From contig NZ_JAZGLW010000001.1 of NCBI RefSeq assembly GCF_036409155.1, positions 2,666,001-2,730,000 on the forward strand: a stretch of DNA of 64,000 nucleotides, written 5' to 3'. Below, in pieces: positions 1 through 64,000 of this stretch; position 1 is the stretch's first letter, and the number at the start of each line of letters is the position of its first letter. This stretch comes from Mycobacterium sp. 050128. GTDB lineage: Bacteria; Actinomycetota; Actinomycetes; Mycobacteriales; Mycobacteriaceae. The notes below the pieces were generated by a model, which was not told where the DNA came from, did no database searches, and saw only the letters and a list, made by a program, of their open reading frames with translations. The translations under genes and the position numbers were made by a program.

Positions 1-338
1 CCGCCGCGGCGGCCCTGCACGTGCTGGTGCCGCCGTGGATCTTCGAAAACGTCGGCGCGCATCTGGTTCTCGGCGTCATCGTGATGGCGACGCTGGCCGT
101 CACGCTGGCCGTGTGCTCGGAGGCCGACGCGTTCGTGGCGTCCAGCCTGACGATGGTGCCGCTGATTCCGCGGCTGGTGTTCCTGGTGGTCGGGCCCGCC
201 GTCGACGTCAAGCTGCTGGCGATGCAGTCCGGCATGTTCGGCCGGGCGTTCGCCACCCGCTTCGGCCCGGCGACTTTCGTCGTGGCCACGATGGCGGCCA
301 CCGGAGTCGGCGTGCTGCTGCTGGGCGGTTCTCGATGA
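1..338 (+). CDS. Permease (DUF318/UPF0718-type), C-terminal part
   Basis: This reading frame is open from the window edge (frame starting at base 3) to a TGA at 336-338, so only the C-terminal ~111 residues are present. The visible part is strongly hydrophobic, with at least three likely membrane segments and a short Arg-containing cytoplasmic tail. The segments VPLIPRLVFLVVGPAVDVKL and a Gly-rich last helix resemble the end of the DUF318/ArsP-like permease family. The call also rests on the next gene, a TIGR03943 protein, which is the usual partner of these permeases. The stop overlaps the next start (ATGA, 335-338), so the two are probably translationally coupled. The transported substrate cannot be read from this fragment. 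Confidence 0.7.
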   Translation, partial: AAAALHVLVPPWIFENVGAHLVLGVIVMATLAVTLAVCSEADAFVASSLTMVPLIPRLVFLVVGPAVDVKLLAMQSGMFGRAFATRFGPATFVVATMAATGVGVLLLGGSR

Positions 339-1036
339 AGCGCGAAACCGAGAACACGATCCTGCTGCTGGTCGGGCTGAGCATCGCCCTGATCGTGGCC
401 ACCGGCGTGTTCACCCGCTACGTCAAGCCGTCGCTGTTGCCGTGGCTGGTTCTCACCGCCGCGCTGCTGATCGCGCTCGCGCTGGTGTCCATCGTCGGCG
501 ACGTCCGCCGCGGCGGCCGCGATCACGACGACGGGCATGCCCACCGCGGCGGCGTGGTGTGGTTGCTCGCGGTGCCCATCGTGGTGCTGTGCTTTGTGAC
601 GCCCCCGGCCTTGCGACCGCAGGCCGCCACGGTGACAAACGTCTCCAATGACGCTCTGCGCGTGGCATTTCCGCCGTTACCGCCAGGGCGTGCGCCCGAG
701 ATCTCGCTGGCCGAGGCGGTGGTGCGTTCGGCCAACGACAGCACGGGCTCGTTGAACAACCGGCTGATCACCGTCACCGGTTTCGCCCTCAACGAACCCG
801 GCGGCGTTGACCTGGCCCGCATCGTCATCATCTGTTGCGCAGCCGACGCCCAGTTGGCCCGCATTCACCTGCGCGACCACGACGGCGGTGACACGGTGCA
901 CTTCGCCGACAACACCTGGCTGCGGGTGGAGGGCGTGATAACGCCGGCACAGCGCCAGCCCCATACGCCGCCGATCCCGACGCTGCGGGCCGTCTCGGTC
1001 ACGCCCGTGCCCGCTCCGGCAAACCCCTACGCGTAG
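335..1036 (+). CDS. TIGR03943 family protein, putative permease subunit
   Basis: A 233-residue protein. Two predicted membrane helices lie at about residues 8-26 and 32-52, then a His/Asp-rich loop (DHDDGHAH) that could bind metal, then a third helix (VWLLAVPIVVLCFV) and a soluble extracytoplasmic domain of ~150 residues. That domain has the paired-cysteine signature IICCAADAQ typical of TIGR03943. The start is chosen from the 4-bp ATGA overlap with the upstream permease; a longer reading of the frame would run through the permease gene. The pair probably forms one membrane complex. The role is unknown in the family, and metal handling is only suggested by the His/Asp loop. Confidence 0.8.
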   Translation: MKRETENTILLLVGLSIALIVATGVFTRYVKPSLLPWLVLTAALLIALALVSIVGDVRRGGRDHDDGHAHRGGVVWLLAVPIVVLCFVTPPALRPQAATVTNVSNDALRVAFPPLPPGRAPEISLAEAVVRSANDSTGSLNNRLITVTGFALNEPGGVDLARIVIICCAADAQLARIHLRDHDGGDTVHFADNTWLRVEGVITPAQRQPHTPPIPTLRAVSVTPVPAPANPYA

Positions 1037-1116
1037 CGCAAACAGGACAAACCTGCTGGTTAGCCTGTTAGGCTCGCGACGGTCGGCTCAGCGATTCACG
1101 TCGGAGGGGACTCTGG

Positions 1117-2133
1117 ATGACACGCCCACGGATCCGCGCCCGTGCGCCGCTGCGGATCTCGTTCGCCGGCGGCGGCACCGACGTCCCGCCTTTCCCGGAG
1201 CTCGAAGGTGGCTGTGTTCTTTCGGCGACGATCGACCGCTTCGCCTACGGATCGCTGACCCCGCGTACCGATCGCAAGGTGAGCATCGAGTCGGTGGACT
1301 TCAAGACCACCCACGAGATGACGCTCGACAGCGAAATCCTCTACGACGGCAGCCTTGACCTGATCAAGGCCGCGGTACGGCGGTTCGGCCGCGACGGGAC
1401 GGACGGCTACGACTTGGTGCTGCGGTCGAGCGCTCCGCCTGGATCCGGGTTGGGCTCGTCGTCGACGATGATGGTCGCGCTCACCGGGCTGCTCGCCGAG
1501 CACTACCGCGCGCCGATGGGCGAATACGAGACCGCCCAGCTGGCCTGCGCCATCGAACGTGACGACCTCGGCATCGCGGGCGGCCTGCAGGACATGTACG
1601 CCGCGACATTCGGCGGATTCAACTTCATCGAGTTCAGCGACCGGGTGATCGTCAACCCGCTGCGCGTGCGCGACGAGATCGCGTTCGAACTCGAGCTCAG
1701 CCTGCTGCTCTGCTACACGGGCATCACGCGGGACTCCGCACGCGTGATCGAGGACCAAACCCGCCGCGCCACCACGGGTGCCGACGACACGCTTGCCGGG
1801 CTGCGCGCGCAGAAGGAGCTGGCGGTGGCCATGAAGGCCGCACTGCTGACCGGCAAGCTCAACGATTTCGGCGCCCTGCTCGGCGAGGCGTGGACCCAGA
1901 AGAAGCGGATGTCGCCCTACATCACCAACGCGCGCATCGACGAGCTGTACGACCTCGCGTTGCATAACGGCGCCCTCGGCGGCAAGATCACCGGCGCCGG
2001 TGGCGGTGGTTACATCCTGCTGTTCTGCGATTTCACCAAGAAGCACCGCCTCATCGAGGCCCTCGAGGGGGCGGGGGCCGGAATCACCGAATTCGCTTTC
2101 GAGAGCAAGGGATTGACCACATGGCAGGCATGA
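1117..2133 (+). CDS. hddA: D-glycero-D-manno-heptose 7-phosphate kinase (GHMP kinase)
   Basis: A 338-residue GHMP-superfamily kinase. The N-terminus has the sugar-binding motif RISFAGGGTDVPPF of the heptose/fucose kinase branch. The ATP loop PPGSGLGSSS lies near residues 108-117, and the third GHMP motif KITGAGGGGYILLF is near residues 289-302. HddA phosphorylates D-glycero-alpha-D-manno-heptose 7-phosphate to the 1,7-bisphosphate on the way to GDP-heptose. A clear ribosome site (GGAGGGG, 1103-1109) precedes the ATG. It is the first gene of an operon with gmhA (4-bp overlap) and gmhB. L-fucose kinase-like activity is the main alternative, but the operon partners favour heptose. Confidence 0.88.
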   Translation: MTRPRIRARAPLRISFAGGGTDVPPFPELEGGCVLSATIDRFAYGSLTPRTDRKVSIESVDFKTTHEMTLDSEILYDGSLDLIKAAVRRFGRDGTDGYDLVLRSSAPPGSGLGSSSTMMVALTGLLAEHYRAPMGEYETAQLACAIERDDLGIAGGLQDMYAATFGGFNFIEFSDRVIVNPLRVRDEIAFELELSLLLCYTGITRDSARVIEDQTRRATTGADDTLAGLRAQKELAVAMKAALLTGKLNDFGALLGEAWTQKKRMSPYITNARIDELYDLALHNGALGGKITGAGGGGYILLFCDFTKKHRLIEALEGAGAGITEFAFESKGLTTWQA

Positions 2134-2738
2134 GTAGGTCGGATGTCGTCGCGCCGAGTGTGGAGACGGTCCAGGCCCGGCTGGCCGACACGATCGCCGT
2201 CAAGCAGCAGCTGCAGTCGGGCGAATTCGCCGCGCAGACCGTCGAGGTGGCGCGGGTAATCATCGACGCGCTGCGCGCCGACGGCAAGGTGATCTTCTTC
2301 GGCAACGGCGGCTCCGCCCAAGACGCGGGGCATCTGGCCGCCGAGCTGATGGGCCGCTTCGCGTTCGACCGACCGGGCCTGGCCGCGCTCAGCCTTCCCG
2401 ACGCCACCGCGGCGATCACCGCGATCGGCAACGACTACTCCTACGACGAGGTGTTCGCCCGCCAGGTGCTGGCCGCCGGCCGGGCCGGCGACGTAGTGGT
2501 CGGCCTGACCACGTCGGGCAACTCGCCCAACGTGGTGCGCGCGCTCGAGGCGGCCGGACAGGCCGGGATGACGACCGTGACGCTGACCGGCGCCCGCGGC
2601 GGCAAGGTCGCCGACGTGGCCCAGATCTGCATTCGGGTGCCCAGTGCCGACACCGGCCGGATTCAGGAAGCGTGCCTGCACCTGGGCCACACCATTTGCG
2701 AAATGGTCGAAGCCGCGTTGTTCCGCCGTCCGTCCTGA
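2130..2738 (+). CDS. gmhA: Sedoheptulose 7-phosphate isomerase (SIS domain)
   Basis: A protein of ~202 residues with the SIS phosphosugar-binding fold. The segment FFGNGGSAQDAGHLAAEL is the GmhA active-site loop, and LTTSGNSPNV is the second phosphate-binding loop. GmhA converts sedoheptulose 7-phosphate to D-glycero-D-manno-heptose 7-phosphate, the substrate of the upstream kinase. Two ATG codons are possible: 2121, giving three extra residues, and 2130. I prefer 2130 because it makes a 4-bp ATGA overlap with the hddA stop. The C-terminal segment IQEACLHLGHTICE carries the conserved Glu and His region of the family. Confidence 0.9.
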   Translation: MSRSDVVAPSVETVQARLADTIAVKQQLQSGEFAAQTVEVARVIIDALRADGKVIFFGNGGSAQDAGHLAAELMGRFAFDRPGLAALSLPDATAAITAIGNDYSYDEVFARQVLAAGRAGDVVVGLTTSGNSPNVVRALEAAGQAGMTTVTLTGARGGKVADVAQICIRVPSADTGRIQEACLHLGHTICEMVEAALFRRPS

Positions 2739-2740
2739 CG

Positions 2741-3265
2741 ATGGGCTGGGAGAACGTCCGTACTGTCTTCCTGGACCGAGACGGAACCATCAACGTCAAG
2801 GCCGACGAGGGCGAATACATCCGGACGCCCGACGAATTGGTTCTCTTGCCCGGCGCGGCCCAGGCGATCGCGGCGCTGAATGCGGCCGGCCTGCGCACCG
2901 TCCTGGTGACCAACCAGCGCTGGCTGTCCGAACCGCCAGCTCAACCTACGCATTTCCACACCATCCAGGACCGGCTGCGGCAACTGCTCGCCGATCAGGG
3001 CGCCCGGCTGGACGCCGAATATCACTGCCCGCACGCGGCGAACAGCTGCGACTGCCGTAAACCGTTGGCCGGCATGCTGATTCGTGCGGCGGCAGAACAC
3101 GGATTCGATCTGGCCGAGTCGGTCATGATCGGCGATAGCGCCGCCGACGTGGCGGCCGGCCGAGCGGCCGGCGCGACGACCGTCCTGCTGCGCGCCGGCG
3201 GCGGCGAGGACGCCGACTTCGTCGTCGACGACCTCGCCGCGGCCGTGCGGCTCATCCTCGCCTGA
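2741..3265 (+). CDS. gmhB: D-glycero-D-manno-heptose 1,7-bisphosphate 7-phosphatase (HAD)
   Basis: A 174-residue HAD phosphatase. The nucleophile motif FLDRDGTIN is at residues ~10-18, motif II is VTNQ, and the zinc loop CPHAANSCDCRKP matches the GmhB zinc-binding pattern. Motif IV is MIGDSAADVAAG. It removes the 7-phosphate of heptose 1,7-bisphosphate. The start is set at the ATG two bases after the gmhA stop; a longer frame upstream would run inside gmhA. After VTNQ the sequence reads RWLSEPP rather than the usual SGIGRG-type loop, a local oddity. The 3' end overlaps the convergent wecG-type gene by 14 bp. Confidence 0.88.
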   Translation: MGWENVRTVFLDRDGTINVKADEGEYIRTPDELVLLPGAAQAIAALNAAGLRTVLVTNQRWLSEPPAQPTHFHTIQDRLRQLLADQGARLDAEYHCPHAANSCDCRKPLAGMLIRAAAEHGFDLAESVMIGDSAADVAAGRAAGATTVLLRAGGGEDADFVVDDLAAAVRLILA

Positions 3266-4019
3266 ACCGGGCGACGATCGACCGGATCACCAGCGCGAGC
3301 GCGAACGGCAGATCGTCGCGCAGGTATCGGCGAGCCAGCCGGCGCGGTTCGAGCATCAGCCGGTGCACCCATTCGAATCCGAGTCGCTGCAGTAGCGGGG
3401 ACGCCCGGCGGACTGCGCCGGCCGTCATGCCGATGCCGCCGCCGCAGGCCAGGCACCATACGTCGGGCAGCTCTTCGCGTAGCCGTTCGATCAGGCGTTC
3501 CTGCCGCGGGAAACCCAACCCGACGAAGACCAGATCGGGTTTGGCGGCGACCACCGCCGCGACCGCTTGCCGCGTGCCGTCCTCCGTCTTGTCGAAGCCG
3601 AACGCCGGCGACTGGGCGCCGGCGACGCGCAGGTTGGGAAATTGCGCGGCGAGCGCGGCGGCCGCCTGCTCCGGAATGCCCTCGGCGCCGCCGAAGAAAT
3701 AGATCGACTTGCCGTCGGCGGCCGCGGCCGCACTCAGCGGATGGATCAACGACGAACCGGCCACCCGCTCCGGCAGCGGCTCACCCCGCAGCCGCGCCGC
3801 CCACACCAACGGCATCCCGTCGGCGACGACCAGGGATCCGCGCGCGATCAGCTCGGCGAGTGCGCCGTCGCGGCTGGCCGCGACGGCCACGTCGACGTTC
3901 ACCGGGATGATCGAGCCGCCCCGGCCGTCGGCCCAGGCCTTGCGCACGACGTCGACGGCGTCACGCAGGGTGAGGGAGTCGAACCAAAGATCGCCCACCC
4001 GGATCCTGGCTGGCTGCAT
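3252..4019 (-). CDS. WecG/TagA/CpsF family glycosyltransferase
   Basis: A 255-residue protein with the GT26 family signatures. These are PVNVDVAVAA near the N-terminus, the donor-site motif VVADGMPLVWAARL, the nucleotide-sugar region FFGGAEGIPEQAA, VGLGFPRQE, and the C-terminal hallmark GFEWVHRLMLEPRRLARRYL. Such enzymes transfer N-acetylmannosamine, N-acetylmannosaminuronate or related sugars onto lipid-linked acceptors at the inner face of the membrane. It is convergent with the gmhB end and faces the heptose operon, so a joint role in a heptose-containing glycolipid or polysaccharide is possible. Donor and acceptor cannot be read from sequence. It has no membrane helix but a basic C-terminal tail suited to membrane contact. 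Confidence 0.85.
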   Translation of the reverse strand: MQPARIRVGDLWFDSLTLRDAVDVVRKAWADGRGGSIIPVNVDVAVAASRDGALAELIARGSLVVADGMPLVWAARLRGEPLPERVAGSSLIHPLSAAAAADGKSIYFFGGAEGIPEQAAAALAAQFPNLRVAGAQSPAFGFDKTEDGTRQAVAAVVAAKPDLVFVGLGFPRQERLIERLREELPDVWCLACGGGIGMTAGAVRRASPLLQRLGFEWVHRLMLEPRRLARRYLRDDLPFALALVIRSIVARFRRG

Positions 4020-4118
4020 GACTCGTGATTCTCACCGGATTGGCGCCGAACTTCCATCGAACTCCCGACATCGGTTCGTCCGGTTGTTGCTGCACCGCCC
4101 GCCGACGCCATAACCTGA

Positions 4119-5138
<1,020 letters not shown>

Positions 5139-5165
5139 TCCGGCGTCTCGTGATATCAACTTCGC

Positions 5166-5834
5166 ATGCGGCCGTTCTGGTTTGGTGCGGTGCTCACGGT
5201 GTTGGTGGCCGCATGCGGCCACGCGCCGGCACACCGGCCCTCGGTCACGCCCACGCCGTCGGCGCACTCCACCACCGTCAACCCCGCCAACGTCAAGCGA
5301 GTCGTTCGTGACCTGCCGCCCAATTACGAGGCCACGCCCGGCATTCCGAGCGGCGCCTCGCCGCGGGTGATCTGGGGCCTTGACCCGGACGCGACGTCCA
5401 AGCCCGCGTCATGCGCCGTACTCGCCGATCCCGGCAAGGGGCGCGACCAATCCGCGCAGGGCCTGTCCGCCTCGGGTCCGGGCGGCATCATCAACGTGGC
5501 TGTGGTGACTTTGCCAGACATTGACCTGGACCGCGGCGTCGTCGAGGCCTGCGGCCAGTGGGCCATGACCGCCGAGCACACCACCGCCAGCGTCCAGCTC
5601 ACCGACCCTCCGCGCATCGACGACGCGCAAACCCTCGGCATGATCGTCGACATCAAATCCGCTGTCGAGTCGGGCACCGAAATCGATTCGCGGGCATACA
5701 CATTCATTGCCTACCTGGGCGGCTACTACGCCTTCACCACGGTGACCACCGATCCGGGGTCGGCGCTGCCGGCGTTGCCGCCGCAATTCGCCGCCGATCT
5801 GCTCGTCAAAACGGTGTCCACGTTGCGGGGCTGA
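5166..5834 (+). CDS. DUF5642-type lipoprotein
   Basis: A 222-residue secreted lipoprotein. The N-terminus is a short signal peptide ending in the lipobox LVAAC (Cys at ~residue 17), followed by a Pro/Thr-rich linker. The folded part has a region with two conserved cysteines (SCAV and EACG) and the C-terminal pattern YYAFTTVTTDP. It lies 27 bp after patA in the position of Rv0999, which I take to be its ortholog. A related lipoprotein gene follows directly. Function is unknown. The domain resembles the PknH/LpqN-like mycobacterial extracytoplasmic families in size and cysteine layout, but that is only an impression. Confidence 0.75.
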   Translation: MRPFWFGAVLTVLVAACGHAPAHRPSVTPTPSAHSTTVNPANVKRVVRDLPPNYEATPGIPSGASPRVIWGLDPDATSKPASCAVLADPGKGRDQSAQGLSASGPGGIINVAVVTLPDIDLDRGVVEACGQWAMTAEHTTASVQLTDPPRIDDAQTLGMIVDIKSAVESGTEIDSRAYTFIAYLGGYYAFTTVTTDPGSALPALPPQFAADLLVKTVSTLRG

Positions 5835-5862
5835 ACGCCCGGCTTTGGGTAGATTAGCCACG

Positions 5863-6525
5863 GTGTCCAAACTGGTATGCGCGATCGCAGCGGTGTGCGT
5901 GCTCGCCGGTTGCTCATCGAAGGCCACCCCGACCAACGCCGACATCGCCGACATCGCCAAGATCGTCGGTGTGAAGTCGGACTTCGGGCCCGAGTTCAAG
6001 GTCACCGACATCTCGGAACGGGCGATCGATCCCAAGCTACTGTCGGCCCGCAAGCTGCCCGAGGGGCTGAAGTTCGACCCCGCCAACTGCGCGAAGTTGG
6101 CGGCGGGACCCGACATGCCCCCGGACGTTCAGGGCAACATGGCCGCGGTATCCGCCGAGGGTAGCGGGAACCGCTATGTCGTGATCGCGGTGGAAACCTC
6201 CAAACCGCTGCCGGTCAACGATCCGGGTAAGGACTGCACCAAGGTCGCGTTCTCCGGGACTGGCGTGCGCGGCGGCCTCGAGGTCATCGACGCGCCGAAC
6301 ATCGACGGGACGCATACGTTCGGCGTGCACCGCGTCCTGCAGGCGCTGATCGCCAGTGGTCCCCGCACCGGCGAGCTCTACGACTACTCCGCGCAATTCG
6401 GCGACTACCAGGTGATCGTGATCGCCAACCCGCTCGTCTTGCCCGACCAGCCCGTCGCCAAGGTCGACACGCAGCGCGCCCGCGACCTGCTCGTCAAAGC
6501 GGTCGCCGCGATCCGCACGTCCTAG
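5863..6525 (+). CDS. DUF5642-type lipoprotein, second copy
   Basis: A ~220-residue lipoprotein with signal peptide and lipobox VLAGC. The GTG at 5863 is preferred because it gives a compact signal peptide (VSKLVCAIAAVCVLAGC); a TTG at 5845 would add six residues. The body resembles the preceding lipoprotein in overall design: NCAKL and KDCTK cysteines, a region of mixed strands, and a C-terminal YQVIVIANP segment followed by DLLVKAVAAI, which parallels DLLVKTVSTL of its neighbour. The two genes therefore look like an old tandem duplication. The 3' end overlaps convergent alkB by 4 bp. Role unknown, probably at the outer face of the membrane. Confidence 0.7.
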   Translation: MSKLVCAIAAVCVLAGCSSKATPTNADIADIAKIVGVKSDFGPEFKVTDISERAIDPKLLSARKLPEGLKFDPANCAKLAAGPDMPPDVQGNMAAVSAEGSGNRYVVIAVETSKPLPVNDPGKDCTKVAFSGTGVRGGLEVIDAPNIDGTHTFGVHRVLQALIASGPRTGELYDYSAQFGDYQVIVIANPLVLPDQPVAKVDTQRARDLLVKAVAAIRTS

Positions 6526-7160
6526 CGCACGTCGCGCGGCCGGAATTGGATGCTGATGCGCGGGCCCTTGGGCAGCGCGGTCTTCGGAACGGCGTGCTCC
6601 CAGGTGCGCTGGCAGGATCCGCCCATCACCAGCAGGTCCCCATGCGCCTGCGGCAGCCGCAGCGACGGCCCGCCCCCGCGCGGGCGCATCGCGAATGTCC
6701 GGGTGGCGCCGAGACTGATGATCGCCACCATGGTGTCCTCGCTGCTGCTGCGACCGATCGTGTCGCCGTGCCAGGCGACGCTGTCGGCGCCGTCGCGGTA
6801 GTAGCACAGTCCGATCGTGGTGAAGGGCTCGCCGAGTTCGCCCGCGTAGATGTCGTTGAGCCGGCGGCGCAGCCGCGCCAGCAGCGGGTGGGGCGGGTCT
6901 TCGACGGTCAGGTCGTGAAAGCTCACCAGTCGCGGCACGTCGACCACCCGGTCGTACATCTGGCGGCGTTCGGCCCGCCACGCGACGGTGTTCAGCAGCG
7001 CGTCGAGCAGGTCTTGAGAACCGGACGGGTCGTCGCTGAGCCAGCCGGCGCGGATCTCGATGAAGGCGCCGTCGCCGAGGTGTCGTCGTTGGGTCTGCTC
7101 GAACAGCGAGCCCTGTACCCCTGATATCTGGGTCCGCACGCCGCACAGTCTATCGCACAT
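6522..7160 (-). CDS. alkB: Alpha-ketoglutarate-dependent dioxygenase AlkB
   Basis: A 212-residue Fe(II)/2-oxoglutarate dioxygenase matching the position of Rv1000c. The iron triad is visible as HGD in AWHGDTIG and a distal His in WEHAVPK. The 2-oxoglutarate-binding arginines lie in RISIQFRPR at the C-terminus. AlkB-type enzymes repair alkylated bases by oxidative demethylation. An ATG at 7160 is used, but a GTG at 7139 (VRTQISGV) is an equally reasonable start and would remove seven residues. It is divergent from arcA and convergent with the lipoprotein gene. Confidence 0.9.
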   Translation of the reverse strand: MCDRLCGVRTQISGVQGSLFEQTQRRHLGDGAFIEIRAGWLSDDPSGSQDLLDALLNTVAWRAERRQMYDRVVDVPRLVSFHDLTVEDPPHPLLARLRRRLNDIYAGELGEPFTTIGLCYYRDGADSVAWHGDTIGRSSSEDTMVAIISLGATRTFAMRPRGGGPSLRLPQAHGDLLVMGGSCQRTWEHAVPKTALPKGPRISIQFRPRDVR

Positions 7161-7247
7161 CCGTTCGACTGCCCGGGACTCGCCGGGCTACCAGCGCGGC
7201 CCCGGGTGTGACGCGACGGCCCTGTTTCGCGCGGCTACGGTTTAGCT

Positions 7248-8459
7248 GTGGGTGATATTGAGCTCAGCACGAATTCCGAGGTAGGCGCGCTGCGGGTGGC
7301 GATCCTGCATCGTCCCGGCGCGGAGCTGCGGCGACTCAATCCGCGCAACAACGACCAGCTCCTGTTCGATGGATTGCCGTGGGTCGACCGTGCGCAGGAC
7401 GAACACGATCAGTTCGCCGAGCTGCTGCGGTCGCGCGGGGTGGAAGTGCTGCTGCTGTCCGACCTTTTGACCGAGGCGCTCAACCACAGCGGCGCCGCCC
7501 GGATGCAAGGCGTTGCCGCCGCCGTGGATGCGCGCCGACTGGGAGCGCCGCTGGCGCAAGAGCTTTCGGCCTACCTGCGTGGACTGGACCCCGCCAGGCT
7601 GGCGCACATCCTGATGGCCGGTATGACGTTCAACGAGCTGCCGCCGGATACCCGAAGCGACGTGTCGCTGGTACTTCGCATGCATCACGGCGCGGATTTC
7701 GTGATCGATCCCTTGCCGAACCTGGTGTTCACTCGGGACTCGTCGATCTGGATCGGCGCGCGGGTGGTGATCCCGTCGCTGGCGCTGCGGGCCCGGATCC
7801 GCGAGACGTCGTTGACCGACCTGATCTACGCCCATCACCCGCGGTTTACCGGGGTGCGCAAGGCTTACGAATCGCGATCCGCACCCGTAGAGGGCGGCGA
7901 CGTGCTGTTGCTGTCCCCGGGCGTGGTCGCGGTCGGGGTGGGGGAGCGGACTACCCCGGCCGGCGCGGAAGCATTGGCGCGCAGTCTCTTTGACGACGAC
8001 CTGGCGCACACCGTGCTGGCCGTGCCGATCGCGCAGCAGCGCGCGCAGATGCACTTGGACACGGTGTGCACGATGGTCGACACCGAGACCGTGGTCATGT
8101 ACGCCAACGTCATCGACAAGCTGTCGGCGTTCACGATCCAGCCGTCCCCGGATGGCGTGAACATCGGTGACGAGACGCCATTTCTGGAAGCGGCGGCCAG
8201 GGCGATGGGCATCGACAAGCTGCGCGTGATCGACACCGGCCTGGACCCCGTCGTCGCCGAACGCGAGCAGTGGGACGACGGCAACAACACGCTGGCGCTG
8301 GCGCCCGGCGTCGTCGTCGCCTACGAGCGCAACGTGCAGACCAACACCCGGCTGCGGGACGCCGGAATCGAGGTGCTGACGATCGCGGGCTCAGAATTGG
8401 GCACCGGCCGCGGCGGTCCGCGGTGCATGTCCTGCCCGGTCGCCCGCGACGCGCTCTGA
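7248..8459 (+). CDS. arcA: Arginine deiminase
   Basis: A 403-residue arginine deiminase, ortholog of Rv1001, converting L-arginine to citrulline and ammonia. Family motifs are present in order: the N-terminal [24 protein letters not shown] with the active-site Asp, the EGGD segment, [10 protein letters not shown] with the catalytic His, and the C-terminal nucleophile cysteine region [11 protein letters not shown]. Length is normal for the family. The start is a GTG at 7248. No ornithine carbamoyltransferase or carbamate kinase gene is next to it, so no complete arginine deiminase operon is present here. Just downstream is a palindromic repeat (8466-8530). Confidence 0.96.
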
Positions 8460-8465
8460 GTTTTC

Positions 8466-8530
8466 GCGTCGAGATTGCGACCATGGTCGCGGTCGGTGCG
8501 AAATCACAGCCGTCACGGCAATCTCGACGC
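8466..8530. repeat. Palindromic repeat unit, copy 1 (3' side of DUF559 gene)
   Basis: A perfect 13-bp inverted repeat, GCGTCGAGATTGC (8466-8478) and GCAATCTCGACGC (8518-8530), encloses 39 bp that include the palindrome GCGACCATGGTCGC (8477-8490). The right half, 8498-8530, is a 33-bp element repeated with about three mismatches at 9424-9456 on the other side of the DUF559 gene. The element covers the stop codon of that gene (8513-8515) and supplies its last codons. It could also act as a transcription terminator for arcA. Confidence 0.8.
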
Positions 8531-9361
8531 GGCTCGGCGCGCGAGCGCGTCACGCGCCCGGTCAACGACGGCCTTCGGCCGGTCTTCGTTGACCACCCTG
8601 ATCACGTGCCAACCGGCGCGTTGCACCATCTCGGCGCGGCGGATGTCTTTGACGTACTGGCGTCGATCGCTGCGATGTTGGTCACCGTCGTATTCGAGGG
8701 CCACCATCGGCTTTTCCCAACCCATGTCGAGGTATGCGATGAGACGCCCATCGGAGACTCTGAGCTGTGTGGCGGGCGTCGGTAGTCCAGCGTCGATGAG
8801 GACGAGCCGCAACCAGCTTTCTTTGGGCGATTGCGCCCCGCCGTCCATCAGGGAGAGAGCCTCTCTGCACCTGCGCACACCCCTTGCACCCACGTAGCGG
8901 GCGATCAACGCCGCTGCGTCCGACGCGATGACACCGGTCGCAGCTGACAACGCGTCGAGATTGGCGACTGCAACGCCGCGTGGCAGATGTCGCGCCAGAT
9001 CGAAAGCCGTCCGCGCGACACCGGTCACACGGAGGCCGTTCACTTCTACGATTTCGTCGGACTCGATCCGCTCGCGGCGAACGATGATCCCCGGCGGTGG
9101 ATGGTTGAACGGCCCCAGGATTTCGACAGGTGCGAAATCGTCGACCCATTTGGCTCCGTGGAGTGCGGCGGCCGCGCGACCGGTGATGATTCCCGAACGG
9201 CCTGACCACAACCAGGCCGCGTGGATGTTGTGCCACAGAGACCTCCGGGCCTCCTTCGCAAGGTACACATCGCGATGGATTTGCCGGTAGTTCCAACGCA
9301 ATTGACCGCGAGTCAGCTTGCCGCGCGCTATTGCTTCGCTTCCGAGAAAGACCCCCACCAC
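8513..9361 (-). CDS. DUF559 / Vsr-like endonuclease-domain protein with AbiEi-like N-terminus
   Basis: A 282-residue protein. The N-terminal ~180 residues resemble the AbiEi antitoxin-like winged-helix family of actinobacteria (AIARGKLTRGQLRW, RDVYLAKEA, ITGRAAAALHGA, GLRVTGVARTAFDLAR). The C-terminal ~90 residues are a DUF559/Vsr-like fold of the PD-(D/E)XK type: YLDMGWEKPMVALEYDGDQH has an Asp and then an E-Y-D-G-D-Q-H core, followed by WHVIRV. Such genes are repeated through mycobacterial genomes without known function. Here it lies between arcA and pmt, flanked by a near-identical 33-bp repeat at both ends, one of which encodes the C-terminal SRLP and stop. This suggests arrival as a unit. 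Confidence 0.75.
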   Translation of the reverse strand: MVGVFLGSEAIARGKLTRGQLRWNYRQIHRDVYLAKEARRSLWHNIHAAWLWSGRSGIITGRAAAALHGAKWVDDFAPVEILGPFNHPPPGIIVRRERIESDEIVEVNGLRVTGVARTAFDLARHLPRGVAVANLDALSAATGVIASDAAALIARYVGARGVRRCREALSLMDGGAQSPKESWLRLVLIDAGLPTPATQLRVSDGRLIAYLDMGWEKPMVALEYDGDQHRSDRRQYVKDIRRAEMVQRAGWHVIRVVNEDRPKAVVDRARDALARRAASRLP

Positions 9362-9395
9362 GTGCTGATGATGCGGCCATCGACCGACATCTCAG

Positions 9396-9456
9396 CGAGA
9401 TTGCCGCCAGGGTTGTGGATGACGCGAAATCACAGCCATAGCGGCAATCTCGACGC
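9396..9456. repeat. Palindromic repeat unit, copy 2 (5' side of DUF559 gene)
   Basis: Inverted arms CGAGATTGCCGC (9396-9407) and GCGGCAATCTCG (9441-9452) match perfectly over 12 bp. The segment 9424-9456 is a direct copy of 8498-8530: both begin GCGAAATCACAGCC and end CGGCAATCTCGACGC, differing only in the four bases between. It starts 35 bp upstream of the DUF559 gene start and ends 9 bp before the pmt stop, so it could serve as operator for one gene and terminator for the other. Confidence 0.8.
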
Positions 9457-9465
9457 AGAAAGCCA

Positions 9466-11037
9466 TCAGCGCCAGCTGGGCAGCCAGATCTCCATGTCCC
9501 AGGTCTGTTGCGAGATGGGCATGCCGGTGAGCACCGGGAACAGCCAGGCGAAGTTGGTCACCACCAAGGCGACGTAGCCGGACACCACGATGAGGCCCAG
9601 CGTCCGGCGTTCCGAGCTCTGGCTAAGAGGGCGGTAGAGAATGTCACCGCAGATCAGCGCGATGCCCATCGCCAGGAACGGCGCCATCGTCGCCGCGTAG
9701 AAGAAGTACATCTGCCGGTCGATGTCGGCGAACCACGGCAGCCACCCGGCGCAGTAGCCGACCAGGACGACGGCGTAACGCCAGTCGCGCCGGATAACCG
9801 CTCGCCAAAGGGCATAGAGCAGCACCGGCACCGCCAGCCACCACATCGCGGGCGTGCCGACCAGCATCTCCGCCTTCACGCACGACTGCGCGCCGCAGCC
9901 GCCGACGTTCTGCTGATCGATCGCGTACAGCACCGGCCGCAACGACATCGGCCAGCTCCACGGCTTGGATTCCCACGGGTGGTAGTTGCCCGCCGAATTC
10001 GTCAGGCCCGCATGGAATTCCAGCGCCTTCGCGCTGTAGTGCCACAGCGAGCGAAGGGCGTCGGGGAACGGGAAGGCGCTGTGCGGGCCGATCGTCTGGC
10101 CCACCTCGTGCCGGTCGATCGCGGTCTCGGACGCGAACCACGGCGCGTAGCTGGCCAGGTACACCGCGATCGGGATCAGCCCCAGCGCGTATCCGGTGGG
10201 GACGAGGTCGCGCCGCAGCATTCCCAGCCAGGGCCGGTTCACCTGATACTGCCGACGTGCGGCCACGTCGAACGCCAGCGACATCAAACCGAAGAACACC
10301 ACGAAGTAGAGGCCGGACCACTTTGTCCCGCAAGCCAATCCGAGCATGACGCCGGCCAGGAACCGCCACCAGCGCACACCGAGGCGCGGGCCCCACTCGG
10401 TTGCGGTGTTGCGGCCTTCCAGCAGCGCGACGTGCATGCGCCGTCGCACCTCATCGCGGTCGACGATCAGCGCGCCGAACGCGGCGACCACGAAGAAGAC
10501 GAGGATGCCGTCGAGCAGTGCGGTGCGGGAGGCGACGAAGCTGACGCCGTCGCAGATGCACAGCACCCCGGCGATCGCGCCCACCAGCGTCGAGCGGCTG
10601 ATCCTGCGCACGATACGCATCACCAGCAGCACCATCACGACGCCCAGCAACGCGCCGGTGAACCGCCAGCCCACCCCGTTGTAGCCGAAGATCGCCTCGC
10701 CAATCGCGATCAGTTGTTTGCCGACCGGCGGGTGGACCACCAGGCCGAACCCGGGGTTGTCCTCCACGCCGTGGTTGTGCAGCGCCTGCCAGGCCTGCGG
10801 CGCGTAGTGCTTCTCGTCGAAGATCGGGGTGCCGGCATCGGTCGGCGAGCCCAGGTTGACGAATCGGGTGATGGTCGCCAGCAGGGTGATGATGCCGGTG
10901 ACCACCCACCCGCGGATGGTGTCGACCGGCCCGAAATCCGCAACCGGGATCAACGGCCCCGGGCTGACGACGGGCACGGAGCGCTCCTGGACGGCGGCCG
11001 CCACGTTCAACGTGGCATTGCTGGGCGGGGCGGTCAT
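9466..11037 (-). CDS. pmt: Dolichyl-phosphate-mannose--protein mannosyltransferase (GT39)
   Basis: A 523-residue multi-spanning membrane protein, ortholog of Rv1002c, which O-mannosylates secreted proteins using polyprenyl-phosphate mannose. After the first membrane helix (GWVVTGIITLLATITRFVNL) comes the acidic catalytic loop with IFDEKHYAPQAW, the GT39 signature. About ten further hydrophobic helices follow, with a large external loop rich in Trp (YHPWESKPWSWPMSLRP). The ATG at 11037 is chosen because it begins the conserved N-terminus and lies 24 bp from divergent rsmI; the longer frame upstream would run through rsmI. Many lipoproteins in this window could be substrates, but that is not shown by sequence. 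Confidence 0.94.
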   Translation of the reverse strand: MTAPPSNATLNVAAAVQERSVPVVSPGPLIPVADFGPVDTIRGWVVTGIITLLATITRFVNLGSPTDAGTPIFDEKHYAPQAWQALHNHGVEDNPGFGLVVHPPVGKQLIAIGEAIFGYNGVGWRFTGALLGVVMVLLVMRIVRRISRSTLVGAIAGVLCICDGVSFVASRTALLDGILVFFVVAAFGALIVDRDEVRRRMHVALLEGRNTATEWGPRLGVRWWRFLAGVMLGLACGTKWSGLYFVVFFGLMSLAFDVAARRQYQVNRPWLGMLRRDLVPTGYALGLIPIAVYLASYAPWFASETAIDRHEVGQTIGPHSAFPFPDALRSLWHYSAKALEFHAGLTNSAGNYHPWESKPWSWPMSLRPVLYAIDQQNVGGCGAQSCVKAEMLVGTPAMWWLAVPVLLYALWRAVIRRDWRYAVVLVGYCAGWLPWFADIDRQMYFFYAATMAPFLAMGIALICGDILYRPLSQSSERRTLGLIVVSGYVALVVTNFAWLFPVLTGMPISQQTWDMEIWLPSWR

Positions 11038-11061
11038 CAGCTCGATCGTAGGCTGTCCGTC

Positions 11062-11901
11062 ATGTCCCACGGTCGCCTGTTGCTCGGTGCGACCCCGCTG
11101 GGTCAGCCGTCGGATGCCTCGCCGCGGCTGATCAAGGCGCTCGGCGAGGCCGATGTGGTGGCGGCCGAGGACACCCGGCGGGTGCGAACGCTGGCCAAGG
11201 CGCTCGGCGTTGGTATCACCGGCAAGGTGGTCAGCATGTTCGATCAAGTCGAGGCCGCCCGGGTGCCGGCGCTGGTCGACGAGATCAAGGCCGGTGCGAC
11301 GGTGCTGGTGGTCAGCGACGCCGGAATGCCGCTGATCAGCGACCCCGGCTACCGGATGGTCGCAGCGTGTGTCGACGCCGGCGTCGCGGTGACATGCTTG
11401 CCCGGGCCGTCCGCGGTGACGACCGCGCTGGCCCTGTCCGGTCTGCCGTCGGAAAAGTTCTGCTTCGAGGGCTTCGCGCCGCGCAAGAGCGGGGCGCGCA
11501 AAACGTGGCTGGCCTCGCTGGCCGACGAGCGGCGCACCTGCGTGTTCTTCGAGTCGCCGCGCCGGCTGGCGGCGTGTCTGAGCGATGCCGTCGAGCAGCT
11601 CGGCGGTGCGCGTCCCGCGGCGGTCTGCCGGGAGCTGACCAAGGTGCACGAGGAAGTGGTGCGCGGATCGCTCGAGGAGCTGGCGGCCTGGGCGGGTAAC
11701 GGCGTGCTCGGCGAGATCACCGTCGTGCTCGGTGGCGCGACGCCGCCCGCCGACGTGGCGTCGCTGCTGGCCCGGGTGGAAACCCTCGTCGCGGGGGGTG
11801 TTCGCGTCAAGGACGCCTGCAACGAGGTGGCCGCGGCGCACCCGGGCGTGCGCTCGCGACAGCTGTACGACGAGGTGCTGCGCTCGCGTCGCGAGGACTA
11901 G
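11062..11901 (+). CDS. rsmI: 16S rRNA (cytidine(1402)-2'-O)-methyltransferase
   Basis: A 279-residue tetrapyrrole-methylase-fold enzyme, ortholog of Rv1003. Motifs run in the family order: GATPLGQPSDASPR at the N-terminus, AAEDTRRVRTL, VVSDAGMPLISDPG, LPGPSAVTTALALSGLP, and FFESPRRL. It methylates the 2'-OH of C1402 in 16S rRNA with S-adenosylmethionine. The ATG at 11062 is used because it starts the conserved N-terminus; the frame is open much further upstream but only antisense to pmt. The start is divergent from pmt with a 24-bp gap, so promoters of the two genes must overlap or lie within coding DNA. The 3' end overlaps convergent pabB by 4 bp. Confidence 0.95.
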   Translation: MSHGRLLLGATPLGQPSDASPRLIKALGEADVVAAEDTRRVRTLAKALGVGITGKVVSMFDQVEAARVPALVDEIKAGATVLVVSDAGMPLISDPGYRMVAACVDAGVAVTCLPGPSAVTTALALSGLPSEKFCFEGFAPRKSGARKTWLASLADERRTCVFFESPRRLAACLSDAVEQLGGARPAAVCRELTKVHEEVVRGSLEELAAWAGNGVLGEITVVLGGATPPADVASLLARVETLVAGGVRVKDACNEVAAAHPGVRSRQLYDEVLRSRRED

Positions 11902-13160
11902 CCCACGCCGGCCGCGGCTCCCGTCGCCGGGGTGCACGTCAGCCCGACGACGGGTGCGGCCTTGTGCAGGCATTCCTGCCATTCGGCGTCGGGCTTGGAA
12001 TCGGCGGTGATCCCGCCGCCGACGCCCAGCACCGCGGTGCCGGCGGCGTCGAACTCCACGGTGCGGATCGCGACGTTGAGCTCACATCCGGCGATCGGCG
12101 ATGCCAAACCGACTGTGCCGCAATATATCCCGCGACGATGCGATTCCCACTGCGAAATCAGTTGGCGGGCACGATGTTTGGGGGTGCCGGTGACCGAGGC
12201 GGGCGGGAAGGCGGCATCCAGCAGTACCGACGTGGGCAGCTCGGCAGGCACCTGCGCCGACACCGTCGACACCAGGTGCCACACGCCCGGCGCGCGCCGC
12301 ACGACCAGCAGCTCGGGCACTTTGACCGAGCCGGTGATTGCCACCCGGCCCAGGTCGTTGCGAACCAGGTCCACGATCATGATGTTCTCGGCCACCTCTT
12401 TGGGCGAGGCGCGCAGCGCCGACGGCCAGGCGTCCAGCGGCAGGGTGCCCTTGATCGGGCTCGACATCACGGCGTTACCGTGCCGGCGCAGGAACAGTTC
12501 CGGCGACAGCGACGCCACCGCACCGCAGGGGCCGGCGACGTAGGCCGCGCGGGCCGGCGACGTGCGCGCGACGCCGTCGACGAAGAAGTCCAGCGAGGAC
12601 CCGGTGACCGTCCCGGTAAACCGGGTGCACACGCACGCCTGGTAGACCTCGCCCGCCCGAATCGCCTCCAGGCACGCCAGCACCGCGCCGCGGTGCGCCT
12701 CGCGGTCGGCTACGCCCCAGTCGATCCGGCATTCACGCGCCGGCCCCGGGGTCGCGGCCAGCGCGGCGGTCAGCCACTGCGGCATCGGCGCCCCGGACAG
12801 GCTCTCGTACCACCACCGGCCCTCGCGGTCGCGGCGCAACACGCAGTCGGTCCAGCCGCCGGCGGCCTCGGGGATGCGATGCGGCCGCCCGTCGGCGCCG
12901 GCGTCCGGATAGGACAGGTAGCCGACCCAGCCACCGCCCACCGCGGGCGACTCGTGGGTCTGCGAACTCATCGGGACGGCAAAGGCGCCCGCCGGATCCA
13001 CCGGCTGAACCGCCAGGCTCGGCGCGATCACCGCCAGCGCGCCGAACCACTCGCCGGTCAGTGCCGCGGGTGGGGGCAACCCGAGCCGGCGGGCGGCATC
13101 CCCGATCGCGCGCAGCACACCGGGTGCCTCGCCGAGGTTGGGCAGCCGGTCAATCCGCAC
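11898..13160 (-). CDS. pabB: Aminodeoxychorismate synthase component I
   Basis: A 420-residue chorismate-utilising enzyme, ortholog of Rv1005c. It makes 4-amino-4-deoxychorismate for folate synthesis. The C-terminal catalytic half shows IRAGEVYQACVCTRF, the lysine-containing PIKGT motif that separates PabB from anthranilate synthase (PIAGT), VDLVRNDLGR and SVTGTPKHRA. The N-terminal half is shorter and variable, as usual. The start is a GTG at 13160. No membrane-protein gene corresponding to Rv1004c is seen between rsmI and pabB; the two genes overlap tail to tail. Confidence 0.94.
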   Translation of the reverse strand: MRIDRLPNLGEAPGVLRAIGDAARRLGLPPPAALTGEWFGALAVIAPSLAVQPVDPAGAFAVPMSSQTHESPAVGGGWVGYLSYPDAGADGRPHRIPEAAGGWTDCVLRRDREGRWWYESLSGAPMPQWLTAALAATPGPARECRIDWGVADREAHRGAVLACLEAIRAGEVYQACVCTRFTGTVTGSSLDFFVDGVARTSPARAAYVAGPCGAVASLSPELFLRRHGNAVMSSPIKGTLPLDAWPSALRASPKEVAENIMIVDLVRNDLGRVAITGSVKVPELLVVRRAPGVWHLVSTVSAQVPAELPTSVLLDAAFPPASVTGTPKHRARQLISQWESHRRGIYCGTVGLASPIAGCELNVAIRTVEFDAAGTAVLGVGGGITADSKPDAEWQECLHKAAPVVGLTCTPATGAAAGVG

Positions 13161-13201
13161 CGTCCTAGCTTGACAGAAGGTGAATTTTCGCGCCCAGAGC
13201 T

Positions 13202-13218
13202 CCGCGGCTCAGCCGCGG
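13202..13218. terminator. Perfect 8-bp stem hairpin at the sigma gene stop
   Basis: CCGCGGCT and AGCCGCGG pair perfectly around a single base, centred on the stop codon of the sigma factor gene (13209-13211). It could end transcription of the oxidoreductase-sigma operon or protect the mRNA end. No T-run follows, so rho-independent termination would be weak. Confidence 0.35.
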
Positions 13219-14102
13219 CTGATGTCGCGCGCGGTCGCCACTGCGGCCAGCTTGTCCGGGTTGCGCATCACGTAGAAGTTGGTGATCAAGGCATCGGCGA
13301 TCTCCACCGTGATCACGCCCTCGAGGTGGTCGCCGAGGTACAGCAGCACCGCCGGGGCGCTGTTGCAGGTCACCATTTCCGCGCGCAGCACCGCCGCGGC
13401 CTTGCGCATCAGCCCCGCGACGGCGCGGGCCACCCGGTCGGCCCCGACGACGGGCCGCCGGGCCGCGGACACCTTGCCGCCGCTGTCGGCCATCCAGGTG
13501 GCGTCCGGCGCCAGCATCGCCATCAGCCCTTCCACGTCGCCGCTGGCCGCGGTGGCCAGGAACTGCGCGGTGATCTCGGCGTTGCGGTGCGGGTCACAAT
13601 CGAAGCGCTTGCGCCGCGCCCGCACGTGCTCGCGGGCCCGGTGTGCGACCTGGCGGACCGTGGGCGCCGGTTTGCCCACCGCGTCGGCTATCTCGCCGTA
13701 GTCGAAACCGAACACCTCGCGCAGCACGAACACCGCTCGCTCGTCCGGGCTCAGCGTTTCCAGCAGCACCAGCATGGCCATCGAAACCGATTCCGCCAGA
13801 ACGACATCGGTCGACGGGTCCTGGTCGTCGAGCAGCAACGGTTCGGGCAGCCACGGCCCGACGTACTCCTCGCGGCGACGGGCACCGGCCCGCAACGCGT
13901 TGAGCGCCTGCCGGGTCACCAGCTGGGCCAGATACGACTTGGTGTCGTGCACGGTCGACAAGTCGATGGCCGCCCACCGCAGATAACTGTCCTGCAATAC
14001 GTCGTCGGACTCGGTGGCCGAGCCGAGGATTTCGTAGGCGATGGTGAACAGCAGCGGGCGCAGCAGCGTGAAACGTTGCGCATGCTCGCCGGTCGCGATC
14101 AT
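13209..14102 (-). CDS. ECF41-type RNA polymerase sigma factor (SigJ-like) with SnoaL domain
   Basis: A 297-residue extracytoplasmic-function sigma factor. The sigma-2 region (residues ~10-75) has SATESDDVLQDSYLRW. The linker carries YVGPWLPEPL, a hallmark of the ECF41 group. The sigma-4 region has LSPDERAVFVLREVFGFDYGEIA and a helix-turn-helix. A C-terminal SnoaL-like domain (residues ~175-297) contains DSGGKVSAARRP, matching the ECF41 D-G-G-G-K type motif. In this group the C-terminal domain modulates activity instead of an anti-sigma factor, and the neighbouring gene is usually an oxidoreductase or epimerase, as here. Its ATG overlaps the upstream oxidoreductase stop by 4 bp, indicating translational coupling. 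Confidence 0.9.
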   Translation of the reverse strand: MIATGEHAQRFTLLRPLLFTIAYEILGSATESDDVLQDSYLRWAAIDLSTVHDTKSYLAQLVTRQALNALRAGARRREEYVGPWLPEPLLLDDQDPSTDVVLAESVSMAMLVLLETLSPDERAVFVLREVFGFDYGEIADAVGKPAPTVRQVAHRAREHVRARRKRFDCDPHRNAEITAQFLATAASGDVEGLMAMLAPDATWMADSGGKVSAARRPVVGADRVARAVAGLMRKAAAVLRAEMVTCNSAPAVLLYLGDHLEGVITVEIADALITNFYVMRNPDKLAAVATARDISRG

Positions 14103-15289
14103 TTGATCGCGACCTGCTCGTCGGCCGATTGCCCGGTTGCTTGAGCGGGCCGGCTACCGCCCTTCAGCCAGAAGTACGAGCCCGGTTTGGCGGCCTCGCG
14201 CCGGATGGCCCACAGCGTGCCCCGGCAGATTCTTTCCTTGATCGCGGCGCTGGCTCGGCCGCCCACAGCCACGTTCACCGGGGTGTCGTCGGTGCGCGCG
14301 AACTGCAGCGTGCCGAGGGTGCGGCCGATGCTGATGCACTGGCCGACGAACGCCTGGTTGAGCGCCGCGGGGGTGTCGCCGGCGAGCCGGGCCAGCACGG
14401 TCTCGGCGGCCTGGGCGCCCAACGGCTCGGCGGCCTGGCAGCTCATCCGCAGCGGCTGGCCCGAGGGCGCGGCGGCGTCACCGGCGGCGACGATGCGAGC
14501 ATCGTCGACGCTGGTCAACGTCTCGTCGGTGAGCAGCCGCCCCAGCCCGTCGGTGCGCAGGCCGCTGCGGGCGGCCAGATCCGGCACGGCGAACCCGGCC
14601 GTCCACACCGTCGCCGCGCTGGGCAGCACGGCGCCGTCGCTGAGTACCACGCTGTCCCATCGGACCTCGCTCGCGGCGACGGATTCGGCGATGGTGACCT
14701 CGAGCCGGCGCAGCTGCTTGGCCACCGAACGCCGGCCCCGTGCGCTCAGTGACGTCCCCAGCGTGCCACCGCAGATCAGGGTCACCGGGCGGCCCTGCTC
14801 GGCCAGCTCGGAAGCCGTCTCGATGCCGGTCAACCCGCCGCCGACCACGGTGACCGGAGCATTGAGCGGCAGGTCGGTCAGCGCGTAGCGCAGCCGCTGT
14901 GCGCTTTCGAGGTCGCAGATCGAATGGGCGAATTCGGCGGCACCGGGCACCGAAAGCTGGGCCGGCACCGCGCCCGTGCTACCGACGGCGTAGATCAGGT
15001 AGTCGTAATCCAGCGCGCTGCCCGACGTCAGCTCCAGGCGACGGGCAGCGGTGTCGATCCGCTCGGCCGCGTCGACGACCAACTGGATCCCGTCACCCAG
15101 CAGCGAACCGTAGTCGGCTGTCGCGGCGCCCGTGCCGGCCACCAGCTGGTGCAAGCGAATCCGCTCGACGAAGACCGGACGGGGATTCACCAGCGTGATG
15201 TCGAGGTCTGGCCGCTGCCGCAGCCGATTGGCCGCCAGGGTGCCGGCGTATCCGCCGCCGACGATCACGACACGAGTGCTGTTGGTCAT
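14099..15289 (-). CDS. FAD-dependent NADH dehydrogenase-like oxidoreductase
   Basis: A 396-residue pyridine nucleotide-disulfide oxidoreductase of the type II NADH dehydrogenase-like family. The FAD-binding motif VVIVGGGYAGTLAA is at the N-terminus, the second nucleotide-binding motif is VTVVGGGLTGIETASELAE near residue 160, and the FAD-contacting ATVWTAGF and IVAAGDAA motifs follow. The ATG at 15289 is selected because a purine-rich ribosome site (GGGAGA) lies just before it. It forms a coupled operon with the downstream ECF41 sigma factor and is the likely target gene of that sigma factor. No C-terminal membrane helix is evident, so a soluble or peripheral enzyme is more likely than a respiratory NDH-2. 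Confidence 0.85.
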   Translation of the reverse strand: MTNSTRVVIVGGGYAGTLAANRLRQRPDLDITLVNPRPVFVERIRLHQLVAGTGAATADYGSLLGDGIQLVVDAAERIDTAARRLELTSGSALDYDYLIYAVGSTGAVPAQLSVPGAAEFAHSICDLESAQRLRYALTDLPLNAPVTVVGGGLTGIETASELAEQGRPVTLICGGTLGTSLSARGRRSVAKQLRRLEVTIAESVAASEVRWDSVVLSDGAVLPSAATVWTAGFAVPDLAARSGLRTDGLGRLLTDETLTSVDDARIVAAGDAAAPSGQPLRMSCQAAEPLGAQAAETVLARLAGDTPAALNQAFVGQCISIGRTLGTLQFARTDDTPVNVAVGGRASAAIKERICRGTLWAIRREAAKPGSYFWLKGGSRPAQATGQSADEQVAIK

Positions 15290-15326
15290 TGCTGTCTCCC
15301 ATTCTCTTTCGGACTTGTGCCCTGGA

Positions 15327-15353
15327 GACACCGCAGGACCGCGGGGCGTGACA
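15327..15353 (-). promoter_or_regulatory. Candidate ECF41-type promoter
   Basis: On the minus strand the sequence reads TGTCACG, then 16 bases, then TGTC, ending about 38 bp before the oxidoreductase ATG. Known ECF41 promoters have a TGTCACA-like -35 box and a CGTC-like -10 box at this spacing. The -35 match is good and the -10 match partial. This fits autoregulation of the oxidoreductase-sigma operon. Confidence 0.45.
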
Positions 15354-15433
15354 ATTCGGCCGTTGATTGTGAGCTGTATCACTCGATGCCGGGTAGGGGG
15401 CGAAGCCGCCACTCACACCGAGGCGCGCATCCC

Positions 15434-15448
15434 TCTAGCATCGCAACG
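15434..15448 (+). repeat. Leader element shared by the two glycosidase-like lipoprotein genes
   Basis: TCTAGCATCGCAACG stands directly before the ATG of the first lipoprotein gene. TCTAGCATCGCTACG at 18994-19008 stands at the start of the second, differing in one base. The second copy includes the stop codon of the GGDEF-EAL gene. The match shows that the duplicated unit included the bases just upstream of the coding region. Confidence 0.65.
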
Positions 15449-17005
15449 ATGGTCCGGACATTGAGGAGAAGCGCGGCGGCGGTTGGCGCCGGCGCGGTAC
15501 TCGTGTTGAGCGGCTGTGGTGGTCACAACAGCCCCGGGCCGCTGTCGGCCATGGTCAGCCCGGCCATCCCGCCCAGCGTCGCGGACATCCCGAACCCGCT
15601 GCGCGGCCAGTACGAAGACTTGATGAATCCGCTTTTCCCGCAAGGCAATCCCGCCCAGCAGCGCTACCCGGCGTGGCCGGCGTCCTACGACGCCAGCATG
15701 CAGATCTCGTGGCGGCAGTTGCAGCCCACCGATCCGGCCACGCTGCCGCCCGATGCGCCCGATGACCGCAAGTTCGACTTCAGCGCGATCGACGACGCGC
15801 TGAACAAGCTGGCCAGCCGCAACATGCGGCTCGCCCTGCGCATCTACGTCTACAACCCGGACCCGCACGGCACCGGCATCGCCGTTCCCGAATGGGCGCG
15901 GCCGCTGGCCACCAGCTACCCCCCGCCGCCGAACAGCCCCGGGGTGCCGCAAGTGGTGCCGAACTGGGACGACCCGCACTATCTCGACGCATTCGGCCAG
16001 CTGGTCGCCGCGCTGGGCCGCCGCTACGACGGCGACGAGCGGCTCAGCATCTTCGAATTCTCCGGATACAACCAGTTTCGGGACCAGCGCATCAGCGGCG
16101 CGTCGATCCGGCAGCTGGTCGCGGCGAACGTCAACGCCTTCGGCCACACGCAATTAGTGGTCGCGCCGCAGAACCCGGAGATCGTGCGCGAACTGCTCTC
16201 CGACGACGTCACCAAGAAGCTGTCCGCCCCGGTCGGCATCCGCTCGGATTGCCTCGGCGTCGCATCGCCGTTGCCCGCCTGGGCCGAGTCCGGTGACTCC
16301 CAGTACGTCCGGAACAACGATGCGGTCGTCAACGCGATCAAGCAGCGACTGCGCTCCGCGCCGGTGATCACCGAATGGTGCTCCCTGCCCGGTGGGGCCG
16401 ACTCGAAGGGCTACTACGAGAAGGGTCTGCACGACGTCGTCAAATACCACGTGTCGATGACGTCGAGCGCGAACTTCCCGGACCGGGATGCGACATCGGT
16501 GATGGACCCCAAGCTGTATGCGTTGTGGGCGCAGGCCAATGCTGCTGCCGGATACCGGTATTCGGTCGAGGCCAAGCCGGGATCGCAATCGATTCAAGGC
16601 ACGGTCGCGGCCATCTCGGTGGAGTGGACGAACTACGGCGCGGCGGCCGCCACCGAGCAGTGGGCGCCCAACTACAAGCTGGTCGATTACACCGGTGCGG
16701 TGGTTCGGACGCTGCCGGCCACGGTCAACCTGAAGACATTGGTGCACGACGATTCCAGTCCCTCGCGGGAGGAGGCGGTCCCGGCGTCGTCCACCGAGAC
16801 CGTGCACGTCGACCTGTCCGGGTTGGCGCCGGGGCACTACACGCTGCGCGCCTCGGTGGACTGGCAACAACACAAGCCGGGCGCCTCGCACGTGGTGAAC
16901 TACGGACCGATGGCGCTGGCTCGCGACGGACGCGACGGCTCCGGGCTGTACCCGATTGCGACCCTTGACATCCCGCGCGACAACACCGGCTCAACCAACG
17001 GTTGA
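15449..17005 (+). CDS. Glycoside-hydrolase-like (TIM-barrel, DUF4832-type) lipoprotein, paralog A
   Basis: A 518-residue exported lipoprotein. The signal peptide ends in the lipobox VLSGC. The body begins NPLRGQYEDL and then follows the pattern of a clan GH-A-like (beta/alpha)8 barrel: a Trp-rich strand, FDFSAIDDALNKLASRNMRL, then LSIFEFSGY with a candidate acid/base Glu203 and VITEWCS with a candidate nucleophile Glu309. A C-terminal beta domain (about residues 370-500) contains WTNYGAAAATE and resembles carbohydrate-associated domains. Paralog B lies at 19008-20681, with a c-di-GMP enzyme gene between them. Likely role: trimming or binding the polysaccharide made by the cluster at the cell surface. 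The fold and catalytic residues are inferred from pattern, not proven. Confidence 0.65.
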   Translation: MVRTLRRSAAAVGAGAVLVLSGCGGHNSPGPLSAMVSPAIPPSVADIPNPLRGQYEDLMNPLFPQGNPAQQRYPAWPASYDASMQISWRQLQPTDPATLPPDAPDDRKFDFSAIDDALNKLASRNMRLALRIYVYNPDPHGTGIAVPEWARPLATSYPPPPNSPGVPQVVPNWDDPHYLDAFGQLVAALGRRYDGDERLSIFEFSGYNQFRDQRISGASIRQLVAANVNAFGHTQLVVAPQNPEIVRELLSDDVTKKLSAPVGIRSDCLGVASPLPAWAESGDSQYVRNNDAVVNAIKQRLRSAPVITEWCSLPGGADSKGYYEKGLHDVVKYHVSMTSSANFPDRDATSVMDPKLYALWAQANAAAGYRYSVEAKPGSQSIQGTVAAISVEWTNYGAAAATEQWAPNYKLVDYTGAVVRTLPATVNLKTLVHDDSSPSREEAVPASSTETVHVDLSGLAPGHYTLRASVDWQQHKPGASHVVNYGPMALARDGRDGSGLYPIATLDIPRDNTGSTNG

Positions 17006-17061
17006 CCCAGCCCGCGATGCCGTGTGTAAGCCCGGAGGAAATGCGTCGTGCATGGTACGGT

Positions 17062-17083
17062 TGTCTAACTAATATATTCCGTG
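17062..17083 (+). promoter_or_regulatory. AT-rich candidate promoter of the GGDEF-EAL gene
   Basis: In an otherwise GC-rich gap of 133 bp, the stretch around 17061-17080 is AT-rich and contains TAATAT at 17070-17075, a good -10 match. No clear -35 hexamer is at the right distance. It suggests that the c-di-GMP enzyme gene has its own promoter rather than relying on the lipoprotein gene upstream. Confidence 0.3.
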
Positions 17084-17138
17084 ACCTGCCCAAATCTGGC
17101 CACTCGGCCTGGACATGCGCCCCATATCGGAGGTCTCC

Positions 17139-18998
17139 ATGCCGCGCAGCCTAGACCTGGTCGTAGCCTCGCTCGCCACCGCGCTGATGGAGGCCACGGT
17201 ATCCACGGCGCCCGAGGTGAGCCAGAAAGTCCTCGCGCGGTTGGTCGAGCAATTCAAGCTGGACGCCTGTTTTTTGCGGCGCCGCGACGAGCTGTCCCGT
17301 GCCTCGGTGCTGGTCGCCGAGTTCCCGCCGCGCGCCGAGGTCGCGGATCCGGGCGCGACGGCCATCGTCCCCTACACCGACGCCGACGCGCTGCTCGCCG
17401 AGTGCGAGCAGGGCCGAAAGCCGGTGGTGATATCTCCCGGTCGGCGTTCGCGGTGGCGCTGGCTGACGGGGCCCATGCAACCCAGCGCTCCCTCGGTGGC
17501 GGCCGCGCCGCTGGTGTCGGGGGAGGTGACCACCGGCGTGCTCGGGTTCGTCAGGTTCGGCGATCGCAAGTGGAAGCAGACCGAGATCAACACGCTCGAG
17601 GCGGTCGCCGCGTTGTTCGCCCAGCTGCAAGCGCGCCTTGCCGCCGAGGAGAAGCTTCGCTATCTGGCCGAGCACGACGACCTGACCGGCCTGTACAACC
17701 GCCGGGCACTGGTCGCGCACTTGTCCGAACGGCTTGCCGCTGGAAAGCCGGGACCCGTCGCGGTGCTGTTTCTCGACCTCGATCGGTTGAAGCCGATCAA
17801 CGACTATCTGGGCCACACCGCCGGTGACTGGTTCATCAGAGTCTTCGCGCAACGCATCCAGGTCTGTGCCGGCACCCAGGCCATGATCGCCCGGCTCGGC
17901 GGCGACGAGTTCGTCGTCGTGCCCGAGCAGTCGATGTCGCCGGAGACCGCGGAGTCGTTCGCCCGCTGGCTGTCGAAGATGCTCTGCGAGCGGCTCGCCA
18001 TCGGCGGCCACATGATCAGTCGCACCGTCAGCATCGGGCTGGCCGTCGGGATGCCGGAGCGCGACAACTGCACCGCGCTGCTGCGCCGTGCCGACGAGGC
18101 CGTGCTGACCGCCAAGCGTGCCGGTGGCAACCAGATCGCGGTGTTCACCGACGATATGTCACTCAAAAGCGCCTTCCGTAACGACATCGAGCTGCATCTG
18201 CAGGGCGATATCGGCAGCGAAGCGCTGCTGCTGCACTATCTGCCCGAGGTCGACTTGTGGACCGGCGCGGTGGTGGCCGCCGAGGCGCTGGTCCGCTGGC
18301 GGCACCCGATCTGGGGGATGCTGCTGCCGGACTCGTTCATCGGCGTTGCCGAATCGACCAACCTGGCCGGCGAGCTGGGCCGCTGGGTGTTGAGAACCGC
18401 GTGTGCCGAATTCGGCCGGTGGCGTGCCAACGGCGTGGGGCTGGGTGCCACCCTGCGGATCAATGTGTCGCCCGTGCAGCTGATCACTCGCGGTTTCGTG
18501 CGCAGCGTCGCCGAGACGATCGAAGAGTTCGGTATCGATGCCGGGTCGTTGTGCCTGGAGATCACCGAGCGCGCCGTCGTGCACGACATCGAAGCGACCT
18601 TCAATACCCTCGCGGAGCTCAAAGAGGTCGGGGTGCAGCTGGCGATCGACGACTTCGGCACCGGCTATGCGGTGCTCTCACACCTCAAGCAGTTGCCGGT
18701 CGACATGCTCAAGATCGACGCCGGGTTCGTGCGCGACCTGGGGACCAACGCCGGCGACCTGGCCATTGTCCGCGCGATCATCGGGCTCGCCGAGGCATTC
18801 GGTTTGCAAGTCGTCGCCGAGGGAGTCGAGACGCCCGCTGCCGCACTGACTTTGATGCAGCACGGGTGTCACCGCGCGCAAGGGTTCCTGTTGTCCCGAC
18901 CCGTCCCCGGCGATGCGATGGAGGCATTGTTCTCGGCGCGCTGGATGCCGATGCCATTCCTGGCCGATCGTGAGGCCTTGTCGCAGGGCGCAATCTAG
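17139..18998 (+). CDS. GAF-GGDEF-EAL protein, c-di-GMP synthesis and hydrolysis
   Basis: A 619-residue cytoplasmic protein with the same domain order as M. tuberculosis Rv1354c. A GAF-like sensor domain spans residues ~1-165. A diguanylate cyclase domain has DDLTGLYNRRAL and an intact GGDEF at residues 254-258. A phosphodiesterase domain has intact EAL at 382-384, followed by RINVSP, LEITERAV, IDDFGTGYAVLSHLKQLP and VVAEGVET. Both catalytic sites look complete, and no RxxD inhibitory site precedes GGDEF. The ATG at 17139 is favoured over 17115 because a perfect GGAGGT ribosome site (17129-17134) lies four bases before it. It is flanked by two glycosidase-like lipoprotein genes at the head of the polysaccharide cluster, so local control of that pathway by c-di-GMP is likely. 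Confidence 0.93.
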   Translation: MPRSLDLVVASLATALMEATVSTAPEVSQKVLARLVEQFKLDACFLRRRDELSRASVLVAEFPPRAEVADPGATAIVPYTDADALLAECEQGRKPVVISPGRRSRWRWLTGPMQPSAPSVAAAPLVSGEVTTGVLGFVRFGDRKWKQTEINTLEAVAALFAQLQARLAAEEKLRYLAEHDDLTGLYNRRALVAHLSERLAAGKPGPVAVLFLDLDRLKPINDYLGHTAGDWFIRVFAQRIQVCAGTQAMIARLGGDEFVVVPEQSMSPETAESFARWLSKMLCERLAIGGHMISRTVSIGLAVGMPERDNCTALLRRADEAVLTAKRAGGNQIAVFTDDMSLKSAFRNDIELHLQGDIGSEALLLHYLPEVDLWTGAVVAAEALVRWRHPIWGMLLPDSFIGVAESTNLAGELGRWVLRTACAEFGRWRANGVGLGATLRINVSPVQLITRGFVRSVAETIEEFGIDAGSLCLEITERAVVHDIEATFNTLAELKEVGVQLAIDDFGTGYAVLSHLKQLPVDMLKIDAGFVRDLGTNAGDLAIVRAIIGLAEAFGLQVVAEGVETPAAALTLMQHGCHRAQGFLLSRPVPGDAMEALFSARWMPMPFLADREALSQGAI

Positions 18999-19007
18999 CA
19001 TCGCTAC

Positions 19008-20681
19008 GTGATCCGAAGACTGGGCAAATGCACGCTGGCCGTTGCGGTGTGCGCGGCGCTGGTTTTGAGCGCGTGTAGCAAGACGACCGACCCCGAGCCG
19101 CTGAGCGCGATCGCCAGTCCGGCCATTCCGCTGGGCGTGCAGGAGGTGCCGAATCCGCTGCGCGGCCAGTACGAGGACCTGATGAGGCCGCTTTTTCCAC
19201 AGGTGAATCCCGCGCAGCGCCGGTATGGATCGTGGCCGGCGGCGTATGACGCGAGCATGCGTTTCACCTGGCGGCAGTTGCAGCCCGTCGACCCGAGCAC
19301 ACTGCCACCCGACGCTCCCGACGACGTCAAGTTCGACTTCAGCGCGATTGACGACGCGTTGACGAAGCTGGCCGGCCGCAACATGCGGCTGACGATTCGG
19401 ATCGTCGCCTACAGCTCGTGCTGCGACACCGTCTATCCGTCCAACACCAGCATCGCTATTCCCGACTGGATGCGGCCGGTGGCCACCGACTATCCCTCGC
19501 CGCCCAAGTACTGGTGGACACCCGGGGTGACGCAGGTGGTGCCGAACTGGAATGACCAGCGCTACCTGGACGGGTTCGGCCAGCTGCTGGCCGCGCTGGG
19601 CCGCCGCTATGACCGCGACGAGCGGCTGAGCGTGTTCGAGTTCTCCGGCTACGGCGACTTCAGCGAGAACCACATCGCCTACTTGCGCGACAAGCTGAAC
19701 GCGCCGGGCCCGTCGCCGGACGAGAGCGTCGCGAAGCTGGGGTATTACAGCCAGTTTCGTGACCAGAGCATCACCAGCGCGTCGATCGCGAAGTTGGTGG
19801 CGGCGAACGTCAACGCCTTCCCCCACACCCAGCTGGTGGTGACCCCGATGAACGTCGACATCGTGCGGCAGCTGTTCGCCGACTGGGTCACAAAAGCGTT
19901 GTCGGCGCCGGTGGGTATCCGGTCCGATTGCCTCGGCGTCTACGCACCGCTGCCGGTGTGGGCCGAGTCCGACGGATCGCACTACGTAAAGCTGAACGAT
20001 CCGCTCGTCAAGCAGATCAAGGACCGGCTCGCGTCGGGACTGGTCATCACCGAGTGGTGCCAGTTGCCCGACGGGACCGACCCGAAGAGCTACTACGAGA
20101 AGGGACTGCGCGACGTCGTCAAGTACCACGTGTCGATGACGTCGAGCTTCAACTTCCCGGCGGTGAATGCGACCTCGCCGATGGACCCGGCGCTGTTCCT
20201 GCTGTGGTCGAAAGCCAACGTCGTCGCCGGCTACCGATATTCGGCCGAGGCGCGCAAAGGCTCGCAAGCGTCGCATGACGGGGAAGCGACGATCGGCGTC
20301 ACCTGGACCAACTACGGCTCGGCCGGCGCTTCCGAGAAATGGGTCCCCGGCTACCGGCTGGTGGATTTCACCGGGGCGGTGGTCCGCGAGATGCAATCGA
20401 CCGTGAATCTGAGGACCCTGGTCCGCGGGGAAAACTCCGGTGCCGAACCCGCCCCGGCGGCGGCCGACGAAACCGTGACCGTTGATGTCGGCAGCTTGCC
20501 GCCCGGCAATTACACCCTGCAGGCGGCGGCCACCTGGCAACAGCACAAACCCGACGCCTCGCACGTCGTGGACTACCCGCCGATGCGGCTGGCCCGCGAC
20601 GGGCGCGACGGGACCGGGTGGTACCCGCTGGCGACGGTCGACATACCGCGCGAGGTGGTCACTTCCCCGCCTCGGCAGTGA
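19008..20681 (+). CDS. Glycoside-hydrolase-like (TIM-barrel, DUF4832-type) lipoprotein, paralog B
   Basis: A 557-residue lipoprotein (lipobox VLSAC) closely related over its full length to the gene at 15449-17005. Candidate catalytic residues are Glu211 in VFEFSGY and Glu349 in VITEWCQ. Compared with paralog A it has two insertions: a Cys-pair loop (SSCCDTVYPS) near residue 140, and ~28 residues directly after FEFSGY (GDFSENHIAYLRDKL and on), close to the presumed active site. The GTG at 19008 lies 9 bp after the GGDEF-EAL stop, so the two may be co-transcribed. As I recall, Rv1006 of M. tuberculosis sits in this genomic interval and has a similar length, so B is the probable ancestral copy. 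Function inferred only. Confidence 0.65.
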   Translation: MIRRLGKCTLAVAVCAALVLSACSKTTDPEPLSAIASPAIPLGVQEVPNPLRGQYEDLMRPLFPQVNPAQRRYGSWPAAYDASMRFTWRQLQPVDPSTLPPDAPDDVKFDFSAIDDALTKLAGRNMRLTIRIVAYSSCCDTVYPSNTSIAIPDWMRPVATDYPSPPKYWWTPGVTQVVPNWNDQRYLDGFGQLLAALGRRYDRDERLSVFEFSGYGDFSENHIAYLRDKLNAPGPSPDESVAKLGYYSQFRDQSITSASIAKLVAANVNAFPHTQLVVTPMNVDIVRQLFADWVTKALSAPVGIRSDCLGVYAPLPVWAESDGSHYVKLNDPLVKQIKDRLASGLVITEWCQLPDGTDPKSYYEKGLRDVVKYHVSMTSSFNFPAVNATSPMDPALFLLWSKANVVAGYRYSAEARKGSQASHDGEATIGVTWTNYGSAGASEKWVPGYRLVDFTGAVVREMQSTVNLRTLVRGENSGAEPAPAAADETVTVDVGSLPPGNYTLQAAATWQQHKPDASHVVDYPPMRLARDGRDGTGWYPLATVDIPREVVTSPPRQ

Positions 20682-20715
20682 ATGGCGCGTAGGGTGCGTC
20701 GGCAACCCACGCAAA

Positions 20716-20737
20716 GTCCGCCACTGCCTGGGCGGAC
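20716..20737. terminator. Hairpin downstream of paralog B
   Basis: GTCCGCC (20716-20722) and GGCGGAC (20731-20737) form a perfect 7-bp stem with an 8-base loop, 35 bp after the lipoprotein stop. No clear T-tract follows. It may separate the lipoprotein/c-di-GMP genes from the wzc-like operon that starts at 20853. Confidence 0.4.
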
Positions 20738-20852
20738 GATCGGATCTCGATTTGACGATGCTGCATAATGAGCGTTGGGTTTGCGCAGCGGCTGTTTAAG
20801 AGACCGAATGGATGCTCTAGACCTGCGGTGCTGTTAGAAGGGTATTGGTTGG

Positions 20853-22301
20853 ATGGATTTCCGTACTTTTGTTCGGATTATCGCGGCGCACTGGAAGCTG
20901 GCAGCGGGCGCGTTCCTGGCGTGTGTGCTGGGCGCCGTGGTCGTTACGGCTCTGCAGACCAAGCACTATCAGTCGTCAGCCACGATCCTGATCTCGTTCT
21001 CCGGGGCCACTGACCTCACCGAGTTGTACAACGGCACGCTGACCGCGCAGGAGCGGCTGTCGTCGTACGCCCAGATCGCCGGCGGGCGCACGGTGGCCGA
21101 GCGCGCGATCAGCCAGCTCCAGGTCCCGATGAGTCCCGATGCCCTGGTGAGTCAGACGCAGGTGAAATACACCGCGAAGTCGATGCTGTTCACGATCTCG
21201 GTCAAGGACACCGATCCGACGCGCGCCGCGGCGCTGGCCGGGGCGATGGCCGACCAGTTCGCCACGATGGTCCCGACGCTCGGGGTGAGCGCGCACTCGA
21301 ATAATGGCGCGCCGCAGAGCAGCACCGCACCACGACCCGACACCGGTGATACACCGCCACCGCCGGAGGTGCCCGGCCAGCCGACACCCAAGCCCCTGCC
21401 GGTAGCCAGGGCGCGAGTGGTGGAGGCGCCCCGGGTGCCCACTCATGCGATCGCGCCGTCGCCGGTACGCAACGTGGCGATGGGTCTCGTCGCCGGTCTG
21501 CTGCTGAGCGTCGCGGTGGCGCTGACCCGGGAGGCGACCGACCGCAGCGTGCGCACCCGCGAGAAGCTGGAAGAGCTGTCCGGCTTGCCGACATTGGGAG
21601 AGCTGCCCGGAAAGCGTGGCACCGCACCGAAATTCGGCACCGACATCGCATTCGACGACGCGGTGCGCGGTCTGCGCACCCGGCTGAGCCGGGCGATGGG
21701 GCCCGATTCCCGCCGGGTGTTGCTGGCGGCGCCGTTCGGCGGTGAGGGAACCACGACGACGGTGCTGAACCTGGCCCGGGCATTCACCGAGCTCGGCCAA
21801 GACGTGCTGCTCGTCGAGGGCGACACCCGGCGGCCCGTGATCGCCGGCCTGCTCAGCGTCGAATCGGGCGAGGGACTGGCGCACGCGCTGGCCGATCCCA
21901 GCATCGCCGTGCAGGCCGTACGCGCGACCCCGATTTCGAGGCTGTTCCTGCTCGCGGCCCGGTCCGGCCGGCGCGGCGAGGGCGTGCCCGCCAGCGCGTT
22001 CACGCCGAACGTGATCGACAACGTCCTGGCGAACCTGTCGTCGCGGTTCGGCCACACCGTGGTCGACGGCCCGCCGGTGCTGGCCACGGCCGACTCCGGC
22101 CTGTTGGCCGGCGCGGTGCAGGCCACGGTGCTGGTGGTGCGCGCGAATCGCACCACCGTCGACGAACTCACCGACGCCCTGGCCGCGCTGCGTGCCGCCG
22201 GCGCGAACCTCGTCGGAACCGTGCTGACCGATGCCAAGCCGTCGGTGCACAGCAGGGCCGCGGCCCGCGCCTACCGGGGAAAGCTCAGCGGGTCGGCGTG
22301 A
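20853..22301 (+). CDS. Wzc-like polysaccharide co-polymerase with degenerate BY-kinase domain
   Basis: A 482-residue membrane protein. Two helices (residues ~16-34 and ~209-228) bracket an extracytoplasmic Wzz-type chain-length domain followed by a Pro-rich stretch. The C-terminal ~230 residues are a bacterial tyrosine-kinase-like P-loop domain: EKLEELSGLPTLGELP, AAPFGGEGTTTTVLNLA at the Walker A site, LLVEGDTRRPVIAGLL at Walker A', and VVDGPPVLATADS at Walker B. The Walker A lysine is replaced by Thr300, and no C-terminal tyrosine cluster is present. It is therefore probably a regulator of polymer length with reduced or no kinase activity. It begins an operon with the polymerase-like gene (GTGA overlap). 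Confidence 0.88.
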   Translation: MDFRTFVRIIAAHWKLAAGAFLACVLGAVVVTALQTKHYQSSATILISFSGATDLTELYNGTLTAQERLSSYAQIAGGRTVAERAISQLQVPMSPDALVSQTQVKYTAKSMLFTISVKDTDPTRAAALAGAMADQFATMVPTLGVSAHSNNGAPQSSTAPRPDTGDTPPPPEVPGQPTPKPLPVARARVVEAPRVPTHAIAPSPVRNVAMGLVAGLLLSVAVALTREATDRSVRTREKLEELSGLPTLGELPGKRGTAPKFGTDIAFDDAVRGLRTRLSRAMGPDSRRVLLAAPFGGEGTTTTVLNLARAFTELGQDVLLVEGDTRRPVIAGLLSVESGEGLAHALADPSIAVQAVRATPISRLFLLAARSGRRGEGVPASAFTPNVIDNVLANLSSRFGHTVVDGPPVLATADSGLLAGAVQATVLVVRANRTTVDELTDALAALRAAGANLVGTVLTDAKPSVHSRAAARAYRGKLSGSA

Positions 22302-23773
22302 TTCCCTACCTGCGGAGTCGCGACCGCCTGGTGGTGGCTGCCGCTCTGCTGACGGTGTTCCTGGTGGGATGCTTCCTGTTCGGCGTGTTCTCGGTACGCC
22401 GGACCACCGAGGGCGTGCTCCTGATCGCCGCCCTGTTCTGCCTGGTCGTGTACTGGGTGAAGCCCGAAGGCATGGTCGCGGTCACGTTCGTCGGGGCGTT
22501 CGCGGCGCTGCCGGAAGGCCTGCACGTCGGAAAGGTCATCGGCCCGGTCGCGATCTACGCCTACCAGATCACGGCCCTGCTCTCGATCTTGTATCTGCTC
22601 CCCAAGGTCAAACCCCGGTTCTCCGATTACCTCCTGCCGGGGGTGTTCGCGATGACCGTGCTGCTCTACACCTTCTACGGCTTCTGGGCCGGGCATGACG
22701 ACCTGATGGTGGCGCGTGAATCGACGACGCTGCTCGAAATGGTTGCCGGGTTCGTGCTGGGAATGCTGGTCGTCTGGGGACGTCACGCCGAGTGGCTGGT
22801 CCGCGTCGTGATCGTGATTCTCTGGTTTTCGGCGGGCATGGCGATCGTCAGTTCGTTGCATGCCGTTCGGTTGGCCGGCCGGGCGGAAAGCCTGGAGGAG
22901 GCGACGGGCGCCGGCCAGGCCCTGCGCATCGTGCTGTCCACTCAGACGCCGGCCACCGCCGTACTGTCGGCGCTGGTCGCCGCCGCGATCGTCGGCCGGG
23001 TAAAGCCGATGATGTTCTACTCGCTGGGTCCGCCCGCGTTGATCATCTCGCTGCTCTCCTTCTCGCGGAACACACTGATCGCGATGGTGGTCGCCGCGTT
23101 GGTCGCCCTGCTCTCCAGCTTCGGGTTGCCGGCCCTGCGCCGGCTGGGCACGGTCGTGCTGGTCAGCTTGGCTGCCCTGGCGGTCACGGTGCCCGGATCG
23201 CTGTTCTTGCTGCAGCATTCGCAGGCCGGGGCGTGGCTCAGCGACCAGTTCGCCGCGTTCGGCCAACGCGTGCTGGGCGGTATTTCGACGAGCGCGCTGG
23301 CCGTCGACCAGTCGACGCTGGACCGGCTGCAGGAAAACGCCCGGCTCAACACCGCGATCGCCGAGGCGCCGATCTTCGGCCACGGCCTCGGCTACGCCTA
23401 TCAGCTGCCGACCGGGAACGACCCCGATGCCTTCTCCTGGAAGCTGGGGCCCACCTACTCACACCTCTTCTACCAATGGTGGTTGGCCAAGGCCGGGGTG
23501 GTGGGTGTGGCGGTGTTCGCATGGTTCGCGGCGACCCCGATTATCCGGGCGGCCCGACGCGCGTCGGCGCCGGCCAAGATCAGCGCGGCGGTCAGCACCA
23601 GTCTGCTGGCGATTTCCGCGGTCTGGCCGTTGCCCGAGATGCCGATGGACGCGTTGGCGTTGGGTCTGGCCCTCGGAGCGACGATGGGATTTGCTGAGCT
23701 GGACCGCCGGGACCCCGACGCCGGCCGCGATAGCGTCGACGAGATTCCGGAGCTGGCCGCCGCGCCCAGCTAA
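22298..23773 (+). CDS. O-antigen polymerase/ligase-like membrane protein (Wzy-type)
   Basis: A 491-residue protein with about ten to twelve predicted membrane helices and a long external loop near the C-terminal third. That loop contains LNTAIAEAPIFGHGLGYAY and later TYSHLFYQWWLAKAGVVG. The GHGLG plus downstream H-x-x-x-x-x-W pattern is characteristic of the Wzy_C/O-antigen ligase family. In a Wzx/Wzy pathway it would join flipped repeat units at the outer face of the membrane. The GTG start overlaps the wzc-like stop by 4 bp, so the two are coupled. Whether it polymerises or ligates cannot be decided from sequence. The pairing with a chain-length protein favours polymerase. Confidence 0.85.
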   Translation: MIPYLRSRDRLVVAAALLTVFLVGCFLFGVFSVRRTTEGVLLIAALFCLVVYWVKPEGMVAVTFVGAFAALPEGLHVGKVIGPVAIYAYQITALLSILYLLPKVKPRFSDYLLPGVFAMTVLLYTFYGFWAGHDDLMVARESTTLLEMVAGFVLGMLVVWGRHAEWLVRVVIVILWFSAGMAIVSSLHAVRLAGRAESLEEATGAGQALRIVLSTQTPATAVLSALVAAAIVGRVKPMMFYSLGPPALIISLLSFSRNTLIAMVVAALVALLSSFGLPALRRLGTVVLVSLAALAVTVPGSLFLLQHSQAGAWLSDQFAAFGQRVLGGISTSALAVDQSTLDRLQENARLNTAIAEAPIFGHGLGYAYQLPTGNDPDAFSWKLGPTYSHLFYQWWLAKAGVVGVAVFAWFAATPIIRAARRASAPAKISAAVSTSLLAISAVWPLPEMPMDALALGLALGATMGFAELDRRDPDAGRDSVDEIPELAAAPS

Positions 23774-23853
23774 ATTTTTCAAAGCGTTACCCAGACCAGC
23801 GCTGACCTGGTTTATCTTGACCTGGTGGCCAGTTTGCTGGGGGACCTAGCCGG

Positions 23854-24867
23854 GTGTTAGCCGTTACCCACGTCGGGCCCGACATGTACAGCTTCGGCGG
23901 GACGCAGTCCGTCATCCGGGTCATCCGCGACAACAACATCGGCGCGGACGACATCCGCGTGCTGTCCACCTGGGACGGCGGCAACCACGCGAAGAGCTTC
24001 CTGCTCACCGCCCGCGCGGGCGCGGCGCTGGCCCGCACCGCTCGCCCGGCCATCGTGCATTTCCATATCTCCAACGGCGGAGCGTGGCTGCGCGAGGGAC
24101 CGCTGATCCGGTTGGCGCGAGCGCGAGGGTTCCGGATCATCGTCACCATTCACGGCTCCGACTTTCACGATTTCGCGGCGTCGCGGCCGCGCTTCGTGGG
24201 AGCCACGCTGAAACTTGCCGACCACGTGATCCTGTTGTCGGAGGAAGCTCGTGCCGCCGTTCTCGCGGTGGCGCCGTCGGTGCACACCTCCGTGGTCGCC
24301 AACCCGATCGCGATCGATCGAGATGCCCCGCCGGCCAGCTTGACGCCGCCCGTGGCGCTGTTCGCCGGGACCATCGGTCACCGCAAAGGTGTCGCAGACC
24401 TGGTCGCCGCCTGGCGGCTGCTGCTCGACCAGGGCATCGAAGGGCATCTTCGGATCGTCGGGCGCATCGACGACTACACCCCGCCGCCCACCGAGCGCAT
24501 GTCGGTCCAAGGCCCGGTACACCCCGACGAGATCCGCGATCTGCTCCGGACGGTTCGCGTGGTCGTCTTGCCGTCCTACGCGGAGGGAATGCCGATGATC
24601 CTCACCGAGGCCCTCGCCGGCGCGCGGCCGTTCGTGGCCACTCCGGTGGGCGGAACAGCGGAGATCGCATCGGACCCGAGCATGCTGGTGCCGGTTGGCG
24701 ATGTGCCCGCGTTGGCAACCGCGATTGGCCGCTACCTGCGCGACCCGGGCTTGGCCGAGCGTGATGGGCTGCGGGGGCAGGCGCACATCGCGGCCACTCG
24801 TAGCCCCAAGATCATTGACGCGGAACTACGCCGGATCTACGGGGGCTGCGCGATTGAAGCGAATTGA
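23854..24867 (+). CDS. GT4-family glycosyltransferase
   Basis: A 337-residue GT-B glycosyltransferase. The N-terminal acceptor domain has DMYSFGGTQSVIR and the IHGSDFHDF segment. The C-terminal GT4 domain has FAGTIGHRKGVADL, and SYAEGMPMILTEALAGARP with the conserved E-x7-E of retaining enzymes. It likely adds a sugar to the growing lipid-linked repeat unit. The start is a GTG at 23854 with GGGGGA a short distance before it, 80 bp after the polymerase-like gene. It overlaps the next gene by 14 bp. Sugar specificity unknown. Confidence 0.9.
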   Translation: MLAVTHVGPDMYSFGGTQSVIRVIRDNNIGADDIRVLSTWDGGNHAKSFLLTARAGAALARTARPAIVHFHISNGGAWLREGPLIRLARARGFRIIVTIHGSDFHDFAASRPRFVGATLKLADHVILLSEEARAAVLAVAPSVHTSVVANPIAIDRDAPPASLTPPVALFAGTIGHRKGVADLVAAWRLLLDQGIEGHLRIVGRIDDYTPPPTERMSVQGPVHPDEIRDLLRTVRVVVLPSYAEGMPMILTEALAGARPFVATPVGGTAEIASDPSMLVPVGDVPALATAIGRYLRDPGLAERDGLRGQAHIAATRSPKIIDAELRRIYGGCAIEAN

Positions 24868-25810
24868 ACTCCAGGGACCGCGGCTCGCGGTGAGTGCGGT
24901 GGGTTTCGGCTGCGGCGGATTGATGCAGTCGCCGTCCCGCAAGGAGCGGATGGCCGTCCTCGGCAGCGCGGTGGACAGCGGGATCACCCACTTCGACACC
25001 GCACGGATGTACGGCCTGGGAATGGCCGAGGCGGAGCTGGGGGCGTTCGTGCGCACGGTCGGCCGCGACGCCGTCACCATCGCCACCAAGTTCGGCATCG
25101 ATGTCGGCGGCGCGGCACGGCGGCTCGCCCGGTTTCAAGCCCCGGCGCGGGCGCTGCTGCGCAAAGCACCGGCGCTGCGCCGAGCCGTCAAGCGGCACCA
25201 GGGGCCCGACACGACGGCCCGGGAGTATGACGCGGCGATCGCGGCGCGCAGCCTCGACGAGAGCCTTGCCGCGTTGGGCGTGGACTACGTCGACATCCTC
25301 TTCCTGCATGCGCCCAAGCCCGGCGACACGGTGCGCGACGGCGAACTGCGTGAGTTCTTCGAGACTGCCAAGCAGCAGGGCAAGATTCGCGCCTGGGGGG
25401 TCTCTCAAGACGAGGGGCTCGAGGTGGATTTCGCGGCTGCGTTCGCGCCCGAGGGCGTCAGCCAATTCCGCAGCGACCTGCTCAATCCCGCGCCGCGCCC
25501 CGCCGATCTCGCGTTCGGCGTGCTGAACAGGCCGTACATGACGCTGTCCGCGGCGCTGTCGGCCGACGAGTCGCTGGCCGCACGGTGGCGCGCGGCCCTG
25601 CAGCTCGATCCGCTGGCTCCCGGCGTGCTCGCGAAGTTGATCATCGGGTCGTCGGCCGCCGCGACCGGATCGCCCGCGATTCTCTACAGCACCACCAAGC
25701 CGCACCGGATCGCCGAAGCGGCGAGCGCCGTCTCGTCCCCGCTGGACGCGGAGACCCTGACCCGGTTCCTCGGCCTCGTCGCGCAGTTCCGGGAAGGTGC
25801 AGTCGCGTGA
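24854..25810 (+). CDS. Aldo/keto reductase
   Basis: A 318-residue AKR-fold oxidoreductase. The catalytic tetrad is visible: Asp in HFDTARMYG, Tyr in the same motif, Lys in TIATKFG, and His in FLHAPKPG. The C-terminal cofactor segment IIGSSAAATGSPAI departs from the usual pattern. The start is assigned to a TTG at 24854 (LKRIELQG), which overlaps the glycosyltransferase stop by 14 bp; a GTG at 24890 would remove 12 residues. It is coupled by a GTGA overlap to the GMC oxidoreductase that follows. The pair may interconvert keto and hydroxy groups on a sugar of the polymer. This is inference from context. Confidence 0.85.
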   Translation: MKRIELQGPRLAVSAVGFGCGGLMQSPSRKERMAVLGSAVDSGITHFDTARMYGLGMAEAELGAFVRTVGRDAVTIATKFGIDVGGAARRLARFQAPARALLRKAPALRRAVKRHQGPDTTAREYDAAIAARSLDESLAALGVDYVDILFLHAPKPGDTVRDGELREFFETAKQQGKIRAWGVSQDEGLEVDFAAAFAPEGVSQFRSDLLNPAPRPADLAFGVLNRPYMTLSAALSADESLAARWRAALQLDPLAPGVLAKLIIGSSAAATGSPAILYSTTKPHRIAEAASAVSSPLDAETLTRFLGLVAQFREGAVA

Positions 25811-27510
25811 TCCGTGGGCCGGAGGAGTTAGCCGCCACCACGACGATCGAGGCCGACGTCGTGGTGGTCGGGGCCGGCGCGGTAGGCATCGCCACGGCGC
25901 TGGAACTCGCCGGGGCCGGCGTGCGGGTGGCGTTGATCGAAAGCGGCCTCGAGCGCCCCGACGAAGCCGCACAGGACCTGGCGACTCTCGATTCGCACCA
26001 GGACGACTACTTCCACGCGCGCAGCGAGCTGACGGTCCGGCGACAGGTCGGCGGAACCACGGCGCTGTGGGGTGGGCGTTGCGTCAAGTTCGACCCGATC
26101 GATTTCGAGGACCGGCCGATCACCGCGCAGGCGCCCTGGCCGATCGGCGACAAAGACATCGATCCCTACCGGCAACGAGCCTGCGATTGGGCGGGGTGCG
26201 GTCAGGCGAACTTCAATGCACGCGAGATCCCCGAGATCGCGAATAACAGTCTGGTCGTTGGACTTCCAGACGGCGCGGTGCGCACGACCGATCTCGAACG
26301 CTGGGCCTTGCCGACGCGGTTCGGCCGCGAATATCGCAGCGCGTTGCGAGACGCCCCCACTCTCACGCTGTGGACCGGCCTCACCTGCACCGAGATCGTG
26401 ACGACCGAGGCCGGCGACGCCGTCGACCACCTCGTCGTCAAGACACTCGCCGGCCGGCAGGGCAGGGTCGTCGCGCGGGACTACATCATCGCGACCGGCG
26501 GGCTGGAGGCAACCCGGCTGCTGATGGTGTCGGATCGCCATCACCCGGCAGGTCTGGGAAATGCCGGCGGCCACCTGGGGCGCTGGTACATGTCCCACGT
26601 CGAAGCCCGCGTCGCGCGCGTGCATTTCAACACCGACAAGGTCACCCACGCCTACGAGCGGGACCGCGACGGCGTGTACGTTCGCCGCCGCTTCACCTTC
26701 GACCCACAGCTACTGCGCGACGCGGGGATGCCGAATGCCGCTGTCTGGCTGGTGAATCCGGCGATCAGCGACCCGAGTCACGGAAGCGGGATTTTGTCGG
26801 GCGTCTACCTGACGCTGATCTCGCCGTTCGGTCGCTTCCTGTTGGCGGAGGCGATCCGTGAGGCACACACCAAGCGGGCCGGCTCGCCGCGGGTGCTCGC
26901 GCATCTGCGCAACATCGTTCGCGACCTGTTTCCGTCGATCCGCTTCGCGATCACGTTCTCCTACGCCAGGTTCCTGCGCAGGGGCCGCAAGGCGCCGGGA
27001 TTTTTCGTCAAGAGCGCCGACAACACGTATGCGCTGCACTACCACGGCGAGCATCTTCCGCATTGGGAGAGCCGCGTGGAGCTGACCGACGAGCGAGATG
27101 CGTTGGGAATGCGCAGGATTCGCACTCATATGCACTTCTCCGAGGACGACTTGGTGAGTGTGCGCAAGGCCATCGGCCTGATCGACGAACACCTTCGCCG
27201 CCATGGTGCCGGGTCCGTGGAATGGCTCAGCGACGACGTCGAGGGCCTGGTGCGCGAGTACTTGGCCGAGATGGGTGGCTTCCATCAGGTGGGCACCACC
27301 CGGATGTCGGAGGCCGCCGAGGACGGCGTGGTGGACGCGAACCTTCAGGTGCACGGGGTGCGCGGGTTGTACATCGCGAGCACATCGGTGCTGCCCACGT
27401 CGAGCCAGGCCAACCCGACGCTGCTCGGCATCGCGCTGGGTGTACGGCTTGCCGACCATGTCGCGAGCGCTCGTGCGCAGTGCCGGGCGGGGGATTCCCG
27501 GACCGCCTGA
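25807..27510 (+). CDS. GMC-type FAD-dependent oxidoreductase
   Basis: A 567-residue flavoprotein. The ADP-binding fold VVVVGAGAVGIATALELA is near residue 18, the GMC signature RRQVGGTTALWGGRC follows, and the C-terminus has FHQVGTTRMSEAAEDGVVDANLQVHGVRGLYIAS, with a Q-x-N-P-T-L-L end typical of GMC/glucose-dehydrogenase relatives. Such enzymes oxidise alcohol groups of sugars or sterols. The start overlaps the aldo/keto reductase stop (GTGA). It probably acts on a sugar or sugar-lipid of the cluster. A similar dehydrogenase plus glycosyltransferase pairing occurs in actinobacterial polysaccharide loci. It ends 4 bp before the convergent glycosyltransferase. Confidence 0.88.
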   Translation: MIRGPEELAATTTIEADVVVVGAGAVGIATALELAGAGVRVALIESGLERPDEAAQDLATLDSHQDDYFHARSELTVRRQVGGTTALWGGRCVKFDPIDFEDRPITAQAPWPIGDKDIDPYRQRACDWAGCGQANFNAREIPEIANNSLVVGLPDGAVRTTDLERWALPTRFGREYRSALRDAPTLTLWTGLTCTEIVTTEAGDAVDHLVVKTLAGRQGRVVARDYIIATGGLEATRLLMVSDRHHPAGLGNAGGHLGRWYMSHVEARVARVHFNTDKVTHAYERDRDGVYVRRRFTFDPQLLRDAGMPNAAVWLVNPAISDPSHGSGILSGVYLTLISPFGRFLLAEAIREAHTKRAGSPRVLAHLRNIVRDLFPSIRFAITFSYARFLRRGRKAPGFFVKSADNTYALHYHGEHLPHWESRVELTDERDALGMRRIRTHMHFSEDDLVSVRKAIGLIDEHLRRHGAGSVEWLSDDVEGLVREYLAEMGGFHQVGTTRMSEAAEDGVVDANLQVHGVRGLYIASTSVLPTSSQANPTLLGIALGVRLADHVASARAQCRAGDSRTA

Positions 27511-27514
27511 GGCG

Positions 27515-28573
27515 TCAGCGCCGGCGGGCCAGCACCTCGTCGATGACTTCGAGGAAGCGTTCCGCGACGATGTCGACGGCGCAGTGCTGGGCGTAGTGGC
27601 GCGCCGCCGCGGCCCCGAGCCGCGCCGCGACGGACGAGTCGGCCAGCAGGTCGAACGCGGCGGCCAGCCCGGCGACGTCGTCGATACCGATCGGCGGGCA
27701 GCCCGGTGGCTGGTATTCGGGCAGCCCGCCCGCGGTGGACACGATCGGCATGACGCCCAGCTGCATCGAGAGCACCTGCACACCGCTTTGTGACGCGCGC
27801 CGGTAATGCGAGATCGAGCCCTTGGCGGTCGACAACGCGGGGATGACGTCGGCGTAGCGGTAGCTGCCGTTGCGCCAGACCGTGTGTTTGGGCAAGGCGG
27901 CCGCGTCGAGCGGGCCGTCGCCGATCAGCACCAGGTTGTCGCCGCGCCAGCCTTCGCCGCCGACGTGTCGCTGCCAGGCCTCCAGCACGACGTCGACGTT
28001 CTTGTAGGGGTTGAGCCGGCCGAACAGAACGAAGTCACGGCGTCCCTCGGCGCCCACGAACGGCGGGATGCGGGGTAGGTCGACATCGCTGGCGAGCGGC
28101 ACGACGTGCACCGGCGTGCCGGCGACGTCGCGGCGCGCGGCGATACCGGCCGCGACGTACTCGCTATAGGTGATGGTGGCCGCCGAGCGGGCGCCCCATC
28201 GGTCGAACACCGCACGCTCGTAGGCCGGTGTCTGTTCGTCGGGGTCGTGTGGCCGGTCGTCGTGTACCACCTGAATCCGCGGCGCCCGCCCGGCCAGCAC
28301 GATCCAGCGTGGGTCACGGACGATTTCGGCGATCACCACGTCGGGTGCGAACTTGCGGATCTGGCGCCAGGCCGCCAGGGTCGGCACCCAGGTCGACGCG
28401 GTCTTGAACCGCGGATCGAGCACCAGCTCGTAATCGCGGGCGGCGTCGGACTCCGGGTGTTTGTCCGAGGTCACCAGCAGCACGTCGGCGCCATGGCGGA
28501 TCAGCGCCTCGGACTGCACGCGCACCGCCGGCCGCGTCCACGGCGAAAGCCAAAGCACCCGAGGTGAATTCAC
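27515..28573 (-). CDS. GT4-family glycosyltransferase
   Basis: A 352-residue GT-B glycosyltransferase. The N-terminus VNSPRVLWLSPWTRPAVR is typical, the acceptor half contains a His/Asp-rich HDDRPHDPDEQTP segment, and the GT4 half has FGRLNPYKNVDVVLEAW, VLIGDGPLD, and a donor loop that reads HYRRASQSGVQVLSMQLG. The usual E-x7-E is weakly conserved at that loop, so the donor specificity or mechanism may differ. The GTG start at 28573 overlaps the methyltransferase stop by 4 bp; the longer frame upstream is antisense overlap with that gene. These two minus-strand genes form a small operon facing the GMC gene. Confidence 0.85.
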   Translation of the reverse strand: MNSPRVLWLSPWTRPAVRVQSEALIRHGADVLLVTSDKHPESDAARDYELVLDPRFKTASTWVPTLAAWRQIRKFAPDVVIAEIVRDPRWIVLAGRAPRIQVVHDDRPHDPDEQTPAYERAVFDRWGARSAATITYSEYVAAGIAARRDVAGTPVHVVPLASDVDLPRIPPFVGAEGRRDFVLFGRLNPYKNVDVVLEAWQRHVGGEGWRGDNLVLIGDGPLDAAALPKHTVWRNGSYRYADVIPALSTAKGSISHYRRASQSGVQVLSMQLGVMPIVSTAGGLPEYQPPGCPPIGIDDVAGLAAAFDLLADSSVAARLGAAAARHYAQHCAVDIVAERFLEVIDEVLARRR

Positions 28574-29391
28574 TGCTCTCCGTCGGCCTGTAGGAAGATA
28601 TCGGCGTCGGTCCACATCTTGGTTTCCAGCGATCGCCGGGGCACTGCCGCAAGCAGATTCGTGACATGTGGCGAGGCGAGCAGCCGCCACACCAGCGGAT
28701 TGATCTTCGCCCGCGTCCAGATGTGCAGACCCATACCGCCGATCGCCCACCACCGCGTCTTGGAGGTGTGGAACTGCATGCCGAAGCGTTGCCCGATCAG
28801 TTCCAGGGTCCGCTTTTGGTAGAAGGTGATGTGCTGCCCGGTGGCAAAGGCGTAGTACATCCATTCCTCGGTCGACGGGGGTCCGCCGTCGAAAAGCTCC
28901 GTCGTGAAGACGATCGTGTCGGTGCCGGTGGTGTCGAGCAGCTCGGCCACGAACGCGACGGGGTCGGCGAGATGCTCCATTACTTCGAAGGCGGTGACGA
29001 CGGTATACGGCGCGCCCGGACCCACCTTTGCCTCGAAGCCCTGCGCGGTCAGGTTGGGGGAGTACTTGTCGGTCCAGTAGTAGTCGAAGCCGATGTCGCG
29101 CATCAGACGGGTGAAAACGCCGTAGCCCCCGGCCGCGTCGAGAAACCGGCCCCGCGGATCGAACAGGTAATACAGCAACACCGACATCGCCCGCGCCAGG
29201 TATTGGTTGCGCCACAGCATCGTGGTGTCCGCCGCCGCCATCGGGCTGGCATACGCCTCGTCCAGCCAATAGGGCTCTTCGGTGGTCAGCACACCGCAGT
29301 TATCGCAGAAGTAGTACGTGCAATCGTATTTGCAGAGCACCTCGTGATTGAACGCCGGCGTGGTGGCCGAACTGCAGATGCGGCACCGCAC
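28570..29391 (-). CDS. Class I SAM-dependent methyltransferase with N-terminal zinc ribbon
   Basis: A ~273-residue protein. The N-terminus carries a four-cysteine zinc-ribbon-like element (CRICSS and YYFCDNCGVL), followed by a Rossmann methyltransferase domain with FLDAAGGYGVFTRLMRD as motif I and VTAFEVMEHLADP as the post-motif. This layout is common in sugar methyltransferases of polysaccharide and natural product loci. The GTG at 29391 is preferred because AGGAGG lies ten bases before it (29402-29407); the frame is open further upstream to an ATG at 29463 but that part looks unrelated. Likely O- or C-methylation of a cluster sugar. Confidence 0.85.
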   Translation of the reverse strand: MRCRICSSATTPAFNHEVLCKYDCTYYFCDNCGVLTTEEPYWLDEAYASPMAAADTTMLWRNQYLARAMSVLLYYLFDPRGRFLDAAGGYGVFTRLMRDIGFDYYWTDKYSPNLTAQGFEAKVGPGAPYTVVTAFEVMEHLADPVAFVAELLDTTGTDTIVFTTELFDGGPPSTEEWMYYAFATGQHITFYQKRTLELIGQRFGMQFHTSKTRWWAIGGMGLHIWTRAKINPLVWRLLASPHVTNLLAAVPRRSLETKMWTDADIFLQADGEQ

Positions 29392-29522
29392 GGTCTCAAT
29401 CCCTCCTGAGCGTCCTCGCGATATCAGCAAAACGGAGCGGACAGTGGAAAACCTACGGCACATTCCGCGCGGCGGGCAACCCGCGCCGAGGCGATCCGCG
29501 AAACGCGGGCCGGCGCTGCCGG

Positions 29523-29559
29523 ACGTGGGAAATCGCCGGGGCTACAAGAACTCCCACGT
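29523..29559. promoter_or_regulatory. Inverted repeat in the divergent intergenic region
   Basis: ACGTGGGA (29523-29530) and TCCCACGT (29552-29559) form a perfect 8-bp inverted repeat with a 21-base spacer. It lies in the 230-bp gap between the divergent methyltransferase and FkbM-like genes, about 60 bp before the latter's ATG. It could be an operator for either gene. Confidence 0.4.
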
Positions 29560-29621
29560 GCGGAGTTGTCGACCGCGATACGCAAATTCTGCGCTCTCGG
29601 GATGGTAGCTTTAGTGACCAA

Positions 29622-30473
29622 ATGCCCAAAGAGACGCTCAAGGGAAAGATCCGGCGCATCCTCGGCACCCAAACGCGGGATCAGCTCAAGGATCTGATCC
29701 TTTTCGACCATTCCCAGTCGCTGAAGGCGAACCACCCGAATCCGCTGAACCGCGCGGGCAAGAAGTGTTTTTCGTCGACGGACGAGGACGGCATCACGCT
29801 GGAGATCCTGCGTCGCATCGGCCACCTCGACGACGGAGTATTCGCCGAATTCGGTGTCGGCGACGGGACGGAAAACAACACGCTGATCCTTGCCGCCCTG
29901 GGCTGGAAGGGCTTCTGGGTCGGGGGACAGGACTTGGCGGTCACCTACCGGGACGGCCCGCACTTCACCTACGAGAAGGCCTGGATCACCGCGGAGAACA
30001 TCGTGGCGCTGAGCGGGACATGTCTGCGGAGAATCGGTGCCACCGCGGTCGACGTCGTCTCCCTGGACCTGGACGGCAACGACATCTACTTGATCGAAAA
30101 GCTCTTGGCAGACGGCATGCGCCCGAAGCTGTTCATCGTCGAGTACAACGCCAAGTTCCCGCCGCCGGTGAAATTCCAGATCAGCTACGACCCCGACCAC
30201 CAATGGCAATCCGACGACTATTTCGGGGCTTCGCTGAGCAGTTTCGCCGAAATGTTCAGACGCTTCGACTACCGGCTGGTGTGCTGCAATTCCCATTCGG
30301 GTACCAATGCCTTCTTCGTCGACAGCGCTGTGTCGCAGCACTTTGCGGACGTGCCGAGTGACATCGGCGAGCTCTATGTCGAGCCCCGGTACTTCCTCTA
30401 TTCCGGGCGGTACTCGCAGCACAAGACATCGCTGCGCACGATCGAGAAGATACTGGGCCAGCGCGAGCAGTGA
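29622..30473 (+). CDS. FkbM-like methyltransferase-family protein
   Basis: A 283-residue protein without signal peptide. The motif FAEFGVGDGTENNTLILAALGWKGFWVGG resembles the SAM-binding region of FkbM-type proteins, and DVVSLDLDGNDIYLIEKLL resembles their second conserved motif. The C-terminal half contains CCNSHSGTNAFFV. The overall match to true FkbM methyltransferases is partial, so I treat the family as likely and the activity as uncertain. It is the only plus-strand gene between two minus-strand blocks, with its own upstream region. Its codons look somewhat more AT-rich than neighbours, a possible sign of separate acquisition. Confidence 0.6.
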   Translation: MPKETLKGKIRRILGTQTRDQLKDLILFDHSQSLKANHPNPLNRAGKKCFSSTDEDGITLEILRRIGHLDDGVFAEFGVGDGTENNTLILAALGWKGFWVGGQDLAVTYRDGPHFTYEKAWITAENIVALSGTCLRRIGATAVDVVSLDLDGNDIYLIEKLLADGMRPKLFIVEYNAKFPPPVKFQISYDPDHQWQSDDYFGASLSSFAEMFRRFDYRLVCCNSHSGTNAFFVDSAVSQHFADVPSDIGELYVEPRYFLYSGRYSQHKTSLRTIEKILGQREQ

Positions 30474-30495
30474 ATTCGAAGCGGCACAACGAGAT

Positions 30496-32442
30496 TCACA
30501 ATACCGCGTTGATCGCCTCGATGTAGGCGTCGGTCATCGCCTCCACCGTATAGTGCTTGTGCATGCGTTCGTAGCCGCGCTGCCCGATCGACGGCAATTC
30601 GTCGGGCTCCGCGAGGATGTCGGCCAAGCGCTCTCGCCATCCCGACACCGACACGGGGTCCACGAGGAATCCCGCCTTTCCGAAATCCAGCATCTCGGGT
30701 ACGGCGCAAATCGCCGACGCCGCAACCGGTATCGACCGGGCCATCGCCTCGAGAATCACCAGCGGGAAAGCCTCGGAGCGGCTGGGAACACACAGCAGAT
30801 CCGCATCGGCCAGCGCCGTCTCGGGGCCGGCTACCCAGCCGCGCCAGTGCACCCTGTCGCGCAGCTCCGCCGGCGTGCGTGCCTGCAGCTTCTCCCGGTC
30901 CGGGCCATCACCGAAAATCGATAGCTGCCAAGGCATATCGGTCAGTCCGGCGAGGGCCTCGACCAGCAGGTGCGGGTTCTTGTGCTCGAGGATGCGCGAC
31001 AACATCACCAGGTGCAGCGGCTCGCCGGCGGTCCGGGTCCGGGTCGGTGGCACGGGATCGCCGGCCCGGGCGACGCCGTTGGGGGCGACGAAACGCCGGC
31101 CCCAGAGCCGATGCTGTGCGGCAAGCATGTCCCAGTGCCGTTGCGCCAGAACGATGAAACCGTCTGCCTGGCGCATGGCAACGGTCAGTGGCCGGGAATA
31201 GATGGGCCGGTCCTGTTCGGGAGGAACATGCGGTGCCACCAGCCAGCGCCGGCCCTTGCCGGCCGCGCGCCACAATGTCGCAAACCCCGCCTCGGTATTG
31301 GTGTCGGCGGTGATGAGCACGGTCGGGCCCTCTGGCACGTCGATCACCGGCGCCCACCAGGGCTGGCGCACGACGCGCACGGTCGGCGGGATCTCGGCGA
31401 TCAACGGGCCGAACCGCTGCACGCAGACGATGGTGACCGAGTAGCCGCGCCGGTCCAATTCCGTTGCCAGCAATGCTTTTTGACGCTCGGCACCGCCGTA
31501 CACCAGGCGGTTGCTGGAGATCACGATCGACGGCAGGTCGGTGCGGCGGGCGACGGGCACCTCGCGCCTGGAGCTCTGGACGCGCTGCAGCAGCGTGGTA
31601 CCGGCCAGATACAGATCCGCGTGATGAACGCTCTTCTGGTGTTCGAGCAGTAGCGCGGTGTTGGTGCGCGCCAACTCCCGCTGGCGGCGGCGCTGGTCGC
31701 CCCGGCCGGTCGTCGGGCCGCCCCGATCGACGCCGAGCTCGTCGGCAAGCAGCAACCGCCAGCCCGCCGCGCGGGCCCGCGCCTGCCAGTCGGCCGTTTC
31801 GCCGTAGCCGAAGAACTCTTCGTCGAATCCGCCGATGGTGTTCCACGCCGCGCGGTTGATCGCCAGACAGGTACCGTCCAAATCGCCGTCGAGACTTTGT
31901 GATTCGAGCGGCTGTCGGGCATAGCGCGGTGAGATCGGCGTGCCGCGCAGCGAGTCGGAATGACCGGCGTCGGCCATCAGTGCCCGGGCGACGGTGTGGC
32001 GCCGGGTCGCGACGTCCCAGGGCCTGCGGCCGGCCGCCGGGCCGTCCTGGGCCATCGGCGAGACCGCCGCGACTTTCGGCCGACGCAGCAACTCCCGGGT
32101 GCGGGTCAAGGGCCCCAGCAGTCGGGCATCGGCACGAAGCAACAGCAGATCGGCGTCGGGAGGTGCGTGCTCGACCAGCGCGTTGAATGCCGCCGCGAAG
32201 CCACCATTCGCCGACCCCGGCACCCAGTGCACGGCCGGGTGCCGTGCGGCCAAGTCCTCGATGTCGTTGGCGCAGACATAGACTCCGAGCTCGGGTAGGT
32301 GCTCGGCGACGCTGGCCAGGCACGCCTGAAGCGACTCACCGGAGTGCGCGACGATCAGCACCGCGAGTGACCGCGTCGACGGCAGCGCGGCCGAGTCGCC
32401 GACCGGTTGCTTCAGATAGGACCGATCCAATTCATGCTTCAT
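30496..32442 (-). CDS. GT2-GT4 fusion glycosyltransferase
   Basis: A 648-residue bifunctional-looking protein. Residues ~25-290 form a GT2 domain of the rhamnosyltransferase type: SLAVLIVAHSGESLQACLAS, a degenerate donor region with LLLRADARLLG, and FDEEFFGYGETADWQARA at the acceptor end. Residues ~315-648 form a GT4 domain: SNRLVYGGAERQKALLA, VAPNGVARAG, LSRILEHKNPHLLVEAL, and SRSEAFPLVILEAMARSIP. It could add two consecutive sugars. The ATG at 32442 overlaps the flippase stop by 4 bp, so it is the last gene of a flippase-led operon; the longer frame upstream is antisense to nothing and has no RBS support. Fusion of these two families is unusual but not unknown. Confidence 0.88.
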   Translation of the reverse strand: MKHELDRSYLKQPVGDSAALPSTRSLAVLIVAHSGESLQACLASVAEHLPELGVYVCANDIEDLAARHPAVHWVPGSANGGFAAAFNALVEHAPPDADLLLLRADARLLGPLTRTRELLRRPKVAAVSPMAQDGPAAGRRPWDVATRRHTVARALMADAGHSDSLRGTPISPRYARQPLESQSLDGDLDGTCLAINRAAWNTIGGFDEEFFGYGETADWQARARAAGWRLLLADELGVDRGGPTTGRGDQRRRQRELARTNTALLLEHQKSVHHADLYLAGTTLLQRVQSSRREVPVARRTDLPSIVISSNRLVYGGAERQKALLATELDRRGYSVTIVCVQRFGPLIAEIPPTVRVVRQPWWAPVIDVPEGPTVLITADTNTEAGFATLWRAAGKGRRWLVAPHVPPEQDRPIYSRPLTVAMRQADGFIVLAQRHWDMLAAQHRLWGRRFVAPNGVARAGDPVPPTRTRTAGEPLHLVMLSRILEHKNPHLLVEALAGLTDMPWQLSIFGDGPDREKLQARTPAELRDRVHWRGWVAGPETALADADLLCVPSRSEAFPLVILEAMARSIPVAASAICAVPEMLDFGKAGFLVDPVSVSGWRERLADILAEPDELPSIGQRGYERMHKHYTVEAMTDAYIEAINAVL

Positions 32443-33902
32443 GCCGCGAGCTGACTCCGGCGCAGCGAGCTCAGGTCCGACCAGCGCAGCGGCCCGACGG
32501 CCGCGCTGGTGGCCAGGTAGACGGCCGCGCCGACCGCCAGGATGACAACCACGTGATGGCCCGAAAGCAGTAGTGTGACAACGACACTGGCGCCCGTCGG
32601 CACCAACACCCGCAGCAAGAAGACCATCGGTGTGCGGTAGCCGCAGTGCCGGTGCAGCCACCAGCTGCTGATCACCATGTTGAAGAACTCCGTGCACACC
32701 AGCGCGACGCCGGGCCCGATCGCACCGTAGCGCCCGGCCAGCCAGAGGTTGAGCCCGACGTTGAGCACCAGGGTGGCGATGGTCAACCAGAACAAGATCC
32801 GCTGATGGTGGCTGGCGACCAACCCCTGGCCGAGCGTGCCGCTGACGAATCGCAGTGCCGCAGCGACGAATAACAACGCCAGGGTCGGGGTCCCGCGGGC
32901 GACGAACGCCTGGTCGCCGAAGAGCCCGATCAACGGACCTGCCAGCAGCGCGCCGATCACCGCTACCGGAACCGCGACGAAGTACATCAACTCGACGCTG
33001 CGGCGCAGAAAGCCGGCGAACGCGACGACGTCACGCGCAAACAGCTCGGTGGCCGTCGACAGCGTCGACTTCAGGAAGATCAGCGACACCACGATGGTGT
33101 TGAAGGCGATCGTGAAGGCCAACCCGTACACACCGACCTCGGAGTGGGTGCTCAATAGCGACAGGATCACGCCGTCGGCGCGGCAGTACAGCAGCCCGAC
33201 GACGAGGAATCCGATCAGCGGCAGGCTTTCCCGCAACAGGTCGGTGGCCTCCCGTGGCGCGAAGACCGGCCGCACCGAGATGTGGCGCATCGCGGCGGCG
33301 CCCTGGATCAGCAGTGCCACGGCGGGCGGAATGAGTTGTGCGACAGCGAACCAGATGACGTCGGCGCGCTGTGTCACCAGGATGGCGACCATGGCCAGTG
33401 CGCCGAGCCTGCCGACGACGTCGGAGATCGCTACGGCGGTGAACCGCACGGTGGCAAGAAACACCGGCTCGAACCGCGTCACCATGGTCTGCATCAGCAG
33501 CGCCCCGGACAGCACGATGAGCATCACCTGCACATCGGAGTCGTGATAGACCAGCAAGCCCGACCCGGCCGCCAGCAGCGCCAGCGGAAGGCAGTAGACC
33601 AGGGCCATACCGCTGTTGACGCGGACCAGGCGCTCGAGGTCGCCGCGGCCGGAGGTCACCCGCCGCACGATCACGGTGGCGATGCCGAGGTCGGCCAGGC
33701 TGGTCCACATGGCGATGAAGAGCATCGCGATGGAGAGCAGGCCGTAACGTCCGGGACCCAGATAGCGGGCGGTCATGGCCACCGACACCACCGAGGCCAT
33801 CATCCCCAGCGCGCGGCAGATCAGCTGGATGGAGAACGCGTGAGCCACCCGCCGCAGCGGCACTGACGATACGACCGCACCGGGTGCCGTCGGCTCAGTC
33901 AT
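32439..33902 (-). CDS. Oligosaccharide flippase (Wzx/MATE-like)
   Basis: A 487-residue membrane protein with about 12-14 predicted helices and the typical N-terminal segment of polysaccharide transporters (ARYLGPGRYGLLSIAMLFIAMW). The central charged helix carries ESLPLIGFLVVGLLYCRADG. It would flip the lipid-linked repeat unit across the membrane for polymerisation by the Wzy-like protein at 22298-23773. The start is an ATG at 33902, 6 bp after the stop of the sugar transferase gene; its own stop overlaps the GT2-GT4 gene (ATGA). Initiating transferase, flippase and glycosyltransferase thus lie in one operon. Confidence 0.9.
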   Translation of the reverse strand: MTEPTAPGAVVSSVPLRRVAHAFSIQLICRALGMMASVVSVAMTARYLGPGRYGLLSIAMLFIAMWTSLADLGIATVIVRRVTSGRGDLERLVRVNSGMALVYCLPLALLAAGSGLLVYHDSDVQVMLIVLSGALLMQTMVTRFEPVFLATVRFTAVAISDVVGRLGALAMVAILVTQRADVIWFAVAQLIPPAVALLIQGAAAMRHISVRPVFAPREATDLLRESLPLIGFLVVGLLYCRADGVILSLLSTHSEVGVYGLAFTIAFNTIVVSLIFLKSTLSTATELFARDVVAFAGFLRRSVELMYFVAVPVAVIGALLAGPLIGLFGDQAFVARGTPTLALLFVAAALRFVSGTLGQGLVASHHQRILFWLTIATLVLNVGLNLWLAGRYGAIGPGVALVCTEFFNMVISSWWLHRHCGYRTPMVFLLRVLVPTGASVVVTLLLSGHHVVVILAVGAAVYLATSAAVGPLRWSDLSSLRRSQLAA

Positions 33903-33908
33903 GACTCC

Positions 33909-35498
33909 CTAGTATGCGCCGTGGCTTGTCAGAACGGCCTTCACGGTCTTGGCAATGATCATCAGGTCGCCCGCCATCGACCAGTTGTCGACGTAGGACA
34001 GATCCAACCGGACCGTTTGCTCCCAGGAAAGCTCTGAGCGACCGCTTACCTGCCACAATCCGCTGACGCCCGGCTTCACCAGCAACCGGCGCGCGACGTC
34101 GCCGTCGTAGTTCTCGACTTCCCGGCGCAGCGGCGGCCGCGGCCCGACGACACTCATGTCGCCCTTGATCACATTGATGAACTGCGGCAGCTCGTCGATG
34201 CTGAAGCGGCGCAGGATCCGGCCGACCGGCGTGACGCGGGGGTCGCGGCGCATCTTGAACAGCATGCCGCCGGCGCTCTCGTTGTGCGCCAGCAGCTGGT
34301 CGAGCTGCTTGTCGGCGCCCTCGGTCATCGTGCGGAACTTCAGCATGGTGAACGGGTGTCCGTCCATGCCGATGCGCTCGGACGGGTAGAAGACGGGGCC
34401 CTTACTGGTCAGCTTGATCGCGATCGCCGCGGCGATCAGCACCGGCGCCGTCGCGATCAGGGCGGCCAGGGAGAAGCAGAAGTCGAAGGCCTGCTTCTGA
34501 AAGCGCTGGGTGCCTTCGTATTGCGGCTTCTCGACGTGCAGCAGCGGCAACCCGGCGGTCAGCTGCAGGGTCAGTCGCGCTTCGGCGACGTCCATCACGC
34601 CGGGCGAGACGACCAGGTCGACGTCCTTGGTCTCCAACTGCCACATCAGTTCTCGGATCCCGCGGACCCCGAAGTGCTCGGTCCGCGTGACCGCCACGGT
34701 GTCGGCGCCGCACTGGTCGATCGCGTCCACCGCATGGCTTTCGTCGCCCAGGATCGGGACCTCGCGGCCGTCGACCACCAGGGTGTTGCCGCGCGACGGG
34801 CCGTATCCGGGAATGCAGACCCCGACCACGACGCAGCCCGCCCGGGGGTTGCGGGCCAGCTCGTGTGCCAGGTGCGCGACGGCCTGGCGATCGCCGACCG
34901 CGAGGACCTTGGTCTGGCATTGGCCGCGGGCCCGCTTACTGCCCAGGTGCTGGCGCCACAGGCTGCGGCTGGCCAGCAGTCCTAAGGTGCCGGCGGGCAG
35001 CGCGATCGCGAGGTAGCCGCGGGCCAGATCGACCTTGGCGAGCAGGGTGACCATCGCGATGATGCCGAACGTCCAGAACGATGCGCTGCCGATCCGGCGG
35101 TACTCGTCGATGCCCGACCCGATGATGCGCGGAGACCGCGTTTGGAACACCGCGAGAGCCGCCAGCCACAGCGCCGCGAAGAGAATCGAGAACAGCGTCA
35201 TGACCGGGCCCGAGTAGGCCGAGGTCCGGGCCGGCGACTCCCCGAATCGGACGAGTTGGGCGAGCATGACCGATCCGGAGACGATCACCGTGTCGCTGAC
35301 GCGCAGCCGTCCCGCGTACAGGTCCTGCCAGCGCCGCGCGGCCTTGCTGTCGGGCACCGCCACCATCTGGGTGGCCAACGCGGAACCAGGAAGTCGACCA
35401 CCCGGCAACGAGATCATCCCTGTTGGCCTTCGCTTATACGGTGGCTGGTTGGGGCGCAACACCGTTACGGACGGTGCCGGAGACATTGGCATGATCAT
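33909..35498 (-). CDS. Polyprenyl-phosphate sugar-1-phosphate transferase (PHPT, initiating enzyme)
   Basis: A 529-residue protein with the WcaJ/CpsE-type layout. The N-terminal ~65 residues are cytoplasmic, then come about four membrane helices, a nucleotide-binding-like domain (residues ~195-320), a further helix (FSLAALIATAPVLIAAAIAI), and the bacterial sugar transferase domain. That last domain is complete: MLKFRTM, DPRVTPVGRILRRFSIDELPQ, MSVVGPRPPL and VKPGVSGLWQVSGRSEL. It starts repeat-unit synthesis by moving a sugar phosphate (often glucose or galactose) to the lipid carrier. It is the first gene of the operon leading into the flippase. The sugar cannot be predicted reliably. Confidence 0.93.
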   Translation of the reverse strand: MIMPMSPAPSVTVLRPNQPPYKRRPTGMISLPGGRLPGSALATQMVAVPDSKAARRWQDLYAGRLRVSDTVIVSGSVMLAQLVRFGESPARTSAYSGPVMTLFSILFAALWLAALAVFQTRSPRIIGSGIDEYRRIGSASFWTFGIIAMVTLLAKVDLARGYLAIALPAGTLGLLASRSLWRQHLGSKRARGQCQTKVLAVGDRQAVAHLAHELARNPRAGCVVVGVCIPGYGPSRGNTLVVDGREVPILGDESHAVDAIDQCGADTVAVTRTEHFGVRGIRELMWQLETKDVDLVVSPGVMDVAEARLTLQLTAGLPLLHVEKPQYEGTQRFQKQAFDFCFSLAALIATAPVLIAAAIAIKLTSKGPVFYPSERIGMDGHPFTMLKFRTMTEGADKQLDQLLAHNESAGGMLFKMRRDPRVTPVGRILRRFSIDELPQFINVIKGDMSVVGPRPPLRREVENYDGDVARRLLVKPGVSGLWQVSGRSELSWEQTVRLDLSYVDNWSMAGDLMIIAKTVKAVLTSHGAY

Positions 35499-35566
35499 GG
35501 CTCGGCGTCCTTAGGTCGCACATGACGGGTAGGTCACCTGAAGAGCCGGCGCAGTGGCGGCGCCCC

Positions 35567-36130
35567 TCAGCATGATGCTGCGCTCACGATCGGCACCGGC
35601 CGCGGCGCGTATGCGGGCCAGCTCGCGTCCTCCTCGGAGATGACGGTGACCGGCAGTGGCCATTCGATTCCGAATTCCGCGTCGTTCCAGCGCAATCCTT
35701 GCTCGTCGGCCAGCTCACGGTGACCGCTGATCTGGTAGTTGACCTCGGTGTTGGCGGTCAGCGTCTGAAAGCCGTAGGCGACGAAGGGCGGCAGGAACAG
35801 CGCCCGGTGGTTGTCGGCGTTCAGCTCGACCATCATGTGGTCGCCGAAAGTCTGCGAATCGGGCCGGATGTCGACGACAGCGGCGGCGATGGCACCGCGG
35901 GTGCAGCGCACCAACCGGGACTCGACGAAGGGCGGCGCCTGAAAGTGCAGCCCCCGCACCGTGCCGCGGGTGTAGTTGAAGAACACATCCGTGTGGCTGA
36001 CCTTGAACGTCAGGCCGTAACGATCGAATTCCTTGGCGCAGAATGACCGCGACGAAAAGCCGCGGTGGTCCCGCTGCGGTTCGAGGTCGACGATCGTGAC
36101 GCCGGCGACCTTGGTTGGCGTGTACTTCAC
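35567..36130 (-). CDS. RmlC-like (dTDP-4-dehydrorhamnose 3,5-epimerase family) protein
   Basis: A 187-residue cupin-type protein. Family motifs present are RDHRGFSSRSF, FFNYTRGTVRGLHFQAPP (conserved His62), RLVRCTRGAIAAAVVDIR and GLRWNDAEFGIEWP. Two key positions differ from canonical RmlC: the P-x-G-F-A-H-G-F motif reads PPFVAYGF (Tyr119 for His), and the usual catalytic Tyr in the Y-x-x-T-x-Y-Y region is His137 (YQISGHR). It may be a single epimerase, an isomerase, or act on another nucleotide sugar. The start is a GTG at 36130. It lies 68 bp before the sugar transferase gene in the same direction and probably feeds a precursor to the cluster. Confidence 0.8.
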   Translation of the reverse strand: MKYTPTKVAGVTIVDLEPQRDHRGFSSRSFCAKEFDRYGLTFKVSHTDVFFNYTRGTVRGLHFQAPPFVESRLVRCTRGAIAAAVVDIRPDSQTFGDHMMVELNADNHRALFLPPFVAYGFQTLTANTEVNYQISGHRELADEQGLRWNDAEFGIEWPLPVTVISEEDASWPAYAPRPVPIVSAASC

Positions 36131-36181
36131 GTACCGCTCCCTCTGTACAAGACGGTCATAGAAGGCATTGCTTTACCGGCC

Positions 36182-37348
36182 TTATCCGGCGGCGAACGGC
36201 CGAGCCATCGCGGTGGGGATGAGGCCGTAGCGCGGAACCGGAGGGGTGCGCGGTGCGGTGCCTCGCGCCATGGGCAGTCCGCCCAGCATGTTCGGCATCG
36301 AGCTGCCGCCGACGGCGATGTTCGGCAGCGCCGCGGCCGCCATCGGGGCATGGGGGATCATGCTGGTCCACGCCGTGGGCACCGATATCGGGCCCAACGA
36401 CGCGGCCGAGCCGAGGCTGCCCACCACGCTGGAGCCGATGCTCGGCAGCGCCGAGGCCGCACTCGCCGCACCCGACGCCGCACCTTGCGCGGCGGCGGCG
36501 GCGCCTTCCGCGGCGGTCCGGGCCATACCCTGCGCGGTTTGGGCCATCGACAGCACGGAGGACATCCCGTACAGCGGGGTTACTCCCGCCTGGAGATAGT
36601 TGGGCAGCTGGGACGTGAGGCTGGTCAGCGTGTCTGACACGGCCGTGCTGGTACCGGTCGAAACGGCGCTGGTACCGGTCGAAACGGTGCCGGTGGCGGG
36701 TGTGGTGAGCGCCTGCATCGTGGAAGGCACCTGGGAGACCAGATTCGCCAGATCGGCGTGCTGCAACCCGGTGGCGGCGCCGGCCTGGCCGACCGCGTTG
36801 CTCTGCGCGACCAACCCGGCGTCATCGGTGACCTTCGGCGGAACGTTGAACTGGGTGACGTCGCAGACGGCCACCGAGTTTCCGGCGTACTGGTACATCG
36901 CCGCGGCGTCCTGCGCCCACATCTCGCCGTATTCGGCTTCGTTGGCGGCGATCGCGGCCGAGTTCTGGCCGAAGAAGTTGGTGGACATCAGTGTCGCGAG
37001 CTGGACCCGGTTGGCCGTCACCGCCGGTGGCGGCACCGTCATCGCGAAGGCGGCTTCGTATATCTCGACGGCGAGCGTGGCGTGGCTGGCTGCCTCCTCG
37101 GCCCGCGCGGCTGCACCCGACATCCACGCCACATAGGGTCCGAACGCGGACGCCATGGTCAACGACGTCGGACCGAGCCACCGTCCGGTGGTCAATCCCG
37201 AGATCAGTGAGCGGTAAGAACTCGCCGCCGAGTGCAGCTCGGTGGCCAAGTTCGTCCAGGCCACCGCGGCCATGCTCAGCGAGCCGGGCCCTGGGCCGGC
37301 GTACATCCGTGCGGAGTTGACCTCCGGGGGCAGAGCGCCAAAGTCCAT
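36182..37348 (-). CDS. PPE family protein, SVP subgroup
   Basis: A 388-residue PPE protein. The N-terminal domain (residues 1-~175) begins [20 protein letters not shown] and has the PPE and W-x-G region [12 protein letters not shown]. The C-terminal part is rich in Ala, Ser, Thr and Gly and contains the subgroup motif [11 protein letters not shown]. Such proteins are exported by type VII secretion, usually with a PE partner. No PE gene or ESX gene is adjacent, so a partner encoded elsewhere would be needed. The ATG at 37348 starts the conserved N-terminus. Its position directly upstream of, and parallel to, the RmlC-like and sugar transferase genes suggests shared transcription, or at least joint acquisition. 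Confidence 0.92.
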
Positions 37349-37821
37349 TGTCTGAACCCCTGGGTCAGCGAGCCGCGCGGGCCGGTGCGGCCTGGCGGAT
37401 CGGCTGAGTGGTGACGAACGACATGTTTTCCATCCCCGAGAGGTTCGCTCTACAAACTGACGAGTCGATAATAACCCGAAAAACATACCAATAGTCAACG
37501 TTTTCGGGAGTGATGCTGACTACAAGTATCGCCGGCCTCGTGAACGCAGGCGTTAATGCCGAGACCCTGCTGCTAATCTCAGAGTCAGTTCTAATGTCGT
37601 CCCGAGAATCGCGGTGCGGGCTTGTTCGAACCGCTGAAGAGCCGAGGTGTGCGCCCTGCTCGAGGAAGGCACCATGATATGAACGCGATCAACCCAGCTC
37701 AGGGCCTCGCAGAGGGGACGCTTGCGGGCGTTGCGAGGTTCCGGTTTGGCGCTGGGTTGCCGCCGCTGACCGACGTTGATCGGCGATCCCCCGGTGCCGG
37801 AGAGCTGAGTTGTCCGCTTCG
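37349..37821. other. Divergent intergenic region between PPE and TetR genes
   Basis: A 473-bp stretch without a convincing gene. Its left half (about 37440-37520) is clearly AT-rich for this genome and holds the inverted repeat at 37475-37508. The right half contains short open frames with no recognisable product and no good ribosome site. It should contain the promoters of the PPE operon (minus strand) and of the first TetR gene (plus strand). Confidence 0.7.
37475..37508. promoter_or_regulatory. Candidate TetR/butyrolactone-receptor operator
   Basis: CCCGAAAA (37475-37482) and TTTTCGGG (37501-37508) form a perfect inverted repeat with an 18-base AT-rich centre, 127 bp upstream of the PPE start and 314 bp upstream of the TetR start. 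Size and base composition resemble autoregulatory elements bound by ScbR/ArpA-type repressors, whose genes follow directly. No experimental basis is available here. Confidence 0.45.
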
Positions 37822-38520
37822 ATGACGAGCCATTCATCCGACGGACGGGCCGATGCGACCCGCCGACACATCCTGCGCGCCGCATCGCACCAGTTCGCCC
37901 GGCGTGCCTACCACGAGGTGGGCCTCGACGACATCCTCGCCGAGGCCGAACTGACCAAGGGCGCGATGTACTTCCACTTCCGGTCGAAACACGCCCTGGC
38001 GGTCGCGATCATCGACCGGCAGACCGAGGCGGGCACCCTGGCCGTCCAGGACCTGGTGACGCGGGGTCTTTCGGGTCTGGAGACGCTGATCGACTTCTCG
38101 TACCTGATCGCCATTCAGGACATCAAGACCGACCAGGTCAGGGCGGGACTGAACCTGATCGAGTCGGTCGGGCGTTCGGAAGGCCTGCAGGAGAAGCTGC
38201 TGGATCAGTGGGTCAAAGCCCTGGGTGACGTCGTGCAACAGGCCATCGTCGAGGGCGACGTCGACGAACGATGTGAGCCGCTGGATGTGGGACGCATGAT
38301 GGTGTCCCTGCACATGGGGCTGCGCAAGACCAGCAATCTGGACGATCCCGAGCGGTTCCTGCTCGACCTCGAAAAGTGCTGGGGCCTGCTGTTAGCCGGG
38401 ATCCTGCAACCCGACCGGGACGACTACTTCCGCCAATTCCTGCGGCGACGTGGTGCGCTGGCGATCAACACCAGTTCAACCCCCGCCGATCCCTCGTCGA
38501 CCTCCGACGACTCGTCGTAA
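37822..38520 (+). CDS. TetR-family regulator, ScbR/gamma-butyrolactone-receptor-like (1)
   Basis: A 232-residue repressor. The N-terminal helix-turn-helix domain has RRHILRAASHQFARRAYHEV and ELTKGAMYFHFRSKHALAVAII; the Y-F-H-F-R-S-K form is typical of the ScbR/ArpA group of actinobacterial autoregulator receptors. The ligand domain contains FLLDLEKCWGLLLAGI, and the tail is rich in Ser, Thr and Asp. The ATG at 37822 is used; a TTG at 37810 would add four residues. It is divergent from the PPE gene and followed by a second regulator of similar type. No butyrolactone synthase (AfsA-like) gene is in the window, so the ligand is unknown. Confidence 0.85.
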   Translation: MTSHSSDGRADATRRHILRAASHQFARRAYHEVGLDDILAEAELTKGAMYFHFRSKHALAVAIIDRQTEAGTLAVQDLVTRGLSGLETLIDFSYLIAIQDIKTDQVRAGLNLIESVGRSEGLQEKLLDQWVKALGDVVQQAIVEGDVDERCEPLDVGRMMVSLHMGLRKTSNLDDPERFLLDLEKCWGLLLAGILQPDRDDYFRQFLRRRGALAINTSSTPADPSSTSDDSS

Positions 38521-38640
38521 CCAGGGCGAACATCCCGGCTGGGCTTGCGACTGCTGTTAATCTTGATTCTGTTGCAGCGCAATGTGGGACGAGATCACCG
38601 TTATCTGCGCACTCGATGAAACGCCGGAGGAGCACGGGTA

Positions 38641-39348
38641 ATGGCGCGCCAGGTCCGGTCTGAGGTCACCCGGCGAAAGATCCTTAACGCGGCCATCGAT
38701 GTGTTCGGCGAGGTCGGCTATTCGGCCGCCGGCTGGGGCACCATCATCGAACGCACCGGGATGACCAAAGGTGCCCTCTACCACCACTTTGATTCCAAAG
38801 AGTCCCTCGCGTCGGCCATCATCGATGAGGGCGCCGACGCGCTGCTGAACGCGTTCCGGAACGTGTGTGTGAAGGCGTCACCGGGGCTCGAAAACCTGCT
38901 GCATGGCACGTTCACGATCGTCGGGATGCTGAGCTCGGACCAGACCGCCCGCGCCGCCGAGCAGCTGACCTGCACGTTGCGCGGTTTCAACCAAGCGGCG
39001 GGCCACTTCTGCGCGGGCATGGTTGAGCTGCTGGCCGCCGAGGCCAGGCGGGCGATCGCGGAGGGCGACCTGCGGCAAGACCTCAATCCCGAGTGGGTCA
39101 GCGAGACGATCGTCGGCGCCATGTTCGGCGCCCGGGCGCTGGCCGACGCGATAGCCGGCCTGGATAACGACGGCGGCGTCACCGGTGACCTGGAGCGCTT
39201 GACCCGGGTATCGGAACTCTTGCTTCCCGGCATTGTCTCGGAAGCGTCGCTGGCGTACTTCCGCCAGTTCCTTTCCCGCGAAGCCATGCGGCATGCCCGG
39301 CCCCCTGCGGTACGTCGGGACAGCGCCGCGGTCTCGGAAATCGGGTGA
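38641..39348 (+). CDS. TetR-family regulator, ScbR/gamma-butyrolactone-receptor-like (2)
   Basis: A 235-residue regulator with a helix-turn-helix domain (RRKILNAAIDVFGEVGYSAA, then TGMTKGALYHHFDSKESLASAII) and a long helical ligand domain. Its C-terminal SYFRQFL-like segment (LAYFRQFLSREAM) resembles that of the preceding regulator (DYFRQFLRRRGAL), so both belong to one subgroup. A GGAGGA ribosome site precedes the ATG. It is separated from regulator 1 by 120 bp and is followed closely by the BcsB-like gene, which it may control. A possible GTG at 39345 would couple the two genes. Confidence 0.88.
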   Translation: MARQVRSEVTRRKILNAAIDVFGEVGYSAAGWGTIIERTGMTKGALYHHFDSKESLASAIIDEGADALLNAFRNVCVKASPGLENLLHGTFTIVGMLSSDQTARAAEQLTCTLRGFNQAAGHFCAGMVELLAAEARRAIAEGDLRQDLNPEWVSETIVGAMFGARALADAIAGLDNDGGVTGDLERLTRVSELLLPGIVSEASLAYFRQFLSREAMRHARPPAVRRDSAAVSEIG

Positions 39349-39422
39349 ACCTGGGCAAAAGCCCAGCGCGAGCCTCGGCCCGCCGCTTCGACTGCGCGCC
39401 GTTTCGACAACGTACCGAAAGA

Positions 39423-41399
39423 ATGCATACTGTTCCGGTGGTGTACCAGAAGTATGTAGCCAGGCTTGCCGCTCTGGCCGGTGTGATCGGATTCCTGGTC
39501 CTGAGCGCCCCGCCCGCGGGCGCCGCGCCCTCGGATGCGGGTACGACGACGGACTCGCTGACCCTGTCGCTGGCCGACCTCGGGTCTGCACCCAACCTGG
39601 AATTCTGGGGCCTGACCAGCACGCAAGTCCTGACCGTGCCGGTATTGCGCGGGCTGACGCCGACCGCGCTGAACACCACCGTCGAGCTGCCGATCAATCT
39701 GCGGACCGGCACGCTCACCGTGAGCCAGGACCAGCGCACCCTGGCGCGGCTGAACCTGCCCGGCGCGGACAATTCACCACTTGTCATCCCGCTGGCCGGT
39801 GCCGAAGTGGTCGACAACTGGCTGACGATCACGTTGCGGACCTACCTGGTGCCGCAAGATGGGGTCTGCCTGTACCCGGAAAGCCCGCTGCGCCTGACCA
39901 GTCCGTCGATCAGCTACACCGGCGTCGAACAGCCGCCCACCACGGTGGCGCACTTCTTGCCGCCGGTGCTGAAGAAGCTGAGCATCTACCTGCCACCATC
40001 GCCGTCGGCCTCCGAGTCCGACACGGCCATCCAGCTGGCCGCCTCGGCCGCCTCGCGCTATGGCAGGCAAAACCCCGAGATCGTCGTCGTCCCATTGGCC
40101 GAAGGACAGGTTGCGCCGCCGGGCCCGCCGCAATCGTTGGAACGCCAGATCGTCGTCAAAGAGGGGTCGGACAACGGGCTGGCCCTGCAAGGCTCCGGCG
40201 CGGCGACGTACCTGTTGATGTCGGGACCGCTGGGCGAGGCCGACGAATCCGACACCGCCGTGCTGTTCAATGACCTGTCCCAGCTGGCGGTTTCGTCCAA
40301 GGCCGTCGTGGATCAACTCAAGCCCAACCCGCAACAGCCCGGCGACAGCACGACCATGCGCGACCTCGGGCAGACCGTCGCCAACGCCACCTCGCTGCAG
40401 CCGCGGGTGTCCATCGGGTTGGATCAGACCCGGTTCGGCAGATCCATCCGCAACGTGCGCGTGCATCTGCAGGGCTCCTACACACCGACGCCGTCCAACA
40501 TCGGCGGTCAGATCACGGTCAACATCGGCCCGGAGACCATCGATCACTTCCCGACCGACGGCCACGGCACCATCGACCGCTGGGTGGATGTGCCCGACCG
40601 GCTGCTGCAGCGCTACACCAGCCTTGATGTGGTGCTCGATGTGGCGAGCAACGTCGGACACTGCGGGGACTTCTACACCGCCGGGCCCGGAAACCAACTA
40701 CTGGCGCTGAACATCAACGGCGACACCACCATTGAGAGCAAGCCCGCCGCACCGCCGGTGCCCGACGGCTTCCAGTCGCTGCCCCAGGCGCTGATGCCCC
40801 GGGTCCAGGTGGGCATCGAGGCCCACTCGCTGCCGGACACCCTGCGCGCCGTCAGCCTCATGGTGGGTCTGCAGCGAATCAGCTCGACGCCGATCTACAC
40901 CCATGTGACGAGCGTGCAGCAGGCCATCGATTCCTCGAATCCCGCGATCCTGATTTCGGCCGACGGGTGGAACCATTCCAACGTCGTGCTCCCGGTGTCG
41001 GCCGGGCCCAGCGGGCCCATCACGGTCAACGCCTACACCGCCGACGGCAAACCGACCACGCTCGCGCTGGATCCGGTGATGAAATTCGCTTCTCTCCAAA
41101 CGGTTTTCAACCATGGCCGGTCACTGCTGGTCGCGACGTCCAACGGCACCTCCGCTCAGGTCGACGAGCTGATCCGGTGGCTCGGCGCCGATAACAAGCG
41201 CTGGCAGCGGCTCAAGGGTGTCGCGGTGGTGGCCGTGGCCGGACAGGAACCCGTCACCGTCGAACACTCGCCGACGGCCGGTCCGGTCAACGCACCCGAG
41301 GACCACTCCGACCTGGGGTGGCTCTGGTGGGTGGGCGGCGCGTGGCTCGCGGTGACCGTCGTCGGTGCCGGCGTGATCGTGCTGCGAGCCCGGCGCTGA
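39423..41399 (+). CDS. BcsB-like exported membrane-anchored protein
   Basis: A 658-residue protein with a signal peptide (residues ~10-35, ending PPAGAAP), a large extracytoplasmic part and one C-terminal membrane helix (WWVGGAWLAVTVVGAGVIVL) with a short basic tail. This is the topology of BcsB, the exported subunit of bacterial cellulose synthase. Motifs such as SLADLG, NGD-like DTTIES strands and a central SASRYGRQNPEI segment resemble actinobacterial BcsB-like (PF03170) proteins. No BcsA-type synthase or PilZ domain is seen in the window. The ATG at 39423 gives a standard signal peptide. A GTG at 39345, overlapping the TetR stop, would add 26 residues. It may guide the exported polysaccharide through the envelope. 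Confidence 0.7.
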   Translation: MHTVPVVYQKYVARLAALAGVIGFLVLSAPPAGAAPSDAGTTTDSLTLSLADLGSAPNLEFWGLTSTQVLTVPVLRGLTPTALNTTVELPINLRTGTLTVSQDQRTLARLNLPGADNSPLVIPLAGAEVVDNWLTITLRTYLVPQDGVCLYPESPLRLTSPSISYTGVEQPPTTVAHFLPPVLKKLSIYLPPSPSASESDTAIQLAASAASRYGRQNPEIVVVPLAEGQVAPPGPPQSLERQIVVKEGSDNGLALQGSGAATYLLMSGPLGEADESDTAVLFNDLSQLAVSSKAVVDQLKPNPQQPGDSTTMRDLGQTVANATSLQPRVSIGLDQTRFGRSIRNVRVHLQGSYTPTPSNIGGQITVNIGPETIDHFPTDGHGTIDRWVDVPDRLLQRYTSLDVVLDVASNVGHCGDFYTAGPGNQLLALNINGDTTIESKPAAPPVPDGFQSLPQALMPRVQVGIEAHSLPDTLRAVSLMVGLQRISSTPIYTHVTSVQQAIDSSNPAILISADGWNHSNVVLPVSAGPSGPITVNAYTADGKPTTLALDPVMKFASLQTVFNHGRSLLVATSNGTSAQVDELIRWLGADNKRWQRLKGVAVVAVAGQEPVTVEHSPTAGPVNAPEDHSDLGWLWWVGGAWLAVTVVGAGVIVLRARR

Positions 41400-41419
41400 T
41401 CGGCCCGCTCAGCGGGACG

Positions 41420-41785
41420 CTAGCGCTCGTCGTCCCACAGTTGCTCGGTCAGGTCCTGGAAGGTCGCCAGGGCGAATCGGTCGTCGGCGCGCATTCCCAC
41501 TGACTTGCTCATCAGCGCACGCACGACCGAGCCGTCCTTGTGTGCCAATTCGACGACCTCGTTCGCCAGGGCATGGACCACCGACAGCAGCGAGGACTCC
41601 GAGTCGGGAGCCCGGTGGAAAACCTCGCCGAAGCGCAGCGCCAGCACCTCGTCGGATTCGTAGCCCACCATTTCCGCGAATGCGGTGTTGGTGAACAAGA
41701 TCGCGCCGTCGTCGCCGACCGCCAGCACCGGGACCGGAATCCGCTCCAGCACCACCAGGGCAGGCAACTGCTTCAAGGTGGTCAT
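41420..41785 (-). CDS. Single-domain PAS protein
   Basis: A 121-residue protein consisting of one PAS domain: PVPVLAVGDDGAILFTNTAFAEMVGYESDEVLALRF has the family N-A-F-x-x-x-x-G-Y core. No output domain, helix-turn-helix or membrane segment is present, so it would act through a partner protein. The start is assigned to the ATG at 41785; an ATG at 41866 would add 27 residues that are rich in His, Arg and Asn and do not look folded. It is convergent with the BcsB-like gene, at the right edge of the accessory island before metG. Confidence 0.8.
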   Translation of the reverse strand: MTTLKQLPALVVLERIPVPVLAVGDDGAILFTNTAFAEMVGYESDEVLALRFGEVFHRAPDSESSLLSVVHALANEVVELAHKDGSVVRALMSKSVGMRADDRFALATFQDLTEQLWDDER

Positions 41786-41914
41786 CGGCGATTGATTGTG
41801 CTGGTGCCGATTCTGTCGTCGCTCCACAGAGCGATTATGGTCTATGCCAGAGGTCATGTTGCACATATTTCCTGTCGCGTGCCCTGACGGCGGTTGCTGC
41901 CATTCGTTTTTCGC

Positions 41915-43471
41915 TCACTCGTTTTCCGAAACCGGCTGGTACCGGGGGAATACGCCGGTGGGCGCCGGCAGCACCGAGCCAGGGGTTAGCCGCGCACCGA
42001 TCGCGGCAAACGTTCGCTGGTCGGCGGCCTGCCCGAGCAGGTCCAGCAGCTTGCCGGCGGACTCTGGCATCACCGGCGCAACCAGCAGTGCCGCGATGCG
42101 GACCGCCTCGCAGGTCGTGTAGAGCACGGTCCGAAACCGCACCTGGTCCGCCTCGGATTCGCTCTTGCGCAACACCCACGGCTGCTCGGCCGAAAAGTAT
42201 CTGTTCGCCTCGCCCAGCATCAGCCAGATCGCCTCGAGCGCCAAGTGCATCGCCTGCTCGTCGAAATTCGCGCGCACCCGCTCCAACAACGCGTCGGCCG
42301 TCGCGAGCAGGTTGGAGTCGGCGGCGGTGAACTCGCCCGGTTCGGGCATCACCCCGTCGAGGTTCTTGGCGATCATCGACAAAGACCGCTGCGCCAGGTT
42401 CCCCAACTCGTTGGCCAGATCGGTGTTGATCCGGTTGATGATGGCCTCTTCGCTGTAGCCGCCGTCCTGGCCGAACGGCACCTCGCGCAGCAGGAAGTAG
42501 CGCAGCTGATCCACGCCGAACGCGTCCACCAGCGCCACCGGGTCGATGGTGTTGCCCACCGATTTGCTCATCTTCTCGCCGCGGTGGTGCAAGAACCCGT
42601 GCGCGTAAACCCTTCTCGGCAGCTCGATTCCGGCCGACATCAAAAAGGCCGGCCAGTAGACCGCGTGGAACCGGATGATGTCCTTGCCGATCATGTGCAA
42701 ATCGGCGGGCCAGTAGCGGCGGAACAACTCCGAGTCGGTGTCGGGGAATCCGGCGCCGGTCAGGTAGTTGGTCAGGGCGTCGACCCAGACGTACATGACG
42801 TGGTCGGGGTGCTCGGGCACCTGCACGCCCCAGTCGAAGGTGGTTCGCGAGATCGAGAAATCGGTCAGCCCGCCCGAGACGAAGCTGACGACCTCGTTGC
42901 GCCGCACCTCGGGTCCGATGAAGTCGGGGTTGGCCTCGTAGTGGGCGAGCAGCTTGTCGGCGTAGGCCGAGAGCCGGAAGAAGAAGGTCTGCTCCTTCTC
43001 GCTCCAGGTCACCGGCGCGCCGGTCTCGGTGGCGATACGGGTCCCGTCGACGACCTCGGTTTCCGAGTCGCTGAAGTAGCGCTCGTCGCGCACCGAGTAC
43101 CAACCGGAATAGGTCGCCAGATAGATGTCTCCGGCGGCCTGCATGCGGCGCCAGATCTCCTTGGACGCCTCGTGGTGGTCGGCATCGGTGGTGCGGATGA
43201 AGCGGTCGAACGAAATGTTCAGGGCTTCCTGCATGCGTTGGAAGACATCGGAATTGCGCCGGGCCAGCTCGGCGGTCGGTACCCCCGCGGCGGCCGCGGT
43301 CTCGGCGACTTTCTGGCCGTGCTCGTCGGTCCCGGTCAGGAAGCGCACGTCGAAACCGTCGAGCCGCTTGAAGCGGGCGATCGCGTCGGTCGCGATGTAT
43401 TCGTAGGCATGACCCACGTGCGGCGCACCGTTTGGATACGCGATCGCAGTAGTGACGTAATAGGGCCTCAT
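41915..43471 (-). CDS. metG: Methionine--tRNA ligase
   Basis: A 518-residue class I aminoacyl-tRNA synthetase, ortholog of Rv1007c. The ATP-binding HIGH-type motif is PHVGHAYEY near the N-terminus, and the KMSKS motif is intact in [10 protein letters not shown]. The C-terminal anticodon-binding helical domain includes [13 protein letters not shown]. It lacks the extra C-terminal tRNA-binding domain of longer MetRS forms, as is normal in mycobacteria. It is divergent from tatD with a gap of about 20 bp and marks the return to conserved gene order after the island. Confidence 0.97.
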
Positions 43472-43489
43472 TGAGATTCACCCTATTGT

Positions 43490-44350
43490 GTGCGCGTGAG
43501 CTCCAGCCGACCTGGTAAACGAGAAGCGCCACCCGCCCCGGAGCCGCTGGCACCCCTGATCGATGCGCACACTCACCTCGACGCATGCGGCGCCGACGAC
43601 GCCGATGGGGTGGTGGCCATCGTCGACCGCGCCGCCGCGGTGGGGGTGGGCGCCGTCGTGACGATCGCCGACGACCTGGACTCGGCGCGCTGGGCGGTGC
43701 GGGCGGCGGGCTGGGACCCGCGCGTGTACGCCGCGGTGGCGTTGCACCCGACGCGCGCCGACGCCCTCGACGGCGCCGCGCGCGCCGAAATCGAGCGGCT
43801 GGTGGCCGATCCCCGCGTGGTGGCCGTGGGGGAGACCGGGATCGATCTGTACTGGCCCGGTCGGCTGGACGGCTGCGCCGCGCCCGATGTGCAGCGGGAG
43901 GCCTTCGCGTGGCATATCGACCTGGCCAAGCGGTGCGGCAAGCCGCTGATGATTCACAACCGGGACGCCGACGCCGCGGTGCTCGACGTGCTGGACGCCG
44001 AGGGCGCGCCCGACACCGTGATCTTCCACTGCTTTTCGTCCGACAGCGCGATGGCCCGTCGCTGCGCCGAAGCCGGGTGGTTTGTCAGCCTGTCCGGGAC
44101 GGTGAGCTTCCGTAACGCCCGCGCGCTGCGCGAGGCCGTGCCGCTGGTTCCGGCCGAACAGCTGCTGGTGGAAACCGACGCGCCGTTTTTGACACCACAT
44201 CCTTATCGCGGCGCACCCAACGAGCCGTATTGCCTTCCTTATACTGTTCGTGCGATCGCGGAGCTGCTCGATCGCCCGGCGGAGGAACTAGCCCGAATCA
44301 CCACGAGCAATGCCGGGCGGGTCTACGGACTCGTCGAATCGGGCGGGTGA
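43490..44350 (+). CDS. tatD: TatD family metal-dependent deoxyribonuclease
   Basis: A 286-residue amidohydrolase-fold nuclease, ortholog of Rv1008. Metal ligands are visible in IDAHTHLDA, the glutamate of GETGIDLY, the His of MIHNRDAD, the His of IFHCFSS, and the Asp of VETDAPFLTP. TatD enzymes process 3' DNA or RNA ends in repair and decay. GTG at 43490 is used; a second GTG at 43496 would remove two residues. It is followed after 143-182 bp by rpfB in the conserved order. Confidence 0.93.
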   Translation: MRVSSSRPGKREAPPAPEPLAPLIDAHTHLDACGADDADGVVAIVDRAAAVGVGAVVTIADDLDSARWAVRAAGWDPRVYAAVALHPTRADALDGAARAEIERLVADPRVVAVGETGIDLYWPGRLDGCAAPDVQREAFAWHIDLAKRCGKPLMIHNRDADAAVLDVLDAEGAPDTVIFHCFSSDSAMARRCAEAGWFVSLSGTVSFRNARALREAVPLVPAEQLLVETDAPFLTPHPYRGAPNEPYCLPYTVRAIAELLDRPAEELARITTSNAGRVYGLVESGG

Positions 44351-46514
<2,164 letters not shown>

Positions 46515-46603
46515 CTGCGCCCCTTCTAAGGCGCCTGGTAAGGCGCAGTTGCGTGTGGTTCGCGTGCCACAGCGATAGTCTGCTGCCGTGGCGGTGGTTG
46601 GGG

Positions 46604-47557
46604 ATGTCTGACGGCAGCACCGCGGCGCAGTGGGTGCCCACCGGGTCCGTCACCGTCCGCGTGCCCGGAAAGGTCAACCTGTACCTCGGGGTCGGCGATC
46701 GGCGCGATGACGGGTATCACGAGCTGACGACCGTGTTTCACGCCGTCTCGCTGCTCGACGAGCTGACCGTGCGCAATGCCGACGTCTTGTCACTCGAGCT
46801 GGTCGGCGAGGGTGCCGACAAGCTGCCCACCGACGAACGCAACCTGGCCTGGCAGGCGGCCGAGCTGATGGCCGAACACGTCGGCCGCGCGCCCGACGTC
46901 TCGATCATGATCGACAAATCCATCCCGGTGGCCGGCGGTATGGCGGGCGGCAGCGCCGATGCGGCGGCGGTGCTGGTCGCGATGAACTCGCTGTGGGAGC
47001 TCAACGTGCCGCGCCGCGATCTGCGCATGCTGGCCGCGCAGCTGGGCAGCGACGTGCCGTTCGCCCTGCACGGTGGCACCGCGTTGGGCACCGGGCGCGG
47101 TGAGGAGCTGGCCACGGTGCTTTCCCGCAACACCTTCCACTGGGTGCTGGCCTTCGCCCACGGCGAGCTGCTCACGCGAAAGGTGTTCGGCGAGCTTGAC
47201 CGGCTCCGGGAAACCGCGGACACGCCGCGGCTCGCCGAGCCCGGGCCGGTGCTGGCCGCGTTGGCCGCCGGCGATCCCGAGCAGCTGGCGCCGCTGCTGG
47301 GCAATGAATTGCAGGCGGCCGCGGTCAGCCTGAATCCCGCGCTGCGGCGCACGCTGCGCGCCGGTGCAGAGGCGGGGGCGCTGGCCGGCATCGTGTCCGG
47401 CTCGGGCCCGACGTGCGCATTCCTGTGCACCTCGGCGGTCTCGGCGGTTGACGTCGGCACGCACCTGTCCGGTGCCGGGGTGTGCCGCACGGTGCGCGTC
47501 GCCAGCGGTCCGGTACCGGGCGCCCGTGTGGTCCCGACACCGATGACCGACGACTGA
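46604..47557 (+). CDS. ispE: 4-diphosphocytidyl-2-C-methyl-D-erythritol kinase
   Basis: A 317-residue GHMP kinase of the non-mevalonate isoprenoid pathway, ortholog of Rv1011. Substrate and ATP motifs are [14 protein letters not shown] at the N-terminus, [17 protein letters not shown] (ATP loop), and [12 protein letters not shown] near the end. The ATG at 46604 is used; a GTG at 46553 would add 17 residues of unconvincing sequence. Isoprenoids from this pathway also supply the polyprenyl carriers used by the polysaccharide and mannosylation enzymes in this window. Confidence 0.95.
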
Positions 47558-47896
47558 ACAAGCTGTGAAATCGGACTCAAATTGCCGAAATGGTGGGTTG
47601 TTACTTAAGAGGAGTTTAAGATAACTCGCGGTGACGACTATCGATCAGCTCGAGGATTCGGTCTGGCCGTCCGCCGGAAGTCGCGGTGGACGGCCGATTG
47701 ATCGATGCTGGCCGGGCTTGACGGGCCGGGGTCGTCGTGCTGATCGGGCAACCCGATACGGGGTTGCTGGCCAATCACTATTTCGAGATCTAACCGCTTC
47801 CCAACTGTGCTCGCGCGCCTGCTGCAAAGTCTTGCCTGGCGAGCGGAACATGAAATTTCGGGTCTTGGGGATAGCGCCGGAACCGAGGAGGTTTGC
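47558..47896. other. Intergenic region between ispE and the acyl-AMP ligase gene
   Basis: A 339-bp gap. It holds a short element CTTAAGAGGAGTTTAAG (47605-47621) whose ends can pair. It also holds an 89-codon open frame (47631-47900) that begins GTG and ends in a 4-bp overlap with the next gene. The frame lacks the strong third-position GC bias of neighbours and has no recognisable domain, so I do not call it a gene. M. tuberculosis has a small hypothetical gene (Rv1012) at this position, so the question is open. The promoter of the downstream gene should lie here. Confidence 0.5.
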
Positions 47897-49537
47897 GTGA
47901 GCAGGTTTACCGAGAAGATGTTCCACAACGCGCGCGTCTCGAAGAAGGGCATGGTCACCGGTGAACCCCACGAGCCTGTTCGCCACACCTGGGGCGAGGT
48001 CCACGAGCGCGCGCGTTGTATCGCGGGCGGCCTGGCCGCCGCGGGCATCGGCCTCGGTGACGCCGTCGGCGTGCTCGCCGGCTATCCGGTAGAGATCGCC
48101 CCCACCGCACAGGGCTTGTGGATGCGCGGTGCCAGCCTGACCATGCTCCACCAGCCCACCCCGCGCACGGATCTGGCCGTGTGGGCCGAGGACACGATGA
48201 ACGTCATCGGCATGATCGAGGCGCAGGTCGTGATCGTCTCCGAGCCCTTCCTGGTCGCGATTCCGGTGCTGGAAGCGAAGGGCATCAAGGTCCTCACCGT
48301 CACCGACCTGCTGGCGTCCGAGCCGATCGACCCCGTCGAGGTGGGCGAGGACGACCTGGCGCTGATGCAGCTGACGTCGGGTTCGACCGGCTCGCCGAAG
48401 GCCGTCCAGATCACGCACCGCAACATTTACTCCAACGCCGAGGCGATGTTCATCGGCGCGCAGTACGACATCGACAAAGACGTGATGGTCAGCTGGCTGC
48501 CCTGCTTCCACGACATGGGCATGGTCGGCTTCCTCACCATTCCGATGTACTTCGGCGCGGAGCTGGTCAAGGTCACGCCGATGGACTTCCTGCGCGACGC
48601 GCTGCTGTGGGCCAAGCTGATCGACAAGTACCAGGGCACCATGACCGCGGCGCCCAACTTCGCCTACGCGCTGCTGGCCAAGCGGTTGCGTCGCAATGCC
48701 AAGCCCGGTGAGTTCGACCTGTCGACCCTGCGCTTCGCGCTGTCGGGCGCCGAGCCCGTCGAGCCCGCCGATGTCGAGGATCTGCTCGACGCGGGCAAGC
48801 CGTTCGGCCTGCGGTCCTCGGCGATCCTGCCGGCTTACGGTATGGCCGAGACGACGCTGGCGGTGTCGTTCTCGGAGTGCAACGCCGGCCTCGTCGTCGA
48901 CGAGGTCGACACCGACCTGCTGGCCGCCCTGCGCCGGGCCGTGCCCGCCACCAAGGGCAACACCCGCCGGCTGGCGACGCTCGGTCCACTGCTCAAGGAT
49001 CTTGAGGCCCGCATCATCGACGAGCAGGGCAACGTGATGGCCCCGCGCGGCGTCGGCGTGATCGAGCTGCGCGGCGAGTCGCTGACCCCGGGCTACCTGA
49101 CCATGGGCGGCTTCATCTCCGCCCAGGACGAGCACGGCTGGTACGACACCGGAGACCTCGGCTACATCACCGAAGAAGGCCACATCGTGGTCTGCGGCCG
49201 CGTCAAGGACGTCATCATCATGGCCGGCCGTAACGTCTACCCGACCGACATCGAGCGGGCCGCCTGCCGCGTCGACGGTGTCCGCCCGGGCTGCGCCGTG
49301 GCGGTTCGCCTGGACGCCGGCCACTCACGCGAGTCGTTCGCCGTCGCGGTCGAGTCCAACGCGTTCCAGGACCCGGCCGAGGTGCGCCGGATGGAACACG
49401 AGGTCGCCCGCGAGGTGCTCAAAGAGGTCGACATGCGGCCCCGCAACGTCGTGGTGCTCGGTCCGGGCACCATCCCGAAGACGCCGTCGGGCAAGCTGCG
49501 CCGGTCCACCTCCGTCACGCTGGTCACCACCAGGTAG
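47897..49537 (+). CDS. pks16: Fatty acyl-AMP ligase / acyl-CoA synthetase-type enzyme (Pks16)
   Basis: A 546-residue adenylate-forming enzyme, ortholog of Rv1013, which carries the historical name pks16 although it is not a polyketide synthase. AMP-binding motifs are [41 protein letters not shown], and the C-terminal [12 protein letters not shown] with the catalytic Lys. The sequence resembles the FAAL/FadD class that activates fatty acids for transfer to carriers. The GTG at 47897 is supported by a GAGGAGG-like site just upstream. Its 3' end faces pth across a structured intergenic region. Confidence 0.94.
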
Positions 49538-49570
49538 CTGCTCGGCTTTCCGCTAGCGGCCCCTCTTTTT

Positions 49571-49633
49571 CGCCGAGTGTGCGCTGACGGCGGCGACACG
49601 CCGTACCACGCCGCCCTGGACGCGCACTCGACG
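49571..49633. terminator. Nested hairpins between convergent pks16 and pth
   Basis: The outer arms, beginning CGCCGAGTGTGCG at about 49571 and ending CGCGCACTCGACG at 49633, pair over 13 positions with one mismatch and one G-U pair. Inside lies a perfect small hairpin, ACGGCG and CGCCGT. A T-run (CTCTTTTT, 49563-49570) borders the left arm, as expected for termination of the leftward pth transcript. A related partial copy, GCGCGCACTGAACGTG, follows at about 49650. It probably acts as a bidirectional terminator. Confidence 0.6.
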
Positions 49634-49667
49634 TGGACGATCGCCGTGGGCGCGCACTGAACGTGAA

Positions 49668-50243
49668 TTACCAGGCGTGCACGCGGTTCTGCGCGGCCTC
49701 TAACCCCAGTTCGATCAGCAACTCGGTGGCGTCGGCGGCCTGCTCGCAGATCGTCGGGACTTCGGGCCGCTCGCCGGCGGTGAAATTCTCCAGCACGAAC
49801 GCCGCCGGATCCTTGCGTCCGGGCGGACGCCCGATCCCGATGCGCACCCGCTGAAAGTCCTTGGTGCCCAACGCCGAGGCCACCGAACGCAGCCCGTTGT
49901 GGCCGCCTTCGCCGCCGCCGAGCTTGAGCCGGATGCGACCGAAGTCGAGGTCAAGTTCGTCGTGGACGACGATGATGTCGGCCGGCGGCACGGAGTAGAA
50001 CTTGGCCAGCGGGCCGACCTGGCGGCCGGACTCGTTCATGTAGCAGCGCGGCTTGGCCAGCAGCACCGAGTGCCCGGCGAGCCGACCGCTGACCACTTCG
50101 GCGCCGGAGCGCTTGTGCAGCTTGAACTTTGAGCCCAGTCGCGCGGCGAGTAGGTCGGCGACCATGAACCCGAGGTTGTGCCGGGTGCGGGCGTAGTTGT
50201 CTCCGGGATTGCCCAGGCCGACCACCAAAAGAGGATCGGCCAC
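49668..50243 (-). CDS. pth: Peptidyl-tRNA hydrolase
   Basis: A 191-residue enzyme, ortholog of Rv1014c, that releases peptides from peptidyl-tRNA. Active-site residues are visible: Asn in [18 protein letters not shown] with catalytic His in TRHNLG, Asn in CYMNESG, Asp in VVHDELDL, and Asn in [11 protein letters not shown]. The start is a GTG at 50243, 12 bp after the rplY stop, so the two are one operon transcribed on the minus strand. Confidence 0.96.
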
Positions 50244-50255
50244 CTCGACGGCCGC

Positions 50256-50912
50256 CTACTCGGACTCTTGGTCGGAGGTGTCGCCCTCGCCCGCCTCTTC
50301 CTCGGCGGCTGCGGCGGCCTCGCCGGTGTCGCCCGAGCCCTCTTCCTCGAGATCGGCGGCGGTAGGCGCGTTCACGACGTTGACCACCAGCATCTCCGGG
50401 TCGGAGACCAGGTTGACGCCCGAGGGCAGTGTGATCTGTCCGGCGGTGAACTGCGTGCCGGGCGGGGCGTCTTGGACCGACACGGTCAACTGCTCGGGAA
50501 TCGACAGGGCCTCGGCCTCGATCTCGATGGTGTTGGTCTCCTGGGTGACCAGGGTGTCCGGTCCGGCCTCGCCCTCGATCACGACGTTGACCTCGACGTT
50601 GACCTTCTCGCCGCGACGCACGACCAGCAGGTCGGCGTGCTGAATGGTGCGGCGGATCGGGTGGATGTCGAGCACCTTGGTCAACGCAAACTGTTCCTTG
50701 CCGGCGATGTTGAGAGTCAGCACCGCGTTGGTGCCGGAGTGCCGCAGCACGGCCGCGAAGTCACGCCCGGGCAATTCCAGGTGCTGGGGGTCGGCGCCGT
50801 GGCCGTAGAGGACGGCGGGAATCTTGCCGTCGCGGCGGGCCCGCCGCGACGCGCCCTTGCCCGTCTCGGTTCGCACCGTGGCCGTGAGTTGGTTGACTGC
50901 GGACTTCGCCAT
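50256..50912 (-). CDS. rplY: Large ribosomal subunit protein bL25 (Ctc form)
   Basis: A 218-residue protein, ortholog of Rv1015c. The N-terminal 5S rRNA-binding domain has [25 protein letters not shown]; the C-terminal TL5/Ctc domain follows (residues ~100-190). It ends in an acidic Ala/Glu-rich tail ([20 protein letters not shown]) that is expected to be disordered. The ATG at 50912 starts the conserved [10 protein letters not shown]-terminus. It is the first gene of the rplY-pth operon. Confidence 0.95.
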
Positions 50913-51053
50913 CGTGTCGCTCCTGTGTGCTCTGTACCTAGGTTTCCAGGCACGGCCAGGATCGCGACATATGTCGATCTCCGTCGATAACGGTGCCGGC
51001 TAGACGCCTGCCACCCTCGCCGTGACGCCCGGCAAGGTTAGCGCATCGGCGCC

Positions 51054-51923
51054 TCAGAGCGGAAATTTGATGCCGGTGAGCTGCTCGGATAGGTCCCAGA
51101 GCGCGGTCGCGGTGGTCGGATCCTGAGCATGCCGGCTGCGGCTGACGGGTTGGGTTCGGCCGATCCAGCCGAACTTAGGGCCGATGAACGTGTCGCCGGG
51201 CAGGTCCTGCGACGCGGCGTACAGCGTTTGCTGCGCGCCGAACTCGGGGCTGGTGGCAACCACCCGGGTCACTGCCGACATCATCGCGTCGCCCAGCTTG
51301 CGGCCCGTGGCGCCCTGCAAGTTGGTGTGCGAGTAACCGGGATGGGCCGCCAGGGAGCGCAGCGGTGAACCGGCCAGCTTGAGCCGGCGCTGCAGCTCAC
51401 TGGTGAACAGCAGGTTGGCCAGCTTCGATTGGCTGTAGGCCAGCCAGGGCGAATAGCGCCGGTTCTTCCAGTTGATGTCGTCGAAGTCGATCCGGCCGGG
51501 CCAGTGCGCCATCGATGTCAGCGTCACCACCCGGTCGGTCAGCTTGGGGAGCAACAGGTTGGTCAGCGCGAAATGACCGAAGTGGTTTGTGCCCATCTGG
51601 CTCTCGAAGCCGTCAGCGGTCAGGGCGAACGGGGCAGCCATGATGCCGGCGTTGTTGATCAGCACGTCGGCCTTGTCGAGGCCCTCGGCGAACAGGTGGA
51701 TCGACGTCAGGGCCTGCAGATCGAGTTGCCGCACCTCGACCTGGCCGCGCATGTCGCGAGCGGCCTTCTCACCCTTGCGTGGGTCGCGGACGGCCATGAT
51801 GACCGTCGCGCCGACTCGGGCCAGCTCACGTGCGGTGATGGCACCCAGCCCACTGTTGGCGCCGGTGACAATCACGGTGCGCCCGGCGAATGACGGCAGA
51901 TCGGCGGCGGTCCAGTCGGTCAT
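51054..51923 (-). CDS. Short-chain dehydrogenase/reductase
   Basis: A 289-residue SDR of the retinol-dehydrogenase-like type. The cofactor motif is TGANSGLGAITARELA, NNAGIMA follows, and the active-site YSQSK is preceded by the SMAHWPG region. No substrate can be assigned. ATG at 51923 is preferred over a TTG at 51932. No equivalent is in this position in the M. tuberculosis order that I recall (rplY then lpqT), so it is a small insertion into the conserved backbone or a loss in that lineage. It is transcribed in the same direction as its neighbours. Confidence 0.88.
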   Translation of the reverse strand: MTDWTAADLPSFAGRTVIVTGANSGLGAITARELARVGATVIMAVRDPRKGEKAARDMRGQVEVRQLDLQALTSIHLFAEGLDKADVLINNAGIMAAPFALTADGFESQMGTNHFGHFALTNLLLPKLTDRVVTLTSMAHWPGRIDFDDINWKNRRYSPWLAYSQSKLANLLFTSELQRRLKLAGSPLRSLAAHPGYSHTNLQGATGRKLGDAMMSAVTRVVATSPEFGAQQTLYAASQDLPGDTFIGPKFGWIGRTQPVSRSRHAQDPTTATALWDLSEQLTGIKFPL

Positions 51924-51967
51924 GAGTGACAACCCTAGTGAACTTCCCCGGCTTGGCTAGTGCCTGA

Positions 51968-52627
51968 TCACTTAGCGGCGACGACGAATCCGTGGATGAT
52001 CGTGTCGATGTCGGTCGACTGCGCGGCGGCCTGGTCGGCCAGGCCGGTGATCGTGAGCTGAACGAGGTAGCGCTGCTTGGCCGGCGGCGACCCGGTCGGC
52101 AGCACGATCCGGTTCCAACTGTGCAGCCGGGTGCCGTTGTCGCCGTTATAGCTGCCCTGGATCATCGCCGAGGGAAAGCCGTTGTAGGGCTCCGTCGAGG
52201 AGTCCAATTGCTTGAAGTTGTCGAACAATTGGGCATCGTCGTTGCCATGCTTGATGACCTGTGCCGGGTCGAAGTCCCCGCTGAGGGCGAACACCACCAG
52301 CCGCGCGGTCGGATACTTCTTGTCCTTGGCCAGGATCACCGTCTCGGGCGTGATATGCGGATCCGTGAACGCCGACCAGCCCGGCGGTGTCGGTATCGAC
52401 ACCTTTAGATCGGTCAGGGCGCTCGGCGCCACCTGCTTGCCCGTCACGCCGATGCTGTTCAGATACTGCGACAAGGGAACCGGTTTCTCGACCGTAGTGG
52501 TGGTCGTCGCCGTCGAACTCGTCGTCCAAACCGTGGAGTAGTCAGGAGCTTTCGGGCCACAACCGGCCACCGGGAGCATGGCCGTCGTCAGCGCGGTAAT
52601 GGAGGCGGCGGCCGCAAGCCGTCTCAC
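51968..52627 (-). CDS. lpqT: LpqN/LpqT family lipoprotein
   Basis: A 219-residue lipoprotein, ortholog of Rv1016c. The signal peptide ends in PVAGC, followed by a Thr/Ser-rich linker (STATTTTTVEKP) that is a plausible O-mannosylation site, then the LpqN-type domain with IPTPPGWSAFTDPH and GFPSAMIQGSY. Function is not established; related lipoproteins act at the cell envelope. Its ATG overlaps the stop of the ArsC-like gene by 4 bp, so it is the end of an operon prs-arsC-lpqT. Confidence 0.92.
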   Translation of the reverse strand: MRRLAAAASITALTTAMLPVAGCGPKAPDYSTVWTTSSTATTTTTVEKPVPLSQYLNSIGVTGKQVAPSALTDLKVSIPTPPGWSAFTDPHITPETVILAKDKKYPTARLVVFALSGDFDPAQVIKHGNDDAQLFDNFKQLDSSTEPYNGFPSAMIQGSYNGDNGTRLHSWNRIVLPTGSPPAKQRYLVQLTITGLADQAAAQSTDIDTIIHGFVVAAK

Positions 52628-52971
52628 AGAATCTCGTGGACCGCGTCGATCGGACGGGCCAGCCGGGTGCCGTTGGCCGTCACGACGAACGGGCGCTCGA
52701 TCAGGATGGGATGTTCGGCCATCGCGTCGAGCAACTGATCGTCCGTTGCGTCGACGAGGTTCAGTTCGGCATACAGCGATTGACGCTTACGCACCGCGGT
52801 GCGTACTTCGATTCCCGCGTCGCGGATCATCTTCTTGAGTTCGGCGCGCGACGGCGGAGTCTTCAGGTACTGAACAACTTCTGGCTCTAAACCGTTGTCC
52901 CGCAACAAGTCCAGCGTCTTGCGCGAGGTGCTGCACTTGGGATTGTGGTAGATGACAGCCTCGGCAGCCAT
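52624..52971 (-). CDS. arsC: ArsC-family (glutaredoxin-type) arsenate reductase-like protein
   Basis: A 115-residue thioredoxin-fold protein. The active-site motif IYHNPKCSTSRKTLDLLRD carries the catalytic cysteine (Cys13), and FVVTANGTRLARPIDAV is the conserved C-terminal part with the substrate-binding Arg residues. Family members reduce arsenate with glutaredoxin. Others (YffB, Spx-like) have different roles. No arsenic transporter or ArsR gene is adjacent, so the actual role is uncertain. The start directly abuts the prs stop (TAG at 52972-52974), and its stop overlaps lpqT. Confidence 0.85.
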   Translation of the reverse strand: MAAEAVIYHNPKCSTSRKTLDLLRDNGLEPEVVQYLKTPPSRAELKKMIRDAGIEVRTAVRKRQSLYAELNLVDATDDQLLDAMAEHPILIERPFVVTANGTRLARPIDAVHEIL

Positions 52972-53952
52972 CTAGGCGTCTCCGTCGAATAGTCCTGTGA
53001 CAGAACCATTTTCGAAGACAGCGCGAATCGTGCTGGCCAGCAATGGCGCGATCGACAACACCGTCAGCTGAGGAAAGCGCTTCTCCTCGCCGATCGGCAG
53101 CGTGTTGGTGACGATGACCTCGCGGGCGCCGCAGGAGGCCAGCCGCTCGGCGGCCGGCTCCGACAGCACACCGTGGGTGGCCGCGACGATCACGTCGCTG
53201 GCACCGTCGGAGCGCAGCAGGTTCACCGCGCCGGCGATCGTGCCGCCGGTGTCGATCATGTCGTCGATCAGTACGCAGGTGCGGCCGTCGACCTCACCGA
53301 CGACGCGGTTGGAGACGACCTGGTTGGGCACCCGCGGGTCGCGAGTCTTGTGAATGAAGGCCAGCGGGACGCCACCCAACGAATCGGCCCACTTCTCGGC
53401 GATGCGCACCCGGCCGGAGTCGGGGGAGACCACGACCATGTTGCCGTCGGGGTAGTTGTCCTTGATGTAGGTCGTGAGCAGGGTCTGGCCGCGCATGTGG
53501 TCGACGGGCCCGTCGAAGAAACCCTGGATCTGGTCGGTGTGCAGGTCGACGGTCACGATCCGGTCGGCCCCCGCGGTCTTGAGCAGGTCGGCGACCAGCC
53601 GGGCCGAGATCGGCTCGCGGCCGCGATGCTTCTTGTCCTGCCGGGCGTAGGGATAGAACGGCATGACGGCGGTGATCCGCTTGGCGCTGCCCCGCTTCAG
53701 CGCGTCGATCATGATCAGCTGTTCCATCAGCCAGTTGTTCACCGGCGCCGGATTCGACTGCAGCACGAAGGCGTCGCACCCGCGCACCGACTCGTGGAAG
53801 CGCACGAAGATCTCGCCGTTGGCGAACTCCCGCGCCGTCTGCGCGGTGACGTGTACGTCCAGTTCCTTGGCGACCTGCTCGGCCAGCTCGGGGTGCGCCC
53901 GGCCGGAGAACAGCATCAGATTTTTGCGGTTATCGGTCCAGTCGTGGCTCAC
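52972..53952 (-). CDS. prs: Ribose-phosphate diphosphokinase
   Basis: A 326-residue PRPP synthase, ortholog of Rv1017c (prsA). Motifs in order are LMLFSGRAHPELAEQVA, the ATP-binding flexible-loop region FYPYARQDKKHRGREPISA, DLHTDQIQGFFD, and the PRPP loop VLIDDMIDTGGT. It makes phosphoribosyl pyrophosphate for nucleotides, NAD, His and Trp, and in mycobacteria also for decaprenylphosphoryl arabinose. It lies 102 bp downstream of glmU in the conserved order. Confidence 0.97.
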   Translation of the reverse strand: MSHDWTDNRKNLMLFSGRAHPELAEQVAKELDVHVTAQTAREFANGEIFVRFHESVRGCDAFVLQSNPAPVNNWLMEQLIMIDALKRGSAKRITAVMPFYPYARQDKKHRGREPISARLVADLLKTAGADRIVTVDLHTDQIQGFFDGPVDHMRGQTLLTTYIKDNYPDGNMVVVSPDSGRVRIAEKWADSLGGVPLAFIHKTRDPRVPNQVVSNRVVGEVDGRTCVLIDDMIDTGGTIAGAVNLLRSDGASDVIVAATHGVLSEPAAERLASCGAREVIVTNTLPIGEEKRFPQLTVLSIAPLLASTIRAVFENGSVTGLFDGDA

Positions 53953-54054
53953 CGTGCTGCCCTCGCCGTTCGGGATCGAAATTGGAAATGCCCATCGTAC
54001 GTAGCGAATGGTACGGAAGGACGGCCGGGTTGCCAGGCACCAAATTCATGGTGT

Positions 54055-55542
54055 CTATTCGGGTGCGGACGGCCCAGACGCCGTCCTAGATTGCTGAGCG
54101 GCTTTGTCCGCTGCCTCCGCGGCCGCACTGCCTGGACGTTTCCGCTGCACCCAGTTCTCGATGTTGCGTTGCGGGCCGGCGGAAACGGCCAGCGCCCCCG
54201 GCGGCACATCGTCACGCAACACGGTGCCCGCGCCGGTGTAGGCGCCGTCGCCGACGGTCACCGGTGCGACGAACATGGTGTCCGAGCCGGTGCGGACGTG
54301 TGAGCCGACGGTGGTGCGCCGTTTGGTCTCCCCGTCGTAGTTGACGAACACGCTGGACGCCCCGATGTTGCTGTGCTCGCCGATGTCGGCGTCGCCGACG
54401 TACGTCAAGTGCGGCACCTTGGTGCCGGTCCCGATGTTGGAGTTCTTGACCTCGACGAAGGCGCCGAGCTTGCCGTCGGCTCCCAGCACCGTGCCGGGCC
54501 GCAGGTAGGTATACGGGCCGACCGTCGCGCCGCCGCCGATCGCCGCCGAGTCGCCATGGGTGCGGACCACCGAGGCGCCGTCGCCGACGGTGACGTCGGT
54601 CAGCGTGGTGTCGGGGCCGACGACGCAGCCACCCCCGATCCGGGTGCGGCCCAGCAGCTGGGTCGCGGGGTGGACGACGGTGTCGCGGCCGATCGTCACG
54701 TCGACGTCGATCCAGGTGGTGGCCGGATCGATCACCGTCACGCCGGCCATCTGATGGGCGGCGACGATGCGGCGGTTGAGCTCGGCGCCCAGCGCGGCGA
54801 GCTGGACGCGGTTGTTCACCCCGGCCACCAGCGCGCTGTCGTCGACGTGGCGGGCGTGCACGGGCCGGCCGTCGCCGCGCAGGATCGCGATGACGTCGGT
54901 CAGGTACAGCTCCTGCTGGGCGTTGTCGGAGCTCAGCCGGCCGAGAGCCGAGCGCAGCGCCACGGCGTCGAAGGCGTAAACACCGGCGTTGACCTCGCCG
55001 ATCTTGCGCTGCGAGTCGGACGCGTCGGCTTCCTCGACGATCGCCATCACTTGGCCTTTTTCGGGGCCGTCCTGGGTGCGCAGAATGCGGCCATAGCCGA
55101 ACGGATCGCGCAGCGTGGTGGTCAGCACCGTCGCGGCGGCCGACGCCGCGTTGTGGGTCGCGATCAGATCGGCCAGGGTGTCGGCGTCCAGCAGCGGGGT
55201 ATCGCCCGAGGTGATCACGACGACGCCGGCGTAGTCCTGCGGCAGCGCGGACAGGCCGCAGAGCGCGGCGTGGCCGGTGCCGCGGGGGCGGTCCTGCAGG
55301 GCGACGTCGATCGGACGGCCGAGGGTCTCGGCGAGGTCGGCGACGATGGGCGCGATGCGCTGGTGCTCGTGGCCGAGCACCACGACCAGCCGCTGCGGCG
55401 CCACCTTGGCGATCGCGTGGATTGAATGCGACAACATGCTGCGGCCGGCGATCGCGTGCAGCACCTTGGGGGTATCCGAGCGCATCCGGGTGCCTGGCCC
55501 GGCCGCTAAAACGACGACCGCAATGTCACCGCGAAACGACAT
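54055..55542 (-). CDS. glmU: Bifunctional GlmU: glucosamine-1-P acetyltransferase / GlcNAc-1-P uridylyltransferase
   Basis: A 495-residue bifunctional enzyme, ortholog of Rv1018c. The N-terminal uridylyltransferase has [20 protein letters not shown] and [10 protein letters not shown]. The C-terminal left-handed beta-helix (residues ~260-450) shows the hexapeptide pattern and the acetyltransferase region [20 protein letters not shown] and [19 protein letters not shown]. It provides UDP-GlcNAc for peptidoglycan and arabinogalactan. The tail is Ala/Ser-rich and unstructured, as in other mycobacteria. Confidence 0.97.
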
Positions 55543-55672
55543 CGATTCTCCTCGTGCTGTGTCCCACGCCGGGCGGAACGCCGCAGCGCCGCCACGTCGT
55601 CAAGACTGTCATTCACCTGCACCGGTGGCAAAAATCTCATCCCGTGCCCCCTGGCAAGACAAGCAACCGAAG

Positions 55673-55744
55673 CTCCGTCGCCAGGACTCGAACCTGAACT
55701 ATCTGAACCAAAATCAGAGGTGCTGCCGATTACACCACGACGGA
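55673..55744 (-). tRNA. glnU: tRNA-Gln (UUG anticodon)
   Basis: On the minus strand the gene starts TCCGTCG and ends CGACGGA plus discriminator G, giving a perfect 7-bp acceptor stem. The anticodon stem TCTGA/TCAGA is perfect and encloses the loop TTTTGGT with anticodon TTG. The T-arm GGTTCGAGTCC is standard. CCA is not encoded. It lies between glmU and the TetR gene, the position of glnU in M. tuberculosis. Confidence 0.95.
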
Positions 55745-55873
55745 CTGCGGATCGCGGCCGACGGCGGCTGACCGCCTACCGCGCCACCAAGACTTTAGAC
55801 GGTGTGGAAGCCATCAGCGGCCCGCAGTCGAACCTGGGCAATTTCACCAGGCCAAACCGATACCCTGAGTGAC

Positions 55874-56509
55874 GTGGCAGCCCCGGACAAAGAAGTGCGC
55901 GCGCCACGCGCCCGGATGACCGGCAGCGAGCGCCGACACCAGCTGATCGGCATAGCGCGCTCGCTTTTCGCCGAACGTGGATACGACGGCACCTCGATCG
56001 AGGAGATCGCGCAGCGCGCCAACGTGTCCAAGCCGGTCGTCTACGAGCACTTCGGCGGCAAGGAGGGCCTGTACGCCGTCGTTGTCGACCGGGAGATGTC
56101 GGCGCTGCTGGACGGGATCACCTCGTCGCTGACCAACAACCGGTCCCGGGTGCGGGTCGAGCGCGTCGCCCTGGCGCTGCTCACCTACGTCGAGGAACGC
56201 ACCGACGGCTTCCGCATCCTGATCCGCGACTCGCCCGCCGCGATCAGCACCGGCACCTACTCCAGCCTGCTCAACGACGCCGTCGGCCAGGTGTCGTCGA
56301 TCCTGGCCGGCGACTTCGCCCGCCGCGGCCTGGATCCGGATCTGGCGCCGCTGTACGCGCAGGCGTTGGTGGGTTCGGTGTCGATGACCGCGCAGTGGTG
56401 GCTCGACACCCGTGAGCCCAAGAAGGAAGTCGTGGCCGCACACCTGGTCAACCTGATGTGGAACGGCCTGACCCATCTGGAATCCGATCCCCGGCTGCAA
56501 GACGAGTAG
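55874..56509 (+). CDS. TetR-family transcriptional regulator (Rv1019-type)
   Basis: A ~211-residue regulator, ortholog of Rv1019. The N-terminal helix-turn-helix has RRHQLIGIARSLFAERGYDG and RANVSKPVVYEHFGGKEGLYA. The ligand domain is highly similar to the M. tuberculosis protein (SSLLNDAV, LAGDFARRGLDP, VGSVSMTAQWWLD). The GTG at 55874 is used; an ATG at 55916 would remove 14 residues. In M. tuberculosis this protein is thought to affect the nearby mfd and mazG genes; here a decarboxylase gene on the opposite strand separates it from mfd, so that link may be altered. Confidence 0.92.
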   Translation: MAAPDKEVRAPRARMTGSERRHQLIGIARSLFAERGYDGTSIEEIAQRANVSKPVVYEHFGGKEGLYAVVVDREMSALLDGITSSLTNNRSRVRVERVALALLTYVEERTDGFRILIRDSPAAISTGTYSSLLNDAVGQVSSILAGDFARRGLDPDLAPLYAQALVGSVSMTAQWWLDTREPKKEVVAAHLVNLMWNGLTHLESDPRLQDE

Positions 56510-56564
56510 GGCTTTCGCCGCGCGCGCCTGCGAGGCCAGTCGCCCCCTGGCCCCGCGGGCCCAG

Positions 56565-57914
56565 TCAGCCGCAGTCGCGTGCGAGCAGGTCGGCGACCGT
56601 CTCGCGGCGAACCAGTTGCCGGACCCGACCGTCCTTGACGGCCACCAGCGGCGGCCGGCACACCATGTTGTAGTTCGACGCCATGCTGTGGTGGTAGGCG
56701 CCGGTGCACGCCACGGCCAGCAGGTCGCCGGGATGCAGGTCCACCGGCAGCTCCACATCGCGGGCGATCTCGTCGCCGGCCTCGCAGTGCCGGCCGGCGA
56801 CCGTGACCCGCTGCTTGGGTCCCCCCGAATGGCGGTTCGCCAGCGTGACGGTGTATTGGGCGCCGTACAACAACACCCGCGGGTTGTCGCTCATGCCGCC
56901 GTCGACCGCGACGAAGGTGCGCCCACCCGGTTGCGTTTTGACCGAGCACACGCGATACAGCGTCACGCCGGCCCGGCCGCTGATCGCGCGACCGGGTTCC
57001 ACCACGAGGGTTGGCCGCGGGAAATGCTCGGCGGCGCAGGCCTCATCGAGCGCGTCTTCGAGGACGACGGCCAGGTCGTCGATGTCGAGTTCGCGATCGC
57101 CCGGGAGGTAGGGGATCGCATGGCCGCCCCCGATGTTCAGCTCGGTGAGGATGATTCCGTGCCGGGCGCGGATGTCGGCCATGGCGGCGATCATTCGGCG
57201 GATGGCCTCGCCGTACAGGGTGGCGTCGGTGACCTGCGAGCCGATATGGCAGTGCAGCCCGACCAGGTCAAGGATCGGATGCGCCAGCACACGCTGGGCC
57301 GCGACGTCGGCGCGGTCGCCGTGCAGCGTCAGGCCGAACTTCTGATCGCTGATGCCGGTGGTGACCGCGCGGTGCCCATGGATGTCGATATCCGGGGTCA
57401 CCCGGATCAGCACCGGCTGGCTCTTGCGGGCGCATCCGGCCAAGTACGCGATCTCGATGCAGGAATCCAGCACGATGCGCCCGACCCCGGCGTGTACCGC
57501 CTCCTGCAACTCCTCGGGCGATTTCGCGTTGCCGTGCATGATGATCCGGGCGGGATTCACTCCGCCGGCCAGCGCGACGGCCAGCTCACCGGCCGAGCAC
57601 ACGTCGAGGCCCAGGCCTTCTTCGCGGACCCAGCGTGCTACCGCCGTGGTCAGCAGAGACTTTCCGGCGTAGACGATCTCAGCGATATTGCGGTCGCGCA
57701 ACGCCTTGCGGTAGCGACGGGCGCGGTAGCGGAAGTCGGTTTCGTCGATCACGTAGGTGGGGGTGTGGAACTCGTCGGCGATATCCGACAGCGTGACGCC
57801 GCCGATGCAGAGCCGGCCTTCCTCATCGGAATGCGTAGTGACAGGCCAGATCGCGGGATCCAGCCGTCGGGGCGCCGCCCGACCGATGGAGGGCAGCATG
57901 TCGAGCAATGTCAT
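56565..57914 (-). CDS. LysA-like PLP-dependent decarboxylase (second diaminopimelate decarboxylase-type)
   Basis: A 449-residue fold-type III PLP enzyme. The Schiff-base lysine lies in EIVYAGKSLLT, followed by GLGLDVCSAGELAVAL, VGLHCHIGSQVTD, the phosphate-binding NIGGGHAIPYLPGD, VVEPGRAISG, and the C-terminal AGRHCEAGDEIARDVELP with the active-site Cys. This closely follows diaminopimelate decarboxylase. Mycobacteria have the main lysA elsewhere beside thrA, so this is probably a second, specialised copy. The motif spacings differ slightly (CEAGD for CESTD). It sits between the TetR gene and mfd, a position without such a gene in M. tuberculosis. Substrate may be DAP, or another D-amino acid or diamine. 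Confidence 0.85.
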   Translation of the reverse strand: MTLLDMLPSIGRAAPRRLDPAIWPVTTHSDEEGRLCIGGVTLSDIADEFHTPTYVIDETDFRYRARRYRKALRDRNIAEIVYAGKSLLTTAVARWVREEGLGLDVCSAGELAVALAGGVNPARIIMHGNAKSPEELQEAVHAGVGRIVLDSCIEIAYLAGCARKSQPVLIRVTPDIDIHGHRAVTTGISDQKFGLTLHGDRADVAAQRVLAHPILDLVGLHCHIGSQVTDATLYGEAIRRMIAAMADIRARHGIILTELNIGGGHAIPYLPGDRELDIDDLAVVLEDALDEACAAEHFPRPTLVVEPGRAISGRAGVTLYRVCSVKTQPGGRTFVAVDGGMSDNPRVLLYGAQYTVTLANRHSGGPKQRVTVAGRHCEAGDEIARDVELPVDLHPGDLLAVACTGAYHHSMASNYNMVCRPPLVAVKDGRVRQLVRRETVADLLARDCG

Positions 57915-58018
57915 GCCTTCAAGGTGCGCCCGGCCGGCGCCGCATGGCGGAATCCTTACGATGCCTTGACGGCCGCGGGCGCAATATTGACGTTGTTCTG
58001 TGCATTTTTCGCCGCACC

Positions 58019-58024
58019 TAGAAT
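58019..58024 (+). promoter_or_regulatory. Candidate -10 element of mfd
   Basis: TAGAAT ends nine bases before the mfd ATG, so a transcript starting at the usual distance would have almost no leader. Leaderless mRNAs are common in mycobacteria. The -35 region is poor. Confidence 0.35.
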
Positions 58025-58033
58025 GGGTGCATC

Positions 58034-61708
<3,675 letters not shown>

Positions 61709-61781
61709 TCCGCGCCGGTGACGATGCAGTGGGGGCACCGCCCGCTAGCGGGGGACGAAGCGATGAGGAGGAACGGCGCAC

Positions 61782-62945
61782 ATGATCGTCGTGTTGTTCG
61801 ACCCCCGTCGGCCATCGCTGGTGCCCGTCGAGGCGATCGAGCACCTGACCGGTGAGATCCAGTACACCGAGGAGATGCCCGTCGCGGTGCCCTGGTCGCT
61901 GTCCTCCGCGCGTCCGGTGGACACCGGGGGCCCCGATGATCCAGCGCCGGTGTTGCTGTCGTCGGACCCCGACCACCCCGCCGTGACCGCGCGGCTGGCC
62001 GCCGGCGCCCGGCTGATCTCGGCGCCGGACACGCCGCGCGGTGAACGTCTCGTCGACGCCGTCGCGATGATGGACAAACTGCGCACCGCCGGGCCGTGGG
62101 AAAGCGAGCAAACCCACGACTCGCTGCGCCGGTTCCTGCTCGAGGAGACTTACGAGCTGCTGGACGCGGTCCGCAGCGGCAACGCCGAGGCACTGTGCGA
62201 AGAGCTTGGCGATGTGTTGCTGCAGGTGCTCTTCCACGCCCGCATCGCTGAGGAGGCGCGGCAGTTCCCGTTCGACATCGACGACGTTGCCACCACGCTG
62301 ATGCGAAAGCTGGGTAACCGCGTGCCGGGAGTTCTTGCAGGCCAATCGATTTCGCTCGAAGAACAACTGGCCCAATGGGAAGAGCGCAAAGCCGCTGAAA
62401 AACCCCGCAATTCGGTGATGGACGACGTCCATACCGGCCAGCCGGCGTTAGCGCTGGCGCAGAAGGTGATTCAGCGCGCGCATGCCGCCGGCCTGCCCGC
62501 CGATCTGATTCCCGCCGAGATCACCTCCATCTCGGTGTCGACGGATACCGACGCCGAAAGTGGGCTGCGCACAGCAGTTTTGGAATTCGTGGACATGGTC
62601 CGCGCGGTCGAGCGCTCGCTCGCCGCCACGCGCCGCGGGGACAGCGTGCCCGAAGAGTTCGACGTGGCCCCGCTGGGCGAGGTCACCGAGGCGGAGTGGC
62701 GCGAGCATTGGCCATCCGAGCTGACCGATGACCTCGAGCCCGAGGCGGCGGACGAGGCCGACGAGGCGGACGAGGACTTCGAGGACGAAGACGTCGACGC
62801 GAATTCGGACGACGACGAGGACGACGAGTCCGAAGACGAGTCCGACGAAGCCGATGGGCGCCAGGACGCCCAGACAGACGGCGAGACCGACAAGGGATCC
62901 AAGAAGTCCGGCAAAGGCACCAAGCGGAGCCGAGACCGAGGCTGA
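61782..62945 (+). CDS. mazG: Nucleoside triphosphate pyrophosphohydrolase MazG with acidic tail
   Basis: A 387-residue NTP pyrophosphohydrolase, ortholog of Rv1021 (325 residues as I recall). The N-terminal ~90 residues are the mycobacterial extension. The MazG domain has GPWESEQTHDSLRRFLLEE with the metal-binding E-x-x-E pairs, EELGDVLLQVLFHARI, and a second helical repeat (LALAQKVIQRAHAAG). Beyond residue ~315 there is an unusual tail: about 45 residues of Asp and Glu, then a short basic end (KKSGKGTKRSRDRG). MazG cleaves oxidised or non-canonical NTPs. The tail is expected to be disordered. The start is an ATG 73 bp after mfd. Confidence 0.93.
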   Translation: MIVVLFDPRRPSLVPVEAIEHLTGEIQYTEEMPVAVPWSLSSARPVDTGGPDDPAPVLLSSDPDHPAVTARLAAGARLISAPDTPRGERLVDAVAMMDKLRTAGPWESEQTHDSLRRFLLEETYELLDAVRSGNAEALCEELGDVLLQVLFHARIAEEARQFPFDIDDVATTLMRKLGNRVPGVLAGQSISLEEQLAQWEERKAAEKPRNSVMDDVHTGQPALALAQKVIQRAHAAGLPADLIPAEITSISVSTDTDAESGLRTAVLEFVDMVRAVERSLAATRRGDSVPEEFDVAPLGEVTEAEWREHWPSELTDDLEPEAADEADEADEDFEDEDVDANSDDDEDDESEDESDEADGRQDAQTDGETDKGSKKSGKGTKRSRDRG

Positions 62946-63214
62946 TGCCGGTTGAAATCGCGCGCGCAGATTTGCCGACCAGCGATCGCCGCGATGTTTG
63001 CCGTTTTCCGTGGCCACGACGGGTAATGTGGCTTGTGAGTTGGTGAATCCCAGTGGTCGGCATTGTTCGCGCTTTGCTAGCCACGGCAAGCGGCAGCTAA
63101 GCGACAAATTGGCTGAAACCGCGTTTGCCGGCTCAATGCGACCGGTTACGGCGAAGGGTCATGGGACGATAATCAGTGGGTGACGTTGGTGTAGGGGAAG
63201 TTAAGGGGAACGTG
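62946..63214 (+). other. Intergenic region upstream of lpqU
   Basis: About 270 bp without a convincing gene; short open frames present have no recognisable sequence. It should carry the lpqU promoter. A purine-rich AAGGGG (63203-63208) lies just before the lpqU start. Confidence 0.5.
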
Positions 63215-63946
63215 GTGTCGCCGAGGCGTTGGTTGCGGGCGGCCGCCGTGATAGGCGCGACCGCGATGCTCATGGCCTCCAGCTGCACCTGGCAACTCAG
63301 CCTCTTCATTCCCGCCGGCGTGCCGCCGCCATTCGGGGATCCGGTGCCCGCGGTGAACACTCATGCCAGCGGTCGGCCCGCAGACCAGTTGCGGGACTGG
63401 GCGCGGCCCCGCGCCGCGGCCCTGGAGATCCCGCTCATCGCGTTGGAGGCCTACGCGTACGCGGCCCGGGTCGCCGAGGTCGAAAACCCGAAGTGTCACA
63501 TCGCGTGGACCACGCTGGCCGGCATCGGGCAGGTCGAGAGCCACCACGGCACCTATCGCGGCGCCACCCTGTCGCCCAACGGGGATGTGAATCCACCCAT
63601 CCGGGGTGTCCAGCTGGACGGCAGCGGCGGCAACCTGCGCATTGTCGATGCCGCGCAGGACACCACGGACAGCCAGCCCGCGATAGCCCGCGCGATGGGG
63701 CCGATGCAGTTCATTCCGGAGACCTGGCGGTTGTACGGGGTCGACGCCCACAACGACGGCCGGCTGAGCCCGGACAACATCGACGACGCCGCCCTCGCGG
63801 CAGCTGGGTACTTATGTTGGCGCGGAAAGGATCTCGCGACGGCCCGCGGATGGGTCACCGCGCTGCGCGCCTACAACAACTCCGGCGTCTACGCGCGTGC
63901 CGTCCGGGACTGGGCGACCGCCTATGCGGCGGGTCACCCGCTGTAG
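63215..63946 (+). CDS. lpqU: Lipoprotein LpqU, lytic transglycosylase-like
   Basis: A 243-residue lipoprotein, ortholog of Rv1022. The signal peptide ends in the lipobox MASSC, and the mature part is an SLT/MltB-like transglycosylase domain: AGIGQVESHHG with the catalytic Glu, ARAMGPMQFIPETW, DDAALAAAGYLC and LRAYNNSGVYARAV. It likely cleaves peptidoglycan glycan strands. Two GTG codons (63212, 63215) are possible; 63215 has better spacing from AAGGGG and gives the same length as the M. tuberculosis protein. Confidence 0.93.
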   Translation: MSPRRWLRAAAVIGATAMLMASSCTWQLSLFIPAGVPPPFGDPVPAVNTHASGRPADQLRDWARPRAAALEIPLIALEAYAYAARVAEVENPKCHIAWTTLAGIGQVESHHGTYRGATLSPNGDVNPPIRGVQLDGSGGNLRIVDAAQDTTDSQPAIARAMGPMQFIPETWRLYGVDAHNDGRLSPDNIDDAALAAAGYLCWRGKDLATARGWVTALRAYNNSGVYARAVRDWATAYAAGHPL

Positions 63947-64000
63947 AAGGATGAATCACCGACCCAGGCTTTAGGCTGAAGGCCGGCCCGGGGCAGGCAT
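63947..64000. other. Window end, region expected to precede eno
   Basis: The last 54 bases are non-coding as far as can be seen. In the conserved order the next gene would be enolase (Rv1023), beginning beyond the window. TTTAGGCT at about 63971-63978 could be a -10 element. Confidence 0.35.

What the first reader, a model, noticed from the sequence alone, without database searches (positions are those of the whole stretch)
15449..41785. A complete Wzx/Wzy-type exopolysaccharide island with c-di-GMP and TetR control in a Mycobacterium
Seen: initiating sugar transferase, flippase, polymerase-like protein, chain-length protein, three glycosyltransferase genes, two methyltransferase-like genes, an epimerase and two redox enzymes, all intact, plus a GGDEF-EAL enzyme, two secreted glycosidase-like lipoproteins, a BcsB-like protein and two receptor-type TetR regulators. 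Known: these families together define Wzy-dependent capsule/EPS pathways, which are classically described in other bacteria; the best-known mycobacterial surface glycans are made by other routes. Inference: the island makes a repeat-unit polysaccharide that is exported, trimmed and regulated as a surface or biofilm polymer.
Basis: partly seen in the sequence, partly recalled or inferred. Interest (0 to 1): 0.93.

Follow-up and report, generated by a model that had tools for sequence, protein, structure and literature searches.

The report
Swappable sugar-coat locus in mycobacteria
Between two housekeeping genes, many slow-growing mycobacteria carry an exchangeable set of genes that looks built to make and export a surface sugar polymer, together with a mycobacterial surface-protein gene (PPE), and the tuberculosis bacterium carries a relative of just one of its flanking genes at that spot.

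Summary
The island lies at the pabB-metG site (Rv1005c-Rv1007c in M. tuberculosis).

Comparison with 77 named loci and a 396-genome census splits it in two. One part is an exchangeable polymer cassette: sugar transferase, Wzx, Wzy, Wzz, glycosyltransferases, epimerase, BcsB-like protein, PPE, partly the TetR pair. The other is a species backbone: two lipoproteins, the GAF-GGDEF-EAL enzyme, PAS. Relatives differ in cassette but match in flanks (M. vulneris/M. colombiense: metG 95%, Wzy 51%), as in capsule serotype loci.

BcsB-like fails by sequence but holds by predicted fold. Wzz has a fixed lysine-less P-loop. The lipoproteins have glycosidase-like barrels and persist under purifying selection where the cassette is absent; a printed Rv1006 peptide belongs to their family. 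In M. avium paratuberculosis a flippase-transferase-epimerase-PPE block at this site is reported as jointly down-regulated in a Fur-like mutant.

Wzx/Wzy reading: supported. "One pathway, trimmed and under c-di-GMP control": only partly. Boldest open reading: the PE/PPE protein carries or anchors the polymer at the mycomembrane. No polymer, export or regulation was tested.

The parts
15449..17005 (+). lip1, DUF4832-like lipoprotein (backbone)
   Evidence: PF16116 23.3 bits, below cut-off 29.2; paralogue of lip2 (66%)
17115..18998 (+). GAF-GGDEF-EAL enzyme (backbone), motifs intact
19008..20681 (+). lip2, glycosidase-like barrel lipoprotein; family of Rv1006 (backbone)
20853..22301 (+). Wzz/co-polymerase with P-loop domain lacking the Walker A lysine
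22298..23773 (+). Wzy-type membrane polymerase (Wzy_C family, which also holds ligases)
23854..24867 (+). glycosyltransferase GT_a (GT4)
24854..25810 (+). aldo/keto reductase (start approximate)
25807..27510 (+). GMC oxidoreductase, weak likeness to pyranose oxidase
27515..28576 (-). glycosyltransferase GT_b (start approximate)
28570..29463 (-). methyltransferase MT1
29622..30473 (+). MT2, no family match; methyltransferase reading unproven
30496..32442 (-). glycosyltransferase GT_c (GT4, weak GT2 match)
32439..33902 (-). Wzx-type flippase
33909..35498 (-). PGT, initiating polyprenyl-phosphate hexose-1-phosphate transferase; only PF02397 match in this genome
35567..36130 (-). RmlC-type dTDP-sugar 3,5-epimerase
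36182..37348 (-).
37810..38520 (+). TetR1
38641..39348 (+). TetR2
39345..41399 (+). BcsB-fold secreted protein with C-terminal membrane helix (cassette)
41420..41866 (-). PAS protein (backbone)
11898..15412 (-). flank: pabB-like, sigma-factor-like and Pyr_redox_2 genes
41915..45621 (.). flank: metG (-), tatD (+), rpfB (+)

Best explanation
An exchangeable (serotype-like) Wzx/Wzy polysaccharide cassette sits at a fixed chromosomal site, pabB-metG, of slow-growing mycobacteria. PGT loads a hexose-1-phosphate on the polyprenyl carrier, glycosyltransferases with the RmlC-type and redox/methyl enzymes build a repeat unit, Wzx flips it, and Wzy with a Wzz co-polymerase joins the units (inferred from families). 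A BcsB-fold protein outside the inner membrane and a PPE protein, both inherited with the polymer genes, then guide, export or anchor the chain (inferred). The flanking lipoproteins and GGDEF-EAL enzyme are a separate, older-looking backbone that outlasts the cassette. Shown: gene content, co-inheritance, cassette exchange, loss patterns. Not shown: the polymer, its structure, its export and its regulation.
Against: No polymer has been shown. Wzy_C also covers O-antigen ligases. Types cluster on the metG tree far more than shuffles (22.8 changes on average), so vertical descent matters too. Distances are not independent; lip, the redox flank gene and pabB show small positive values; the gene calls behind it are heuristic. 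BcsB model confidence is modest (pLDDT 59.6, pTM 0.43, TM about 0.38; low after residue 470) and vulneris/colombiense BcsB (44%) may be paralogues. BcsB is found in only 13 of 25 merged loci. M. sp. 4858 (L052) keeps PGT and PPE without Wzx, Wzy or Wzz; one genome (L152) carries a cassette at a site without metG or pabB in the stretch and had no PGT match at 1e-60. PGT relatives without this setting are common: 279 of 396 genomes at E <= 1e-60.
Confidence: 0.77

Rival explanations
1. One reading: all genes form one pathway, with the lipoproteins trimming the polymer and the GGDEF-EAL enzyme controlling it through c-di-GMP.
Against: GGDEF-EAL varies with the chromosome (-.08). Six of 20 fetched lip genomes without PGT match keep GGDEF-EAL, lip and the TetR pair without polymer genes; six keep only the tail of GGDEF-EAL next to lip; six keep lip alone. 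No PilZ match in the genome. Putative nucleophile Glu349 is replaced in 7 of 40 lipoproteins.
Confidence: 0.15
2. The cassette makes a glycolipid head group or a protein-linked glycan (LOS-like or glycoprotein), Wzy_C acting as a ligase.
For: Wzy_C family includes ligases; a PMT-type mannosyltransferase gene lies nearby (9466-11982); LOS and GPL are known slow-grower surface glycans (recalled).
Against: No polyketide synthase, NRPS or acyltransferase match among the island proteins scanned; a Wzz co-polymerase is retained in 22 of 25 merged loci and fits chain-length control.
Confidence: 0.12
3. PPE proximity is incidental: PPE genes are numerous and insert readily.
For: 47 PPE matches in this genome; in L049 the nearby PPEs are not of the island group; MAP0967 next to MAP0966c is a transposase.
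Against: Same PPE lineage by PGT in 64 of 76 loci, within 5.4 kb; 64 of 66 island rows fall in one group, support 80/93, with a single other PPE; it follows the cassette when PGT lies away from metG (L020, L026, L056) and tracks core distance (.67, 0 of 999 permutations).
Confidence: 0.2

Closest known systems
Wzx/Wzy capsule or O-antigen serotype loci (e.g. pneumococcal cps, Klebsiella K loci; recalled)
   Same: Fixed site, conserved edges, variable centre, PGT-Wzx-Wzy-Wzz core, cassette replacement between relatives
   Different: No Wza or Wzb match among island proteins; PPE and BcsB-fold proteins in the cassette; co-polymerase domain without the P-loop lysine
Wzx/Wzy clusters of Rhodococcus plasmids and Actinoplanes wps/imp
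   Same: PGT 55-59% identical on Rhodococcus plasmids, with flippase (or MATE family) and O-antigen-ligase-family genes beside it; Actinoplanes clusters shown to matter for sporangia (PMC13390465, passages)
   Different: No PPE, BcsB-like or lipoprotein annotation in the two plasmid stretches seen
E. coli BcsB cellulose export subunit
   Same: Multi-domain fold, residues 66-548 of the model aligned
   Different: No detectable sequence kinship; no PF03552 or PilZ match in the genome; sits in a Wzx/Wzy locus
ESX-5 PE/PPE substrates; PPE10 and capsule integrity (PMC4900558, abstract and passages)
   Same: PPE-SVP protein; PE gene just upstream in 16 of 76 loci; slow growers
   Different: Genetically tied to a polysaccharide cassette; no PE beside the window's PPE
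BY-kinases Wzc/CapB/BceF
   Same: Wzz domain plus P-loop ATPase domain
   Different: Walker A lysine replaced by threonine or serine-threonine run in 21 of 22, no tyrosine-rich tail

Membership tests
Wzx/Wzy-dependent pathway | initiating PGT, Wzx flippase, glycosyltransferases together | tested here: met
Wzx/Wzy-dependent pathway | Wzy polymerase (not ligase) | tested here: inconclusive
   PF04932 over cut-off, but the family includes ligases
Wzx/Wzy-dependent pathway | Wza-type outer export protein | tested here: not met
   no such Pfam family among the island proteins scanned; rest of the genome not searched for it
Serotype-type locus | fixed flanks, variable centre, exchange between relatives | tested here: met
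Serotype-type locus | different surface antigens | not testable with these tools
   needs carbohydrate analysis or sera
BY-kinase co-polymerase | Walker A lysine and tyrosine-rich tail | tested here: not met
   lysine absent in 21 of 22; the 22nd (colombiense) showed no such motif in the pattern used; 0-2 Tyr in the last 30 residues
BcsB | BcsB sequence profile | tested here: not met
BcsB | BcsB fold | tested here: met
   model of modest confidence
BcsB | BcsA-type partner synthase with PilZ | tested here: not met
   PF03552 and PF07238 silent in the genome while ringing in 4 and 5 of 14 controls; other GT2 synthases not excluded
ESX-5 PE/PPE pair | PPE domain with SVP C-terminus | tested here: met
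ESX-5 PE/PPE pair | PE partner gene beside it | tested here: not met
   none in the window between PPE and TetR1; present in 16 of 76 relatives (PF00934 confirmed for L035)
ESX-5 PE/PPE pair | ESX-5-dependent secretion | not testable with these tools
   needs secretion assay
Glycoside hydrolase (lipoproteins) | TIM barrel | tested here: met
Glycoside hydrolase (lipoproteins) | catalytic Glu pair on strands 4 and 7 | tested here: inconclusive
   Glu211 in 40 of 40, Glu349 in 33 of 40; roles inferred from strand position, not shown
LOS or GPL locus | polyketide synthase, NRPS or acyltransferase genes in the locus | tested here: not met
   none in the island proteins scanned; the defining genes of LOS and GPL loci are recalled
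DcpA/Rv1354c GAF-GGDEF-EAL enzymes | domain order GAF-GGDEF-EAL with intact motifs | tested here: met
   Rv1354c domain order from PMC6364259 passage
DcpA/Rv1354c GAF-GGDEF-EAL enzymes | orthology | not tested
   named sequences not at hand

The most novel reading that the evidence does not exclude
The PE/PPE protein and the BcsB-fold protein together form the outer half of a mycobacterial polysaccharide exporter: an ESX-5-secreted PPE takes the place of Wza at the mycomembrane, each polymer type carries its own matched PPE, and slow growers thus have exchangeable serotype-like capsules that the M. tuberculosis lineage has lost, apart from the Rv1006-type lipoprotein.
Probability: 0.25. Interest if true: 0.93.

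Novelty: new variant of a known kind. Interest (0 to 1): 0.8.

Why it matters
How mycobacteria move hydrophilic polymers across the mycomembrane, what most PE/PPE proteins do, and what c-di-GMP controls in mycobacteria are open questions (recalled; a review passage says the c-di-GMP/polysaccharide link needs exploring, PMC6364259). A locus in which a PPE gene is inherited together with a Wzx/Wzy cassette makes the first two directly testable by gene removal. If the polymers differ between species as the genes do, slow-growing mycobacteria have serotype-like surface variation. It also gives Rv1006, printed as a conserved hypothetical or unknown protein, a family, a fold and an evolutionary setting.

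Tried and rejected
Sequence-only test of BcsB: negative with Pfam, NCBIfam, the BcsB profile on the whole genome, a profile search of the PDB and hhalign against E. coli BcsB (hhalign probability 1.0%); only the fold comparison supports it.

'Rare island' idea: rejected, since PGT relatives at E <= 1e-60 are in 279 of 396 genus genomes; the pabB-metG type (>= 66%) is in 90 of 396. M. aurum's PGT (L062, 56%) has its own surroundings with UDP-glucose dehydrogenase, epimerase, glycosyltransferase and flippase matches, and no neighbour similar to the window's PPE.

'PE gene in the window': none found in six frames upstream of the PPE. The 98-residue frame upstream of the PPE in the M. kansasii relatives L026, L031, L037, L039 is not PE but DUF5313-like (Pfam for L026; the others by similarity); these four were dropped from the PE count (20 hits, 16 kept).

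PPE tree limits: only 30 of the genome's 47 PPE matches were fetched and used, the bootstrap had not settled, the island label needs 4 changes rather than 1, and L049's two PPEs fall outside.

Fisher test for PGT/lip co-occurrence ignores shared descent and is not used as a probability. One search pairs are likewise not independent; its controls are the flank genes.

Of 25 lip genomes without any PGT match at 1e-60, 20 were fetched; G105, G119, G145, G169, G203 were not. Thirteen further lip genomes have only a less similar PGT.

Mobile carriage: 1035 plasmid records match PGT, all below 60% identity; the ten listed are nine Rhodococcus and one Streptomyces.

Full report
WHAT IS THERE. The window holds a 26-kb island between a pabB-like/sigma-like/redox gene group (11898-15412) and metG-tatD-rpfB (41915-45621). 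These flanks match the M. tuberculosis order Rv1005c (pabB) to Rv1009; the Rv numbers beyond those printed are recalled. The PGT is the only PF02397 match in this genome.

DISTRIBUTION. A protein scan gave 77 named loci, of which 69 are mycobacterial with PGT at least 66% identical, three are fast growers (56-58%) and five lie outside the genus. In a census of 396 genus genomes (drawn from a larger group) PGT relatives at E <= 1e-60 are in 279, of which 90 are of the island type (66% or more). The lipoprotein is in 126. 88 of the 90 have both; in 72 they lie within 30 kb on one contig, in one they are 72 kb apart, and for 15 the listed places are on different contigs or not listed.

TWO PARTS, NOT ONE. 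Gene maps show constant edges and a variable centre. I sorted loci into types A, A2, B and C by gene content (thresholds mine; A2 is a mixed class). On a metG tree of 42 loci the types need 9 changes, 4 being the least possible and 22.8 the shuffled mean: mostly inherited, but also switched between close relatives. M. vulneris (type C) lies among M. colombiense strains (A2). Gene by gene, M. vulneris and M. colombiense agree in metG 95, PAS 91, lip 94, GGDEF-EAL 92, pabB 91, but differ in PGT 73, Wzx 71, PPE 64, Wzz 58, Wzy 51; M. vulneris and M. triplex, with metG at 84, agree in BcsB 83, PGT 82, Wzz 81, Wzy 72. The window and M. triplex agree in metG 94, lip 92, GGDEF-EAL 92, but have PGT 71, Wzy 49. 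M. rhizamassiliense and M. scrofulaceum E3039 (metG 85) share Wzx 91, GMC 89, GT_a 88 and GT_b 88, though not PGT (77) or Wzy (67). A partial correlation over 11-20 loci per gene separates cassette genes (PGT .84, Wzx .86, GT_b .89, Wzy .92, Wzz .91, BcsB .94, rmlC .65, PPE .67, TetR2 .52, TetR1 .31) from backbone genes (PAS .00, GGDEF-EAL -.08, metG .06, sigma .10, pabB .14, redox gene .20, lip .24). The pairs are not independent, so I read the contrast with the flank controls and not the permutation counts. TetR1, TetR2 and PPE also follow the flanks (.62.71.63).

LOSS SERIES. Of 25 lip genomes with no PGT match, 20 were fetched. Six have GGDEF-EAL, lip and both TetR genes without polymer genes (L150, L155, L158, L159, L160, L165); one has lip, TetR genes and PAS (L161); six have lip next to a stub of GGDEF-EAL, in every one the extreme C-terminus, starting at residue 563 or later of 627 (L147, L151, L157, L162, L163, L166); six have lip alone (L148, L149, L153, L154, L156, L164); and L152 has a cassette elsewhere. 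metG lies in 17 of the 20 stretches. In 12 lip genes without cassette, dN/dS over 66 pairs has median 0.16 (0.10-0.26): lip is kept by selection without the polymer genes. This argues against a role limited to this polymer. The direction, loss rather than gain, is inferred from the stubs.

RV1006. The Rv1006 peptide 24-59 printed in PMC8006519 (passages) is identical to lip1 at 22 of 36 positions and to lip2 at 20 of 36 (scores 103 and 98; best of the other 25 window proteins 43; best of 200 shuffled peptides against lip1 45), and reaches 25-26 of 36 with lip-only relatives. L154, whose MetRS aligns closely to the M. tuberculosis one, has lip alone between the flanks. PMC3087520 lists Rv1006 as a horizontally acquired 'glycosyl transferase' (passage), which the predicted fold does not support. 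PMC5393005 lists Rv1006 among genes with variants between H37Ra and H37Rv (passages).

WZZ. The P-loop reads GGEG(T/S)T in 21 of 22 orthologues, where CapB and BceF have the lysine; tails hold 0-2 tyrosines. By motif it is not a working BY-kinase.

PPE. A PPE lies within 5.4 kb of PGT in 64 of 76 loci (of the 12 without, seven are fast growers or non-mycobacteria, L028, L051 and L058 are short or cut there, L055 and L077 have no such frame). Of 66 island rows in the tree, 64 form one group (80/93) with a single other PPE of the genome. In 16 of 76 loci a PE-like gene stands just upstream, its PE domain confirmed by Pfam for L035. In M. avium paratuberculosis, MAP0966c (PPE) sits between the Rv1006 and Rv1007 homologues (PMC1660551, passage); the flippase MAP0963c, sugar transferase MAP0964c, epimerase MAP0965c and MAP0966c, with the transposase MAP0967, are down in a Fur-like mutant under iron starvation (PMC11026511, section 11 read), the same gene series as window 32439-37348. 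MAP0966c also appears in a table of surface-exposed proteins, which lists DnaK and GroES too (PMC2859856, passage). ESX-5 and PPE10 are known to affect capsule integrity (PMC4900558, abstract and passages). That the MAP genes are orthologues is inferred from place and names.

HOW IT MOST LIKELY WORKS. Assembly by PGT, GTs, Wzx, Wzy and Wzz is inferred from families. Export past the inner membrane is the open part: I propose that the BcsB-fold protein and the PPE act there because both are inherited with the polymer genes. Regulation by TetR and c-di-GMP is unproven; c-di-GMP-binding TetR proteins are reported in M. smegmatis (PMC10519070, passages).

NOVELTY. Searches listed no paper whose title describes a Wzx/Wzy locus or a PPE-linked polysaccharide locus in mycobacteria; only listed titles and abstract openings were seen (20 of 36, 20 of 126, 10 of 31), and the library lacks most subscription journals. 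Parts are in print, as said above for M. avium paratuberculosis and Rv1006. The kind (Wzx/Wzy serotype-type locus) is known; the PPE/BcsB-fold content and the mycobacterial setting make it a new variant.

Noticed in passing
window 20853-22301: Wzz P-loop lysine is replaced in 21 of 22 orthologues although the domain is retained: a conserved non-kinase-looking co-polymerase.
   Followed up: partly
L147, L151, L157, L162, L163, L166: Only the last 30-64 residues of the GGDEF-EAL gene remain directly upstream of lip, a deletion scar.
   Followed up: yes
L052 (M. sp. 4858): PGT is followed directly by lip2; Wzx to Wzz are missing.
   Followed up: no
L152: A cassette with BcsB, Wzx, GTs, lip, Wzz, Wzy, AKR and GMC in a genome without a PGT match at 1e-60, no metG or pabB in the stretch.
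   Followed up: no
L033 6042-9944, L038 14963-17304: Type B loci carry a WecG/TagA-type transferase, PIG-L deacetylase, nucleotidyltransferase-like, epimerase and sugar C-methyltransferase genes: a different sugar chemistry.
   Followed up: partly
G105 and G145 (3.3 Mb genomes): Weak lip matches (E 9e-30, 5e-39) in two small genomes, perhaps remnants.
   Followed up: no
window genome G000: Six or more further GGDEF or EAL proteins, the best only 36% identical to the island enzyme, and no PilZ match.
   Followed up: no
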